DNA of 64,000 nt from Branchiostoma floridae (lineage: Eukaryota > Chordata > Leptocardii > Amphioxiformes > Branchiostomatidae). Both the position numbers and the translations under genes were made by a program. Shown one piece after another: positions 1-64,000 of this stretch (positions are counted from its first letter, which is position 1; the number at the start of each line of letters is the position of its first letter). The DNA lies in contig NC_049982.1 of the NCBI RefSeq assembly GCF_000003815.2, positions 21,935,767 to 21,999,766 of the forward strand. Direction: 5' to 3'. The notes under the pieces are model-generated. The model searched no databases, was not told the DNA's origin, and saw only the letters and a program-made list of their open reading frames with translations.

Positions 1-656
1 CATGGGCATGCGCACACATTTGTTCTTCTACATTCATGAAATTGTTGTAAAGGAATTGTCTAGAGAGGTGCTACATGTATATTATCATATTATCCAATCC
101 TAGCTCAGACTGAAATGTTATGATATAGTCATCAAAATGAAAATAATAAACTATGAAAAAAGTTTTCCTCTAACGCAAGAATTTGATCCCTGAATTGGAC
201 ATGTAACTCCTTTTATTATTTACAAAATAGTTTGTGTATGATAATTGGCTGATTTCCGTAGCCTTTAGACATTCTGGGTTTGCATGGAATTGTCATGCAC
301 GATTAGGGACAAAGTGAGCTGCTTTATGCCTGAAGACAGTTGTTAGGGTTCTCACCGAGGAGTTAAACACGTCAGCCAAACAGACCTAGCAGCTTTGTCC
401 TTTCAGTGTCTGACAGAGGAGCCATTGTTTACCTGTAAAACTAGCAAAACATTTGGTGACGTAATCTTGATTGGACCTAATCCTCACCATCTTACACCAA
501 TACAACATTGTATATTGTTAACTTGGTACATTCAGTTTAGCTCTGTGTCACCCTTTGAGAATGCCAAATTTAGAAGTCATGCATAACACAGAGCAGTCAT
601 CTAATTGTGTTTGGGTTTTGTGCTGTGAATACAAGCCTTTACCTTTGTGTTTACAG

Positions 657-3600
657 CAATTGGACTACATCGTGGATCAGTATGATACCATGTCAGCAGC
701 AGTCAACTATGACCTGGACAGTAAGTATACAGTAGTCCTTGTAGGTCAATGAACCAGTGCCACACAAACCTTCCTCATGATCTCTGTCATACTTTAGATG
801 TCATATTAAGTTACCAGTAACAAGTTGTTACAGCCTTTTAAACAAGCCAACTCAATGATGCGAGACAAACAATGTAGTATTATACAACATTACTAGAAAA
901 TGTAGCTGTTATAATTTACAGCTTCAAGAAGACAACTCGAGTCAACAAATCTAACCCCCAAAGGTCTAAAAGGGTGAACATCTTTGCTAAACATCTCATA
1001 TGACTCAGTACACAATAGACTGTGTTTACATGGCAGCTTATCGCTGTCTACCTTCACTTCAATGAAAACAACTAATGAGCCACTGGAAGTGTTTAGGCAA
1101 TAGGAAAAGCAAACTTTTTAGACACCTCATCACCACTCTTGTCTGTTGTGCACTCAAATGTATAACCCATGATATAGAGCCATGGCACATGCGTATACTG
1201 CAAATTCATTTATTTTTGCATTGAAGACTTGATTTCACACTAGGAGGGAAAAGAGATTTCTGCTGTTCGCAGTTCAAACAATTAATATATACATTCGTAT
1301 ATTACAGACTTGGCCTAACAGCTGAGCAATACAATACTAAGGCATGTTCACAGTATCATGATTTTGCTTTGGTAGTTCACAATTTCAAAATTTACAGTAT
1401 ACTGCTGGAAGAGCTGGTTCAAAGGCTTAATTTTACACCAGAACACTATATATTACTAACTAGGCTTTATCAATCTATGTGAAGCTAAGAGTAGAGACTC
1501 TAAAAACATGACTGACCACAACTTTCATTGTCCAGATATTGACCAGACACTTGGAGTGGCTGTCCAGGAGCGCCTGAGGCCACAGGTGGGGACAACTGTC
1601 AATCAACTGGTGGATATGATAAACAGTACGTATTCTCCTCGTTTATGAACCACTGACAATTTTGGTTAATTATAATCTGGACGTTATTTTTGACGCTGTT
1701 TCTCACGCTGCAGGGTACCTGGTTCTACAGATAGGTACATGTGGTTATGGCTCTGCAGTAAATGGTCCTCATAGAGATGCAGTTTAACTGGTCCTAGAAA
1801 TCCATCCTTCATAAAAACTCCAAGAAGCTACTTAGAATTGAATACCTCCACTTTAAGTCTAATACTTTACCCTTCTCTTGCACATCTTTGAGGCATATCT
1901 TTATATACCTTTAGTGACATTTCCTCATGGAACTGAATCAACATGTCTTTTTTTATAAACAAAAGTGTTCCAGGTCCATATGGAAAGTTTTCCATACTGA
2001 AAGCCTTTTCTTTTTCTCAGCTGTGGAGCCAACAAAGGCGGCCCTGCTTGCTGTACAGATAGCACTGGGCCAGCTCCAGACAGGGGCACAAGACCTCAAC
2101 ACTGCCCTGGCTGACCAGAGAACCACCCTCAACGCCACCTTGAACTTCTGTCAACCGTCAGATACTGTGTGTGTGAACTTGAGGAAAGACGTGAATCAGC
2201 TCAGCCCTGGAGGAGACTTCAGCACGGTGAGTACTCAATGTCAAGTTGAACCTAGAGATACGACCTTTGGTGAAGTTTTATTGGCTAACAGTATAAATGA
2301 TTGTTTTAGAACCTTAGGCCATGTTCTTCTTAAAACTGTGCAAATAAAAAAAGTTTGGCAAAAAAAAAGTAGCCTTCATTATGAAAACTAAGTGGTCTGG
2401 AAGGTTGGATAAATGACAAACACAGAGTATAGAATACCATCAATAGATTATTGATTTTTGTTTTCGCAGTCTTTTTTTTGACATTGGAATAATCATTGAC
2501 ATTAGTATGTTTCCTGATCTATTTTTCTTTTAATCTATGTATTTGCTCATTTTTCAGCTCTTTTTTACTCTGGAAATGGCCAATAATTGATGCATGCGTG
2601 GATGTCATCCATGTAATCAAATCAACATGGCCTTAGGACAAATTGTGTAGTCTTGTCTTGCAGATTGTGATGAATTTTGTTAACAACATGTGACCATCTT
2701 GTATGTTTCCATCACTAGTTGAATGATGTGAACGCAGAACTTGATGCCGTCAACAACCTGTTGCAGTCCTATGACATCTCAGCGATCGCTGAAATGGCAA
2801 GCAACGCATTTGAGGGGATTCCTAATAGAGTTCAGAACTACTCAACCGATGTGGTTGCAGGTATTTTCTCCAATAGAATCATATTCCAGAAAGTTATCAT
2901 GTAATGCGTAATGTGACTTGATAAGTTTGTTTTATCTTTTATTACCAATTTAAATGGGGGCCTGTATGCCTCTTTTCCGTAAGGCGCAGGCATGGTTTCC
3001 TGTAGTTTGTAAATTTTTCATTGCTATTCCTGAATTTAACATAAATTTCCCTGAATTCAATATAAAGTGTTGTTGGGACCCCTATATATAGTGCCTTTTC
3101 AATTTTGAAAAGTTAGAAATTTGTTTTCAGACAAACGTCACTTATTGGTCACAATAAATTCTGACATTGATATTATGTCAAGATTTCAATATTATCAGTA
3201 TTCCAGGGATACCACACAGCGGCTTTTCTTTCTAGTAGTGAACACTGTCCTTTCATCTGACATTGATTGTTTTGAGAAGTGTTTTATATAGAAGAGGTAT
3301 AGATATAGGACAAGCTTGGTAATTGGTAACTCTTATCCTGTTGTTTACAGATGTGAAAAAGCTGCTTGCAGACAATAAAGATGTGTTTGGCAACCTGTCA
3401 GCCAGCTTGAATGGACAAGTGCAAGCGGTAAGGGCACAACAGTACTGAAAGTTCTAAAGTCAATTCAAATCAACTAAAGCTAAGGTCACAACCCGCTGTA
3501 CGTGTAAATATGTGCAATCTTTTGGGCAAAACATGGGCAATCTTTTGGGACCCGTAAGTGGTAAGTACCACCTCCGTACGAACTTGTAGGGAATCCAAAG

Positions 3601-6600
3601 GATTTTTGAGCACGCAGACACGCCGTAGAACTTTACTTTACAGGCAAAACTTTGTGTGCAATCGGGCTTTGGATTCGCGGTTGAGCCCTTAGCATAAGTA
3701 TGACATGATCTCTTGTGATCCATGCTTTTCCTTACACTGTAACATGACAACCCTCATGCTCTTTGCCCCAAAAGAGTTCCGAGATGTAGCCATGCATGTA
3801 TACAAGACTTTAATAGATGTACTTGTCTGTTTTTCTTCCCCCAGATTGCAAATAGCACAGAAGTGTACCAGGATGCTGCCACACAGTACTTGGTGAAGTT
3901 TGTCATCCCAAACAACATGTACAGGTAAGACTTAAAGCTAACGAAAGGATAAAAAGTGTGCATTGATTGGTGCTCAAATGAGATGATTTTTCTTACGTTC
4001 CTGGGTTTGCTTATCTACTTACCATGTTGAACTTCCTTGTTTGTTTGTTTGTGTTGCATACTAGTATTCTGTAAACTGCCTTATTATTATAACATAGTAC
4101 ACCAGGTTTGTACTGAAAAGCTCAGGCTGATATCATTGATCCTCTCACACACAAGACCTCCATTTAATGTCCCTAACTGAGCTAGGTACTCATTTTCACC
4201 TGAGTGAAGTGAAGAAATGTGTGTTTCCCAAGAGCACAAAGTGCGTCCTATCAGGCGACTTGAGCCTAGAACCTCTGGGTTTTGAGCCACATACCCTTTT
4301 GTAAGGCTACACGATGCTACAATGATATTTCTGTGTGCTGTGTTTGGCTTTAGGTGGTATGCAGGGCTGGGGCTGTGTTGTCTGGTCCTGCTGGTGGTAG
4401 TGTTCAACCTGCTGGGCCTGATATTCGGCCTGTGCAGCTACAACAGTGACCACACCCCCACCACTCGCACCTGCGGCTCCACCACTGGAGGAAACCTGCT
4501 CATGTCGTAAGTACTCGCTTCGAATTCCAGAGTAATCCAAACTATCTATGTTCCTCCTTCAAAAGGTCTATATCTTACTGTTAACTTATTAATGGTACAT
4601 GCATTGCTTTTATCTTGACAGAGGTGGAGAGTTTTTTTTTTTTTGTGTTCAAAGAATGAAGGCCAATTTATATAAAAGGATTAATGTGAGCAGCTAAGAA
4701 AACTGTTCAATGGAGAAGATATGATTTACTCATCGGTGATATTGAGTATTGACAGTTGTAGCAGTACTGTTATGACATGAATTTTACTGTGCAGTTGATG
4801 TATGAGCTGCTAGGTGGTGCTCTCACACAGATGTGTTCTCTGAAATCTCAGGTCTGTTGGCTTCGCCTTCCTGTTCTGCTGGTTGTTGATGCTGTTAGTG
4901 ACAATATTCTTCCTGGTGGGATCGCCCATGGAGCGTTTCATGTGCCGGCCTCTGGAGACCCAAGAGATCTTTGCTGAGGTAAATAATTCACAAGATGTTG
5001 GTATATGATGAAAATATATGAATCATTATTCTTGACCTGAAAATATAAATGGATCAATTGAGCCAATATGTCTACCTGCCAAAGTGTCTATGCCAGGAAC
5101 TGACCCCTTGCTTATCATATGATTATGCCTATTACGTTTTATATCTCTCCCTAGACCATTGACAAGCCATACTTCTTCCAAATGTCCATGAGTTCCAACA
5201 ACAGCAACAGCCAGTCTGGAACACCAGCTCCCAGTATCAAGTACTGGCTGGGACAACTTCTGCTGCAGGATGATCAGATTCCCATGAAGGCAGGGGACAT
5301 CCTTCGGTAAGGAGGGACATCCGTATTAACTATCTAATGCTCCTTAACTCGGTGGCACGCAGCTCATCAGCGCTCCAAGTCTAAGGGACATTTTTGGGAG
5401 CAATGTTGCTAGTTTCCAATAAAAACTGCACAATTTCTCCCTGGCATTGACTAAAGTTGAAAGGTCACAGATACCCATCCAAAGTGACATGGTAAATTTC
5501 AGGTGAAACTGTGCCTTTAGGCAACCTTTAATCTACACAAATGAATTTATATTGATCTACAAACATCATTTATTCCATTTTGTATAAAGCATGCATTAGC
5601 AGAAGGCCTTTGTTGTAAAGTATCTTCTTGTGTTGCCTCCAGGAACTGTTCAGAAAACAAAGGCTTGCTCGCTGTCCTTCAACTGGACAGGTACAGTTTT
5701 GGAGGAGTCAACACAACAGACCTCCTGAACCAGATCAACAACATCAACATCGATGGTAAGTTATCATAAACCTAGTTTATGTTTCATCAAAGCAAAAAGT
5801 TGATACATATAACTGTCATTGTTATTTGTGACAAATGTTTTTCATAATCAAGAACCTTTGAAAATTGAAATTCATCAGTACATCGACGAATAAGAAAATA
5901 AGATATGACTAAAAGCAGTTACTCAAGCAACTGGACATGATTTTGATACTGTATTACTAGTATTACTAGAAATGTAGTAGTAGTAGCAGTAGTAGTAGTA
6001 CATGTAGCAGTATTTTATTGTACTGCTGGGACGTCCCTGACATCGGTGGGCAGCAGTCAGTTATGATTCCAGTCAGCTCTGTCCATTGGGTCCGCACTTG
6101 TGAGGCTGCACACTTTGATCTTTTTCTTGACACACAGCAGCCAACAGTAAGACTAGAATGTTAGTAACTGCCCAACCAATCAGTTATTTGAAGTCACTAA
6201 GTCTTGTTTGTGTTAACAGACCAGCTGGACCCGTTGAACGTGGACTTCTCTACAGTAAAAGTTCTGGACCAGGACACCAGGGACAGTATGACTGACTTCA
6301 AGGATAGCGGGGTGTCTAACATAGACTTTGATGCTTACTTGGCTGAGGTAGCGTATGAACTTTTCTTCTCCAAGTTACTTGTGTTGTAAGTTTAATGAAT
6401 AAGTTCTCCCGCAAAAGGTGATTAAAGTACATTTGACTATTGAATCATTAACTACAATGTACTTGACATCTAATCACAGTATCCTGAATGATTTGTCAGA
6501 AATGTTATCAAAATAATGAAGACAACTTCTGTGAAGGTTTTGCAGTCAGTAAATTTTCAGTGTTAACACTTCAACAATGCCTTCTCACAGGTCAACAAGG

Positions 6601-9600
6601 GTCTGACTCAGGTAGACTTGCCTACATACGCCCAAGGCCTGCGGACTGCCGCTGATAACTTCCAGCCTGGATCAAATCCGGTGAGTCAAACAGACAGTAG
6701 CTCCACATTTGTAAACTAAGTTTAATGGAGAGGAAAAAGTAGCTACACATTTGCCAACCAAATTCAGTCCCAACATATTAATAGTCTTATAAGTAATTGC
6801 TACTTTTAGTTGATGTGTTCTGTGAATCTCTTGTAACATTTTGTTGTAAGGTAGTTTNNNNNNNNNNNNNNNNNNNNNNNNNNNNNNNNNNNNNNNNNNN
6901 NNNNNNNNNNNNNNNNNNNNNNNNNNNNNNNNNNNNNNNNNNNNNNNNNNNNNNNNNGTGGGCAAAACACTCTCACTGTCGTGCAATAAAGTTCTCATTC
7001 GTTATATCTCGTGACAATAATTATGCTGTAAACATTTTGGCAATGCCTCGGGCAGAGCTGATTGTACGTTAACTTAATTCACTTTATGCCCCTCCTCAGG
7101 AAACTGGAGTGAGAAACAATGCCAACAAAATAGATCAGTTACACACCACCAAGGTTGTGCCCCTTCTGGATGATGTGGTTAGTAATCTGTTTATCATTAT
7201 TCCTTAATCAATCAATAGATAGATCACTCTGTTAATCAATCAATGAAGATTATCAATAACCATATGCTATTAGTATAGTTCAGAATATTTCACGTTGTTA
7301 AAGCATATATCATTGATAGTAATCTGTATCATTGTAAACATCTTGACGTAGATTCTGGACAATCTTAGGTGTTTTTTCTTTCATTACTAGGACGTACTGA
7401 AGAACAACATCCAGCAACTCAAACAGACAGTTTCAGACCTCCAGGTGATTCAGATTTTAAACTCATTCTCATCTCAATTATTCTCTACAACTTTTTTTAT
7501 AGCATATTTATTCAATTTGTAGTGCAGTTTCATATTTGCTTCCATGTACTCATTACTGTATTTCTTTTCTCACCAGACTACGATTGACACTCTACTGACA
7601 TCTGCACAAGATGCAGAAACCTACCTCCAGAATGAGGGTGGAAATGCTGTCAAGGAAGTAAGTGGCAAATACATGTTTGTATTGGGGGGAAGGGGGTTGT
7701 AGATTAAGACTCTTCAATGGTCAGAAGGGGTATTCTACTTTTTTTTAGCCTCTTTTATTCTTACCTTACTTTTGGATATACATGAACAATCACAATCCTA
7801 CACACATGCTGCATGAAAATTAGATTAGCCTGTAGTATAGTTATGTTCAGAAGACTATAACTATCTAGTATGAATTATATATAACGTTGTGAAAAAATCT
7901 GCAACAGTTTAAGATGCTTTTATTGATCTTTCCACTGTTTATTTGCATTGTTTGCAGGAAGCCAAGACTTACGGAAACACACTGTTGGGATATGCACAAC
8001 AGTACGCTGACTGGATCATGGTCAGGGTAGGCATTCTTTCTATAGTCAGTTCCTCAGAGTGATTCTCTTAGAATGGTTGGACAGGTAACGGTATGTTGTT
8101 AATATGTATTTATGATTGCTAGAAAATAATGGAGAAAAGTATTTTGTATTTGTAACAATGATACATTGTTAGCACCATATTATTGGTTGGGTAATGTTAC
8201 CAGTTAGCAGAAAAAGATATTCTACCGATGTAATTAAAATATTGTTACTTAAGGGTATGCGTATTGATTGCGTTGTGTGGCCCAAGGGCTACTGAAACGG
8301 AGATGGGCGCCGCCCTATGCGCCATCAGGCACGGGAAGAACTTTGACTTTGACTTAAGGGTATGCATTCAATTCTGTTGTCTGATCATACTTCCAGTTCA
8401 GCGATGATTTTGGAGGCTGTAAGCCTGTCAGCGATGCTTACCAGTCTATCGTGCTGCTGGCCTGTTCTTACTTCCTGGATGCCTTTGTAAGTTTTTTCTA
8501 ACCCAAGTTCTATTCACAATGTTGGACTTGTCAAAGACATTGTGTGTCTATCAAAGAAATAGTTTTATTTGTCTTTTGTCTCTAGTCATTGCACAGGTGC
8601 GGAAATCTCTGAACCATGGATTGGTATATCCAATTTTGTATACATGCACTTTATAATAAATGTATACTATGTTTTTGTTTTTTTTCATTTTGATATTTTC
8701 CCCTTGCGTTTATTATCTCTCCATGTAAAATGAAACAAAAAGAGACATATTCATCAAAGTAAGAGCCAGCTGGACGCATGTTTAAGAAAGCTAGCTGTAA
8801 CAAAAAATTTGCAAGGAAACTACAAATGTATGCACCACTATCAATCTAAAAGATCAGAAGTTCATGTACACCACAATTCATCATATTAGCCCATCCCTAG
8901 TTGTTTCTACTCTAACTGTTCCTTCTTTTCTCCAGAACGGTTTCTGGTTTGGTCTGGGCTGGTGCCTGCTGTTCTATGTCCCCTCCATCATCTTTGGAGT
9001 CAAGCTGGCCAAACACTACAGAAGGATGGACTATGAAACAGAGTATGAGTGAGTATGATTATAGTTTTTTTCTATGTTCTTTTTTTTATTTGCATTGCTC
9101 TTGATTTATTCAGAATTTTATTTTTGTCAAAGACAGAAATTTGATTTGTCAATTAAGTGTTTGGTAAGCTGTACCTTAGGGTATACTCATGGCAAACTCC
9201 AGCAGTTGAGATCTAAGTTTAGGATTCATTTTACAAATGCTTCTAAAAGATATGGTACAACAACTTTTGAAAAAGAAATTGCTAACTAAAGTATAGCAGC
9301 TTAGCGAGGGATATTTGGAAAAATCATGGGCTTGGATGAATAAAAATAATAGTTTTGCAAGAATATGTGAATTTACCATTTTGCTTAATTTTAGTTTGCA
9401 TGGAAATGCCCCAAGGCAATGCAACTAACAGTATTTTCATAATACTAAAGAAAATGCTTTATTCTAGACGACACGTATATCCGTTATCATACATATGAGA
9501 GCCACGTGTGTACCAAACACAATAGACCTTTAGCTGGTGGTTAGGCGTAGGTGCATGTACGTGTATGTAGTTGAGCGGCTGCATAATGGAGCAGTTTGCT

Positions 9601-12600
9601 TTGTACTGAGGTTCAGTCTGTCCTAATTGTCCCTCCCATTGCCTGCTCCTAATGCTGACCAATTGACCATTTGTGTTGTCCACAGCTATGACTACCGTTA
9701 TGAGAATGTGCCGATGTCCAAGTGAGTGAAAGTTTAGTAACTGACCTTTAACATACTTATTTTACTCAGCTGTAGCCGTCATGTCGTTTGATCAGGGTTG
9801 TAGCCAGCGCCCGTCCTTCCGTCCTTTGACGGAATTTTGCAGCTGGGGACGGAAAAATATTTTGCCCATTCCGTCCTCTGTGACGGAGAAAATCGATATG
9901 TAAAGATACAACAAAAACTAAAAATCGTGCAAAGATCTCCAAAAGCTCAAAGGATTTTTTCACAGCGCCGGGGCAGGGGTCCGCATTTCAGGCTATTCAG
10001 AAGGCTTATTTTATCAGGTTTTTAGGGCCATATCTACGATAATAGTAGCAGTCACTTAACTTCTTTTCAGTTTGACATAACAATATTTCAAGTCAAAGCG
10101 TCAAAGTCAACTAAAAACTCGTAATCAACAAACTTTACTCAGCTCAACAGTAACGTTAACTATTGTCCGGTTTGCCATCCGAAGTTGAAGCGCTTATTTA
10201 TAGCGCTAGTATCTTCGATGCGCCGTTAGCCGCCGTGCCGTGCGACTGTTGTTGACGGTCTTACATCCCTAAGTTGCCGCCTCGCTGTCACACGATATAC
10301 CAACGGACATGTTTCAAGAAAAATACCCGGCGAAACCATTGTTCCGCGTCAGATTCTATTCTATAAAACATGTGTGTTACAGTCTGATAAATATTTTGTA
10401 GAAGCACCGCTGTGGGAAAGTGCAAGGCCTTAAGGAATAATCACGTAGCATACGAAGTTCGCTGTCAACTGGCACACGACTGTTTGAAACTCTAACCAAC
10501 AGCCGCGGCCTTTGATGTTGGCGAAAAGGTGCACTGCCTTTGGAACAAGGTGGGCGGGGCCACATGACGAGGCTTGCCCCGAAAGCCCCGGCCCCGAAAG
10601 GAAATGCCCGGGTTTTACATACAAACTTACGGTGGCTTGTACTTTACGTTGCCGAACCAAAGAGCTTCAAATTTAGAAAAGGAAATTTGGGAACGCGACC
10701 TGCCCTTGCTCTAGAAATGTGTCAGAGAGAATTGATTTTATTTTCCGCGCTGAAAAAGAAATGACGCAACTAATAGTAAGAGCCTATGGGATCAACCCCG
10801 CTCCCCATATGAGATTCCCGGGAAAATCTGGCTGTTCCGGGGAGGGATCCCACCCCGCTATAATAGGACCGCGCCGGATCAAACCGTGGGCGATTCTTTC
10901 AAGTGATTCGTTGTACATGCTCGCCGACTCGCCGTCTATGTTTCCAATCTTTGTAAAGTGTTAAAATGCTACTTACCTCGTTCAGATGAACTGACAGATG
11001 AAGTGTGTTGTGTTAATCGACGGTTTCTCTCATCGGCGACGGTAGGAATCGACGTGAACTTTGATACGACTTACTAAGTAAGACGCAAACGGCCGGTGTT
11101 GAAAATGTTTTATTCTCGCCGATGTGAAGGCGCCGTTATCCCTTGTATGTGCTATTGTGCTTGTGTATATTTCTCGTAGGACGTAGATACGTAATAAATT
11201 TTTGTTGTACTAAACGTGCTGTTTCTTTTCTGTGTAAATTCTATACAATATAGAAGTGCAGCTGTGTAACACGCTTACAATCTTACCCTCATACCAGCAA
11301 TCTGTGCGATCACTGCGGTGGCGGTAGCATCGGCCCCTTTCCTAAATAAAATCCAGCGTAAAACCCTCGTGTAATTTCTTTTACCAAAACAGATGTATTA
11401 ACAGCTCAAAATGCTGGAAATAGCGTTTCAGAGGGTCTAGATTTCAAAATTTTCCGGGGGAGCATGCCCCCGGACCCCCCTAGGAACGTCGCGCCTTTGG
11501 CGCGACATCTCGCGCCTACGGCGCTCGATAGGATTTTCTGTCAAAAGTGGGGGGACGGAAAATGATTTCGGGCTGGCTACAACCCTGCGTTTGATCATTG
11601 GTCATGTTTCAACTAGGAGTACCGTGTATATTTCTACGCTATCGATGGTATTCCTCAAGCTTGTAAAAGAATTCGCTAGTATACTACATTGAAAGATGCA
11701 ATGGTTTTCAGGAGATTTTGACATCTTTGAACATTACCAGCTTTTAATGGCTTTGTTTTTTATGGCACTGAAGTTGCAGTTACATTTTGCCCTTTTTTGT
11801 TTGATCACCATGAAAAATCTAACCACTATTTTCTTTCATTTTTGCATCACTGGAAATCTAACATTCACTCTTTTTTTTTACAATCCACGTTAACATAGAA
11901 ATTGTCATTTTTTCATACCTACAGTCTGAATGTCTCTATCCCTCGGGTTGAGCGCACAGGCTTATGACCAGGCAAGCACTTGTGGATTTTTTTTCCCTGT
12001 TTTATGTTCATTTTTCCCGAGCATGTATCTGTTTACCTTGTTTTTATTGTTCATTCTCTTCTTTGTCATGTACACTTCATGCATGGATGGTTCATGTGAC
12101 TGTCTATCACTGCCTTATAACTATAATCTTTTACTGCCTCTAAATCTCACACTCTAAACAAGTTTATACTAACTGTATAAGTCCACCTAGGTCCTTAAAG
12201 ACTGGGAAATAAGATTTTGTTCCAGCAGATCCAATTTTTCAATGCCTTTTGGTATTTCGTAACAAAGATTAATTGGCAAAAGGAATATGATAATAGCAGT
12301 TGCACAGTTGCAGTAATACTTGTCAATCTTGAAAGATTGTCCAAAATCAGAGCTGGCAATTTTGTGAACATCCATGTGCTCTTTTGAATGAGAAGCCCAT
12401 CATGAATTTTACACTTCTATGTGTGCTTTATTTCAAAGGTTTCTGAGATCTGTTGGCTACCAGGATTCTAAGCTTCCTCACATGTCAACCATCGGTATAC
12501 AAATGCATACAGGCTTATGCTGCCCCCTTTTAACTTGAAAGCTTTTTGTCCTTTCATAAAACAGAGAAGTTCCTTAGTTATGTCGATGAAGGTTAGACAT

Positions 12601-15600
12601 TCAGGTAAAAAGATATGCCAAAAAGCAGTACTCAAGCAACTGGATATGATTTTGGAAACTGTCAGACGTTTCAGACAGTCATCCAGCATCTTTCATTACG
12701 ATCCTTTGTAGCAGTTCCCTAACAAGTTCCTAACTTGCAGTTTCCCACAACGTTATGGAAGATATAATCAATATATTTCCTTATAGCCTACCCAGTAGAC
12801 GAAAATTGGGAGTTGTTGTTGGCTTGACAATACTTTTCTTGAACTTCAATCAGACTGTATCCAGAAGGTTATTTACCACAATCTGAAAATGTATGGAAAA
12901 ATTCATGGAAACTATTTTTTTTTTTTAATGTTGGGGTTCCTTCAAGTATATAAATTTATGTAGAACTGATTTAGTCTCTACAGACTGTCCTTAAGGCTTT
13001 AACCACTTGTGGTGGTACTGAATACCCTTTCTTGTCTTGATCCTTTTCTGCAAGAAATATTGCCTGACGAAACAATTATTTTTGTCTTAGCTTTTGTTGA
13101 ATGGAAACTGGAGAAATATTTGGTCCCAGAATTTGCAATTGAGGTAAACTGTCCCTGCAACTTCCAAGGAGGTAGAGCAAGGCTGTACCATGACTATATA
13201 TAGTTTCATTGTTTTATTTTGATAGCTTTGTATCTTCCTCCTTGTTCAAATTCATTTGATTTGGACTCCTTTCACAATCATGTCTAAGCAAAAGAAAAGT
13301 GTCCCCAATGTTACAGAATAAAGATTGAGTACCCAGTGTGTAATACACACAGGAGACTGTTAGTAAAAGTGAAGTGAGAGATTTCTTTTTTGTTCCAGCG
13401 CCACCACCCCCAGCCCCGGCTTCCAGAAGGCATTTTTCTTTAACCCCAGCCGAGTCCGAGAATCTGATCTCTGACAGTACGAGGCAAAACATTTTAGGTT
13501 TATCTACACCTAGATCTAATAGCTTTTCTCTTAAACCTAAAAAAACTCTCTCCTCTCTGGGTGCTGTGGTGCTCATGAAGGGTACATCTTGCTGGAAACC
13601 TTTTCTTGAGCTGGATAGAGAAGTACTGTAACATTTTACTGTTATTAATCTGGATTAAACCATTTTGTAGTACTTGCTTTTTGAGTGGCAAAATGTAGCT
13701 GCAACTTCTGGGGAGTTAGAGTAAGCATCTATAGTGTATTTGAGCGTAGCACAGCTGGGCTCTTGGTTATAGGCTGGTTCATGGATTAAATTGTTCATGC
13801 ACAGTAAGATGCATTGTGGTTAATATGAAGGCCCCTTACTTGTAAACAGTTCTTGTCTAGACTATACTTGAGATACAAGTAAACAAAACACATCTGTATA
13901 TCCAGATGTGTTTTGTTTACTTTGATGACCATACAAGCATTAGCTAACCACAGTGCATCTTGATGCATATAGTATTACTCAGTTTACTCTGTGAATCAGC
14001 TTTTTGTGTGAAACCATAGACATGGTTGAGGGTTTTCAGTGAGAAACAAATAAGTAGGTCAATGAGAAATATGTACATAGACATTACTATACATGTAGAA
14101 TTACAACATGGAAAATTGGTGTCAACTACATCCTATGCCTGTGAGCTGAAGAAACAAACTTACTCCAGCCTTTCTCTTGCCCAGCATGGCTGTCAGAAAC
14201 CCTCCTCATCCCTTTTTTGTGTGTTTCAGGCTTGTGAGCTATAACTCACGTGTACGTGTACAATTGTGCATGTAACTGTGCAAACCTCCTGTACTGTTAG
14301 GGGTATTGATGTTCTTCTTGATTCCTGTGTCTGTGTAAGAGACCGTAGAAAAAATAATTTTAATTGCTGTGTTGCTTTTCAGTATGGACAGGAAACAACC
14401 ATCTGCTCCACCTGCTTGGCATAGGTAAGAATTTTGCATTGTTTTTGTACATATACAACATGGACGGATGACTTCTGATGAAATTGTACACTTTGTCTTA
14501 TGCATTCTGCATATATTCTTGCCAATTTTTAAAGTTCAATGCCAATATTTGAACATTAAAATGTAGTTATCATGTGTGCATTTAGTTAATTTTCTTGACA
14601 TTTTTTAGGCATGTTTTACTCACATTACAGGCTCTATAATTTAGCATGCATAGTTAAAGAAAACGTATGTACTATATGATAAATGAATTGCATTGCGTTA
14701 ACCATCATGTCTGTGTGAACAGTAACGTCAACGCTTGTTTCACAGTTGTTAATCAATTATTAATTTGAACCGACCTCTCCGCCCCTTCTAGCCTAATTTG
14801 ATCATGCATCTGCATGGTGATCAATCTTCTGTCTTCATATTTCCTGAGATATGATTACCAAGCATGGGTACACATGTTTTTTATATACATGTTGCCCAGT
14901 GCTTAAGAGCTCTGCCTGAAGAGGAACACAATTGAAGTGCCATTTTGTAGAATGAATACCCATGTGGCAAGCATACCAGTGTGTTCAATGTATTTTGTGT
15001 TTGTCCCAAAGTATTTTAAGAGTGGTAGTTTCTCCTCAGCAAATCTGTCTGTTTTATTGGACAAACAGTACAATTGCCTTACAATGTTTGGGCAGCCATT
15101 TGTAGTGGTTACTGTAGTACCGTAGTAAGTGTGATGTTTAACAAGTTAACCCTCACTTGCAGGTACAGAAACTCCAGGAAATATGACCAGAACTACTGTA
15201 TATTGGGAAATTTTGGTGTTTAAAATACATGTAGCTCACTTGAACAGTAATTGTGTAGTACAAAATACCGGTAAATCGAGAAACTGCCTATTTTCCAAAG
15301 GGTCAATTGCAAAATTTCAGATAGCATCCACTATGTTTAATTGGTGCTATCATACCATAATTATGTCCATATCCCCTGCCTTTCATTTTTTTCTTTGCTG
15401 CACTTAACTCTACCATGCCAGTTTCTTTTGTTTGGTAGTGTCACTCTGTATAGACTTGTAGTTTGTGGTGTTGCGTAGAAATTTACCTCTTCTTTAGGCC
15501 CCTTTGCTTTTGTCTGTCCATCTTGTCCCCTCCTTGTGAACTTGGTGGTCTGTACACCTAGTGGTAGACATGCTACTGTTTTGTTGGGTATTATGTCCTT

Positions 15601-18600
15601 TGTCTACCTTGGTTTGGTCCTTTCTGTTTATGAAGTGTTACTTCCTGCCTTTGCCACTTCTATCCTGCCCCCTCTCTGTCCTGTCAGCTGTCAAGAATAT
15701 TCTTTCTAGCTTTGTAATCATCTACAATATCTATTACTTTACCATTACTATGGAATTTTGCTCTGTCGTTTTTTTCGTACTTTCCTGTAGGACTATCATT
15801 TGCCCACCATATTGGTTTCTTTCCTTTTCTGTAACATTTCTGTGTCATATCCCATGATTCCAATTCACGCCATGTTCCAGCAAGGACTCAGGGCACCCTA
15901 TGTTTCGCACCACTTCTGTCTGTGAGTTCTGGCTTTCCCCCTCATTTCTTTTGTTCACTTTGCCCTAGTAGTGCTACTACATGTACCTCTCAATTAGTTC
16001 CAGAATGCATGTGGGCCACCTACCACTCTCCCCATTCAAACAATAGAATAGCCAAGATCCCTTAGTTACATTGAACAAGATTTTTAACTTGGGCTTCTTT
16101 TAAGCTTTTGGCCTTTCCTTTGAAATCTGTTGGCTACCACTATGCAGTGCTTCATAACCCCACAGTCGTTAATTTTTCTGTCAAATGTTCTCTGCCATAT
16201 TTAGAGTTTACTGCTGGTATATATATATGATACAGTGACGCCCATTCCAATATAATATGCCTGACAAAAATATTACCATCTTAACCAATATTTGCCATTG
16301 CCATGGACAACAAATGGAGCTATATATAAGCCTGTAGCATGCTGGTACAGTGCATACTGGCATACTGAGGCTCTGTTTGAAATTCACACCATATATTGGA
16401 AAGGGAGCACATGTACATGTATGGGCTTATCTTGCAGGTACATTTAGTGTCAATGGTTTGTAGTAGCTGCTATGCATGTGTTGGTGTTGCATCGGTGTTG
16501 GGATCCCATCAGTAATTCCTTGCTGTTCTCCCCTTGCTTACAGAGCGGTGCTCCACAAGGCTCCGAGGTAGGCGTGCGTGCCTGCCACTTTGCTTTCCCA
16601 CCAAACACACACACATCAGCTGGAGTAGATTCAGTTGAACCCATCCCTGTCTGTTGTAAAGGGTTCTTAAAAAAGTAGACAATGCTGATACATTTTCTTG
16701 GTTGATTGACGTCATTAATTTGTGTCTGGATGGAAATATTTTGTACAGTAAGTGCATTTTGAATGAAGATGGGGGTGATTCTGATTTGAGAGATCATGGC
16801 TTGGTATCCAGCTTTCCACCCATGTATACAATTAGAGTCCAACAAATGATGAACAATGAATGTTTCAAAATTTCCCAATGTACATATGTTTTTCATATGT
16901 ATAAACCAAAGACTTAAGAAATATGCTTGTACATTTGTAGTACCAGTATTGTGATATGGAGAGTGAATTGTTACTTGATAGCTACTGTGTAGAGGGTCTT
17001 ATTATGGATAGCAGTAACCATCCCCATGTATAACTGTTCCAAGTATGGTCAACACTGTTCACGATTCCATTACATTTCACTCCCATCATTCCTCAAGAGC
17101 AGACATGTCATTGCTTGCACCCACTAACCCCCTCATCTTAATTTTGACATTTATGAAGGTAGACCAAATTTACCTTTCCAGTGGAATACTGATGAGCCAG
17201 CAGTCTTTTTAGGTAATAATACCCATTCATTATGCCATAATTACAGGCAAGATCAAAAAGATATTTGACCACAAATAACAGATGCTCCAACAGCCAACCT
17301 GCTTAGACCAGCTGTAATGTCATTTCATGCAGCTTACTACCAGCCAGCAGTCTGTACCTACCCTTGCATTATTATCACATCTCATGTAGGAATCTGTTTT
17401 TTCCTGCCTTTAGTTATAAAAACAGCTAGGTGGAACAGGGGTGTCTTAGTTGTATCCTTGGATGCTTGTTTCTTTGGCCTGTGGCAGCTGCAGTGCAAAG
17501 TCTCATGGAAAAGTCCTGGGTTCTGCCCATGGTGCTGAAAAAGTGGCAGCTGGATTATATCAGCCTCCAAATGATGAAAGTTGCCAACTTAGTTGTATAA
17601 AATATACAGGATGCTTCAAATTTAAGTGAACCTTTTATTTATCAAAATTTGGCACAAAAACAGATTGGGGCCTAGGAATTCCTTTTGCTGATTTACAGGT
17701 GTACAGAAAAGACTTCAAGTAAATGTTGGCTGTCTCCCTTACATTACATACACTGTATGTTATGGTATCCCGTGCAGCTACAACTATGCCAGTTTGGCTG
17801 CCTCCTGTGATGATGCAGATATTCAAAGAAGAAAACTGCTGTTATTATCATGCAGACTATACCCATGACTGCACAGACATGTTTTAGGTAGTAGGCTATA
17901 TATTTATTACTACAAATATGAAAAATTGCTAGGTACCAGACTGTCCCCCCGATTACTCAAATATGTTATGCTAGGTACTAGGCTGTCTGGATTACTCAAA
18001 CATGCTGAGCTACGTACTAAGCTGTCCCGACTACCCAAACATGTTATACTTAGTACTAGACTGTCCCCTGTAACCACTGCTACAACCATGTGATGTGGGT
18101 TTGTCTGTGTCTGCTGACAGACCAGAGATCACTAGGGGTTGGCAGGCTGGTCCTGAGGAGATAGAAAGAGAGTCTGTGTTGTGAGCTGTTACTACTGGGG
18201 GGAAGGTTGAGTGTTGGAGCTTGCTGGTACGTGGGTCCAAATTCCAAAATCCTTGCCTGGCTAACAAGGAATGCTGGCAGTAGAATGGCAAAGTTGTCCA
18301 CCCATATGCTACTATTTGTGTTAACCCTTTGCATGCAATGGGTGACTCAGTACCTCCAAAGTGGTGTTGGTACACTGGTGATTCCGAATTCCAAACGTTA
18401 AGGCTTATGAATGTCAACCTGTTGAAACAAATAAGTTCTATACAAACAATAGCATTTTTCTGGCCACATTTAAATTTATGTCTTCAATCAGATTTGAGCA
18501 GTTAAAGCTTCAACTCAGAAATTTATCTGTAATCTTAATTAAAGAAACAGCTTTTAAAAAGCCCTTCAAATACCATCATAACTGCACTCACAGTCACAGT

Positions 18601-20439
18601 CTTGCAGCATGACATGGCTGTATCTCAGTAACAACACTAAATCACCCTTAATTTAAAACAAGTCATGGATGACACAAACTACAGTAATACATGTAATGTT
18701 TCCTTTGTCATTTGAATGGTAGCAGATCAAGATTGCTTTGTATTAAGTTTGGATGTCAATTTATGTTTGCCCTGTATGAAAAACTACAACTTCAACACAA
18801 ACTACCATTGACTCAATGGTTAATACATTATTGACTCGTGCAAATGAATAAGAAATATGTAACATCAGCATGGCTAACTGTAACTTCATCATTACTGTGC
18901 ACATGATGTCACATTTTTGTTTCCTTTTTTGTTGTTTACCACATGTTGTTTGTTTGCGTTCCATGTCTAGTGAGTAAGAGAGGTTGCAGTTCTACATTTG
19001 CCCTCCATGAACACTGTGTAAGTTCAGAGTTTTTCTCATCTTTTTCTTGGCCATCTTGACTATTACTGTCTCTGATTGCCACATTCAAGAAGCCACAGTT
19101 TTTCATCTGTCAATCACTTGTGCTACAACCAATCATATTTCAACTCTACGAACACATGGCCCAGCAACAGCCATACATAGAGCTGATCCCCTAAGATTGC
19201 TTGAATAATTGTAAAAAGTATGACTGTTCATATTCCTCTGTTGCTGTAAGGGGAACATGGCAAAACTGTGGCTTTTAGAACCATTCTCAACATCTTATCA
19301 TATGGGTAGCACACAATCTCACTGTAGAAGCTATAGTTGTGTAAGGAACATATATCTTGATGTTTGCCAATAAACAATGTCCCAACTGTGACTTCTTTTT
19401 TCTCAAACATAAGTGAACAAATTCAATTAGCTACTCTACATGAGAACTTTCAAAGCTTGTGATTGTACAAAGATGTTCAGATGTATTTGTTGGAAATATG
19501 CTAAATGTTGTATTTCTTTTTACTGTGACATTGTAAATATGTTTTCCACAAAGTGTTTTGGAATTATTCTAAAATCAAGAAAAGTAGAAAAACAGTAAGG
19601 GACATTGTTGTACAAAGTTAGGGAAATTATGAATATGTACCACTGCATGATGTACTCTTTTCTAATGTACCTGCTGTCAGCGCCCCCCTCTCTCTATACT
19701 CTATCTGTCGGCCATCACTTAACATGAGGGTAAGGAAGATTGTGTTTGATGTTGTGATGTGGCTGTCGTGTTGAAGTGTTGGTGATTGACATTTTGTGCC
19801 TTTTGATCAATTAAACATAGTAGAGAGATTGGCTGAAGGTCAGACAAATGGTGTCATGATGTGATCATTACAGGATAGCCCTATGTTCTACTATGCCAAT
19901 GTTCTGGCACTCCACGTTCTGGCACCCTGATGCAAAGGTTAGGGTTAGGGGGTGTCCAAACATAGGGATGGTGGAACATGGGAGTGTTATCATTCAAATG
20001 TTTTGTTGAAAAAGATATTCTTCAGAATTGTTCTTTTTGTAAAAGTTTACATATTGCCACATTTTCAGTAAATTAGAGGGATGTAGAGATATGAAAGATT
20101 GAAGGATATTTGTGCCAAATTAAAGGGTTTTAGTCTAGAACACTGTTGAGTGTCTATGGTTGAATAGGAGTGTCTGATGTACTTTGTTTGCTAGAGCTAG
20201 CCATTGCTGTTGCCTAAAAGCTGTATTTGCTAGCTTTCTGTGTCTTATGCATTGTCAGACACTCGTCCTAACATTGCCCCCTCCCCCTTCCTTCTCCCCA
20301 GGAGCAGAGTGGGAGTGGTGCACCACTTGTAGGCCGTTATCAGCGGGTAGACAACTCCAGCACAAGCTACGCCTTCAGTGCCTTACACCGCCCCCCTCCC
20401 GCCATGTCCTATTACAGGTGTAAGATGATGGTACTGTAG
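657..20439 (+). CDS. PROM: Prominin-like pentaspan membrane glycoprotein (5' exons lie outside the window)
   Basis: Exons with matching phase: 657-720, 1536-1625, 2021-2226, 2719-2860, 3351-3427, 3845-3924, 4354-4506, 4852-4978, 5155-5306, 5643-5755, 6220-6347, 6591-6680, 7100-7177, 7391-7444, 7577-7657, 7958-8026, 8397-8486, 8936-9048, 9686-9721, then the small C-terminal exons described separately. All acceptors are AG and all donors GT. The protein aligns along its length with vertebrate prominin-1: first large ectodomain loop (to 3924), a transmembrane pair with the short motif TPTTR between them (4354-4506) and FLFCWLLM (4852-4978), second ectodomain loop (5155-8026), last transmembrane segment (8936-9048) ending in AKHYRRMD, the family's juxtamembrane motif. 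Several NxS/T sequons are present. The first membrane segments and signal peptide must lie upstream of base 1. Prominins mark plasma-membrane protrusions and bind cholesterol (family knowledge). Family call near certain; orthology to PROM1 rather than PROM2 is not decided. Confidence 0.93.
6858..6957. other. Assembly gap (100 N) in a prominin intron
   Basis: Exactly 100 N, the common placeholder for a gap of unknown size. The exons on either side (6591-6680 and 7100-7177) are both phase 0, so no coding sequence need be missing. Confidence 0.99.
8247..8365 (+). mobile_element. Short retroposed insertion with 14-bp target duplication
   Basis: The 14-bp word acttaagggtatgc occurs at 8247-8260 and again at 8352-8365, bracketing a 91-bp insert. 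The insert has a GC-rich body (GGGCGCCGCCC, GCGCCATCAGGCACGGG) and ends in a short tandem tail, ctttgactttg. Perfect direct repeats of this length and a simple-repeat tail are the usual outcome of target-primed reverse transcription. The insert is best read as a SINE or the 5'-truncated 3' end of a LINE. It sits in the intron between prominin exons 7958-8026 and 8397-8486. Confidence 0.75.
9793..11587. mobile_element. Non-autonomous hAT-like DNA transposon, complete, with 8-bp target duplication
   Basis: The left end CAGGGTTGTAGCCAGC and the right end GCTGGCTACAACCCTG are perfect 16-bp inverted repeats. They are flanked by direct copies of cgtttgat at 9785-9792 and 11588-11595. CAGGG ends with an 8-bp target duplication are diagnostic of the hAT superfamily (family knowledge). 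The 1795-bp interior is richer in G+C and CpG than the surrounding intron. No open frame long enough for a transposase is present, so it would depend on an enzyme made elsewhere. Sequence related to its left third recurs in inverse orientation near 46.2-46.9 kb. It lies inside the large prominin intron between 9721 and 14383. Confidence 0.92.
13807..13960. mobile_element. Hairpin MITE-like element in a prominin intron
   Basis: Outer arms agatgcattgtggtta (13807-13822) and taaccacagtgcatct (13945-13960) are inverted repeats with one mismatch. The centre is a perfect 18-bp-arm hairpin, gtaaacaaaacacatctg at 13879-13896 facing 13903-13920 with a 6-nt loop. The whole segment could fold back on itself. 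No target duplication was clear. Confidence 0.55.
14383..14424 (+). CDS. PROM: Prominin C-terminal cytoplasmic micro-exon
   Basis: A 42-nt exon between a cttttcag acceptor and a gtaaga donor. The previous exon (9686-9721) ends with two bases of a codon. Joining them gives an open frame reading [13 protein letters not shown], and the exon again leaves two bases. PSAPPAW looks like a short proline-containing cytoplasmic tail motif. Because the length is a multiple of three, skipping would keep the frame, as is common among alternatively spliced vertebrate prominin tail exons. The exon is inferred from phase and splice signals only. Confidence 0.6.
   Translation, partial: YGQETTICSTCLA
16544..16567 (+). 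CDS. PROM: Possible 24-nt prominin tail micro-exon
   Basis: Flanked by a pyrimidine tract ending in ttacag and by gtaggc. It enters and leaves in the same phase (two bases carried over), reading RAVLHKAP. Such a short exon is easily mimicked by chance; the support is the phase agreement with both neighbours. Confidence 0.4.
17929..18069. repeat. Short tandem repeat, about 40-bp unit, 3.5 copies
   Basis: Units begin near 17929, 17971, 18010 and 18049. Each contains ctaggtacta followed by gctgtc and attactcaaa (or close variants). The copies have diverged. It lies within the large prominin intron. Confidence 0.7.
19681..19729 (+). CDS. PROM: Possible phase-changing prominin tail exon
   Basis: A 49-nt segment between ctgtcag and gtaagg. 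Entered with two carried bases it reads [16 protein letters not shown] and ends on a complete codon. This is exactly the phase change needed to enter the last exon at 20302 in its best open frame. Without it, the upstream exons would read into an early TAG in the last exon. Inferred, not proven. Confidence 0.45.
20302..20439 (+). CDS. PROM: Prominin last coding exon with stop codon
   Basis: Follows a long pyrimidine-rich acceptor (ccccttccttctccccag). In phase 0 it is open for 45 codons and ends in TAG at 20437-20439. The sequence is protein-like ([15 protein letters not shown], then [13 protein letters not shown]) and tyrosine- and proline-containing, as expected for a cytoplasmic tail. A second frame is also open and ends at a TAA at 20420. 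A GT at 20418 (CAG followed by gtgtaag) could act as an internal donor, so the exact end is uncertain. Confidence 0.55.
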   Translation, partial: EQSGSGAPLVGRYQRVDNSSTSYAFSALHRPPPAMSYYRCKMMVL

Positions 20440-23400
20440 AACTGTAGTTTAAAACCTTGTTTCATAACACAGTGGTCCCTATATGATGTATAGAGCTTGA
20501 ATGTGTAGTTCGTGTATAGACTTTTTGGGCAACACCTCAGAGGTGGAGCCAATTGTGACCTATTTTAGTAAATTGACGGAATTTAGCCATGGTGATGAGT
20601 TGCTATGAGTAGAAAAGTAATGTATTTTGTTATGTTTTGTTCTACACGTAGTTGGTTGATTACAAAATAGCAACTGTCAATTCAAAACAAAGCCCAAGTA
20701 CAGTATTGTAAGTGTAAAATTGGCCCAACTTTGAGAAGTGTCTCAGAGTAGAGACATACCCTACTCAGTATTACTCAGTGATATCAGTAATAGTATGCAT
20801 ATTATACATTTCTACATTGTGTATATAGATATTTATATATAAGTGCAGACTGAACAAACATTCAAAAGCCTACAAAAGCCTGATCCAAATCTGTTGTGAC
20901 TTGTGAGTCTTGAATGATTCTATCACTCAGTGTGATTTCCTTGTTATGTGTTGACAATGGTCTAGTATTATGTTGTCAAGAGTCAGTTGAAATCAGTTAA
21001 GTTAAACATTCTTGTTAAGCATAAACTGCTAGACAGGAGAACATTTGGTAAAATGTGTCAAACACATGAAATGGCCAATTTACTAAACCTCAAAAGATTT
21101 TCTGAAAAAGGAAAACAAACAAAAAAGACACCAAATCAACTTTCTACAATGACATGACAAAAATGAAATGACAATATTGAAAGTCTAAGCCATGACCGTG
21201 CTCAATCAACCCTCTACTTATCAAGTGCTGTAACTGACAAAAATCTGATAAATATGCCAGCACATATGCGTTTTCAGAGCTAATTTCTGGTGTTTAAAAG
21301 GAGACTGATCTCTAGTATTTTCTATAGATCTTTTGTCATAAAGTAGGATTTCATTTATAGATTAGGTTGCATTCATACATCACATAGAGTTTTCACCAAT
21401 TGAATATACATGTATGTTGTAGCAAATGGCATTTACTTAACCCTTTCATTCTCAACGATGGAGCGATGACCATTGTGTATTATAGGTGAAGACTAGTTGG
21501 CTGTTATCAAGTAGAAAGTTGCGTGTAGTAGAATGTGTACAGTCTGGATGAAAATCACAAACGTTTAAGAAAAGCTGTGGGTAAATTTGCTTTAGAAGTA
21601 CTGCGAATGAGATTTGTACATAAAATAGCATCATGTTTAGCATGTATGTTTTCAAACTTGTACAGAAAACTGTGGATGTGTTTTGTTGTACTCAGATGCT
21701 GATATGATGATTGTAATTAGAAAGATGTAATGAAAAAATAGCAGCAGGAATACAGTGTTTGCTACAAACATGAAAAAAAAAAAGAAATTAATTTCCTTTC
21801 AGAAACTTATGGTGATTGCTTAAAGTTGATATTTAGTATAACCTGAATTGTAAAGGACTGATTTAACCTAATTCAATGATGTTGCTAGAGCTTTATTTCT
21901 TTAATTGTTTTTTATCGTAATCAAAAGAAGTGTAAATTTTATGGTAAATTTTGAGGCTAAGTGCAATTATTATTAAAAATCTGCTTGGTGTATTATGCTT
22001 GTCTTATAATGGGTCTACATGGCACAAATCATTGCAGAAATTACAACTTGTTGAAGTTTTGTTTGAAACTTTTGCAAAATAAGCTATCACAAAAAATAGA
22101 AAAAAGACATTCTCCTAATTGGGGGAGTGAAACCTTTGTAACAGCCATTTTCAGTCTCTACATTTTTGTGTAGCCTTCTGAATTTTTGTTGCAATTTTAG
22201 CTAAGGGCCTTACAATGATTATTATAGTGTGTTCAAAGATAGCTGCATTTGTGTCACTTAAGAAAGAGTACAACCTCAATCTACATAATAACTTTGAAGA
22301 TAAGATTTTTCTAAATGGGCCAGACACTAGAAAGGTTGAAGTGACATGTAAGGAAAATGTTATGTTTCCAAATGATTGTACATTTCTAAATGGACTGTGC
22401 CATGTATACAGACTGCAAATTGACTTAAAGCTCCAAGTCTAGTGGTCTAGGCTCACATAGGTTTTGCATTTGTAAATCAAACTGCATGTCAGAAGCAGTG
22501 GTTGTGATAACATCATTATATTCATGACTTACTGGTAATCATGCTGATAGTTTTGAAATGAAATAGGAGCTTGCATAATTCAATAACTTAATGATAATCT
22601 TGTTAAAAATGCTGCATGCGTCTTGGTGTTTGAAAAGAGGTAAAAGGTTTGAAAAATGTCATTTGCTTGTGTTGTCAATATTGTGACAGTTTGAATTTTA
22701 TGTTTGAATCTTAAGTGATGGTACAAGTCAACAGTAGGTGATCATTATGGTTTTGCATTATGGAGCAAAACAAGTAACACTACCAGGTTTATTTGAATGT
22801 GTTCCTACTTATACCAAAAGACTTGGGCTTTACAACACATGTAAATGTACTGTGTAGAGAGCACAGTCAGCACACAATATTCCAGTATCTGCATTTGACA
22901 AATCATTATTTCCATGATTATCCCAAAACTGTGTTTTACACCAAATGCTTGACTTATACATTGATATATAACGTTACCATGTACTACGGAGAGGATATAA
23001 CATAAGTGTATGCACATTGACAAGAAGTGTGTATGATGTGAGAGCTTAACATTTTGTGTGTATATTGTTGAGTGACATTGTAGAAAATTAGCCATATATT
23101 GTAAGTTTATGACAAGGCGTGCTGAATGTTACAAAGAGAATGGGGTGCTAGCACTTGCATGACACATTTTTGCTACCTATGCTAAGCAAACAGTATGTAC
23201 ATGTTATCAAATCTTATTTTGACAAAAATAACTATTTGGAATTTTACTCAGATGTTAGAATTGTATTTATGTTGTCCCTACAAAACTAATTGATCATGTA
23301 TGATTCAAGTTTTTTTTTTAATAGCAATTACTTACATACATGGTACCTTTTAATTGGATATCTGTTTAACTGCTGAACTTATAGCACATATTTTTGCATC

Positions 23401-23705
23401 AATACTAGTGACCAAACAACTATTGTTGACACTGTCAAACACCTGTGCAAACTGCAAAATTTACATCATTTTTCATACACTGTTAATCCATTTCTTCATA
23501 CAGAATGATATAATAATCTGCATTATACTTTGGTACATAATTGTTTCTTCAATGGTTTTCACTATGTTTGTCACAGTTTTTGTCACATTTTCAATTTTTG
23601 AAAACCACCAATGCATAAAACAGTGAGCTACATACCTGGTGGGTGCAAAGGTGTATTTTTGTACTGCTGTTACTGGTTGTAAAATAAAGGTATTAATAAC
23701 ATTTC
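20440..23705 (+). other. Probable long 3'UTR of the prominin gene with poly(A) signal
   Basis: AT-rich sequence without a credible coding exon follows the prominin stop. An AATAAA hexamer lies at 23683-23688, with T-rich sequence just after it. The end of the transcript is inferred from that single signal; earlier polyadenylation is possible. Confidence 0.35.
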
Positions 23706-24179
23706 CGTCTTTTGTAACATCTCATTATTACTCTTCCACTTCCTAGATGCGGCACTGTACATTGCAACGTTATTACAATTGTGACTAAAATAGACAATGG
23801 AAGGATATAATTTTTGTTTTTAAAACCTGGTAATAGTGTAATAGTCAAACTACTCTGTATGAAACATGTCACACGTCATGTGCTAGTAAACACATTGACT
23901 TAGCTAACTTACACAGGTCATAACATTGACAATTCAATCGTTTACTGCATGCATTTGAATGGATTTGGACACTTTCAAAATAATTATGCAAATTAGGAAC
24001 ATAATTTGAATAATTGGAATCTGCTAATCTTCCACCTGTCAAACTACATGAGTTATATGTATTTGAGTCCTATAATGGGAAACACTTGAAATATAGATCT
24101 TCCTCATTAAGTATGCAAATTTAGTCCAAATTTGAATTATTTGCATTTCATTATGCACATCTTTGCCAAACATACTTAC

Positions 24180-24580
24180 ATGCTAAATATAATGTAAATC
24201 CACCGTTCCGATGTTCCATTATGCTCCTTGGAAGATTTTGACAAAATGGCCCCTGCAGTTCCAGAGCAAGCAGCCGAAACCTAAAATTTGATATTCCCTC
24301 ATCCTTACATCACAAGTTATCTGCCACCAAAAAATCATGACCATAGCTTGCTCAGGTCAACAGATACGAAAAAGCAAAGTTCTGCTGAGGTACCAAGGTC
24401 ACACACCAGGGGGCCCAAAACCTTGAATTTGACCTCTGTCTTCTATACACCTACCGACATACCAAATATCATTACAATCCATCTAGAGGTTCTAAAAGTA
24501 TGCTGACCACAAATATCTGTACACACACACAGACACACCAAAAACTATAACAGTTACCTCCATTTTTCATGGAGGTAAAA
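24180..24580. repeat. Probable dispersed repeat ending in a CA run and a hairpin
   Basis: The right side has a (CA)n stretch near 24522-24540, then a hairpin TACCTCCAT (24555-24563) facing ATGGAGGTA (24569-24577). The preceding sequence has the non-coding, evenly worded style of an interspersed repeat. The left boundary is not visible and no superfamily is assigned. Confidence 0.4.
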
Positions 24581-24949
24581 AGGGAAATGAGAAACATCTA
24601 CATGCAGTTTGAATGTATAGCGTTGTATGATATATTAACTAGACTTCCACCACCTCATACCTTCGAATTCACCAAATGGTGTTAAATTTTCGAGTGACCT
24701 TTTTTGTTTTGTATGATTTTGGTTTCCTTTTTTTTTAATGCCGCATGTATGAAATTCCTGCCATTTATCACCTGTACCTGATGTTACGTGTAACATCCAT
24801 TGGCATAATACCGGTCGGTTTACTGCAATTTCTTAAGCAATGCTAATTTGGCAAATGATCAACGCATCATTTTCTCTAGTTACATGTTGCTGTTACAGCT
24901 TACCTTTGCCACTTCTTCTGTGTAAATCATTTTGTCTCTCTGGTCCTGC

Positions 24950-25540
24950 TAAAAACATAATATCGTAATTGGAACACACCGCGGAATTGCACGGAGAACG
25001 GGCCGTGGTTGGAAGGGGGTGCACTATACCGGCCGAACGAAACACGGCACAATTAACTGCCGCTATGTACCTTTATACATCCTCTGTTGTTCCTTTCTTT
25101 CCTGTTAGGAGTTGCACAAAACAAAAATCTGCATGAGCATACAAAAAGTCATGAGAAAATGGGCGTATACTGACAAGAATTTTCATTTAATTTTGGTCCG
25201 TCACAACCGCTTTGCATTTGACGTAAAACTTTACTGCTGGCCGTAGCATTAAAAATGGCGGGAAAATGGCGGCGTACGTTCAATTTGACCCATTCAGCCG
25301 TAGATCCGGGCTATTATGCAACGGTTCCTCACACTTTTACACGAGCTGTAGGTCACCAAAAGAAATTCAAGATTGCTGTTGAATCATGCTCGTCTTGTGC
25401 CGTGAGCACATGTGATTATTATCTACAAATCTGGCGATGAACGTGACAGTGTGTTTGTCCCACGACGAGGTCGCCTGCCCCGAAAATGACCTGAAAACTT
25501 TTGGCCTTGTTGTCTTCGAATGCATTGTTATCGATGCTTT
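24950..25540. promoter_or_regulatory. CpG-rich patch with ATGGCGG motifs; possible promoter
   Basis: CpG density rises here compared with the AT-rich flanks. ATGGCGGGAAAATGGCGGCG at 25255 contains two copies of the ATGGCGG core of YY1-type sites, often found at metazoan transcription starts. A 61-codon open frame begins at the same ATG, but its product is not recognisable and no splice partner was found. It may be a transcription start or just a repeat with high CpG. Confidence 0.25.
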
Positions 25541-25660
25541 GTAAATTATGTATTGGACACCTAGATGTCTGAAGTGTGCACACCTCAGAAATAACTATTG
25601 TTGCATGTGTAGATCTCTTTAAGTTCCACTATTTTTAATCGACCGGTATAAGGCTTATGA

Positions 25661-26122
25661 CCGGTGTGACAGCGATCTCGCCCCCCCCCCCCCCCGAAAA
25701 AATCGGGGGCCGAAATCACTANNNNNNNNNNNNNNNNNNNNNNNNNNNNNNNNNNNNNNNNNNNNNNNNNNNNNNNNNNNNNNNNNNNNNNNNNNNNNNN
25801 NNNNNNNNNNNNNNNNNNNNNNNNNNNNNNNNNNNNNNNNNNNNNNNNNNNNNNNNNNNNNNNNNNNNNNNNNNNNNNNNNNNNNNNNNNNNNNNNNNNN
25901 NNNNNNNNNNNNNNNNNNNNNNNNNNNNNNNNNNNNNNNNNNNNNNNNNNNNNNNNNNNNNNNNNNNNNNNNNNNNNNNNNNNNNNNNNNNNNNNNNNNN
26001 NNNNNNNNNNNNNNNNNNNNNNNNNNNNNNNNNNNCCACACACCTCGCCCCCCCCCCCCCCCCAGGGATCTCGCCCCCCCGGCGTTTTCGCCCCCCCTTT
26101 AGCGTTTTCGCCCCCCCCCCCC
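25661..26122. repeat. C-tract/palindrome repeat array, left copy (interrupted by assembly gap)
   Basis: Starts with CCGGTGTGACAGCGATCTCG followed by runs of 7 to 17 C separated by short words such as gaaaaaatcgg, gcgttttcg and agggatctcg. Bases 25722-26035 are N. The outer end is the exact reverse complement of the end of the G-tract array at 30866. Long C runs and the gap suggest the sequence was hard to read or assemble. Confidence 0.75.
25722..26035. other. Assembly gap (314 N)
   Basis: Run of N inside a homopolymer-rich C-tract repeat. Open frames running through it are artefacts. Confidence 0.99.
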
Positions 26123-26539
26123 AAGAGCAGCTGGTTACTACATATTACAGGTGCGCTACCTGTACTATACTGCACCTGGGGAGTAACGTATATGGTGTGT
26201 TACCTGGTACCTATATGGCACCTTATTACCGTACCGTAAGATGTCATACCTCGAAAGTCGATACTATATTGTTCGGTACAAACATGACATTGATATGAAA
26301 AAGACAATTTTTGCAGCTGAGGTGGCATAAAAACAGTGCTACTGCGAACGTATAAATCAACACCGTCTATGGTACGGAATACGTCAGCTATATGTTTTCA
26401 ATTTGTCACAGTGTTTTCTTTCTTGTGCTGGAAACATTTCCAAAGCACTAACAAAAACACACGTGAATAATAGTTTCTCATTATTAACACTATCTACGCG
26501 CAAGTTGATATAGCTGTTGCTTAATGCTACAGTGTTTGT

Positions 26540-29170
26540 TAATTATATTTCAGCCATACCATAGGTATGGTGAAATATATTGTTATATTGCAATCCATAC
26601 ATAGTATGGATGCAATATATTGTTATATTGCAATCCATACATAGTATGGGATTGCAATATATTGTTTTTCCTTTCGTTCTCCTCCTGTCAAATCTTCAAA
26701 TGGATTCAACTTTTTCATTTTTGGGCCAAATGAGCTGAAATTTGGCAGGGTGGTAGAACTAGCAAATACCCCCAGGCGTTTTTTTCACTTTCAGGATAGA
26801 GGCCTTAGAATTTACGATATTTAGGGTTTTTGGTCATTTTTAGACAAAATATGTATATTTTGGGCCCCTGTGCCCTGGTATTACAAGCTAATGACCTGAA
26901 ATTTGGTACAGATGTGCATTAAACATGTGAGCACAGAAAACCATCAACACTTTCTTCATAGATTGCTTAAAAAATGAGTTATTTTAGGGTTTTTGGCCAT
27001 TTCTGACTAAAAATGTATATTTTTTGCTCCTATGCCCTTGTATAGAAACCAAATGACCTGAAATTTGGCAGAGAGGTGCATTGAATATATAATCACAGGA
27101 CCCCATTGACACTTTCTTCATAGATCACTTCAAAAATTAGTTATTTTGGGGTTTTCAGTCATTTTTGACTAAAAATGTATATTTTTGGCTTCTATGCCCT
27201 TGTATGTAAACCAAATGACCTGAAATTTGGTACAAAGGTAAGTTGGACATATGACAACAGGACCCCATCAACACTTTCTTCATAGAGCACTTATAAAATG
27301 AGTTATTTTGGGATTTATAGCCATTTTTAACTAAAAAATGTATATTTTGGGCTCCTATGCCCTTATATTGAAACCAAATGACCTAAAACTCGGCATGAAG
27401 GTGTGTAGGACAAGTGCCCACAGTACTTCATTTTCCCTTTGAGCAAACATTACTTCAAATTGTTGAATTTTGGGATTTTTTCCAGGATGAAGATGGATTG
27501 CAATATGCTGTATTTGCTCCTAAGCAAATGTCGGCCTTTCTAGTTTTTCCTTTGGTTCTCCTGTCAAATTCTTCAAATGGATTCAACTTTTTCATTTTTG
27601 GGCCAAATAAGCTGAAATTTGGCAGGGTGGTAGAAATAGCAAATACCCCCAGGCGTTTTTTTCACTTTCTTGATAGAGGCCTTAGAATTTATGATATTTA
27701 GGGTTTTTGGTCATTTTTAGACAAAATATGTATATTTTGGGCCCCTGTGCCCTGGTATTACAAGCTAATGACCTGAAATTTGGTACAGAGGTGCATTGGA
27801 CATATGAGCACAGAAAACCATCAACACCTTCTTCATAGATCGCTTCAAAAATGAGTTATTTTAGGGGTTTTGGCCATTTTTGACTAAAAATGTATATTTA
27901 TGGCTCCTATGCCCTTGTATTAAAACCAAATGACCTGAAATTTGGTACATAGGTGCGTTTGAGATATGACCACAGAACCCCATCAACGCTTTATTCATTG
28001 TTTACTCCAAAAATGAGTTATTTTAGGGTTTTTGGCCATTTTTGACTAAAAATGTATATTTTTTTATCCTATGCCCTTGTATGAAAACCTAATGACCTGA
28101 AATTTGGTACAGAGGTGCATTGAGCATATGCTCACAGGACCTCATCGACACTTTCTTCATAGATCACTTCAAAAATTAGTTATTTTGGGGTTTTCAGTCA
28201 TTTTTGACTAAAAATGTATATTTTTGGCCCCTATACCCTTGTATGTAAACCAAATGGCCTGAAATTTGGTACAGAGGTGCATTGGACATATGACAACAGG
28301 ACCCCATCAACACTTTCTTCATAGAGCACTTATAAAATGAGTTATTTTGGGATTTGTAGCCATTTTTGTCTAAAAATGTATACTTTTGGCATATATGCCC
28401 TTGTATTGAAACCAAATGACCTAAAACTCGGCATGAAGGTGTGTAGGACAAGTGCCCACAGTGCTTCATTTTCCTTTGAGCAGACATTACTTCAAATTGT
28501 TGAATTTTGGGATTTTTTCAAGGATGAAGATGGATTGCAATATGCTGTATTTGCTCCTAAGCAAATGTCGGCCTTTCTAGTATTCGTAATGTTTCTTTCT
28601 TTCTCCTGTCAAATCTTCAAATCGATTCAACTCCGTCGTTCCTGGACCGAATTACTTGAAATTTGGCACAAGGGTAGAGTGGGCCAATACCCAGATGCTT
28701 TTTTCTCATTTTTTTCATATCTTCCTTTAAAATGATTTTAGTCATGTTTTTTGCAATTTTTATGTACATTTTGCCCCCCTGTTCCCTGGTGTTACAGCCG
28801 AATGACCTAAAATTTGGTACAGAGGTGTCTTGATCATATGCACACAAAATTCCAAAAACAATTTTGGCATACGGTACCGTAAAATCCTTGATTTTGGCAT
28901 TTTTTGCCATTTTTGCCCCAGAAATGACATTTTTTGGCTCCTATACCCCCATTTTACAACCAAATGACCTGAAATTTGGTATAGGAGTGCCGTCTACATA
29001 TGTGCACATGAATTCATTGACACCTTTGGCATACGGTACAACAAAATGCTTAATTTTGGAATTTTTTGGCCATTGTTTGACCAAAAACGTACGCTTTTCG
29101 CTCCTGTTCCCTGGTCTTGTAACCAAATGACCTACATTTTGGTAAATAGGTGCACTAGATATTCATTCAA
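26540..29170. repeat. Satellite-like array of about 163-bp monomers with higher-order repeat
   Basis: The word gacctgaaatttggtaca or a close variant recurs about every 162-164 bp (near 26893, 27055, 27219, then 27768, 27932, 28096, 28256 and onward). A larger block beginning cctgtcaaat-cttcaaatggattc restarts near 26685, 27560 and 28606, giving unequal higher-order units that differ by about one monomer. Just before the array, 26550-26660 carries three nested palindromes (for example ccatacatagtatgg). Open frames inside it recur in register with the monomers and are not genes. A reverse-orientation relative lies at 47.6-48.5 kb. Confidence 0.85.
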
Positions 29171-29253
29171 ATGACCCATGTATAATTTCTGGCATAAACC
29201 ACTTCAAAATGATATATTTGGGTACTTTTTTGGTAATTCTCCACTGGCCAGAG

Positions 29254-29279
29254 GGTCAACGACCTCAAGGTCGTTGACC
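29254..29279. repeat. Perfect 12-bp-arm inverted repeat
   Basis: GGTCAACGACCT and its exact complement AGGTCGTTGACC are separated by CA. It lies just beyond the last satellite monomer and may mark an internal boundary of that repeat family. Confidence 0.7.
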
Positions 29280-29489
29280 TCTCCCACCTGAGGACAGCAT
29301 GTGCACATGTCTATATATACTAGTAACTTGATTAAAGAGGCAACCAATCACGTAGCCTGAGTCAACATCCCGAAGGGGATTGGCAGCCAATCAGTGAGCC
29401 CGGTGTTATCTGGATGAGTCCATTCTGGCACGGAGGGGGTACATATTTTTTAAATTCATCTTTCGACTGTTGATTATTTAATGTCTCTC

Positions 29490-30105
29490 AATGGGAGTAT
29501 TTTTGAACTGGACTATTTTGCAATTTTACATGGGGTGTACTGGAAAAGTACATTCTTGCATGGAGGGGGGCATTCATTTTTTTTTAAATTTGTTTATGGA
29601 CTTTGGTGATTTGATATGTCAAAGTGCTTCAGTGTGGTTATTTTTTGACTGGTCAACTGGGGGGATTTTTAAAATCCATTTTTGGGACTTTGGTGATTAA
29701 GTCTAATTTTAGCGGATGTATTTTTGGACTGCACCACTTTACATAGGGGCATCGCAAATAGAGTCCATTCTTGCATGGGGATGTTTTCAAATTTAGTTTT
29801 AGAAAGGTGATAATGCCTTTTTTGCTTAGTTCAACCTTGACCATGTTTTCAGTGAGAGTATTTCTGGACTGGTCTATTGTGCAAATTCACATGGGGTGCA
29901 CTGGAAGAGTCCATTCTTGCACTAGGAATTTTGTAAGATTCATTTTTGGGTGTCATTAAGTGTCATTAGTGGAAGTGACTTTTAAACAAAAGTGTTCGAT
30001 TCTTGCACATGGGTGATTTTGGAATAGCCTGTTGTTGCATGGGGAGGGAGATGGCTGAAATATGCTGCATTTGCTCTCAAGCAAATGTCGGCCTTTCTAG
30101 TATAT
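29490..30105. repeat. Degenerate repeats and terminal segment of the satellite family
   Basis: Related phrases (ttggactgg, cattcttgcatggggg, gggactttggtgat) recur several times between 29494 and 30050. The segment closes with gcaaatgtcggcctttctag at 30081-30100, the same word that ends blocks at 27525-27545 and 28562-28582. Its complement opens a fragment at 45147. The word therefore probably marks one end of the dispersed element. Confidence 0.6.
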
Positions 30106-30109
30106 TATG

Positions 30110-30240
30110 TATTTTTGTTTGTTGACATTCTGCACGTATAAGTTTCTTTGTAACAAACCTACGCAATTCAGGGTATACCATGTGTGTATTTCCCTGCCTA
30201 TGTACGTTTGAGGAAGAAATAAATAAATAAGTAAAGTACC
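30110..30240. repeat. Possible retroelement tail ending in (AATA)n
   Basis: About 130 bp ending in aagaaataaataaataag. A short tandem tail after unrelated unique sequence is typical of non-LTR retroelement 3' ends. Neither a 5' boundary nor a target duplication was found. Confidence 0.3.
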
Positions 30241-30699
30241 AGTCTTAAGAAACACGGGTAAATGCATCAGTTCCTACATACTAGAAAAAACAGTCATGTT
30301 GGAGGTGAAGATATCCCTTGGCCAGGTGCATATACCAAAATGTGCGTTATTCTAATTAATACCTAATATTTGCATAATCAATAAAGACATTACATAGTTC
30401 TTCTGTGGTCACTTCATGGTAGAGACTTCATATTGGAGATATATAGTTTGCTTGAGGACAGGTGAATACAATGAAATACATCTTATGTCAAGACTCAGGT
30501 ATATGCAATAATGGGAATACAAGGGACCCAACCCTCCTTGTCTGAAACAAGTTCAACCATCTTATTACCATGTAATTACGTTAATATTGATACAGTAACT
30601 ATGAATGGAGTTATGTATCAAACTTGTGTACTTATATCATTCTGAAACTGCATTTTGTGATTTATACCAATCAACTTCTAAAATGTCATGTAAACCCGT

Positions 30700-30866
30700 T
30701 TTTTTGGGGGGGGGCGAAATCGCTAAAGGGGGGCGAGGTAGGGGGGCGAGATCACTAGCCGGGGAGGGCGAGATCGCTAGTGATTTCGCCCCGGGGGGCG
30801 AGATCGCTAGTGATTTCGCCCCCGGGGGGGCGAGATCACGGGGGGGCGAGATCGCTGTCACACCGG
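30700..30866. repeat. G-tract/palindrome repeat array, right copy
   Basis: Runs of 5 to 9 G alternate with the near-palindrome CGAGATCGCTAGTGATTTCG, seen twice in full and in shortened forms. The right end, CGAGATCGCTGTCACACCGG at 30847-30866, is the reverse complement of the left end of the array at 25661. It ends about 45 bp from the stop codon of the GPCR gene on the opposite strand. Confidence 0.85.
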
Positions 30867-30910
30867 TATTATGCCAATGCATGTTAGGTGCTCATCAGTC
30901 TTACTTACAC

Positions 30911-32347
30911 TTACAGACCACTGTTGGTTGCTGCGGGACTGGATAGTGTCCTAGGACTGTTACAACAACAGCAGGTGTTCACGCACTGGCAAGCTGCTCG
31001 GAACGTTTCCCGATAGTTCTCGCTCAACAACGTGTACATGAACGGGTTCAAACAGTTGTTGAGATACGTCAACGTAAACAGTCCGAATTCTAATCTCTCG
31101 AATGTTTGAGAAGTCAGTCCCATCGTTGAGAAAGAGTGTGTGACCCGTACTAACCACCAAGTGTAGTAGGGGAGATAGGAAAAGGACAGGACCATCAGTA
31201 ATACCAAGACCATGCGCACAACTTTCCTCTGCACGGCACGGATACGGCGTGACTCGTGACAACTGTCCGGTTGTTGGTCATCTCGTCTGGCGCTGTGTCG
31301 GGAAAGCATGCAACAGTACAGGACGAAGATTAGAAGTCCAAGAGACCCCATCACTACGCCATAGACGCTATAGTAGACGGACAGCCAGAGCTGTTCGGCG
31401 TGCCAGTCGCATTGGTTAATGCCGTTAGCTCCGTTTTGTGGCCTTAATTTCCAAAAGATGAACATAGGCAGAGATAGAAGCACGGCGAAGACCCAAGTCA
31501 GAACACAGGCTGCCCGCGCTTTCCCTGCAGATCGCCATCGCAGAGATTGTAGCGGGTGAGCCACCGCTAGGTATCGTTCAACGCACATGGTCGCTAGGGT
31601 CAGCATCGAAGCTGCAAGGGTGACCATGTATACGGTTTGTCCGCACACGCAGACGACATTTCCCAAGGACAGCAAGGCGTCGAACGCGTCCTGGGAGAGC
31701 ATGAGTGGCGCGGTGAGCACACAGATGGAGTCGGCCGCAGAAAGATTGAGAATGTAAGAACTGATCACGGCAGAGGTACGGGCTCGTCCACACAAAGTGT
31801 AAAACACAAGAGCGTTCCCGAGCAGTCCTACGGTCACAACCGCACTGATAACGGTTATCGCCAATTCGGATGGAATAAAGGTTATGTCTGGTGACTCTAG
31901 TGAAATGTTCAACGACGTGGCGTGAGTTGTCAGGAAAATATCCAAGTCTCTATTAGGTCTCCACTGCATCTCAGGATCCGAGCAATATCGACCGCAATTT
32001 CTTAGAGTCTCGTGCCATAAACTTGTATAATTTGCGAACGACATCGCGGAGAATTTGTCTTGATGTGCGGCATTACTGTTGTTGTTGTTGATACAGGAAC
32101 TACCTAAGAGAAGAGCGGCTTTTCCAAGAATCTGTTCGAAAGTCTTCAGACATCTTTGGGTGATAACACAGTTCCCGTTCAAACGACTTGAGGCGGATAC
32201 ATGGTTCAAGCAAGCCGTACAGGCTTGGAGACACGAAAGCCCCGGTCTCGTTGAATTTCGATCAGTTGTTACAAATTGTAACTGCTCCAGTGCTGTTCCT
32301 CTCCACACTAGTAAAGTAGCCAGTACGACAAAACCACGTCCACTCAT
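30911..32347 (-). CDS. Rhodopsin-class (peptide-receptor-like) GPCR with cysteine-rich ectodomain
   Basis: Intronless 478-residue open frame. It has a signal peptide at about residues 1-20 and an ectodomain to about 160 with eight cysteines (39, 43, 46, 60, 66, 85, 118, 122) and several N-glycosylation sequons. Seven membrane segments follow. Class A landmarks are all in place: GN at 177-178 in TM1, D206 in TM2, C233 pairing with C313 in the second outer loop, ERY at 257-259, W285 in TM4, Y344 in TM5, P393 in TM6 and NPFMY at 434-438. A cysteine cluster (CQCVNTCCCC) after TM7 suggests palmitoylation. The usual CWxP of TM6 is SYLP, with Tyr replacing the toggle Trp. The pattern fits neuropeptide receptors, but the ligand cannot be told. 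Start: the most upstream Met, which gives a good signal peptide and has G at -3. Confidence 0.93.
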   Translation of the reverse strand: MSGRGFVVLATLLVWRGTALEQLQFVTTDRNSTRPGLSCLQACTACLNHVSASSRLNGNCVITQRCLKTFEQILGKAALLLGSSCINNNNSNAAHQDKFSAMSFANYTSLWHETLRNCGRYCSDPEMQWRPNRDLDIFLTTHATSLNISLESPDITFIPSELAITVISAVVTVGLLGNALVFYTLCGRARTSAVISSYILNLSAADSICVLTAPLMLSQDAFDALLSLGNVVCVCGQTVYMVTLAASMLTLATMCVERYLAVAHPLQSLRWRSAGKARAACVLTWVFAVLLSLPMFIFWKLRPQNGANGINQCDWHAEQLWLSVYYSVYGVVMGSLGLLIFVLYCCMLSRHSARRDDQQPDSCHESRRIRAVQRKVVRMVLVLLMVLSFSYLPYYTWWLVRVTHSFSTMGLTSQTFERLEFGLFTLTYLNNCLNPFMYTLLSENYRETFRAACQCVNTCCCCNSPRTLSSPAATNSGL

Positions 32348-33304
32348 CGCTGGAAAATTGCACCTCCTCAGTCCATGAACAGACTATGCATGAGACCTGA
32401 TGCAAACAGAGTGCGCATTGCCGAGCTAGGAAATTTGATTTGGAGTCAGAATCTATTCTGCTCTTGATGTATTCAATAGAGCTAATGGAGTTACGATGAA
32501 GTAAGTAACAACGTTTGCCTGCACCCGACGCCAATGTTTTCGTCAGGTCGAGCCAAAATTGCATCAAATGTGAAGAGGACACTCTTGTCTGCGAGTTCTT
32601 ACCTTCTTCAGCAAGATAGTATCAAGATCGTCTCTTCTTCAGAAGACCGAAATCGTCGCTGCGTGTCCCGAATAAAAAGATACATTGCCCGCTTGTTTAT
32701 AGTCACCGCAAAAAAATGGAACTCCAGACATCCGATGCTTTGAAACCACTCCGTCGAAAAATACATGCATAATAGAGCGCACAAGCTCAAGAATCAATGC
32801 GAACTAATTTCCCGATCTTATGCTTGGGTGAAATTTGCTATTTTCCATGTAACTGAATCCCTTTTCACACGTAGTCGAGTCCCTTGGATCCATTTGCCTT
32901 CACTTTTGCCTCAGTAGTTCATCGATCACGAAAACAGATGGACTGAACACGCGACGGGAAGCGTAAGTTTTTTGACACCGAAACCTTTCTGAGAATAACG
33001 AAGTCGTCCCGTTAACTAGTTATGCACGAAGCAGCTGCGATACACCTTCCAACAGAAACCTCGACGGGTGTTGGCATAAAATATTAGCATTTGGACTGTT
33101 GCGCAGTCCAGTCTTCATACTGATGAGCTCACTAAACCCTCGCGGTCAAACAAATTACCACATTAGCTACGTCTATTTGGCGGAGGGATTACTCGAAATA
33201 AGTCACCCAAAAGTGCAGCAATATGCGGAGGCGCCAGTGTTTGACGGATGACGTTAATCTTTGACAAATTACATCGTCTGATAGTCTGATAGTTAATTAG
33301 GCGT

Positions 33305-33312
33305 TGACGTCA
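33305..33312. promoter_or_regulatory. Perfect CRE palindrome in the intergenic space
   Basis: TGACGTCA, the full cAMP-response element consensus, lies about 960 bp upstream of the GPCR start (- strand) and about 1.45 kb upstream of coiled-coil gene copy 1 (+ strand). A GC-rich cacgccccc lies about 35 bp away. It is only a motif match. Confidence 0.35.
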
Positions 33313-33479
33313 AGACGCAATCTGGCGCGGTCGATGACACGCCCCCACGGAGGACAGCAGGGACATGTCAGCGTGTACAGATTAAGTGCCCATTGAGTTT
33401 AGTCACACAGAATCCCATTGAGGAATCTAATCTAAGTTGGTAACAAACATGCATTTACAGGGAAAAGTTATCTAAAATG

Positions 33480-34761
33480 TCATTGGTGGGGAAGCGCCAC
33501 CTAACGGATTGCCATAGCACGACAGGCGCAAGTGCTACCCGCATGCAGATGCCCAGATCAGCACCAAGGACATTGCCTTTTATGTATTTTTTCCGGGCTC
33601 GATTGCAGGCATTTATGTTTGCCTATATGTAAATTGTAAGAAAAGCATGAATCCTAGAGTCAGAATTGAGGTCAATGCCATAAACTAGCCATCTATTTCC
33701 TTTATCAAAGACAATATCCTACATCAGTTTGTTGATACAAGAGATTGATGTAGCTAGAACTGCGCTTTCAGTTCATCCCCAGAGAAAAAAAAGTAGTTCA
33801 TTTCATGAGCTTTGGTCGGGGGTTAACTTTCCCGACGAAACCAACATTGCTTGTGATGATAGTGTGAATACACAGATCTACTCCCGATTCCTTGTTAATT
33901 ACACCTATTAGCCTTCCATACTGTCATGATAATGACACGTTACCAAGTTTTTTTTTCACAGCCACAACCCGGTTGTTGCTCTTGTAGTCATCCGCGAAAG
34001 AAATAGAACAGGAATGATGAACCATAAATTGCAGCGAAAAAAGACGAGCATGCTCTTAAATGTCCGATCAGGGGTGAATTCAATCATCTCATACTGTTTA
34101 CACACACTTCACAAACAAAATTGAAGTCTAGAGAGAGTCTTTTTAGAAATTAGCAGACACAGTATCTGCTTGGGACGATTTATTTCTAATAGTTCTAACG
34201 AAGAAATTTCAGGATCATTCCTCCCTGCGTTCGATTTTTCGTTCTGTTTACCGTGGTTGGCATGGTCACAGGATCCACACAGATGACAAGTTCCAGTCCG
34301 TGAACTAGGTGGGAAAATTTGTTCTCTCCTTTTTAAAACGACGAAAATGGGTGAAAATACTAGTAAAAAGCCACAAGTCTATGTCTACTTTTACGTCTAG
34401 CTGTTGTGTACACGCTAGAAAGACATCCAGAGCTCCCCAAAGCACCAATGTTTTGACTAAAGGCTTGAGTAGGAACAAGTTCATTCTGCTGTTCGGGACT
34501 AGGTTTTTCAAGGTCAACGTAGTCTATACGGACAAGTTTGCACTTAGTACAATAGAATTAAGTTTTATCAATATTGGCAAATTGTACATCTATAAACGTA
34601 TTGTTGCCGTGGATTAAATTGGAGATATCTAACATGTCTTGGTGAACTTGTTTTTTCATATCCCCTACTTTCTAGGTCTGACGTTCTGAAAAGTCGAGAA
34701 TTTGCGACAGTTTGTTTTCTGAACTTCCGAAGTGTACGCGACTGTGTTGACGTGAGAAAAG
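33480..34761 (+). promoter_or_regulatory. Duplicated upstream region of coiled-coil gene, copy 1
   Basis: Shares many blocks in the same order with 40630-41885 and 59455-60694: ggtggggaagcgccacc, attcctccttgcgttcgatt, the block containing acagatgacaagttccagtc and gtgaactaggtgggaaaatt, and aacgtattgttgccgtggat about 170 bp before the ATG. Distance from the first block to the ATG is nearly constant (about 1.23 to 1.28 kb). The promoter was therefore duplicated with the gene. Confidence 0.7.
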
Positions 34762-37700
34762 ATGGCAACGCTCTCAAAAGAAGACGTGAGAAGTTCTGAG
34801 CGTAACATGAAGGTAAGTTGTCCTTTCCTTGTCGATATTTCCCCAAGGTATCAAACCAAAACGTGACTAGATGGGAACATTGGATACCGATTCTCTTTTG
34901 CCTTTCCAGTTACACACGATGGCTCTTACTTTGTCAACGACTATTCAGAGATTTCTGACAAGTTGACCTAACTACACAAACCTCAATATATTTCTATATC
35001 CATCGTTTGCCTTTTCATTCTATAATCAACATTTTTAACCGTTGCCTTTTGACTTTATTTTCTTTTGCTTTTCCTTGCTCTTTTGTGTTGTGTTGTGTTG
35101 TGTTGTGTTGTGCTGTGTTGTGTTTGTGTTCTTGTTCTCATTCCAGCCTGTTCCCTTTCCTACTCTCAGCAGAGTCAGGGAGGAGAAGCAGCAACCTCCT
35201 TTAGCCAGTAAGAAACTGTCATGTTTAAAAAATAGTCAAGTTTTATGATGTTGTTATGATGATGATGATGATGATGTCAGAAGTAGACAGTGTTCACAAC
35301 AATAAGAAATGGAGTGATGACCCCATCTTGATAGCAGGTAGTCTCATTACATTTATAAGGTAATCAACATTAACATAAATAATGACAGAACTAAACGTAC
35401 ATATTTTTCTCCCCCAAACAGGTGGAATCTACAGTACCAACTGGTGGTAGCGGATAGGAATCTGTAAGTTAGTCTTTTTTAGTATTTGGACTGTTCAATA
35501 CTAATTTTTTGTTCCGTTTCCCTACATTCTACAATTGCCACACTAACATAGAATTAAAATTCTCTATCAAAAAAGAACCACGTGTATTGTAAACATGAAT
35601 TTTGTTGGAATAGATTTTACTTTTAGCAATTTTGAAAATATGACAAAATGTCATAACATAATAAGGTGTAGCTACTGTTGAAGCAAAATATATATCACAT
35701 CTAAGCAGAGAAATGTATTTAAAGCAAAAAGGTTTTGATCTTCTTCTTCTTCGTGTCTTCGAACACTGGTTTATTGTAAAATTCATAAACACAAATCTTA
35801 TAAAATGTACTTTACCATCTTTATTTATCAGGGCAATCTGTGAACTTGAACAGGAAAAGAACAGGTTTGTGGCTATTTTCTACAACTTTTGGTACTTTTC
35901 AGTGTTGTTTCTTGTGAAGGAATAGCTGTGAAGCATTCGTAACTAACACAGACAAAACATACATACATGTTCTTCCCTGATTTTAAAAGTAGTTGTAGAC
36001 AAGGAGATTGATATGTAATTGCTTTGAGTTGTTGAAACAAATTAGGTTATTTTTGAATCGTGAATATGACATACATAGGATGCTTTCTAAAAGTTGGTTG
36101 TCAATAAAGATTCCTTTTCAAAAAGTCTATACATGAGTTAACATCCCAGTCCTTGTTACCTACAACAGGAGTGCACAGAAGGACCAAGAAATCATGGACT
36201 TAAAGATGCAGGTGGAGATGCTGAAAGCAGGAGGGGTCTGGTGAGTTATCTTCAGTGTCTTTTTGGCAACCACTCGGGCAGAAGCAGCTTTTATTCCAAC
36301 TGGTCATGAAGTTTAGATCTGTATGACTTTCATTTTACAGCTTGAGTGCAGGTAAAACATTTATATTGAATAACTTCCAGTTCCAGCTGCCAGGATACTG
36401 CAGAAGCAAAGGAACTATATGAGTTCCAGATCCTAGAGCTGGAGTTCTTGCTGGAGGAACAGAAGAAGTGAGTATCTTTTCACCAATCTCTATTTTGGAA
36501 AAATAAAAATTTTCCCTGGACCTGGAAATTTGTTGCATCTCAGCAACTTCAGGGTCACTCCTAGGGTTTTTTGACCCAATCTTGATTTTGCTCAGTGTTG
36601 TTTTGTAGTGGGATGTAAACTGACTTTACTTTCGTTTTTTATCTGGGGCTCTGCACCTTTTAATTTTACCTTTAATATGTTATTCTATTGTAGTTCCAAA
36701 TGGAAGTATCATTTCATTGTTTCCCAACATGCACAATTCAAAACTGATTAAGAAAACTGAATCCTATCACTATGAATATGGATGAATTAAGAGCAAGTGT
36801 GTCAATAGCCAAAACAGGCTATTGACAGTCAGTGTGTCAATAGCCAAATGACACACTCAGTGTGTCAATAGCCACGGCGATCAATTAATTGTAATCCTGC
36901 AGTAAGAAAATATGTTGAGACCACAGCTGCAACATCTGGGAATAAAAAGCTGTCATATAATTTACCGTAGTGATAAAATACTCAATGCCAACAACCAAAT
37001 AATCATTATGGGATGATGTTGAAATGATGTTGTGTAACATCCTGTGTGCACCATTGTCTGAAGAGAGAAAATTTAGTCATAATCAAGAAAACTTTTTTGT
37101 AGCCTGACTTTTCAGATATCACAATATTTTCAAATATGAAGTCCTGCTGTAAAAAGTAACACACTTGTTGTACAATCTTGTAACACACATTAGTTTGAAT
37201 GATACAAATGAATGTAATTTTGTATTCATTTCAAGAAATGCCTATATTCGACCTGAATGTGATTTGTTTCCATTACAGGGAGCTCTCTGAGTCCCGTGCA
37301 GACCTTGAAATGTGAGTACAGCAACTCAGTTGTAGGAATTCAAAATGATCATTAAGTACCTGTAGTTGATGTCTACTGCAAAGAAACTAAATTGGCATTT
37401 CAAAACAAATGATCTATATCTTCATGGAAATTGGTATGAATGACATGGATCTATGATTTAACTTAAATAATCAATTTTACACAGTTACATGTAACAAAAA
37501 TTTGAAGTAGAGTAAACCTTTAAGATTTACAACTAAGTAGACAAATACAAATAGATCCAGATTTACATTAAAAGCATTAATCTTAAAACAATCTCACACT
37601 TTGACACTTCTTTTGTACAAGGTTAACATTTGATGTTTGAATTGTTCCCATTTTCAGCAGTGGAGATAAAACCAGAGGCCACATCTCACTTGAGGAGGCA

Positions 37701-38821
37701 GAAGCGATGGCATACAGGATCACAGAGCTGGAGGCCCTGTTGGAGAAACAGAGGAAGTGAGTTGACTCAATATGGGAAATATAGAACAATCATCTCATTC
37801 ATACATTCTTCCCTGGCCCTGTAACGCTAGTTCACCTTTATCCGTAGGGTAACCTTTATCCGTTCTCTTTGTTCTACAATGTATTTAGGGAAATTAAGTT
37901 TACAGATGATAGTTTCAAACTGTAACATTTTTAGAATAGTACAATTTGAAACTACCGTCCATCGACTTGATATCCCTGGATACTCTGTTTAGCAACAAAA
38001 CAGATATAGGTTACCCAACGGATAAAGGTGAACTAACGTTACAAGTATCTGTGGCATCACTACAAATCCTGGCTCATTTGTTGGTATCTCAATTTCAAGT
38101 TCGCTATTGCCATTGTCACAAACTTTTGAAAGAATAAATTGGGTTGGTCATGTTAACTTTTAAATTTTGCTTTCCTTGTTTGGTTGGTATCACCTGTTGC
38201 TTTTACTGTATCCTATTGTAATTACAAATTTTATTGCTTGTTTTTTTTTTGCCCTTTATAACTGTTCAACAAAACATTTGAATGTGTCAGAATGAGCATC
38301 AGTAACTTGATTGCATTATGTATCACCCTACAGTGAAAATGATGTGCTCACAGCCAGGCTACAACTGATGCTGTCTGATGACACGGTAGAGCAAGAGAAC
38401 TCTTTCCTGCATGAGTGCTTCCTGGCCCGCTGTGCTTCACTCACCGATGATGAGGAAGAGAGGCAGACAGCTTACATAGAACAAGACGGCCCTTTCCTGC
38501 CCGAGTGCTTCCTGGCCCACACTGCTTCGCACAGCAATGACGAGGAGGGAGACAAACTTGACATGAACGTTACCCAGATCAACAACGTGAGCCCACGAGA
38601 GAAGAGTAGGAGATTTGTGAAATTATTTAGGAGTATGCTCTGCTGTTACAGCAGAAGTGTTGAAGAGGAAAGAACGTAATAGTCTATAATATATATTTGT
38701 ATGTCATTTTAACGATAGTATGACCTACTGGACAACAGTGGAGCCTTGCCAGGGGTCATGTTGTTTCACCACCACTTACATCAGCAGCAACAAGGACATT
38801 ACTGTCTACCAGCAGCTGTGA
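34762..38821 (+). CDS. Unrecognised coiled-coil protein gene, tandem copy 1
   Basis: Proposed exons: 34762-34812, 35147-35217, 35422-35463, 35832-35864, 36169-36240, 36381-36467, 37279-37311, 37658-37756, 38334-38675 or to the stop at 38679. The start MATLSKEDV is followed by PVPFPTLSRVREE. The inner exons encode heptad- and hendecad-like segments (QYQLVVADR, ICELEQEKNR, DLKMQVEMLK, ILELEFLLEEQ, RITELEALLEKQ). The last exon carries two degenerate copies of the FLPECFLA motif. From exon 3 onward every junction carries two bases. Exon 2 fits only if the donor is the weak GT at 35218; the stronger gtaagaa at 35208 would shift the frame. A 43-nt GT...AG segment (38676-38718) separates the apparent stop from a conserved tail ending at 38821. 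No known family is recognised; a coiled-coil scaffold-like protein is the most that can be said. Confidence 0.7.
37821..38042. mobile_element. MITE with about 35-bp inverted ends in a copy 1 intron
   Basis: The left end GTAACGCTAGTTCACCTTTA continues to GGGTAACCT. The right end mirrors it, with aggttaccc at its inner edge and ctaacgttac at its outer edge. The arms match over about 35 bp with a few differences, in a 222-bp element with no coding capacity. A related, more diverged copy lies in an intron of gene copy 2 (about 43631-43815). Confidence 0.7.
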
Positions 38822-39289
38822 ACTGTTCCAATGCTCTATAATGAATTGTGTATGATCTGAAAGCCAAATATATGCTGTCAAAGGGATAGTATGATAATAT
38901 ATTCCAATGTGTTTTCCAGAGGTCTTATTTGTAAACAATGAGAGATCTGACAAGACTTTTATCAAGAAATGAAAAATATGTATTATTTTGTATGGCCAAT
39001 TTTATCAAACATTTTTAACATGAGAGATGCTCTAATTTCGTCAAGCAAATTTATGTGATATTGTCTGTCAATGGCTGTGAAGGAGACATGCAGTCTGACA
39101 ATACATGTGTGTAGTGTGTACAAGGCTGTGCTGTATTCCTTGTTCTCAGCTTCATGACTGGTACAATTCTGACTAGTGTTTATCATATTTGATATAAAAA
39201 GCTATTTTCTCTGGAGGTGCCTTAAATGAAACAAAATGCGTCGGACTGCTGAAGTGTATTAGGAGCAAAAAAAAAGAGGAAAAAGGCCA

Positions 39290-40020
39290 AGAGAGTCTGC
39301 TATGGAGGCTAGGTTTTTTTGCACCTTGCCTAAAGTACCTCAGCCTGCCAAAAACAAAGCAAATTCATGAACCCCACAGCTGTTTGACTTATTCCCTTAC
39401 AAAGCTAGCAACAAAAATACCTGCAGAAGTTTCAAACTTACACCACTGACTCTCAGTCCCAGGAGCTATCCACTTCTCAAAAATAAGGAACCTAGTGCTT
39501 CCAGAAAATTTACCCTCATAATCCGAACCTCCACTGCAGTACCATATGTACCTGCTAGGAGGCCCACTAATAAACTTGGTCTTCCTCTTTGTGACCCCTA
39601 CCCATTCACTAAATATTATGTAGAATCATTTACAACTTGTTAAATTATGTTGTAACGTTACATCGGCAAACACGCACACATACACCGCTTTCTGGAGGAC
39701 CAACGGAAAATGCCAGGTGAACCACTTTTGACCTGGACCTTCCTTTTCACAACCGCTACAAAATATCATAAAGATCTATTCATCATCTTAGCGTCTCGAG
39801 TTATGTTTTCCATATTATTAACCAAATGTACAAAAATACAAAGCTCGCTGCAGTACCCTACGAAAATGCCATTTTAGAACTTGACTTTCCTTTTTACAGC
39901 CTCTACATACTACAAAATATCCATTCACAGTTTTTCGCATAGGAGGCATTTTTACATTCATTTTTAGACTCGGATGATTATGCAAGGACTTTTTTAATGT
40001 TTCGGACTGCTCCACTTAAC
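39290..40020. repeat. Probable dispersed repeats between copies 1 and 2
   Basis: Low-complexity, non-coding wording such as ttcctttttacagcctctac and ttcctttt-cacaaccgctac repeated in slightly different form. No ends or target duplications were found. No gene is visible from 38822 to the duplicated promoter block near 40630. Confidence 0.35.
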
Positions 40021-40629
40021 ACAGGGGTATTCCTGACAGTTATACAGAACAACACGCTGCCCGACTACTGCGCACGACATCTAACTTGTAATGGTTACAC
40101 CACGAATATAAACAACTAAAAACTGAATCTGCGGTACGTTGGTGGCATCGTTGTGCCATATGGCCTAGCGATTTAACAAAACTCTTGATGAATTTCGTTG
40201 ATAAAAAAACGAATCTTTTTTAATCTTTGTGTGTTTGTCGTCTTTTTAGTCATACACGTAATGCTTTTCATGATATTCCCATTATGACGAAAATGATGCA
40301 TACACGCCGCCAAAGTGGCACAGCTTCAGTGATATGCCCGCTAAACAAAAATACAGTTTCTAATCTTCGTAAATGGCACGTATGTACTAAAACTCATTCC
40401 GGTTTTAAATATGCCCGGAGCGCTATATTAAAACGTTTTGATTCTAGCCCAGGTGCATGTACCTCCATGTTGTAACGGTTTATCACTTTAAGGGCCCTTT
40501 TGTCTGCGATAATGCAAAAGTACGGATGTTAATTCAAGTGCATACACTTTTACATACCTCTACGTGGAAAGGATGGAAGAACAATCAATATTTTCTTGCC
40601 TTGGAGCAATGTTATCTGTATGGTGAAAT

Positions 40630-41885
40630 AGTCATCGGTGGGGAAGCGCCACCCAGCGGCATTCTCGATGGCGACAGCTGCAACACTGAGATGACGAATC
40701 AGCACCAAGGATATCGCCCATCTTTGCCTTTTCCGGGGTTGACGGCAGGTATCGATGTTTGGTTTTGTGTAAATTGAAAACGAATTGAAACGTAACAATG
40801 GTGCTCAATGACCCATCCAACGCAACGACTTATATTTCGTTATTTTATAATAGTTGAATGGGTTATAACGTTAGTCATATAGAGAGAGTATTTCTTTTTC
40901 TAGTCATACCGCGAGAGAAAGTAGTCCATTCCATGAACGCGGAGCGGCTTGACTATTTTGCAGACAGCTTGCTGTAATGAGGTGAATAAACCAAAACTCT
41001 ATTTTCTAGTTGATTTAACTACCCAGCCTTCTTGATGGGCCTGTTTTCAATATCGAATTGCCATATAATGCTGGGACGTAGTACCAAGTTTATTCACCGC
41101 CACAACCCGATTGTTATTCTTGTGGTCATCCATGGTACAGAACAGGAATGATGAAACGATTGTTGTGTTCAGAAAATGATAATATGTTCTTATGTGTACA
41201 AATGAATTGATCAAGTCAAGTAGATTATCTATGCCAGTTCACAAGTAACAGTCTAAAGGCTAAATAGGGGCTTATACCATAGAAATAAGTCCACGCATTA
41301 TTTGTTTTGAACAATTTCTTTTAGTTCTAACAGTGAAAATCCAGGGACATTCCTCCTTGCGTTCGATTTTCTTCCTGTTTACCCCGGTTGCCATGGACAC
41401 AGGTTCCACACAGATGACAAGTTCCAGTCCGTGAACTAGGTGGGAAAATTTGTTCTCTCTTTTTGAAACGATGAAAACGATCAAAATACTCGTAAAGTCA
41501 CCAGTTTATGTATAATTATACGTCTAGCTGTTGTGTACACGCAACAAATGTACTAAGAGCTCCAAAAAGCGCCTAAGTTTTGGCTAAATAAAGCAGAAAC
41601 AGGACCATGGCGCTGTTCGGGACTAGCTTTTCTTTTCAAGGTCAATTCAGCACTTGGTAGAAGGGAGTAAGTTTTGTTTGTAAATGTTGATATATCTGAT
41701 ATGTTGAAATATCTGCACGCCTATTAACGTATTGTTGCCGTGGATTAAATCGGAGACACTAGGATAACGATCTAACATAGTTTGATGTTTCCTACATTTT
41801 AGGTCTGACGTTCTGACAAGTCGAGAATTTGCGACGTTGGTTTCTGAATTCTGAAGTGAACGCGACTGTGTCGAAGTGAGGAAAG
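40630..41885 (+). promoter_or_regulatory. Duplicated upstream region of coiled-coil gene, copy 2
   Basis: Collinear with the upstream region of copies 1 and 3, including ggtggggaagcgccaccc at its start and aacgtattgttgccgtggat about 165 bp before the ATG. It is closer to copy 3 than to copy 1 by eye. Confidence 0.7.
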
Positions 41886-43897
41886 ATGACGACTGTGTCA
41901 AAGGAAGTGAGAAGTGTTAAGCGGTATATGAAGGTAAGTTGTCCTTTCCTTGTCGGTCATTTCCCAAATCATTCAACCAAAACGTTGGGAACACATGATG
42001 GATACCGATTCTTTTTTGCACCCCAGTTACACCCGATCGTTGCATTTATTTTCCTCTTACTTTGTCAATGACTATTCAGAGATTTCTGACAAGTTGACTC
42101 AGCTACATCAACTTTCATATATTTATATAGTTTACTCTTAATAATTCTATAATCATTCAACATGTTTACCTTTTGACTTTCTTTTCCTTACCCTTTGCTT
42201 TTCCTTGCTCTGCTGTGTTGTGTTTGTGTTCTTGTTCTCATTCCAGCCTGTTCCCTTTCCTACTCTCAGCAGAGTCAGGGAGGAGAAGCAGCAACCTCCT
42301 TTAGCCAGTAAGAAACGGTTTAGTCAGTTTTATGATATCTTTATGATGAAGATGATGATGTCAGAAGTAGCCGGTGTTCTCAACAATCAGAAAAGATGAA
42401 TGGGAAAGGGTGACCAAATCTTTACATTTCAGCCCACACCAAGATGTTTGCTACTGTTACTCAAGCAAATGGATAGAATGTTGAAACAGTCAGATGATAA
42501 TCCACACATTTTCTGTGCCAATTGGTGCACCTGTCATCAAGTCATACAAAAGTCCTTAGCTTCCTGTCTCACTGGAATTCTGCATTTCAACTTAACTGCC
42601 ATTTGAATTCAATTGCAACTGTGTGTAACCTCTGAGTAGAGACAACATCACCTAATTGTTTCTATCTGTTGTTCCAGCAGTCTGAGGAGAGATACATGTA
42701 CAGCTACAGTCCAGGAGAGCCTGTATGTTCTTCACAAGTAAGTACATGCAGATCCTAAGAACATGTAAGGTAGCTTGGAGGAAGGAGTTGCAGTTCTTTA
42801 GATGGGACGTTAAGTCAAAGTAGATCAAAATTAGGAACAGTAGAAATTGAGGACTTTGGACAGATCTATGTTTGGTCAGAATTGGGCACTGTTCATGTAC
42901 TATGAAAGGATAGAAGAAAATTTAGTACCTACATAGATATGGAATACTGTTCATTGTTGCTACTGTTTAGATTTGGCAATATTTTTACCACTCTTCATGT
43001 TGACTGTCCAATTGCAAGTTTACAATACTAGATGTATTACAGCTTCAGAATGGCTTTGCTTGAATTACATTTTGAATTGTGTTAGTGCCACATACTTTCC
43101 TTTGTCTGTTGACTAGACCCCAGTGATTTGTGGGATACCCATATGGTGTTTCTGTATCGAGTCCCATAATGCTATGTATATCAATCAATCATGGCTGGTT
43201 ATTCTTTGATTTCAGATTGTTTTGCAAGAAAAAGGAAGACGCCTCCCCGTTTAACAGGTAAGACCATGTAATAATGGTTTCTGTGTGGGGATTCGGTCAA
43301 CTCTAGATTTCTTTAGAGGTAAAAATTAGAATGTACAATGCATTCATAGGCCTTATATAGTCATCTCAGATGTGCTTTTTTCTCTCATTAAAGAATAGAG
43401 ATCACATGTACCTTTCAGAATATGTTCAGGATAAAGCTGGTGTGCTACATCGAATGGCGGTTATACAGGCTATATAGATACAGATATGTGTCATAGATAC
43501 AGATGTGTCAACTGGACCCAAATGCTCATATAACTCCAGTTCTTGTCTATCTAGTTATCAATGTTTCCATCTATTGCATGTAGAAACTTTCCTTGTCCTT
43601 GGTGCTGAATGAAAATCTGCTTTAACATATAACTCCAGTTCACCTTTATCTGCGGGTAACCTTTATTCCTTGTTTTAAAATCAGGGTATTCAAGGATATG
43701 AAGTGAATGGACAATGGATTCAATTTGCAATATTTATCCCAATATGGACTTGATTTCCTAAATCCCAGTTATACTATTAGGTTACCCAGCAGATAAAATA
43801 TGAAGTAACTTTACATGTGTGTATTTGCATCATCACGTGCTTGTGTGTGCGTGGGCAGAAATGTAACGTTATGTGTGTGCATGTAATCTTTATTACA

Positions 43898-43948
<51 letters not shown>

Positions 43949-46900
43949 TGTGTGTGTGCGTCAGCATGAGTCCGGCGGGCGGGGGGTTTGCATTTTCCAG
44001 CTCGTTTGAAAGCAAATAGACTAATCCTTCCTAATTTACAGGGAGGCTGCAGAGCTTCTAGAGCTGGCTCAAGAGTAAGTCAACAGATTACTTTAATTTC
44101 TTATTGCCTTATCAGCCAAAAGTCAAATACTTCACTGACAATGTAAAACTAAAATCTAGAAGAAGGTAACACACCAGCCTCGTAAGCATAAGGTGCTAGC
44201 TTATATATAGAGTGAGCATCAATCATACTTTATCATAAGAAAGTTGTGTTTGTAAAGTCATTGACAGAATTGATTGTTTGGAATTGTCTCCCCAAAACAG
44301 GCAAGCTGAAGCTGCTGAGGATGACCTGGTCAGGACGTCCTTCCATAATGCAGAACTGCAGATGCTGCTAACTGATGAGAAGCTGTGAGTCTTTAAGTCT
44401 TTATCATTTTCTGCTGTTTAATTTGTCTCTATCATTTTCTCTGTTTGATTTCTACCATGTATTTTATTCTGTTTCTTTTGTTGTTGGAAGTCCTTAGGCC
44501 AGGGACGGGCCCCTTGCTCCTCTCCGTCAAGTATTTCCAAGTTGATACATCTGATAACCAGTAAACATCCTGAACCTCCAGTGTTGATAAGATAGACCTT
44601 CTTGGAAACTTTTTTAATTTGCAGTTTTTAGAGTTGTGACTAGAATGGTATAATATTATGATCTGACACAATGAGCAATTTTGTATATTCACTACAATTT
44701 ATGTCAATGCACATTGTACATTTCATTATATCACAGACAAGCTGATGATGCAAAGGTCCAACACGAAAGGTATGAAGATGAATTTTTAACTCTTCAGTTT
44801 TGGTCCATCCTTTCAGATCTTGTTGTAATTGTAAGACACTTAATTTGTACCATACCAACATACCATAACATTTTGTGTCCATTGCAATAAATACTTGTAT
44901 TAAACCATATGATTTGTTCTCAAATACAGGGAGCTCTCTCAGGCCCATGCAGACTTAGAAATGTAAGTGGCTGTTTGACTTCTGCTCTAAACAAATTGTT
45001 GTAATCAAGAATGAATATATCAGGTATGGACAGATACATTAAACATTACAAAAGAAAACTCATTTTGCATAAGGTGATTTCTCCTGAAAAGAAATCAAAA
45101 GCAATTTTCAAAACCATTGGCTATTTTTGTGAAGAGACATCATAAACTAGAAAGGCAGACATTTGCTTAAGAGCAAATACAGCATATTTCAGCCATACCC
45201 CTTCCCACGCAACCTTGGACTGTTCCAAATCACCCCTGCGCAAAAATGGAACATCCTCTTAACAGTACATTATCCCCCAAAGTGGACTGGTATTGTGAAT
45301 TGATTCCAGGTAAAGGCAGAGCTTGCTTCTATTTTTCAGAAAATGACAATAATCACACCTTCCATTCAGAAAATTTTCATCATGACTGAAAATTGTTGAA
45401 TGACTTCATGTAATGTCATTAACAATTTTCAGTACGATAACTAGGTGTAAGTTTAAAAAAGTATAAGCTCCTTGTGATGTGGGTACATTTATTATTGCAG
45501 TGAACTTTTTTTATTCAAGTAGGGCATACGATTTAATAATTATCAAGCAGGTGCAGGTACTGTAGGAGCGTTTGTTTTCTTCAAGCTGTAAAACTGTTAA
45601 ACTGCTTTACTTTGTATGCAATCAGCCATCGAGCCTATTCTTATTTTAGTTTAACAACTCAGTCCTGCCAGACCCGGAAGATACGATTGAACCTTGTTCG
45701 AGGATTTATTTTCGTCTGTCTGGTCAGTCTGTTCATACCCTGGCGCTGAGAGTGTTTTATTGGGCTGAAACTCTGGCAGTTTAAAGTTACTTACAATTTA
45801 AATGTTCAAAGTTTATGTCAAACAACAACAGCACTAGGAACACATACATTTGCTCTGGAGAAAATACAGCAGTTTTTGCAAGTTCCAGTCCAGTGATAGA
45901 AATGTGGCCACTATAGACAGGTGGTCACTATAGAGAAAAATGCTGATCTATTGACTAGGAGCCATACGTTACATATGATTTCAGTACACTGATCATTAAT
46001 CATATAAACATTGCACAGGTAAGCCAATTGTTTAGATGTACAATTAAGTTCAAATAATTCTGAAGAGAAATATTGATGAGAAAATAATCATTCTCGCCAC
46101 TGTCTAACTTATAATTACGTATCAAAACTAAACGCAGATTTTCTAACTAACGCACCTTTCGCCGACTTCATCAAAGGACCGCCGGCTATCAATCAAACAC
46201 GGCTGTTGATTAGACTTAGAGTTTCAAACAGTCATGTGCTGTGTGCCAGTTGACAGCGAACTTCATGCTACGTGATGTTTTACATTGCTTGGACCTTCTT
46301 TCCTACAGCGGTGCTTCTACAAAATATTTAGACTGTAACACTGAGTCCCACATGTTTTATAGAATAGAATTTGACGCAGAACAGCGTTTTTTGCTGGGTA
46401 TTTTTTTTTAAACATGTCCGTGGGAATATCAGCGAGGCGGCGACGTAGGGATATCAGACCGTCAACAAAAGTCGCACGGCGGCTAACGGCGCAGCGAAGA
46501 TACTAGCGCTATAAATAAGCGCTTCAACTAAGGATGGCAACCCGTACAATATTTTTGTATACTGTTGAGCTAAGTAAAGTTTGTTGTTTATGAGGTTTTA
46601 GTTGTCTTTGAAGCTTAGACCCTAAATATTTTAAAGTCAAACTGCTGAAGAGAAGTAAGTGACTGCTACGATTATCGTAGATATGGCCCTAAAAAAACTA
46701 ATAAAAGAAGCCTTCTCAATAGTCTAAAATGCAAGAGCTTCCGGGGGGGCTTCGCCCACCTGGGTCCCCCCCCACAGTGGCCCTGCCCCTGGACCCCGCC
46801 AGGGACATTCGGCGGCCCCCGGACCCCTGTCCGACGCTTTGAAAAAATCCTGGCGAGAAGTCTGTACGGCCTGAGTCTTCAAGTTAACGTATTGTGTGGT

Positions 46901-49900
46901 CCCGCTTATGAATATTAATTAGCCTTCGCTTTCCTCTTCGCTGATTGGCTGAACCATTAATTGAATGAACTCTTCCTGCCGGCTAGACGCAGGTGCAGAT
47001 GTCGGCTCTGTGGGGTGAACGTCCGAAAGGTCATGGCATGGAGAACGAAAGAAAACCAATTTCCCCTAAAAAAAAGTGCTGTAATTAAGCCTTTTACAGT
47101 ACTTTATGCCAAAAATTTTACTTGGATCATTTTACCAACTATCTTATGCCTATCTATACCAAATGTTACTCATACCAGGGTACAGGGGTGCAAAATATAC
47201 CGTTATAAGACCGTCAACAACAGTCGCACGGAGCTAACAGCGAAGCGAAAATACCATCGCTAGCGTTTCAACTTCGGATAACAAGTTATAAGTACTGTTG
47301 AACTCAGTAACGTTAAAGTTTGTTTTTAGTTGCCTTTGACGGTTTGACCTGAAATAGTGTTACGCTAAACTCCTGAAGAGAAGTTAAGTGACTGCTGCGA
47401 TTATCATAGATATGCCCCTAAGAACTGATACAATATAAAGCCTTCTAAAATGCGAGAGCCTTAGGCGGGCTTCGCTCCCCCTGGCGGGAACACTGCTATA
47501 TATGGGATCATGAGGCCCCGCTTATGAATATTAATTAGCCTTTGGCCTCCTCTTCGCTGATTGGCTAGGTCTTTGATTCAATTAACTCTCCGGCTGACGC
47601 GCACAGGTGTGGCTCTGTACGGGGTCACGGAAGGTCACGTCAGGAGGCAAAAAGAAAACAAATTTCCCCTCAGAAAAGTGCCAAAATTAATCATTCTAAA
47701 GTTGTTTATGTCAAAATTTTTACTTGAATCTTGTTACCAAGTATCTAATGCCTATCTATACCAAATTTCAGGTCATTTAATTGTAATACCAGGGTACAGG
47801 AGCCAAAAGTGTCCTTTTTTGGTCAAAAATTGGCCAAAAATCGCAAAAATAAGCATTTTGTTGCACTTTACACCAAAAGTGTTATTGAATTTATATGAAG
47901 GGATTATCAAGGCACATCTGTGTCAAATTTCAGCTCATTCGGTTGCAATACCAAGGTAGAGGAGCCAAAAGTGTCCTTTTTTGGTCAAAAATTGGTCAAA
48001 AAATCGCAAAAATAAGCATTTTGTTGTACTGTACACCAAAAGTGTTATTGAATTTATATGGGGGCATTATCAAGGCACATCTCTGTCAAATTTCAGCTCA
48101 TTTGGTTGTAATACCAGGGTACAGGGGCCAAAAGTGTCCTTTTTTGGTCAAAAATTGGTCAAAAAATCGCAAAAATAAGCATTTTGTTGTACTGTACACC
48201 AAAAGTGTCATCGAATTTATATGGGAGCATTATCAAGGCACATCTCTGTCAAATTTCAGCTCATTTGGTTGTAATACCAGGGTACAGGGGCCAAAATATA
48301 CAGTTTTGGTCTAAAATTGACCAAAAAATCTCAATAAAATCATTTTAGAGGCAGATATGAAAAAAACTGAGGAAAAAGCATCAAGGTATTGGCCCATTCT
48401 ACCCCTGTGCCAAATTTCAGGTCATTCGGTCCAGGAACGGCGGAGATGAATCACTTTGAAGATTTGACAGGAGAAAGAAGAAAGAAAGAAAGAAACATTA
48501 CGAATACAATATATTTCACCATACTATGTATGGCTGAAATATAATGACATGGACTCAAGATTTGATTAGATGCATCTTCATCATTTCTATCTATTAGGGC
48601 CATCTGTGACCTACAGGAGGAAAAAAACAGGTTTGTAATATTATATTATTTTGACCACTTTCAGTACTTGTCAGTTTTGTTACTTGCAAAAAAATACTAG
48701 CAATTGTGCATCAACTTATCTTTTTTGAAAATTGCAGAAAAAATGAAAACTTTGTTTGCACTCACTCATTCTATCTTCAAAGAAGCACTGTTTTGTGAAT
48801 GTATTTGTTTGCTTTTGTTATCAATAAGTTTATGACGTATTGTAGTGCTGATACCTGTTTACTGTTCATAACCCCTGTACTGTCTATACCCCATTATCTT
48901 GTCTGTATAATCTGTTGCATCCTTACTCTTGTAGAGTCCTTACCCCAGTAACGTCCATGTCTCTGAAGTGCCAGACAGCGTACACCATTCAAATATATTC
49001 AGTGCTGTCTATAGCCCATTTGTACCCCCTGTGGTGTACAAACTGCCTACAGTCCATAGCCCCTTAAATGACCATTATTTATCCACTGTTACTCAGTAGC
49101 TTCCCCCAAAGTACTGTCTGTGCCCCCTTAACTGTCTGTACGTCCTTTAGTCTCCATAGCCAATTAAATGTCCTTCCCCTCTGTATTATCTGTACCCTGT
49201 TTAGTTTACATACTTGCTGTAGTGACCTGAAGAGGTCTCCTCTTATACTTCAAGTGTTCTTTTTGTATTAGCGGTATCTGTATTTGCACAATAGAAATGC
49301 TGTCTGTGCACCAGTTTATATTCCAATCTTTATTATCTACAACAGGAGTGCCCAGAAGCACATCCTGATAGATGACTTGAAGGCACAGGTTGCCATTCTA
49401 AAGACAGGAGGGTCCCGGTGAGTTATCTTCTGTGTCTTTTTGGCAACACCTCAGGGGCCAAAACACCTTTTATTCCATAACATAAAATATTCATATTTTT
49501 CATTTAGTTGCTTTAATGTAACAGCTTGGCTAAAGGTAGAATTATAGATAAGGTTACATTTGATGCTTTAATTATTTCCAGTTTCAGCAGTAGATATGAG
49601 GCCAGAGCCCACATCTCACCTGAAGAGGCAGAAGCGATGGCATACAGGATCGCAGAGCTGGAGGTCGTGTTAGAGGAACAGAGAAAGTGAGTTGACTCAA
49701 TATGTGGAATAAAGGACTATTATCTTGTCCATACATTCTTTCCTGGTCCTTTCTATGTATTCGTGGCTTCACTGCAAATCCAGGTTCACGTCTTGGTGTG
49801 CCTTGCACTAATTTCAATTTTGCTCTTGCAATTGTCATGTACTTTTGAATTGGGATGTTAACATTTAAGTTTGATTTCTTTGTGTTGTTGAGATTTGAAT

Positions 49901-50857
49901 ACGTCAGCATGAGTATGATTAATTTAATTGCATTTTATGTTGCCCTACAGTGAACACACCAAGCTAACAGCCCAGTTACAACAGTCTAAGGAAAAGAGTC
50001 TGCCAGCTTACACAGAACAACAAGACCACTCGTTCCTGCCTGAGTGCTTCCTGGCCCGCAGCGCCTCGCCCATTGATGAGGAAGAGATGCTGCCAGCAGA
50101 CAAGGAACACAAAGAGGACTCTTTCCTGCCTGAGTGCTTCCTGGCCCACTGCCCCTCATCCATTGATGAGGAAGAGATGCTGCCAGCAGACAATGAACAC
50201 AAAGAGGACTCTTTCCTGCCTGAGTGCTTCCTGGCCCACTGCCCCTCACCCATTGATGAGGAAGAGATGCTGCCAGCAGACATGGAACACAAAGAGGACT
50301 CTTTCCTGCCTGAGTGCTTCCTAGCCCGCTGCCCTTCACCCATGGATGATGATGAGGAGAACCTGACCTCTGATATGAACATGGACATTGCTCCCCTCAT
50401 GGAAGAACTGCTCATCAACTCCAGCTCTCTCCTGCGAGCAGATTCAGTGTCAGCCTTGGAGCAGGAGTCGCAGGACATTTTGTGTCTATCTGAGCTGCTG
50501 AGTTCAACATCTGCTGTGAGCTTGACATCATTGTGCAATGGAAGTCAGGAAAAGTCTCAAGACACCAAAATGGTAAAGTCGCAAGCTTCAGTGAACAAAG
50601 AGACGTGCAGTGGACTTCTTCAGTCTATGCTGCAAGAGGCACATCAAATCTTGTCTCTGAGTGCAAAGTTGGCCACACCGTCACCTCACCATGACAAGAC
50701 AGGGCCAATCAAAGTGCAGCTTGGTCAGGTTGTGAAGACAGAGCTTCCCACAGAGGCGACCTACAGGACAACAGTGGAGCCTTGCCAGGGGTCATGTTGT
50801 TACACAACCACTTACATCAGCAGCAACAAGGACATTACTGTCTACCAGCAGCTGTGA
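41886..50857 (+). CDS. Unrecognised coiled-coil protein gene, tandem copy 2 (longest)
   Basis: Proposed exons: 41886-41933, 42247-42317, 42678-42737, 43216-43257, 44042-44074, 44301-44384, 44737-44769, 44930-44962, 48598-48630, 49346-49417, 49588-49686, 49951-50857. Start MTTVSKEVRS. Exon 2 is identical at DNA level in all three copies. Inner exons are 33, 42, 60, 72, 84 or 99 nt, all phase 2-2, encoding charged coiled-coil stretches (EAAELLELAQ, NAELQMLLTDEKL, ELSQAHADLEM, ICDLQEEKNR, RIAELEVVLEEQ). The final 907-nt exon encodes four 30-residue acidic repeats around SFLPECFLA, then a serine-rich stretch and a cysteine-containing tail (VEPCQGSCCY) ending TVYQQL. The large intron 44963-48597 is filled with transposon and satellite debris. 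No transmembrane segment or signal peptide is seen. Function unknown. Confidence 0.75.
43631..43815. mobile_element. Diverged MITE related to the element at 37821
   Basis: The left arm contains ccagttcacctttatctgcg then gggtaacctttat. The right arm contains aggttacccagcagataaaa then gaagtaactttac. Same family as the 37821 element, in a different intron of the paralogous gene, so probably an independent insertion. Confidence 0.5.
43902..43962. repeat. (TG)n microsatellite
   Basis: About 55 bases of TG dinucleotides with a single phase break, in an intron of coiled-coil gene copy 2. Confidence 0.95.
45145..45300 (-). repeat. Fragment of the satellite-family terminus, reverse orientation
   Basis: Begins ctagaaaggcagacatttgc and continues into gcatatttcagccat, the reverse complement (with small differences) of the end segment at 30050-30105. 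It lies in the large copy 2 intron. Confidence 0.55.
46195..46860 (-). mobile_element. Internal fragment related to the 9793 hAT-like element, reverse orientation
   Basis: Reads as the reverse complement of about 9955-10520, sharing cagttgacagcgaacttc, gcggtgcttctacaaaatat, and a stretch from ggcggcgacgtagggatatc through agtgactgctacgattatcg. The terminal 16-bp ends are absent. It lies in the intron between copy 2 exons 8 and 9. Confidence 0.65.
46900..47780. repeat. Tandemly repeated composite of hAT-like and satellite-leader sequence
   Basis: The block starting cttatgaatattaattagcc appears near 46903 and again near 47519, each time followed by cttcgctgattggct, aatttcccct and atgcctatctatacca. 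The second block is preceded by another hAT-like piece (47205-47480) that repeats 46459 onward. A segmental tandem duplication of roughly 0.6-0.75 kb fits. Confidence 0.55.
47760..48545 (-). repeat. Satellite-family array, reverse orientation, about 162-bp monomers
   Basis: The word caaatttcagctcatttggt or a variant recurs near 47762, 47927, 48089, 48250 and 48412. The right end (ggagaaagaagaaagaaag, then palindromic catactatgtatgg) mirrors the left end of the array at 26550-26690. Read on the other strand it is the same family. Confidence 0.8.
49994..50353 (+). repeat. 90-bp coding tandem repeat in the last exon of copy 2
   Basis: Four units in register at 49994, 50084, 50174 and 50264, each about 90 bp (30 residues). 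Units 2 to 4 are almost identical at DNA level. Each holds the core SFLPECFLA followed by a cysteine- or serine-containing segment and DEEEMLPAD. Copy 1 retains two degenerate units at about 38400-38550. Confidence 0.92.
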
Positions 50858-53190
50858 ACTGTTCCACTGCTCTATAATGAATTGCTGAATTGCTCTATAA
50901 TATATGCTGTGAAAGTGATAGTACAATCATAATACATTCCAACATGTTTTCCGGAGGTCTTATTTGCAAAGGAGAGACCTACAATAATTTTATCAAGAAA
51001 TGAAAAATATATATTTGTATGGCCAATTTTATCAAACATTTTCAAAATGAGAGATGCTTTATTTTCACACCAAACAATTTTATGTGATTGTCATAAGCAA
51101 TGGCTGTGAAGGAGACATGCAGTCTGACAATACATGTCTGAACTGTGTACAAGGCTGTGTTGTATTCCTTGTTCTCAAAGTTTATGGCTGCTACACATTT
51201 TCTGACTAGTCTTTCTATTGAACGATCTTATTGATAAGTCTATAACTGCAGGCTATACTGACGTTCCAAGGAAGACAAAGACAGGTTGCCACCCGAAGAA
51301 TTCAGCCCATCAAGCATTTTGAAATGAACACAGACATATCAATAGCAAGACAAAGACGCTTCTTGTTGCACAAAATAGCAGTAAAACTTAAAATGTTGGA
51401 AACGTTAGCCTTTCAGAACATTCTACAGAAAATATAAATGCCACAACTTCAGTTACGAAGGGTACAAATCACTTATAACCTAATTCTGTCATAACCAATA
51501 TTGTGTTGTTTGCAAAATCTCTTGAATATTGTACAGTTATTCTTGGTTATATTTGGACACATTTTACTAACAAAATTCGATAAGCCTTAAAGATGAATAA
51601 ACCCCTTTGCTTTTTGCCATTTCTCCAAGACCGAATTTTGGAGGTGGCAAGAGGCGGTACCACACACGTATCAGGCTATAATGGATTAATATGTATTTCT
51701 GATTTCTAAATCTATCGGGACATTAGCCTATAAAGGTATACGTATTGTGTGACCATTGAGACGTCTGAAAAAGGGGTTAACACAAAAAACAATTTTGGTG
51801 ATGCGGGAACATGTGCACATCATTTATTGTATGTAATGAGTAGCTATATGTTAATGATACACGTGAACATCATCCACTTTTCCTTGACAACTTTGGCCAT
51901 TTACTTAACTTCGTCTGCTTGTGAAAAAAAAAAACTATTCAGCAGCCAAGCTAATCGCCTAGAGCCTCACATCTGTAGTTCGTTCTGAGTACGTGCTAAA
52001 CTAAACGTACACGTCAGAGGATTTCAATGTATCTCTTTAAAAGACATGAGCTTTACAGATTGTACGGATATTACAACTGTGGAATTCAATATTAACCTTT
52101 AGCATGTGGACGTGGCCATCAGCTACCAAATATTTATTGGTTATGGGTTAAGGCGGCAGGGAAAAGGTTAAACAACAGACCACGTGATAAAGTGTGAAAG
52201 AAACAGAGACTCGGCGTTGTGACATTTGTCCGGCAGATGTGTCGCTCGTCGTATCATTGAGAAGAATTGTGGGTATGTTTAATTTCTGTACCTTTAACAA
52301 ACAGCAACACATTATGTCTCTTTGGTTTATGACTAGTAACAGATTATAAAGGATTATGATAGCAAGGGTATTTGAATGTAATAACAGATAAATTGGCTGT
52401 TTCTGATGAATTCAAACTTACGGAACGAATCTTTTCAAATTATTTCACGTTGGTAATCATGTTAGCTCCAGACAATTTTCAGCATATCTTAACAGCAGGC
52501 AATGTTCAACATTGCTAGATAAACATTATGTAAATATAAGAACAGTTTAAACAATTATTCAGCAAAATTTCTATTCTAATCTGTCAAACTCCATTAATCA
52601 TTTCACGGAGGTTTGGGTTCTTTGAACTCCTGTTACTTTTGTTTGCTGGAGATTTCCATCTGCTGTCACAAAGAAAAGGATCTTTCATCTGTGTCAATAC
52701 TTAAACCTCTTGGTATGTTTCAACCATATGTACCAGAAAAGAATGCATCAAAGAGTACAAGTACGGTTGTATCTTTATCGATGTTTGCCACCATTCAGCA
52801 TATTTATCAGAAATTACCTCAACCCTGCTTGCTTGTCTTACCTCGCATGTCTTTTATATCTATTTACAGTTTTACTGAAAAATACCGATTTTGAGGATGG
52901 TATAAATTTACATCTGTTCTACAGGTGGGGAAACAGTTCAATGTGCTATGCATGAGCTGACCTATCTGGACTTACTCGGTTTGTTAATCAAAGTTACATG
53001 AACTCTTAAAACTCTGAAGATCTCTGGAGCCTACTGCATTTCATTACAGGAAAACAAATTGCAATATTGGCAGCTGGTTGAGTACTGGAACGGGCAACCT
53101 TTGTGATTAAGAATTAGACTGCTAGTAGTGATTGTTTTAAGATTAGATCACATCTTTGTTTCAAGGTAACTTAACGTATAGGACATAACA
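50858..53190. other. 3' flank of copy 2 and intergenic DNA
   Basis: The first 350 bp are clearly similar to the flank of copy 1 (38822-39180; shared phrases include gaaggagacatgcagtctga), so the duplication extends past the gene. An AATAAA lies at about 51597. From there to 53190 no coding exon is evident. A possible non-coding first exon of the LRR gene near 52200-52270 ends at a gtatgt donor. Confidence 0.45.
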
Positions 53191-54642
53191 ATGAAATACG
53201 TGGTGTTTATCTTCCTTATGAACTTGGCGTTAGGTGGAGGTACTGCACTGCCAGATAGATGCTATGTCAAAGATGGACCCGTAACTAACATCGACTGCCA
53301 GAACTCCAACCTAACAAGTCTACCTAGTAGTCTACCTCACAACGCTAACCATGTGTACTTGCAACAAAATCGTTTCCGAACAATCCCGAACTTATCTGGC
53401 CTCCGATTTCTAACCATACTAAATCTCAGCCACAACCACATCACAGAGTTTCCGTGGGGATCTTTGAAACATATGATGTACCTTACACGACTTGATCTAT
53501 CGCACAACCGTTTGACTTCAGTTAGTCTTGAACTGGCCGATACAGAGACAACAGCTCTTAATATAATTGTAAATCTTGCCTACAACAAGCTGTCCACTTT
53601 CTCGGAGGCAAACCTGGATATTCCCACTCACAATCTGCCTAGGGGGACGTTCTGTTCCAAGCATAGCGAGAGAGGGTTAAGGTTCATACACGGTAATCCT
53701 ATTCACTGTGACTGTCGTATGTCATGGCTGGCAGAGAAGGCTCGTGAGTTCCGTAGATGTTGGCCAAAGAGTGTTTCAGCAAATGATGACCCACTTTATA
53801 TAGATTTTCTCGAAAATGGTTTGCCCCATTGTAGCAGCCCTGAAAGATTCATTAACGTCCCGTTACACATGACTAACCTGTCTCTCTGTCAAACAACACC
53901 TGAAACCAGCTCTACCAAAAACACTGAGAACCGCCTGGCCATCTCCCAGAACACGACACACTACTACAATGCGTCTTTGTCTACCGGCCCAATACTGTAC
54001 GAGGGAAATAGTACCGCACGTCCACAGGTAATCACTGTCTCCTCAGCAGGTCATGTCCACTATTACACAAACTCTTCTACCCAGACGATTACGCATAGGT
54101 CCCCATCAATGGCTAAAAGTAACACCACACGATTTATTGTTATAATAACTGTGGTATTTGCACATTTGTTTTTTATGTTAATCGCTGTTACAGTCACAAA
54201 AGTCATTAAAAAGAGGCAGAATGATGATCAACCGAATGTATCACATCGCAACATGGGGTTATCACTAGCTACGGAAGGGTCTAATGCACATGCCGAGCTC
54301 ACCAATATATTTTCGAACCCAGTCTACAATAGTACCCAAAGCCAAGATCCCGCCCCAGAAATCGTAACTGCGGAAGAGTCGAATGGCAGTAATGCACGCG
54401 CTGACCTCACCGATGTATTTCCGAACCGAGCCTACAGTAGTACCCACAGCCAAGATCACGGGCCGCAAATCGCTGGTACTTACGAAGTGAATCACACCTC
54501 AGCCACAGAGTTGTACAATCAGCAGGACTCTATCACTCCATGTAGAGAAGACATATTGTACAACAGAATAAGAGGTGAATATCAGCCTGAAAGAAGCCCG
54601 ATTTACGGGCCAGAAATAACGACCAGGCGCTTTACGTTTTAG
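53191..54642 (+). CDS. Single-pass leucine-rich-repeat transmembrane protein
   Basis: Intronless 483-residue frame. Signal peptide about 1-20, LRR N-terminal cap with C24 and C36, then three to four repeats (LRFLTILNLSHNHI, LTRLDLSHNRL, NIIVNLAYNKL). The C-terminal cap begins GNPIHCDCRMSWL, with cysteines at 173, 175, 190 and 214. A glycosylated Ser/Thr-rich stalk of about 100 residues follows. The transmembrane helix is about 315-337, followed by basic residues KKR. The cytoplasmic tail has two copies of a 23-residue block 36 residues apart (364-386, 400-422), the first with NPVY, plus further tyrosine motifs. It belongs to the broad LRR receptor/adhesion class common in lancelets. No TIR or kinase domain is present. 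Start: first Met, followed directly by a strong hydrophobic leader. Confidence 0.92.
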   Translation: MKYVVFIFLMNLALGGGTALPDRCYVKDGPVTNIDCQNSNLTSLPSSLPHNANHVYLQQNRFRTIPNLSGLRFLTILNLSHNHITEFPWGSLKHMMYLTRLDLSHNRLTSVSLELADTETTALNIIVNLAYNKLSTFSEANLDIPTHNLPRGTFCSKHSERGLRFIHGNPIHCDCRMSWLAEKAREFRRCWPKSVSANDDPLYIDFLENGLPHCSSPERFINVPLHMTNLSLCQTTPETSSTKNTENRLAISQNTTHYYNASLSTGPILYEGNSTARPQVITVSSAGHVHYYTNSSTQTITHRSPSMAKSNTTRFIVIITVVFAHLFFMLIAVTVTKVIKKRQNDDQPNVSHRNMGLSLATEGSNAHAELTNIFSNPVYNSTQSQDPAPEIVTAEESNGSNARADLTDVFPNRAYSSTHSQDHGPQIAGTYEVNHTSATELYNQQDSITPCREDILYNRIRGEYQPERSPIYGPEITTRRFTF

Positions 54643-54914
54643 AGGTATACAGCGAACTGCTTGTTGACAATACTCAGACAGTTACCCCGTACTCATTGTT
54701 CAAGTTCAGGCCTACGTCGCATGTCCTACCCGCGGGGCCTGGCCGGGCTGGAACGAAAGATTAAAGTTTATGCCAATAAATATGCACAGGGCATGCTGTT
54801 GAATTATTTTTGGTCCATTTTGTCTTTTTGATGTCTTTTATATCGTACTTTTTGTTCTCAAAACCGTCCGGCCGGGCCCCGGATAGGAAATGTGACGTTA
54901 ACCTTACTCAACAA

Positions 54915-56251
54915 TAGGGCTGGGTATCGGTACAGCGTACCGGTACAAAACCGGTTTTTCTTATTGGACCGGTCCAGAAAAACCGGACCTGAAAAAATTA
55001 GGTGGACCGGATGTTGGACCGGTTAGAAAATTAACATATTATTTGATCAGGCATTCACACATTTTGGCACTTGCAGGTGGAAGAAAATAACAAGAGTGAA
55101 GTAGAGTAGAGTTTATAGTCATTTCTACCAAGTTTTACAGTCAATCGTACAGGTGCAGTTAGCGTTGTAGGATTTAAAGACGCCAGTGTTTTGGACGTAT
55201 ACAGCATGAGTATGAAACTCACCTGCCTAGTAGGCCTGCTACTTGACGCGCTTTCCAGCGCCTTGAGTTGTAGAAATCATCAGTCAGGTCCACCTGTCCT
55301 TGGCCGTTTCGTCCCCTATCCTGAGACAGCCTCTAGGTGGGGGGACAGCAGGGCGAACGTCTTCGCTCTGCCTCTCTACAACTCTTCTGACTACTTCTCC
55401 TTGATTCCCCACTTCGGATCTTTCCTCTTCACCCACAGCCAAAAGCTGCATCGCTCCACTTCTTCAGATAACGCTTTCACTAACTGCTTGTGACTAATGG
55501 AGAGTTCTCTACAGAGGCGTGTGATGGATGTTCCTACGAACCCCCTGCATCCTACTTCTACTGGGTATAACAGTGCCCTCCAACTGTTCTCTACACACTG
55601 CTGTACAAGGTCCTGGTATTTGAGCTTCTTCCTCTCAAATGCCAGCTGGACGTTTTCTTCCCAAGGGACGGTTAACTCGACTATGATCACTGTTCTCTGT
55701 ACTGGTGACCAAAGCACTATGTCCGGGCGCAGAGTTGTTTCGCAGATGGTTCTTGGGAAGACTAAACGGTTGTCCAGGTCGACTGACATCTCCCACCCTC
55801 CTTTACTCATCAGACCTTCACTTCTCCTTCTGCTGGCTGGAGCTGCTTTCTGCCCTTCCTTGACGAAAGGGATGAAGGACTGGTTCTGAATTCCATTGCT
55901 GCTTGCCTTCTTCCTTCCCTCCTCTAAGGTTGCAGCTAGGATTCTCAGAGCTTGGTTGTGACGCCAGGTGTATCTTCCCTGTTTTAAAGAGGTAGTGCAG
56001 GCAGAAAGGATATGTTTTATATATAATAAGGTTGGCCTTTTTCGCCCCGCACAACTCACAAGATTCCTCCTTTGAATACCATCTGCTTTGTGTAAGTCTT
56101 ATACTCCACCAAACAGATTTCTTTGTAGTGAAATGGACCATTGGTATGAGTTATACTGAATCAGGTCCAGGTTCCGGTCCGGACCTGGACCTGATCCTTT
56201 GGACCTGAACCGGACCTGGACCTGAATTTTCTGTACCGGTACCCAGCCCTA
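54915..56251. mobile_element. hAT-type element with 8-bp target duplication and embedded retrotransposon fragment
   Basis: The left end TAGGGCTGGGTATCGGTAC and the right end GTACCGGTACCCAGCCCTA are inverted repeats (one mismatch). They are flanked by direct copies of ctcaacaa at 54907-54914 and 56252-56259. TAGGGCTGGG ends with 8-bp duplications are typical of hAT elements. Subterminal regions carry many GGACC/GGTCC words in both orientations (54960-55025 and 56162-56235), as seen in hAT subterminal binding regions. No hAT transposase is present. Most of the interior is a reverse-oriented retrotransposon fragment. Confidence 0.88.
55391..56140 (-). pseudogene. Broken C-terminal part of a non-LTR retrotransposon ORF (restriction-like endonuclease type)
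   Basis: A 222-residue open frame (56059 to 55391) contains RPDIVLWSP...VELTVPWEE, which fits the PD-x(12-14)-D/E core of the restriction-like endonuclease in R2-class elements. Upstream it has HILSACTTSL. The matching CELCGAK half of the expected CCHC zinc knuckle lies in a different frame near 56060, so the reading frame is broken. No reverse transcriptase domain remains. Similar fragments are widespread in invertebrate genomes. The exact clade is uncertain. Confidence 0.65.
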
Positions 56252-56408
56252 CTCAACAATGATGGTTTAAGATCGTTGGAGAGAGTCGAGTCGTTGATTA
56301 TCACTGTAAGCGATCCCTCTACTTCTCCCCTCATACTTTAGTGGCGCTTAGAGAAAGAAAAAAGTAACTATTGAATATATAATGTTGCATCGGGTTTTTA
56401 AACTGTGG

Positions 56409-57271
56409 TACGAGGGGTGATCAATAAGTTCTCGGCCTCACCAAGAAATAATAAGCACAACTCAGATTTTGAGGCACAACATCATAGTATAAAGCCTTTT
56501 ATCAATATCCTCCAAATTTCAAATCATTGGAGTCATTACTTTTCAGGCATTCGTGTTTTCTAAATTAGAAGGTGAGCGGCGAGAAAAAGAAGGGTAAAGT
56601 GTGATCAGACAATTTGACCCGCAAATCTCAGGTTGCAGATGAATTGTCCACTTTTTTTTCGTTTTCCCTTACCTAACGTTACTGGTTGTCGCCTGCAACG
56701 TAATGATCACAATAATTTGAATTTCGGTACACATTTATATAAGACTTTATACATGTACGTGGGGTTTTCAATACGTCCTCGGCTTTACCGAGAAATAATA
56801 AGCACAGCTCAGATTTTGAAGCATAGATGTCAAGTATAAAGTCTTATATAAATATGTACCAAAATTCAAATTATTGTGCTCATTACTTTGCAGGCGACAC
56901 CCAGTAATGTTAGGTAAGGGAGAACGACAAAAATGGGACAATTGACCTGACCTGAGGTGTGCGATCGAACTTGCGCTGCTGGAAGTCAGACACCCAATTC
57001 TTTTTGCTTCAAATAGGAAGAGAATCATTATCAAATATTTTGACAATGTCTTTTGTAATTTACGGCACGGGGAACTCGACCCACACATGTCTGATTACAA
57101 TTCACACCACTTTTTTCTCGCCACTTACCTTCTGATTTGCAAAAAACGAATGCCTGTAAAGTAATGACTGCATTGATTTGAAATTTGAAGGATATTGATA
57201 AAAGGCTCTAAAATTTGAGTTGTGCTTATTATTTCTTGGTGAGGCCGAGAACTTATTGATCACCCCTCGTA
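56409..57271. mobile_element. Mariner-type fold-back (non-autonomous) element with nested palindrome
   Basis: Outer arms begin TACGAGGGGTGATCAATAAG and end with its complement. The arms extend for more than 150 bp with modest divergence (shared ttctcggcctcaccaagaaa). A TA at each border fits a Tc1/mariner target duplication. The middle (about 56640-56950) holds a second inverted pair, with ttacctaacgttactggttg facing its complement. No transposase frame is present. Reads like one inverted-repeat element inserted into, or duplicated within, another of the same family. Confidence 0.75.
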
Positions 57272-57380
57272 CACAAGATTCATTGCACTGTATAGTGCAC
57301 ACGTGTTGACTTGTAAAAATATCAGACTCTATGTGGATCCAGGCTGGAATCATCTACGTGCAGTTTTCTGGTAAATAATG

Positions 57381-57716
57381 AGTTCTGATTGCTAGCCCCA
57401 GGGCTTCTGATCGGTTCCAGGGTTCTGTTTGCTAGCCCCAGGGCTTCTGATCGGTTCCAGGGTTCTGTTTGCTAGCCCCAGGGCTTCTGATTGGTTCCAG
57501 AGTTCTGATTGGTAGCCCCAGGGCTTCTGATTGGTTCTCAAGTTTTGATTGCTAGCCCAAGGGTTTGTGATTACTTCCCGAGTTCTGATTGCTGGCCCCA
57601 GGGCTTATGATTGGTTCCAGAGTTCTGATTGCTAGCCCCAGGGCTTCTGATTGGTTCTCAAGTTCTGATTGCTAGCCCAAGGGCTTGTGATTGGTCCCGG
57701 GGTTCTGATTGCTGCC
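57381..57716. repeat. 40-bp minisatellite, about 8.4 copies
   Basis: Exact 40-bp period starting at 57381, with units at 57421, 57461 and onward to 57701. The consensus contains gttctgattgctagcccc and agggcttctgattggttcc. Most units contain ATTGG, the complement of a CCAAT box, usually twice or once. Confidence 0.95.
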
Positions 57717-57719
57717 CAG

Positions 57720-59083
57720 ATCACGAAATCAGAACCGGACAAGCAATCAGCGACGGCAGTTGTTAGGAAAGTGATTGCGTGTAGCTGAACAAAAGTTGGG
57801 CAGGGTCTATTATACAAAATTTGTATACCGTATAGACTTATATTTTGAATGATGCATAAACATGGTAATCATTGTGCGTTACATTTGTTGTCAATAGATC
57901 AGCATAGTTCTGCTAGTATCATTTATGAATCTATTATCAAACCACGACTGCAACATGCCATCGGTTCAGTCTGAAGTGAAGAAATACTAAAAGACGAGGG
58001 AAGAGACATGTAAACGATGAATTCAGTGTTAGCATTAGTTGTTCTGTTTCCCCCATTTTCGACTTCCAACACTTCAAGTAATGGTATTTACTATAGTATT
58101 TTATGTAAAAGTAGAACTACTGCATTTAGCTAATGTGGGCAAGAACAGGCAAAAGTAAAAATCATTTATCAGATCAGTTTTTACCAGTTAAATATGTGAT
58201 TACTGATATGTGATTCAATATATACAACTGTGGTCGAAATGGACGTTTATTGTTTTGTTGTTTTATTGCATTGCTTACAATGATTTTTATGATACATAAA
58301 ATATGATTTTCGTTATCACTCATAGAAGTAGATTGTCTTATCAATTCATACATGGAATAAAGTTGATTGACACGAATGTTGTTCATTTCAATGTGTGTAA
58401 CATCTATAGGTCCACTGATATTAGTGGGGAAAATCTCAGTCTTTTAAAAGTATAGACTTCACGTGAAATATAGAGCGACCTATTGTGATTAGTCACTAGT
58501 CTTCAAATGATTTGGCTTTAAACGTAATTATCTTTTAAATCGTTAAAGAAACGTGTAGGAAACGTTACATGTAGTGAGAAAGCAACGTTATAATATTTCT
58601 CGTTTCACCTCGTCTTCACCCCTATTATTTCCGACTTTACTTGATGGCGTTCCAATCTCACATGGATTCAGTAGCCAGCTCTAATATTGATTTGTTTGTC
58701 ACAGCAGCTCGCAGAATAATTTGTCTTACACGTTTTCAATCACTTCATGTATTTGATTTTGTTCACTTGCAATTAGCCCCATGGGCATGAACTTGCAATA
58801 AAACATTATCATTTTCAAGTATACTTGCAATTCTTGCAATTAGCCTTCGGGCATAAATTTATAATACATTTATTATTGTAGTATTATCGAATCTGTACAA
58901 AAAGGTACCACGTCATGTTCCAGTGCTATCATTTGTAGCTTGCGAGCAGGTAAAATTCTAGTCAGTAAAATTTGTATAATTGGAAAGGTCCCGTGGTACG
59001 TAGTTGTAATCTGATAACTTTTCAAAACTGTTGCTTTCTTCTAGAGATATGGGTTAAGCACAATCCTAACCCTAGCTGCTTAG
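57720..59083. other. Intergenic AT-rich DNA, no gene seen
   Basis: No exon-like sequence. Around 58770-58860 two related phrases (cttgcaattagcc...gggcat) suggest a degraded repeat tail. Confidence 0.5.
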
Positions 59084-59304
59084 NNNNNNNNNNNNNNNNN
59101 NNNNNNNNNNNNNNNNNNNNNNNNNNNNNNNNNNNNNNNNNNNNNNNNNNNNNNNNNNNNNNNNNNNNNNNNNNNNNNNNNNNNNNNNNNNNNNNNNNNN
59201 NNNNNNNNNNNNNNNNNNNNNNNNNNNNNNNNNNNNNNNNNNNNNNNNNNNNNNNNNNNNNNNNNNNNNNNNNNNNNNNNNNNNNNNNNNNNNNNNNNNN
59301 NNNN
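59084..59304. other. Assembly gap (221 N)
   Basis: Run of N just before the third copy of the duplicated upstream region; the duplication boundary is hidden here. Confidence 0.99.
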
Positions 59305-59454
59305 GTTAGAGCCAGCGTGCTTTCGATAATGCAAAAGTACGGATGTTAATTAAACTGCATACACGTTTACATACCTCTACGTGGAAAGGCTGGAAGAATA
59401 CTCAATATTTTCATGTCTTGGAGCAATGTAAATAGCATCATTTCATCAATATGG

Positions 59455-60694
59455 TGAAAATACTCACTGGTGGGGAAGCGTCACCCAGCGGCATTCTCGA
59501 TGGCGACAGGAGATGACGAATCAGCACCAAGGTTATCGCCCATCTTTGCCTTTTCCGGGGTTGGCGGCAGGTATCAATGTTTGGTTTTGTGTAAATTGAA
59601 AACCAATTGAAGCGTAACAATGGTGGTCAATGACCCATCCAATGACTCATAATTCGATATATTATAATAGTTCAATAGATTATAGAGAGTATTACTTTTT
59701 CTAGCCATTCCGCGAGAGAAAGTAGTCCATTCCATGAACGCGGAGCGGCTTGACTAATTTGCAGACAACTTGCTGTAATAGGGTGAATAAACCCAAACTC
59801 TATTTTCTAGTTGATTTAACTACCCAGCCTTCTTTATGGGCCTGTTTACAATATCGAATTGCCATATAATATGGACGTAGTACCAAGTTTATTCACCGCC
59901 ACAACCCGGTTGTTATTCTTGTGGTCATCCGCTGTACAGAACAGGAATGATGAAACGATCATTGTATTTAGAAAACAATAACATGTTCTTATATGTACAG
60001 TTAAATTGATCAAGTCAAGTAGATTATCTCTGCCAGTTCACAAATAACAGTTTGAAGTCTGAAAAGGGGCTTGTACCTTAGAAATAAGCCCACACAATAT
60101 TTGTTTTGAACAATTTCTTTTAGTTCTAACAGTGAAAATCCAAGGACATTCCTCCTTGCGTTCGATTTTCTTCCTGTTTACCCTGGTTGCCATGGGCACG
60201 GGTTCCACACAGATGACAAGTTCCAGTCCGTGAACTAGGTGGGAAAATTTGTTCTCTCTTTTTAAAACGACTAAAATGGGTTAAAATACTCGTAAAAAGT
60301 CACAAGTCTTTGCCTAGTTTGACGCCTAGCTGTTGTGTACACACCACAAAGGTAGTGGACGCTCCAAAAAGCACCAAGGTTTTGACTAAACTAATCACAA
60401 ACCAGTTCATGGCTCTCTTCGTGACTACCTTACAAGGTCAACATATTTATATACGGAACATTCTGAACTTAGTAGAAGAGAGTTAAGTTTTCTTTGTAAA
60501 TGGTAATATATTTGCAAGACTATAAACGTATTGTTGCCGTGGATTAAATCGGAGACACTTGGAGATATCTTACTGTAACAGGTTTTGTTGACTAATGTTT
60601 TGATGTCCACAACTTTCTAGGTCTGACGTTCTTACAAGTCGACAATTTGCGACGTTGGTTTCTGAATTCTGAAGTGAACGCGACTGTATCGAAG
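59455..60694 (+). promoter_or_regulatory. Duplicated upstream region of coiled-coil gene, copy 3
   Basis: Collinear with 40630-41885 (very close) and 33480-34761 (more diverged). It retains the aacgtattgttgccgtggat block about 165 bp before the ATG. Confidence 0.7.
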
Positions 60695-63600
60695 ATGACG
60701 ACTGTGTCAAAGGAAGTGAGAAGTGTTGAGCGGTACATGAAGGTAAGTTGTGCTTTCCTTGTCGGTCATTTCCCAAAATCGTTAAACCAAAACGTTACTA
60801 GTTGGGAACACGTGGATACCGATTCTCTTTTTCACCCCAGTTACACCCGATCGTTGCATTTATTTTCTTCTTACTTTGTCAACGACTATTCAGAGATTTC
60901 TGACAAGTTGATCCAACTACACCAACTTTCATATATTTCCATAGCTTACCTTTATCAATTCTATAATCAACATGTTTACCTTTTGACTTTCTTTTTCTTA
61001 CCCTTTGCTTTTCCTTGCTCTGTTGTGTTGTGTTTGTGTTCTTGTTCTCATTCCAGCCTGTTCCCTTTCCTACTCTCAGCAGAGTCAGGGAGGAGAAGCA
61101 GCAACCTCCTTTAGCCAGTAAGAAACTGTTTAGTCAGTTGATGCTGCTGTTATAATGATGATGTTGATGTCAGAAGTAGTGTTCACAACGATTCAGAAAA
61201 AGACCAATGGGGAGGGATGACCAAATGCATATATTTCAGCCCACATCAAGACACTTTTTACAGTTACTCAAGTGCTTAAGCAACTTGATAGAATTGGGAA
61301 ACAGATGTTTCAGACAGTATCCCACTGTCAGGCGAATCAGGATTAAAAGCAAAAATCTGAATGGATATGTTACAGATCCTCATCCATTCACTTACAATAA
61401 ACTTTCTGAAACATCTGACCAATTCTAAGTTCTATCCAGTTGCTTGAGTAACAGTTGATGTTACTTTACGTGTCTTACTTTACCTGGATGTCTAACCTTC
61501 ATCAACATGTACTGACTGGTAAGCCAAATCAGTGCAACCTTTGCATATCTATGTTAGTATAAGGATCAGTTGTATCTTGCTCATGGCAACATTTCAACTG
61601 TAGTGTGAAAGGACTTACTTGTAAAATCAGTCTCCATGCTTTCAAATTATCATTCAGGAGGCAAACACAATATAATGGAATTCAGCATTTGAAGTCTGGG
61701 GTAAAAGTAAAGACAACACATTTCAGGAGTGCTTGCAGTGACATTACATCACTCTAACTGTCTCTATCTGTTATTCCAGCAGTCTAAGGAGAAATACTGT
61801 CACAGTCCAGGAGACCCTGTATGCCCTTAACAAGTAAGTAACTAAACATGTAGAAAGAACATATAATGGCACCATGGATGATCTAGTAGTGAAGTGGAAG
61901 GGGTTGCAGTTATTTAGCTGGGGTTTCAAGCCAGTGTAGATCTCACAAATCAATCTGGTCTGATGTAGATTGTTATGTTATATTGAGAAAGTACAAAAGT
62001 CATATTTTTTCAAGCTGAGTTAACTGGTTTGTGGTAAAAGCCAAATTAGGAACAGTACAAATGAAAAGTTAATTAAAGACTTTGAAAAGATCCATGCTTG
62101 GTCAGACCTGGGCACTGTTCATGTATTTTCAGGATAGAAGAACATTCATCTACACAAATATGGAATACTGTGCATATTGCTACTGTTTAACAATATTTTT
62201 ATCACTCTTAATGTTGATTTACTGTCCAATTGCTATTTTCTAATACTAGATGTCCAAGTAATACAGTTTCAGAACAACTTTGCTTGAATTACTGCTTGCA
62301 CTTTATCACATGTAAAAAGTGCTGCATACTTTTCTTTGTCTGTTTACTAGACTCCAGTGATTTGTGGGATACCTATATGGAGTTTCTGTATAAAGTCACA
62401 TGATGCTTTGTATATCAATTCCTGAACACCTGTTATTCTTATTCCAGATTGTTTCTCAAGAAAAAAGAAGACGGATCCCCATTTAACAGGTAAGACTATG
62501 GTATAAGATCAACTCTAAATAGCTTCTGAGGTAAACATTAGAAAGTACTATGTAGTCAAAGGCTGTATTAATGAAGGTTAGACATCCAGTTAACAATATA
62601 CTCACACTGAAGAAATGTGTTAGATTCTACCTGAAACCTCAGACCATTTCCAAAATCATATCCAGTTGCTTGAGAAATTGCTGTTTGATGTAGTCAGGCT
62701 GGCTTCAGACTTGCCTTTCTTCTCATTAGAAAACGGGGACCACATGTACCTTTTAGATTATGTATTGACCCCAAAATACTCGTAAAATATTGTCTTCCTT
62801 GTCATCATTGTTTTTCCATCTCATTTCCTTGTCCTTGGTGCTGAATGAGAACCTGCTGCATGTGTGTATGTGCACATCACATACATGTGTGTGCACGTGC
62901 ACAAGTGTTTTTATGTGTGTCTGTGCGTGTATGTCATAATGTGTGTATATATGTAAGTTTTGATAACATGTATGTATGTTATATATACAGGGCTCGAAAT
63001 ACTGGGTGCATGTGCACCCAGGTGCACCCAAAATTGGAACTGTGCACCCAATTTTTTTAGTGGGTGCACAGGGTGCACCTAAAAATTTTCTTAGGTTTAT
63101 GTATGGAAAGATATCAAGTATACTAGTATACATCATATTCTTGACATCTAAGTGTTAGAAAGATAATAAAAATGTCTGTCATGTTACTTGTTTAAGAATT
63201 TGATAGCTAGTAACTAAGGTCTTTAGGTTTTTTTTTTACATTCTCCTTAAATTTAAGTGGTGCATCCAAAAATGTTTTGGTGCACCCAATTTTTCAAGCT
63301 GGGTGCACCAGTGCACCTGATCCCCAAAAATGAATTTCAAGCCCTGTATATACATTATATGTAACGTTTTGTGTGTGTGTGTGAGCAAGAAAGAGAGAGA
63401 GGGCATTTTCCAGCTTTTGTTCGAAAGCAAATAGACTAATCCTTCCTAATTTACAGGGAGGCTGCAGACCTTCTAGAGTTGGCTCAAGAGTAAGTTAACA
63501 GATCACTTTAATTTCTTATTGCTTTATTAGTCAGAAAATATCCAATACTACAATCGAGTACTTCACTGACATTATATAAAACTAATGTCTAGAGGAAGGT

Positions 63601-64000
63601 TAGAGAGTATGTGTAACACACCAGCTTTGTGAGCATAAAGTGCTAGCTTAACATTAGAGAGAGAGAGAGAAAGAGTGAGGGAGAGAGAGGGGGGGCATGA
63701 AACATAGTATCTCGAGAAACATGTTTTTTTTGTAAAGTCATCGACAGAATTGATTGTTTTGTATTCTCTCAAAAACAGGCAAGCTGAAGCTGCTGAGGAT
63801 GACCTGGTCAGGACGTCCTTCCATAATGCAGAACTGCAGATGCTGCTAACTGATGAGAAGCTGTGAGTCTTTTAGTCTTTAACATTTTCTGCTGATTGAT
63901 TTCTACCACATATTTAGTTCTATTTCTACTGCCTTTTAGAAGTTATCAATAGGCCAGGGACTGGCCCCTTGCTACTCTTTGTCAGGGCTCTTCAAGTTTC
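60695..64000 (+). CDS. Unrecognised coiled-coil protein gene, tandem copy 3 (runs off the window)
   Basis: Exons seen: 60695-60742, 61057-61127, 61780-61833, 62448-62489, 63457-63489, 63779-63862; later exons lie beyond the window. The exon order, sizes and phases match copy 2 (its 42678 exon is 60 nt, here 54). The 84-nt exon at 63779 is identical in sequence to that at 44301 of copy 2. Start MTTVSKEVRSVERYMK. As in the other copies, the strong gtaagaa donor after exon 2 (61118) gives the wrong phase, while the weak GT at 61128 gives the right one. Confidence 0.75.
61261..61452. mobile_element. MITE-like inverted repeat in a copy 3 intron
   Basis: Left arm cagttactcaag...caacttgatagaattggg and right arm ccaattctaagttctatcca then gttgcttgagtaac are inverted partners, with inner arms gaaacagatgtttcaga and ctgaaacatctg. 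Related single arms occur at about 5910, 12625, 42455 and 62655. Confidence 0.6.
62988..63346. mobile_element. Short hAT-like MITE (359 bp)
   Basis: Ends CAGGGCTCGAAAT and ATTTCAAGCCCTG are inverted repeats (one mismatch), with tatata-type sequence on both sides that could hide an 8-bp duplication. The interior repeats the word gggtgca/tgcaccc many times in both orientations. It has no coding capacity and lies in an intron of copy 3. Confidence 0.75.
63655..63696. repeat. (GA)n-type purine microsatellite
   Basis: Runs of gagagaga broken by aaagagtgagg and ggggggg in an intron of copy 3. Confidence 0.9.

Follow-up and report, generated by a model that had tools for sequence, protein, structure and literature searches.

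The window that was analyzed, a stretch of 64,000 nucleotides of amphioxus DNA, raises the question of what kind of gene occupies the region 34762-64000 and how neighboring copies came to differ in their sets of small exons. The preliminary description proposed a tandem family of coiled-coil genes built from symmetric exon modules of 11 residues. Three neighboring copies of one gene were found in tandem on the + strand, the last one cut by the window end. The 5′ parts, comprising exon 1, exon 2 and the DNA before them, could be aligned among all of them, being 69% alike between copies 1 and 2 (1831 columns), 71% between copies 1 and 3 (1834 columns) and 83% between copies 2 and 3 (2052 columns), and homology between copies extends to introns and 5′ flanks. 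A tblastn search of the window with the copy 1 and copy 2 proteins (E up to 1) returned nothing outside the three copies. We consider it probable that the region holds a tandem protein-coding family, most likely of intracellular coiled-coil scaffolds, with copies that differ by duplication and block loss.

All exon borders were modelled with an AG acceptor and a GT donor. Since splice consensus alone is weak evidence for exons, the weight of the models lies in the homology between copies and in the continuous frame. The modelled genes and exons are the following.

34762-38679, + strand: copy 1, modelled with 9 coding exons and 266 residues
34762-34812, + strand: copy 1 exon 1, 51 nt, start codon, ends in phase 0, one-codon indel relative to copy 2
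35170-35207, + strand: copy 1 exon 2, 38 nt, inner acceptor keeps the frame, ends in phase 2
35422-35463, + strand: copy 1 WNLQ exon, 42 nt, phase 2-2, AG/GT and open frame only, weaker support
35832-35864, + strand: copy 1 AIC exon, 33 nt, phase 2-2, 26/33 identical to copy 2
36169-36240, + strand: copy 1 72-nt exon, phase 2-2, homologue in copy 2
36381-36467, + strand: copy 1 87-nt exon, phase 2-2, related to the 99-nt exons and probably to the 84-nt exon
37279-37311, + strand: copy 1 ELS exon, 33 nt, phase 2-2; 37164-37317 matches copy 2 44819-44968 (73%)
37658-37756, + strand: copy 1 99-nt exon, phase 2-2; 37619-37820 matches 49550-49750 (85%)
38334-38679, + strand: last exon of copy 1, with two FLxECFLA repeats and the stop
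41886-50857, + strand: copy 2, modelled with 12 coding exons and 493 residues
41886-41933, + strand: copy 2 exon 1, 48 nt
42270-42307, + strand: copy 2 exon 2, 38 nt
42678-42737, + strand: copy 2 60-nt exon, phase 2-2, homologous to the 54-nt exon of copy 3; phase 2 is the only one listed as open in both
43216-43257, + strand: copy 2 42-nt exon, phase 2-2, homologue in copy 3
44042-44074, + strand: copy 2 EAA exon, 33 nt, phase 2-2, homologue in copy 3
44301-44384, + strand: copy 2 84-nt exon, phase 2-2, no difference from copy 3
44737-44769, + strand: copy 2 QAD exon, 33 nt, phase 2-2, AG/GT and open frame
44930-44962, + strand: copy 2 ELS exon, 33 nt, phase 2-2, 28/33 identical to copy 1
48598-48630, + strand: copy 2 AIC exon, 33 nt, phase 2-2, 26/33 identical to copy 1
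49346-49417, + strand: copy 2 72-nt exon, phase 2-2, AG/GT, frame, homologue in copy 1
49588-49686, + strand: copy 2 99-nt exon, phase 2-2, AG/GT, frame, homologue in copy 1
49951-50857, + strand: last exon of copy 2, with four FLPECFLA units spaced by 30 residues, a tail and the stop
from 60695, + strand: copy 3, six exons modelled, gene cut by the window end
60695-60742, + strand: copy 3 exon 1, from the model and the comparison of copies
61080-61117, + strand: copy 3 exon 2, inner acceptor
61780-61833, + strand: copy 3 54-nt exon, phase 2-2, modelled, phase 2 open here and in copy 2
62448-62489, + strand: copy 3 42-nt exon, phase 2-2, modelled
63457-63489, + strand: copy 3 EAA exon, 33 nt, phase 2-2, modelled
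63779-63862, + strand: copy 3 84-nt exon, phase 2-2, the last one modelled before the window end

Exon 2 can be started at two acceptors. With the inner one (35170, 42270 and 61080 in copies 1, 2 and 3) the exon has 38 nt and the frame closes; the outer one (35147, 42247 and 61057), which makes a 61-nt exon, was rejected as the frame then runs into a stop within exon 3 of every copy. Under the inner-acceptor model, each copy reads in a single open frame over the part that is seen, with no internal stop or frame break. The intron between exons 1 and 2 is in phase 0, and all 11 internal exon types (42 WNLQ, AIC, 72, 87, ELS, 99, 60/54, 42, EAA, 84 and QAD), with lengths of 33, 42, 54/60, 72, 84, 87 and 99 nt, are multiples of three that begin and end in phase 2, in agreement with what had been claimed for the inner exons. 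The phase-2 share used as chance expectation was 0.22; at this value the uniform 2-2 phase lies far beyond chance, a figure that is not a true probability as some of the exons are related. Splice-consensus scanning (exons of 12-130 nt) separated the copies poorly from control DNA, and its thresholds missed 5 of the 19 modelled internal exons. Open 2-2 candidates amounted to 28/66 on the + strand of the copies, 4/57 on their - strand and 42/181 in control regions on both strands, and those of 33 nt to 6/66, 0/57 and 2/181, respectively. The + strand of the control 1-33500 alone had 23 such candidates among 103, two of them of 33 nt.

The coiled coil was predicted with a COILS-type score, using windows of 21 and 28 and P above 0.5. 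At window 28, coil segments cover residues 40-76 and 130-167 of copy 1 and residues 67-94, 96-139 and 171-209 of copy 2. At window 21, 83 of 142 middle residues in copy 1 and 87 of 187 in copy 2 exceeded P 0.5, while the maxima among 60 shuffles of each were 61 and 52. The observation itself was confirmed, and its reading as a tandem family with symmetric phase-2 exons and coiled-coil content was supported. The preliminary description had further suggested comparing 11- with 7-residue periodicity. By matrix scoring without a shuffle control, the heptad was ahead of the hendecad in 50 of 63 windows of the copy 2 segment 62-160 (13 of 15 in a part of it) and in 16 of 16 of the copy 1 segment 42w-72. 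The hendecad led in all 11 windows of the copy 1 segment 87-99, and the best single window within copy 2 62-160 was also a hendecad (1.58 vs. 1.49 for the heptad). A plain Fourier test detected no coherent helical period in any of four segments. The register appears to be mixed, more heptad than hendecad, with the 11-residue pattern ahead in one segment of copy 1 and the heptad in most windows.

The notion of a common 11-residue module was not supported. The 33-nt exons make up four of the 11 types (AIC, ELS, EAA and QAD), and clear homology was found only between copies of the same type (AIC 26/33, ELS 28/33). A common origin of the four types was not convincing across 13 between-type pairs, in which the smallest protein P was 0.087; the smallest DNA values, uncorrected, were 0.0096 (AIC2-ELS2) and 0.019 (AIC2-ELS1). 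The 33-nt exons, which had been described as encoding similar charged segments, fall into four types that are not detectably related to one another. Searches with tblastn found no second match within the window for the QAD exon of copy 2 or the WNLQ exon of copy 1, the latter being also unmatched in copy 2. Two candidate correspondences were rejected by alignment, namely homology of the WNLQ region with the 60/42 region of copy 2 (z -1.0) and a remnant in copy 1 of the QAD exon (z 0.0).

One alternative to a family that differs by block loss is that the point of the architecture lies in the production of many isoforms by alternative splicing in small steps, in the style of micro-exon genes. 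Every internal exon is symmetric, so any skip would keep the frame, and the two exon 2 acceptors, one of which leads to a truncated protein, lie in a 61-nt stretch (copy 1 35147-35207) that, together with the 30 nt shown before it, is identical in the three copies. Because of this identity it is possible that both acceptors are used, or that gene conversion took place. However, just four of the 11 types have 33 nt, and a single heptad register (P above 0.2) spans the exon junctions across residues ~97-134 of copy 2, where the loss of 11 residues would shift the heptad by four. We consider this alternative unlikely.

Larger exons showed relationships of their own. With 3′ ends aligned, the last 60 nt of the 87-nt exon are identical to each of the 99-nt exons at 37 positions, and the 99-nt exons of copies 1 and 2 are alike at 54 of 60, so the 87- and 99-nt exons are related. 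The 84-nt exon shares 28/60 with the 87-nt exon and 26-28/60 with the 99-nt exons (P 0.0018 or less by letter shuffles). It is probably related to both, with a signal not far above the background set by the 72-nt exon, which gave 19-25/60 with the 84-, 87- and 99-nt exons (25/60 with one 99-nt exon, P 0.015 with one 84-nt exon).

In copy 1 the ELS exon comes after the 87-nt exon and in copy 2 it comes before the AIC exon, as had been claimed; copy 3 is too incomplete for a comparison of order. The difference between the two copies could be located at the base level in the copy 2 intron that separates the 72-nt exon from the 99-nt exon (49418-49587). Its first 129 nt match the copy 1 72-87 intron (z 18.3) and its last 38 nt match the copy 1 ELS-99 intron (z 5.4). 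Five of seven alignment tests on segments of copies 1 and 2 were negative, including that of the 87- and 84-nt exons with their flanks, which was not significant (z 1.3). The segment concerned is

36366-37618, + strand: block in copy 1, absent from copy 2, with the 87-nt and ELS exons and intron borders

Because the copy 2 intron joins two outer pieces of copy 1 introns, the 87-nt and ELS exons (120 nt, 40 residues) make up one block, carried whole by copy 1 and missing whole from copy 2. As both borders of this two-exon block lie inside introns, frame-neutral exon turnover did, on the evidence of the alignments, happen between copies. The two 99-nt exons, alike at 54 of 60 positions, lie at the same distance from the 87-nt exon, which is therefore most likely older than the split of copies 1 and 2; a younger 87-nt exon that changed faster is a possible alternative. 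The relationship between the 87- and 99-nt exons, by which the former seems older than the split of the copies, favors loss of the block in copy 2 as the simpler reading.

It had also been proposed that such exons could be added or shuffled freely. The clean presence or absence of one two-exon block bears out a part of this proposal; the free shuffling does not seem to be required, because both orders can be read as parts of a single longer one, the 42-nt exon found only in copy 1 aside. An ancestral order EAA-84-QAD-ELS-AIC-72-87-ELS-99-last would yield both copies by deletion, except for the WNLQ exon of copy 1. A single block duplication does not explain both the likeness of the two ELS exons and that of the 84- and 87-nt exons, because the former share 28/33 and the latter 28/60; a later duplication of the ELS exon, a move or gene conversion is possible. 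True exon shuffling, in which the ELS exon and its introns moved in either direction between the positions before AIC and after the 87-nt exon, would account for the finding that the ELS exons and flanking introns are 73% alike over ~150 nt, near the likeness of orthologous exons. Nonetheless, the longer order with two ELS exons contains both observed orders, and a loss in copy 2 agrees with its fused intron and with the age that the 87-nt exon seems to have. Hence we give shuffling only a small share of the probability.

The exons look coding, with fewer amino acid than silent changes. Leaving out exon 2 and the last exon, the pooled values for five exon pairs, which rest on only ~56 silent sites per comparison, were dS 0.614 and dN 0.207 (ratio 0.34) between copies 1 and 2, and dS 0.182 and dN 0.054 (ratio 0.29) between copies 2 and 3. 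Taken alone, the ELS exon was without excess of silent change (pS 0.15, pN 0.17) and the 99-nt exon had hardly any (pS 0.19, pN 0.13). FLxECFLA units recur in the last exon at a spacing of 30 residues; copy 2 has four of them and copy 1 has two. For the last exon of copy 2, AlphaFold returned a low-confidence model (mean pLDDT 43.2), in which a three-strand element at the very end scored best (block means 62-68). The DNA that encodes this end of the copy 2 protein is 97% alike in copy 1 (family D17), yet it lies after the copy 1 stop. A short intron rejoining the copy 1 tail to the conserved end would need ~43 nt, from a weak donor at 38675 to 38719. A reading of some or all of the copies as pseudogenes in decay, with chance sequences among the small exons, is very unlikely, for although the coding end of copy 1 is unlike that of copy 2, with the homologue of the last 32 residues of copy 2 beyond its stop, the WNLQ exon lacks a homologue and control DNA yields 2-2 candidates too, the models are free of internal stops and frame breaks as far as seen and dN/dS is well under 1.

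The tandem scaffold family with block loss would have the following organization. The protein would begin with a short, charged N-terminal segment, continue with a coiled coil that has interruptions, is ~100-150 residues long and is spread over small exons, and end in a C-terminal repeat exon whose 30-residue FLPECFLA-acidic repeats may serve as putative multivalent binding motifs. Since every internal exon both starts and finishes in phase 2, a deletion or duplication bounded by introns on either side would leave the frame intact. Coils of different lengths would then result from duplication of the gene and the later loss of different blocks in different copies, added to an older exon duplication (87, 99 and probably 84). 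The neighboring copies suggest that symmetric exons allow a change of length without damage to the frame.

The family had not been recognized when it was described, and the searches agreed with this. No match above the cut-off was obtained in Pfam or NCBIfam with copies 1 and 2 (best scores far below the cut-off with copy 1, E 0.15 and E 0.12, respectively; none with copy 2), a PDB search with copy 2 alone gave 0 matches at E up to 1, and nothing relevant to this kind of gene was found among the papers listed in literature searches, as judged by titles and the beginnings of abstracts. The family resembles ordinary coiled-coil scaffold genes in its coiled coil, its charged residues and its tandem short repeats at one end; a uniform exon phase is not generally expected of such genes.

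Nearest in kind seem to be the schistosome micro-exon genes (MEGs) and the aphid bicycle genes, and we claim membership in neither. MEGs, as the cited descriptions present them, are encoded mainly by very short symmetric exons, mainly of 36 nt or less, that can be skipped in frame; they were expanded by gene duplication, all their products have a signal peptide and their dN/dS is raised (PMC8293314, PMC4350168). The amphioxus genes, set against those descriptions, likewise form a duplicated family with symmetric, skippable exons (11/11 internal types). Unlike MEGs, their exons reach 99 nt and four of the 11 types have 36 nt or less, so that the exons are not mainly very short; a coiled coil is predicted, and dN/dS is ~0.3. 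By eye, the modelled proteins showed no hydrophobic run or leader within their first 30 residues. Bicycle genes are described as rich in internal exons of unusually small size, nearly all of them in phase 2, with ~17 exons on average and at least 5, and as putative plant gall effectors with CYC motifs (PMC9168663). Compared by that description, the small phase-2 internal exons are shared (all 11 types are 2-2) and the 9 and 12 coding exons overlap the range, whereas the amphioxus family is a predicted coiled coil. If confirmed, it would be an apparently non-secreted case among gene families with small exons of uniform phase. It is a doubtful idea that this is an independently evolved frame-neutral small-exon family outside flatworms and aphids, in which the coil length and the partner choice of an intracellular scaffold would be tuned by gain, loss or skipping of exon blocks.

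The 5′ ends of the genes showed an additional conserved arrangement. There is an in-frame TGA upstream of the ATG in copy 1 exon 1, and a conserved CTAG or TTAG acceptor is located ~85 nt before the ATG in every exon 1. In copy 1, a conserved block that ends in a possible donor lies ~370 nt further up. Because of the conserved acceptor before the ATG and the possible donor further upstream, a 5′ noncoding exon before exon 1 is likely.

The region of the 61-nt exon was located in each of the three tandem coiled-coil genes (copies 1, 2 and 3), and two competing acceptors are found inside it in all of them.

35147-35207, 61-nt exon region, copy 1
42247-42307, 61-nt exon region, copy 2
61057-61117, 61-nt exon region, copy 3

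Together with the preceding 30 nt of intron, this region is identical across the three copies (3/3), and the flanks farther out diverge. At the 3′ end, a comparison of nucleotides 38722-38848 (copy 1) with 50758-50884 (copy 2) showed 97% conservation. The conserved DNA covers the end of the reading frame in copy 2, and its counterpart in copy 1 sits 3′ of the stop codon. An intron of very short length could account for this position, as could a fossil end.

Other candidate coding pieces were identified in the window.

1918-2391, + strand, prominin-gene-like piece (Pfam E-value 0.00033, score under the cut-off)
30911-32383, - strand, rhodopsin-type receptor open frame (Pfam 7tm_1, 5.9e-40)
53182-54642, + strand, leucine-rich-repeat protein open frame (Pfam LRR_8, 2.4e-08)

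The leucine-rich-repeat frame, located between copies 2 and 3, includes a stretch that, judged by eye, is membrane-like.

Repeated DNA was also observed. The 3.6-kb intron that separates the ELS and AIC types of 33-nt exon in copy 2 (44963-48597) contains a 163-nt tandem repeat and further repeated DNA, and a tandem array with a 40-nt repeat unit (family D1) occupies 57341-57780.
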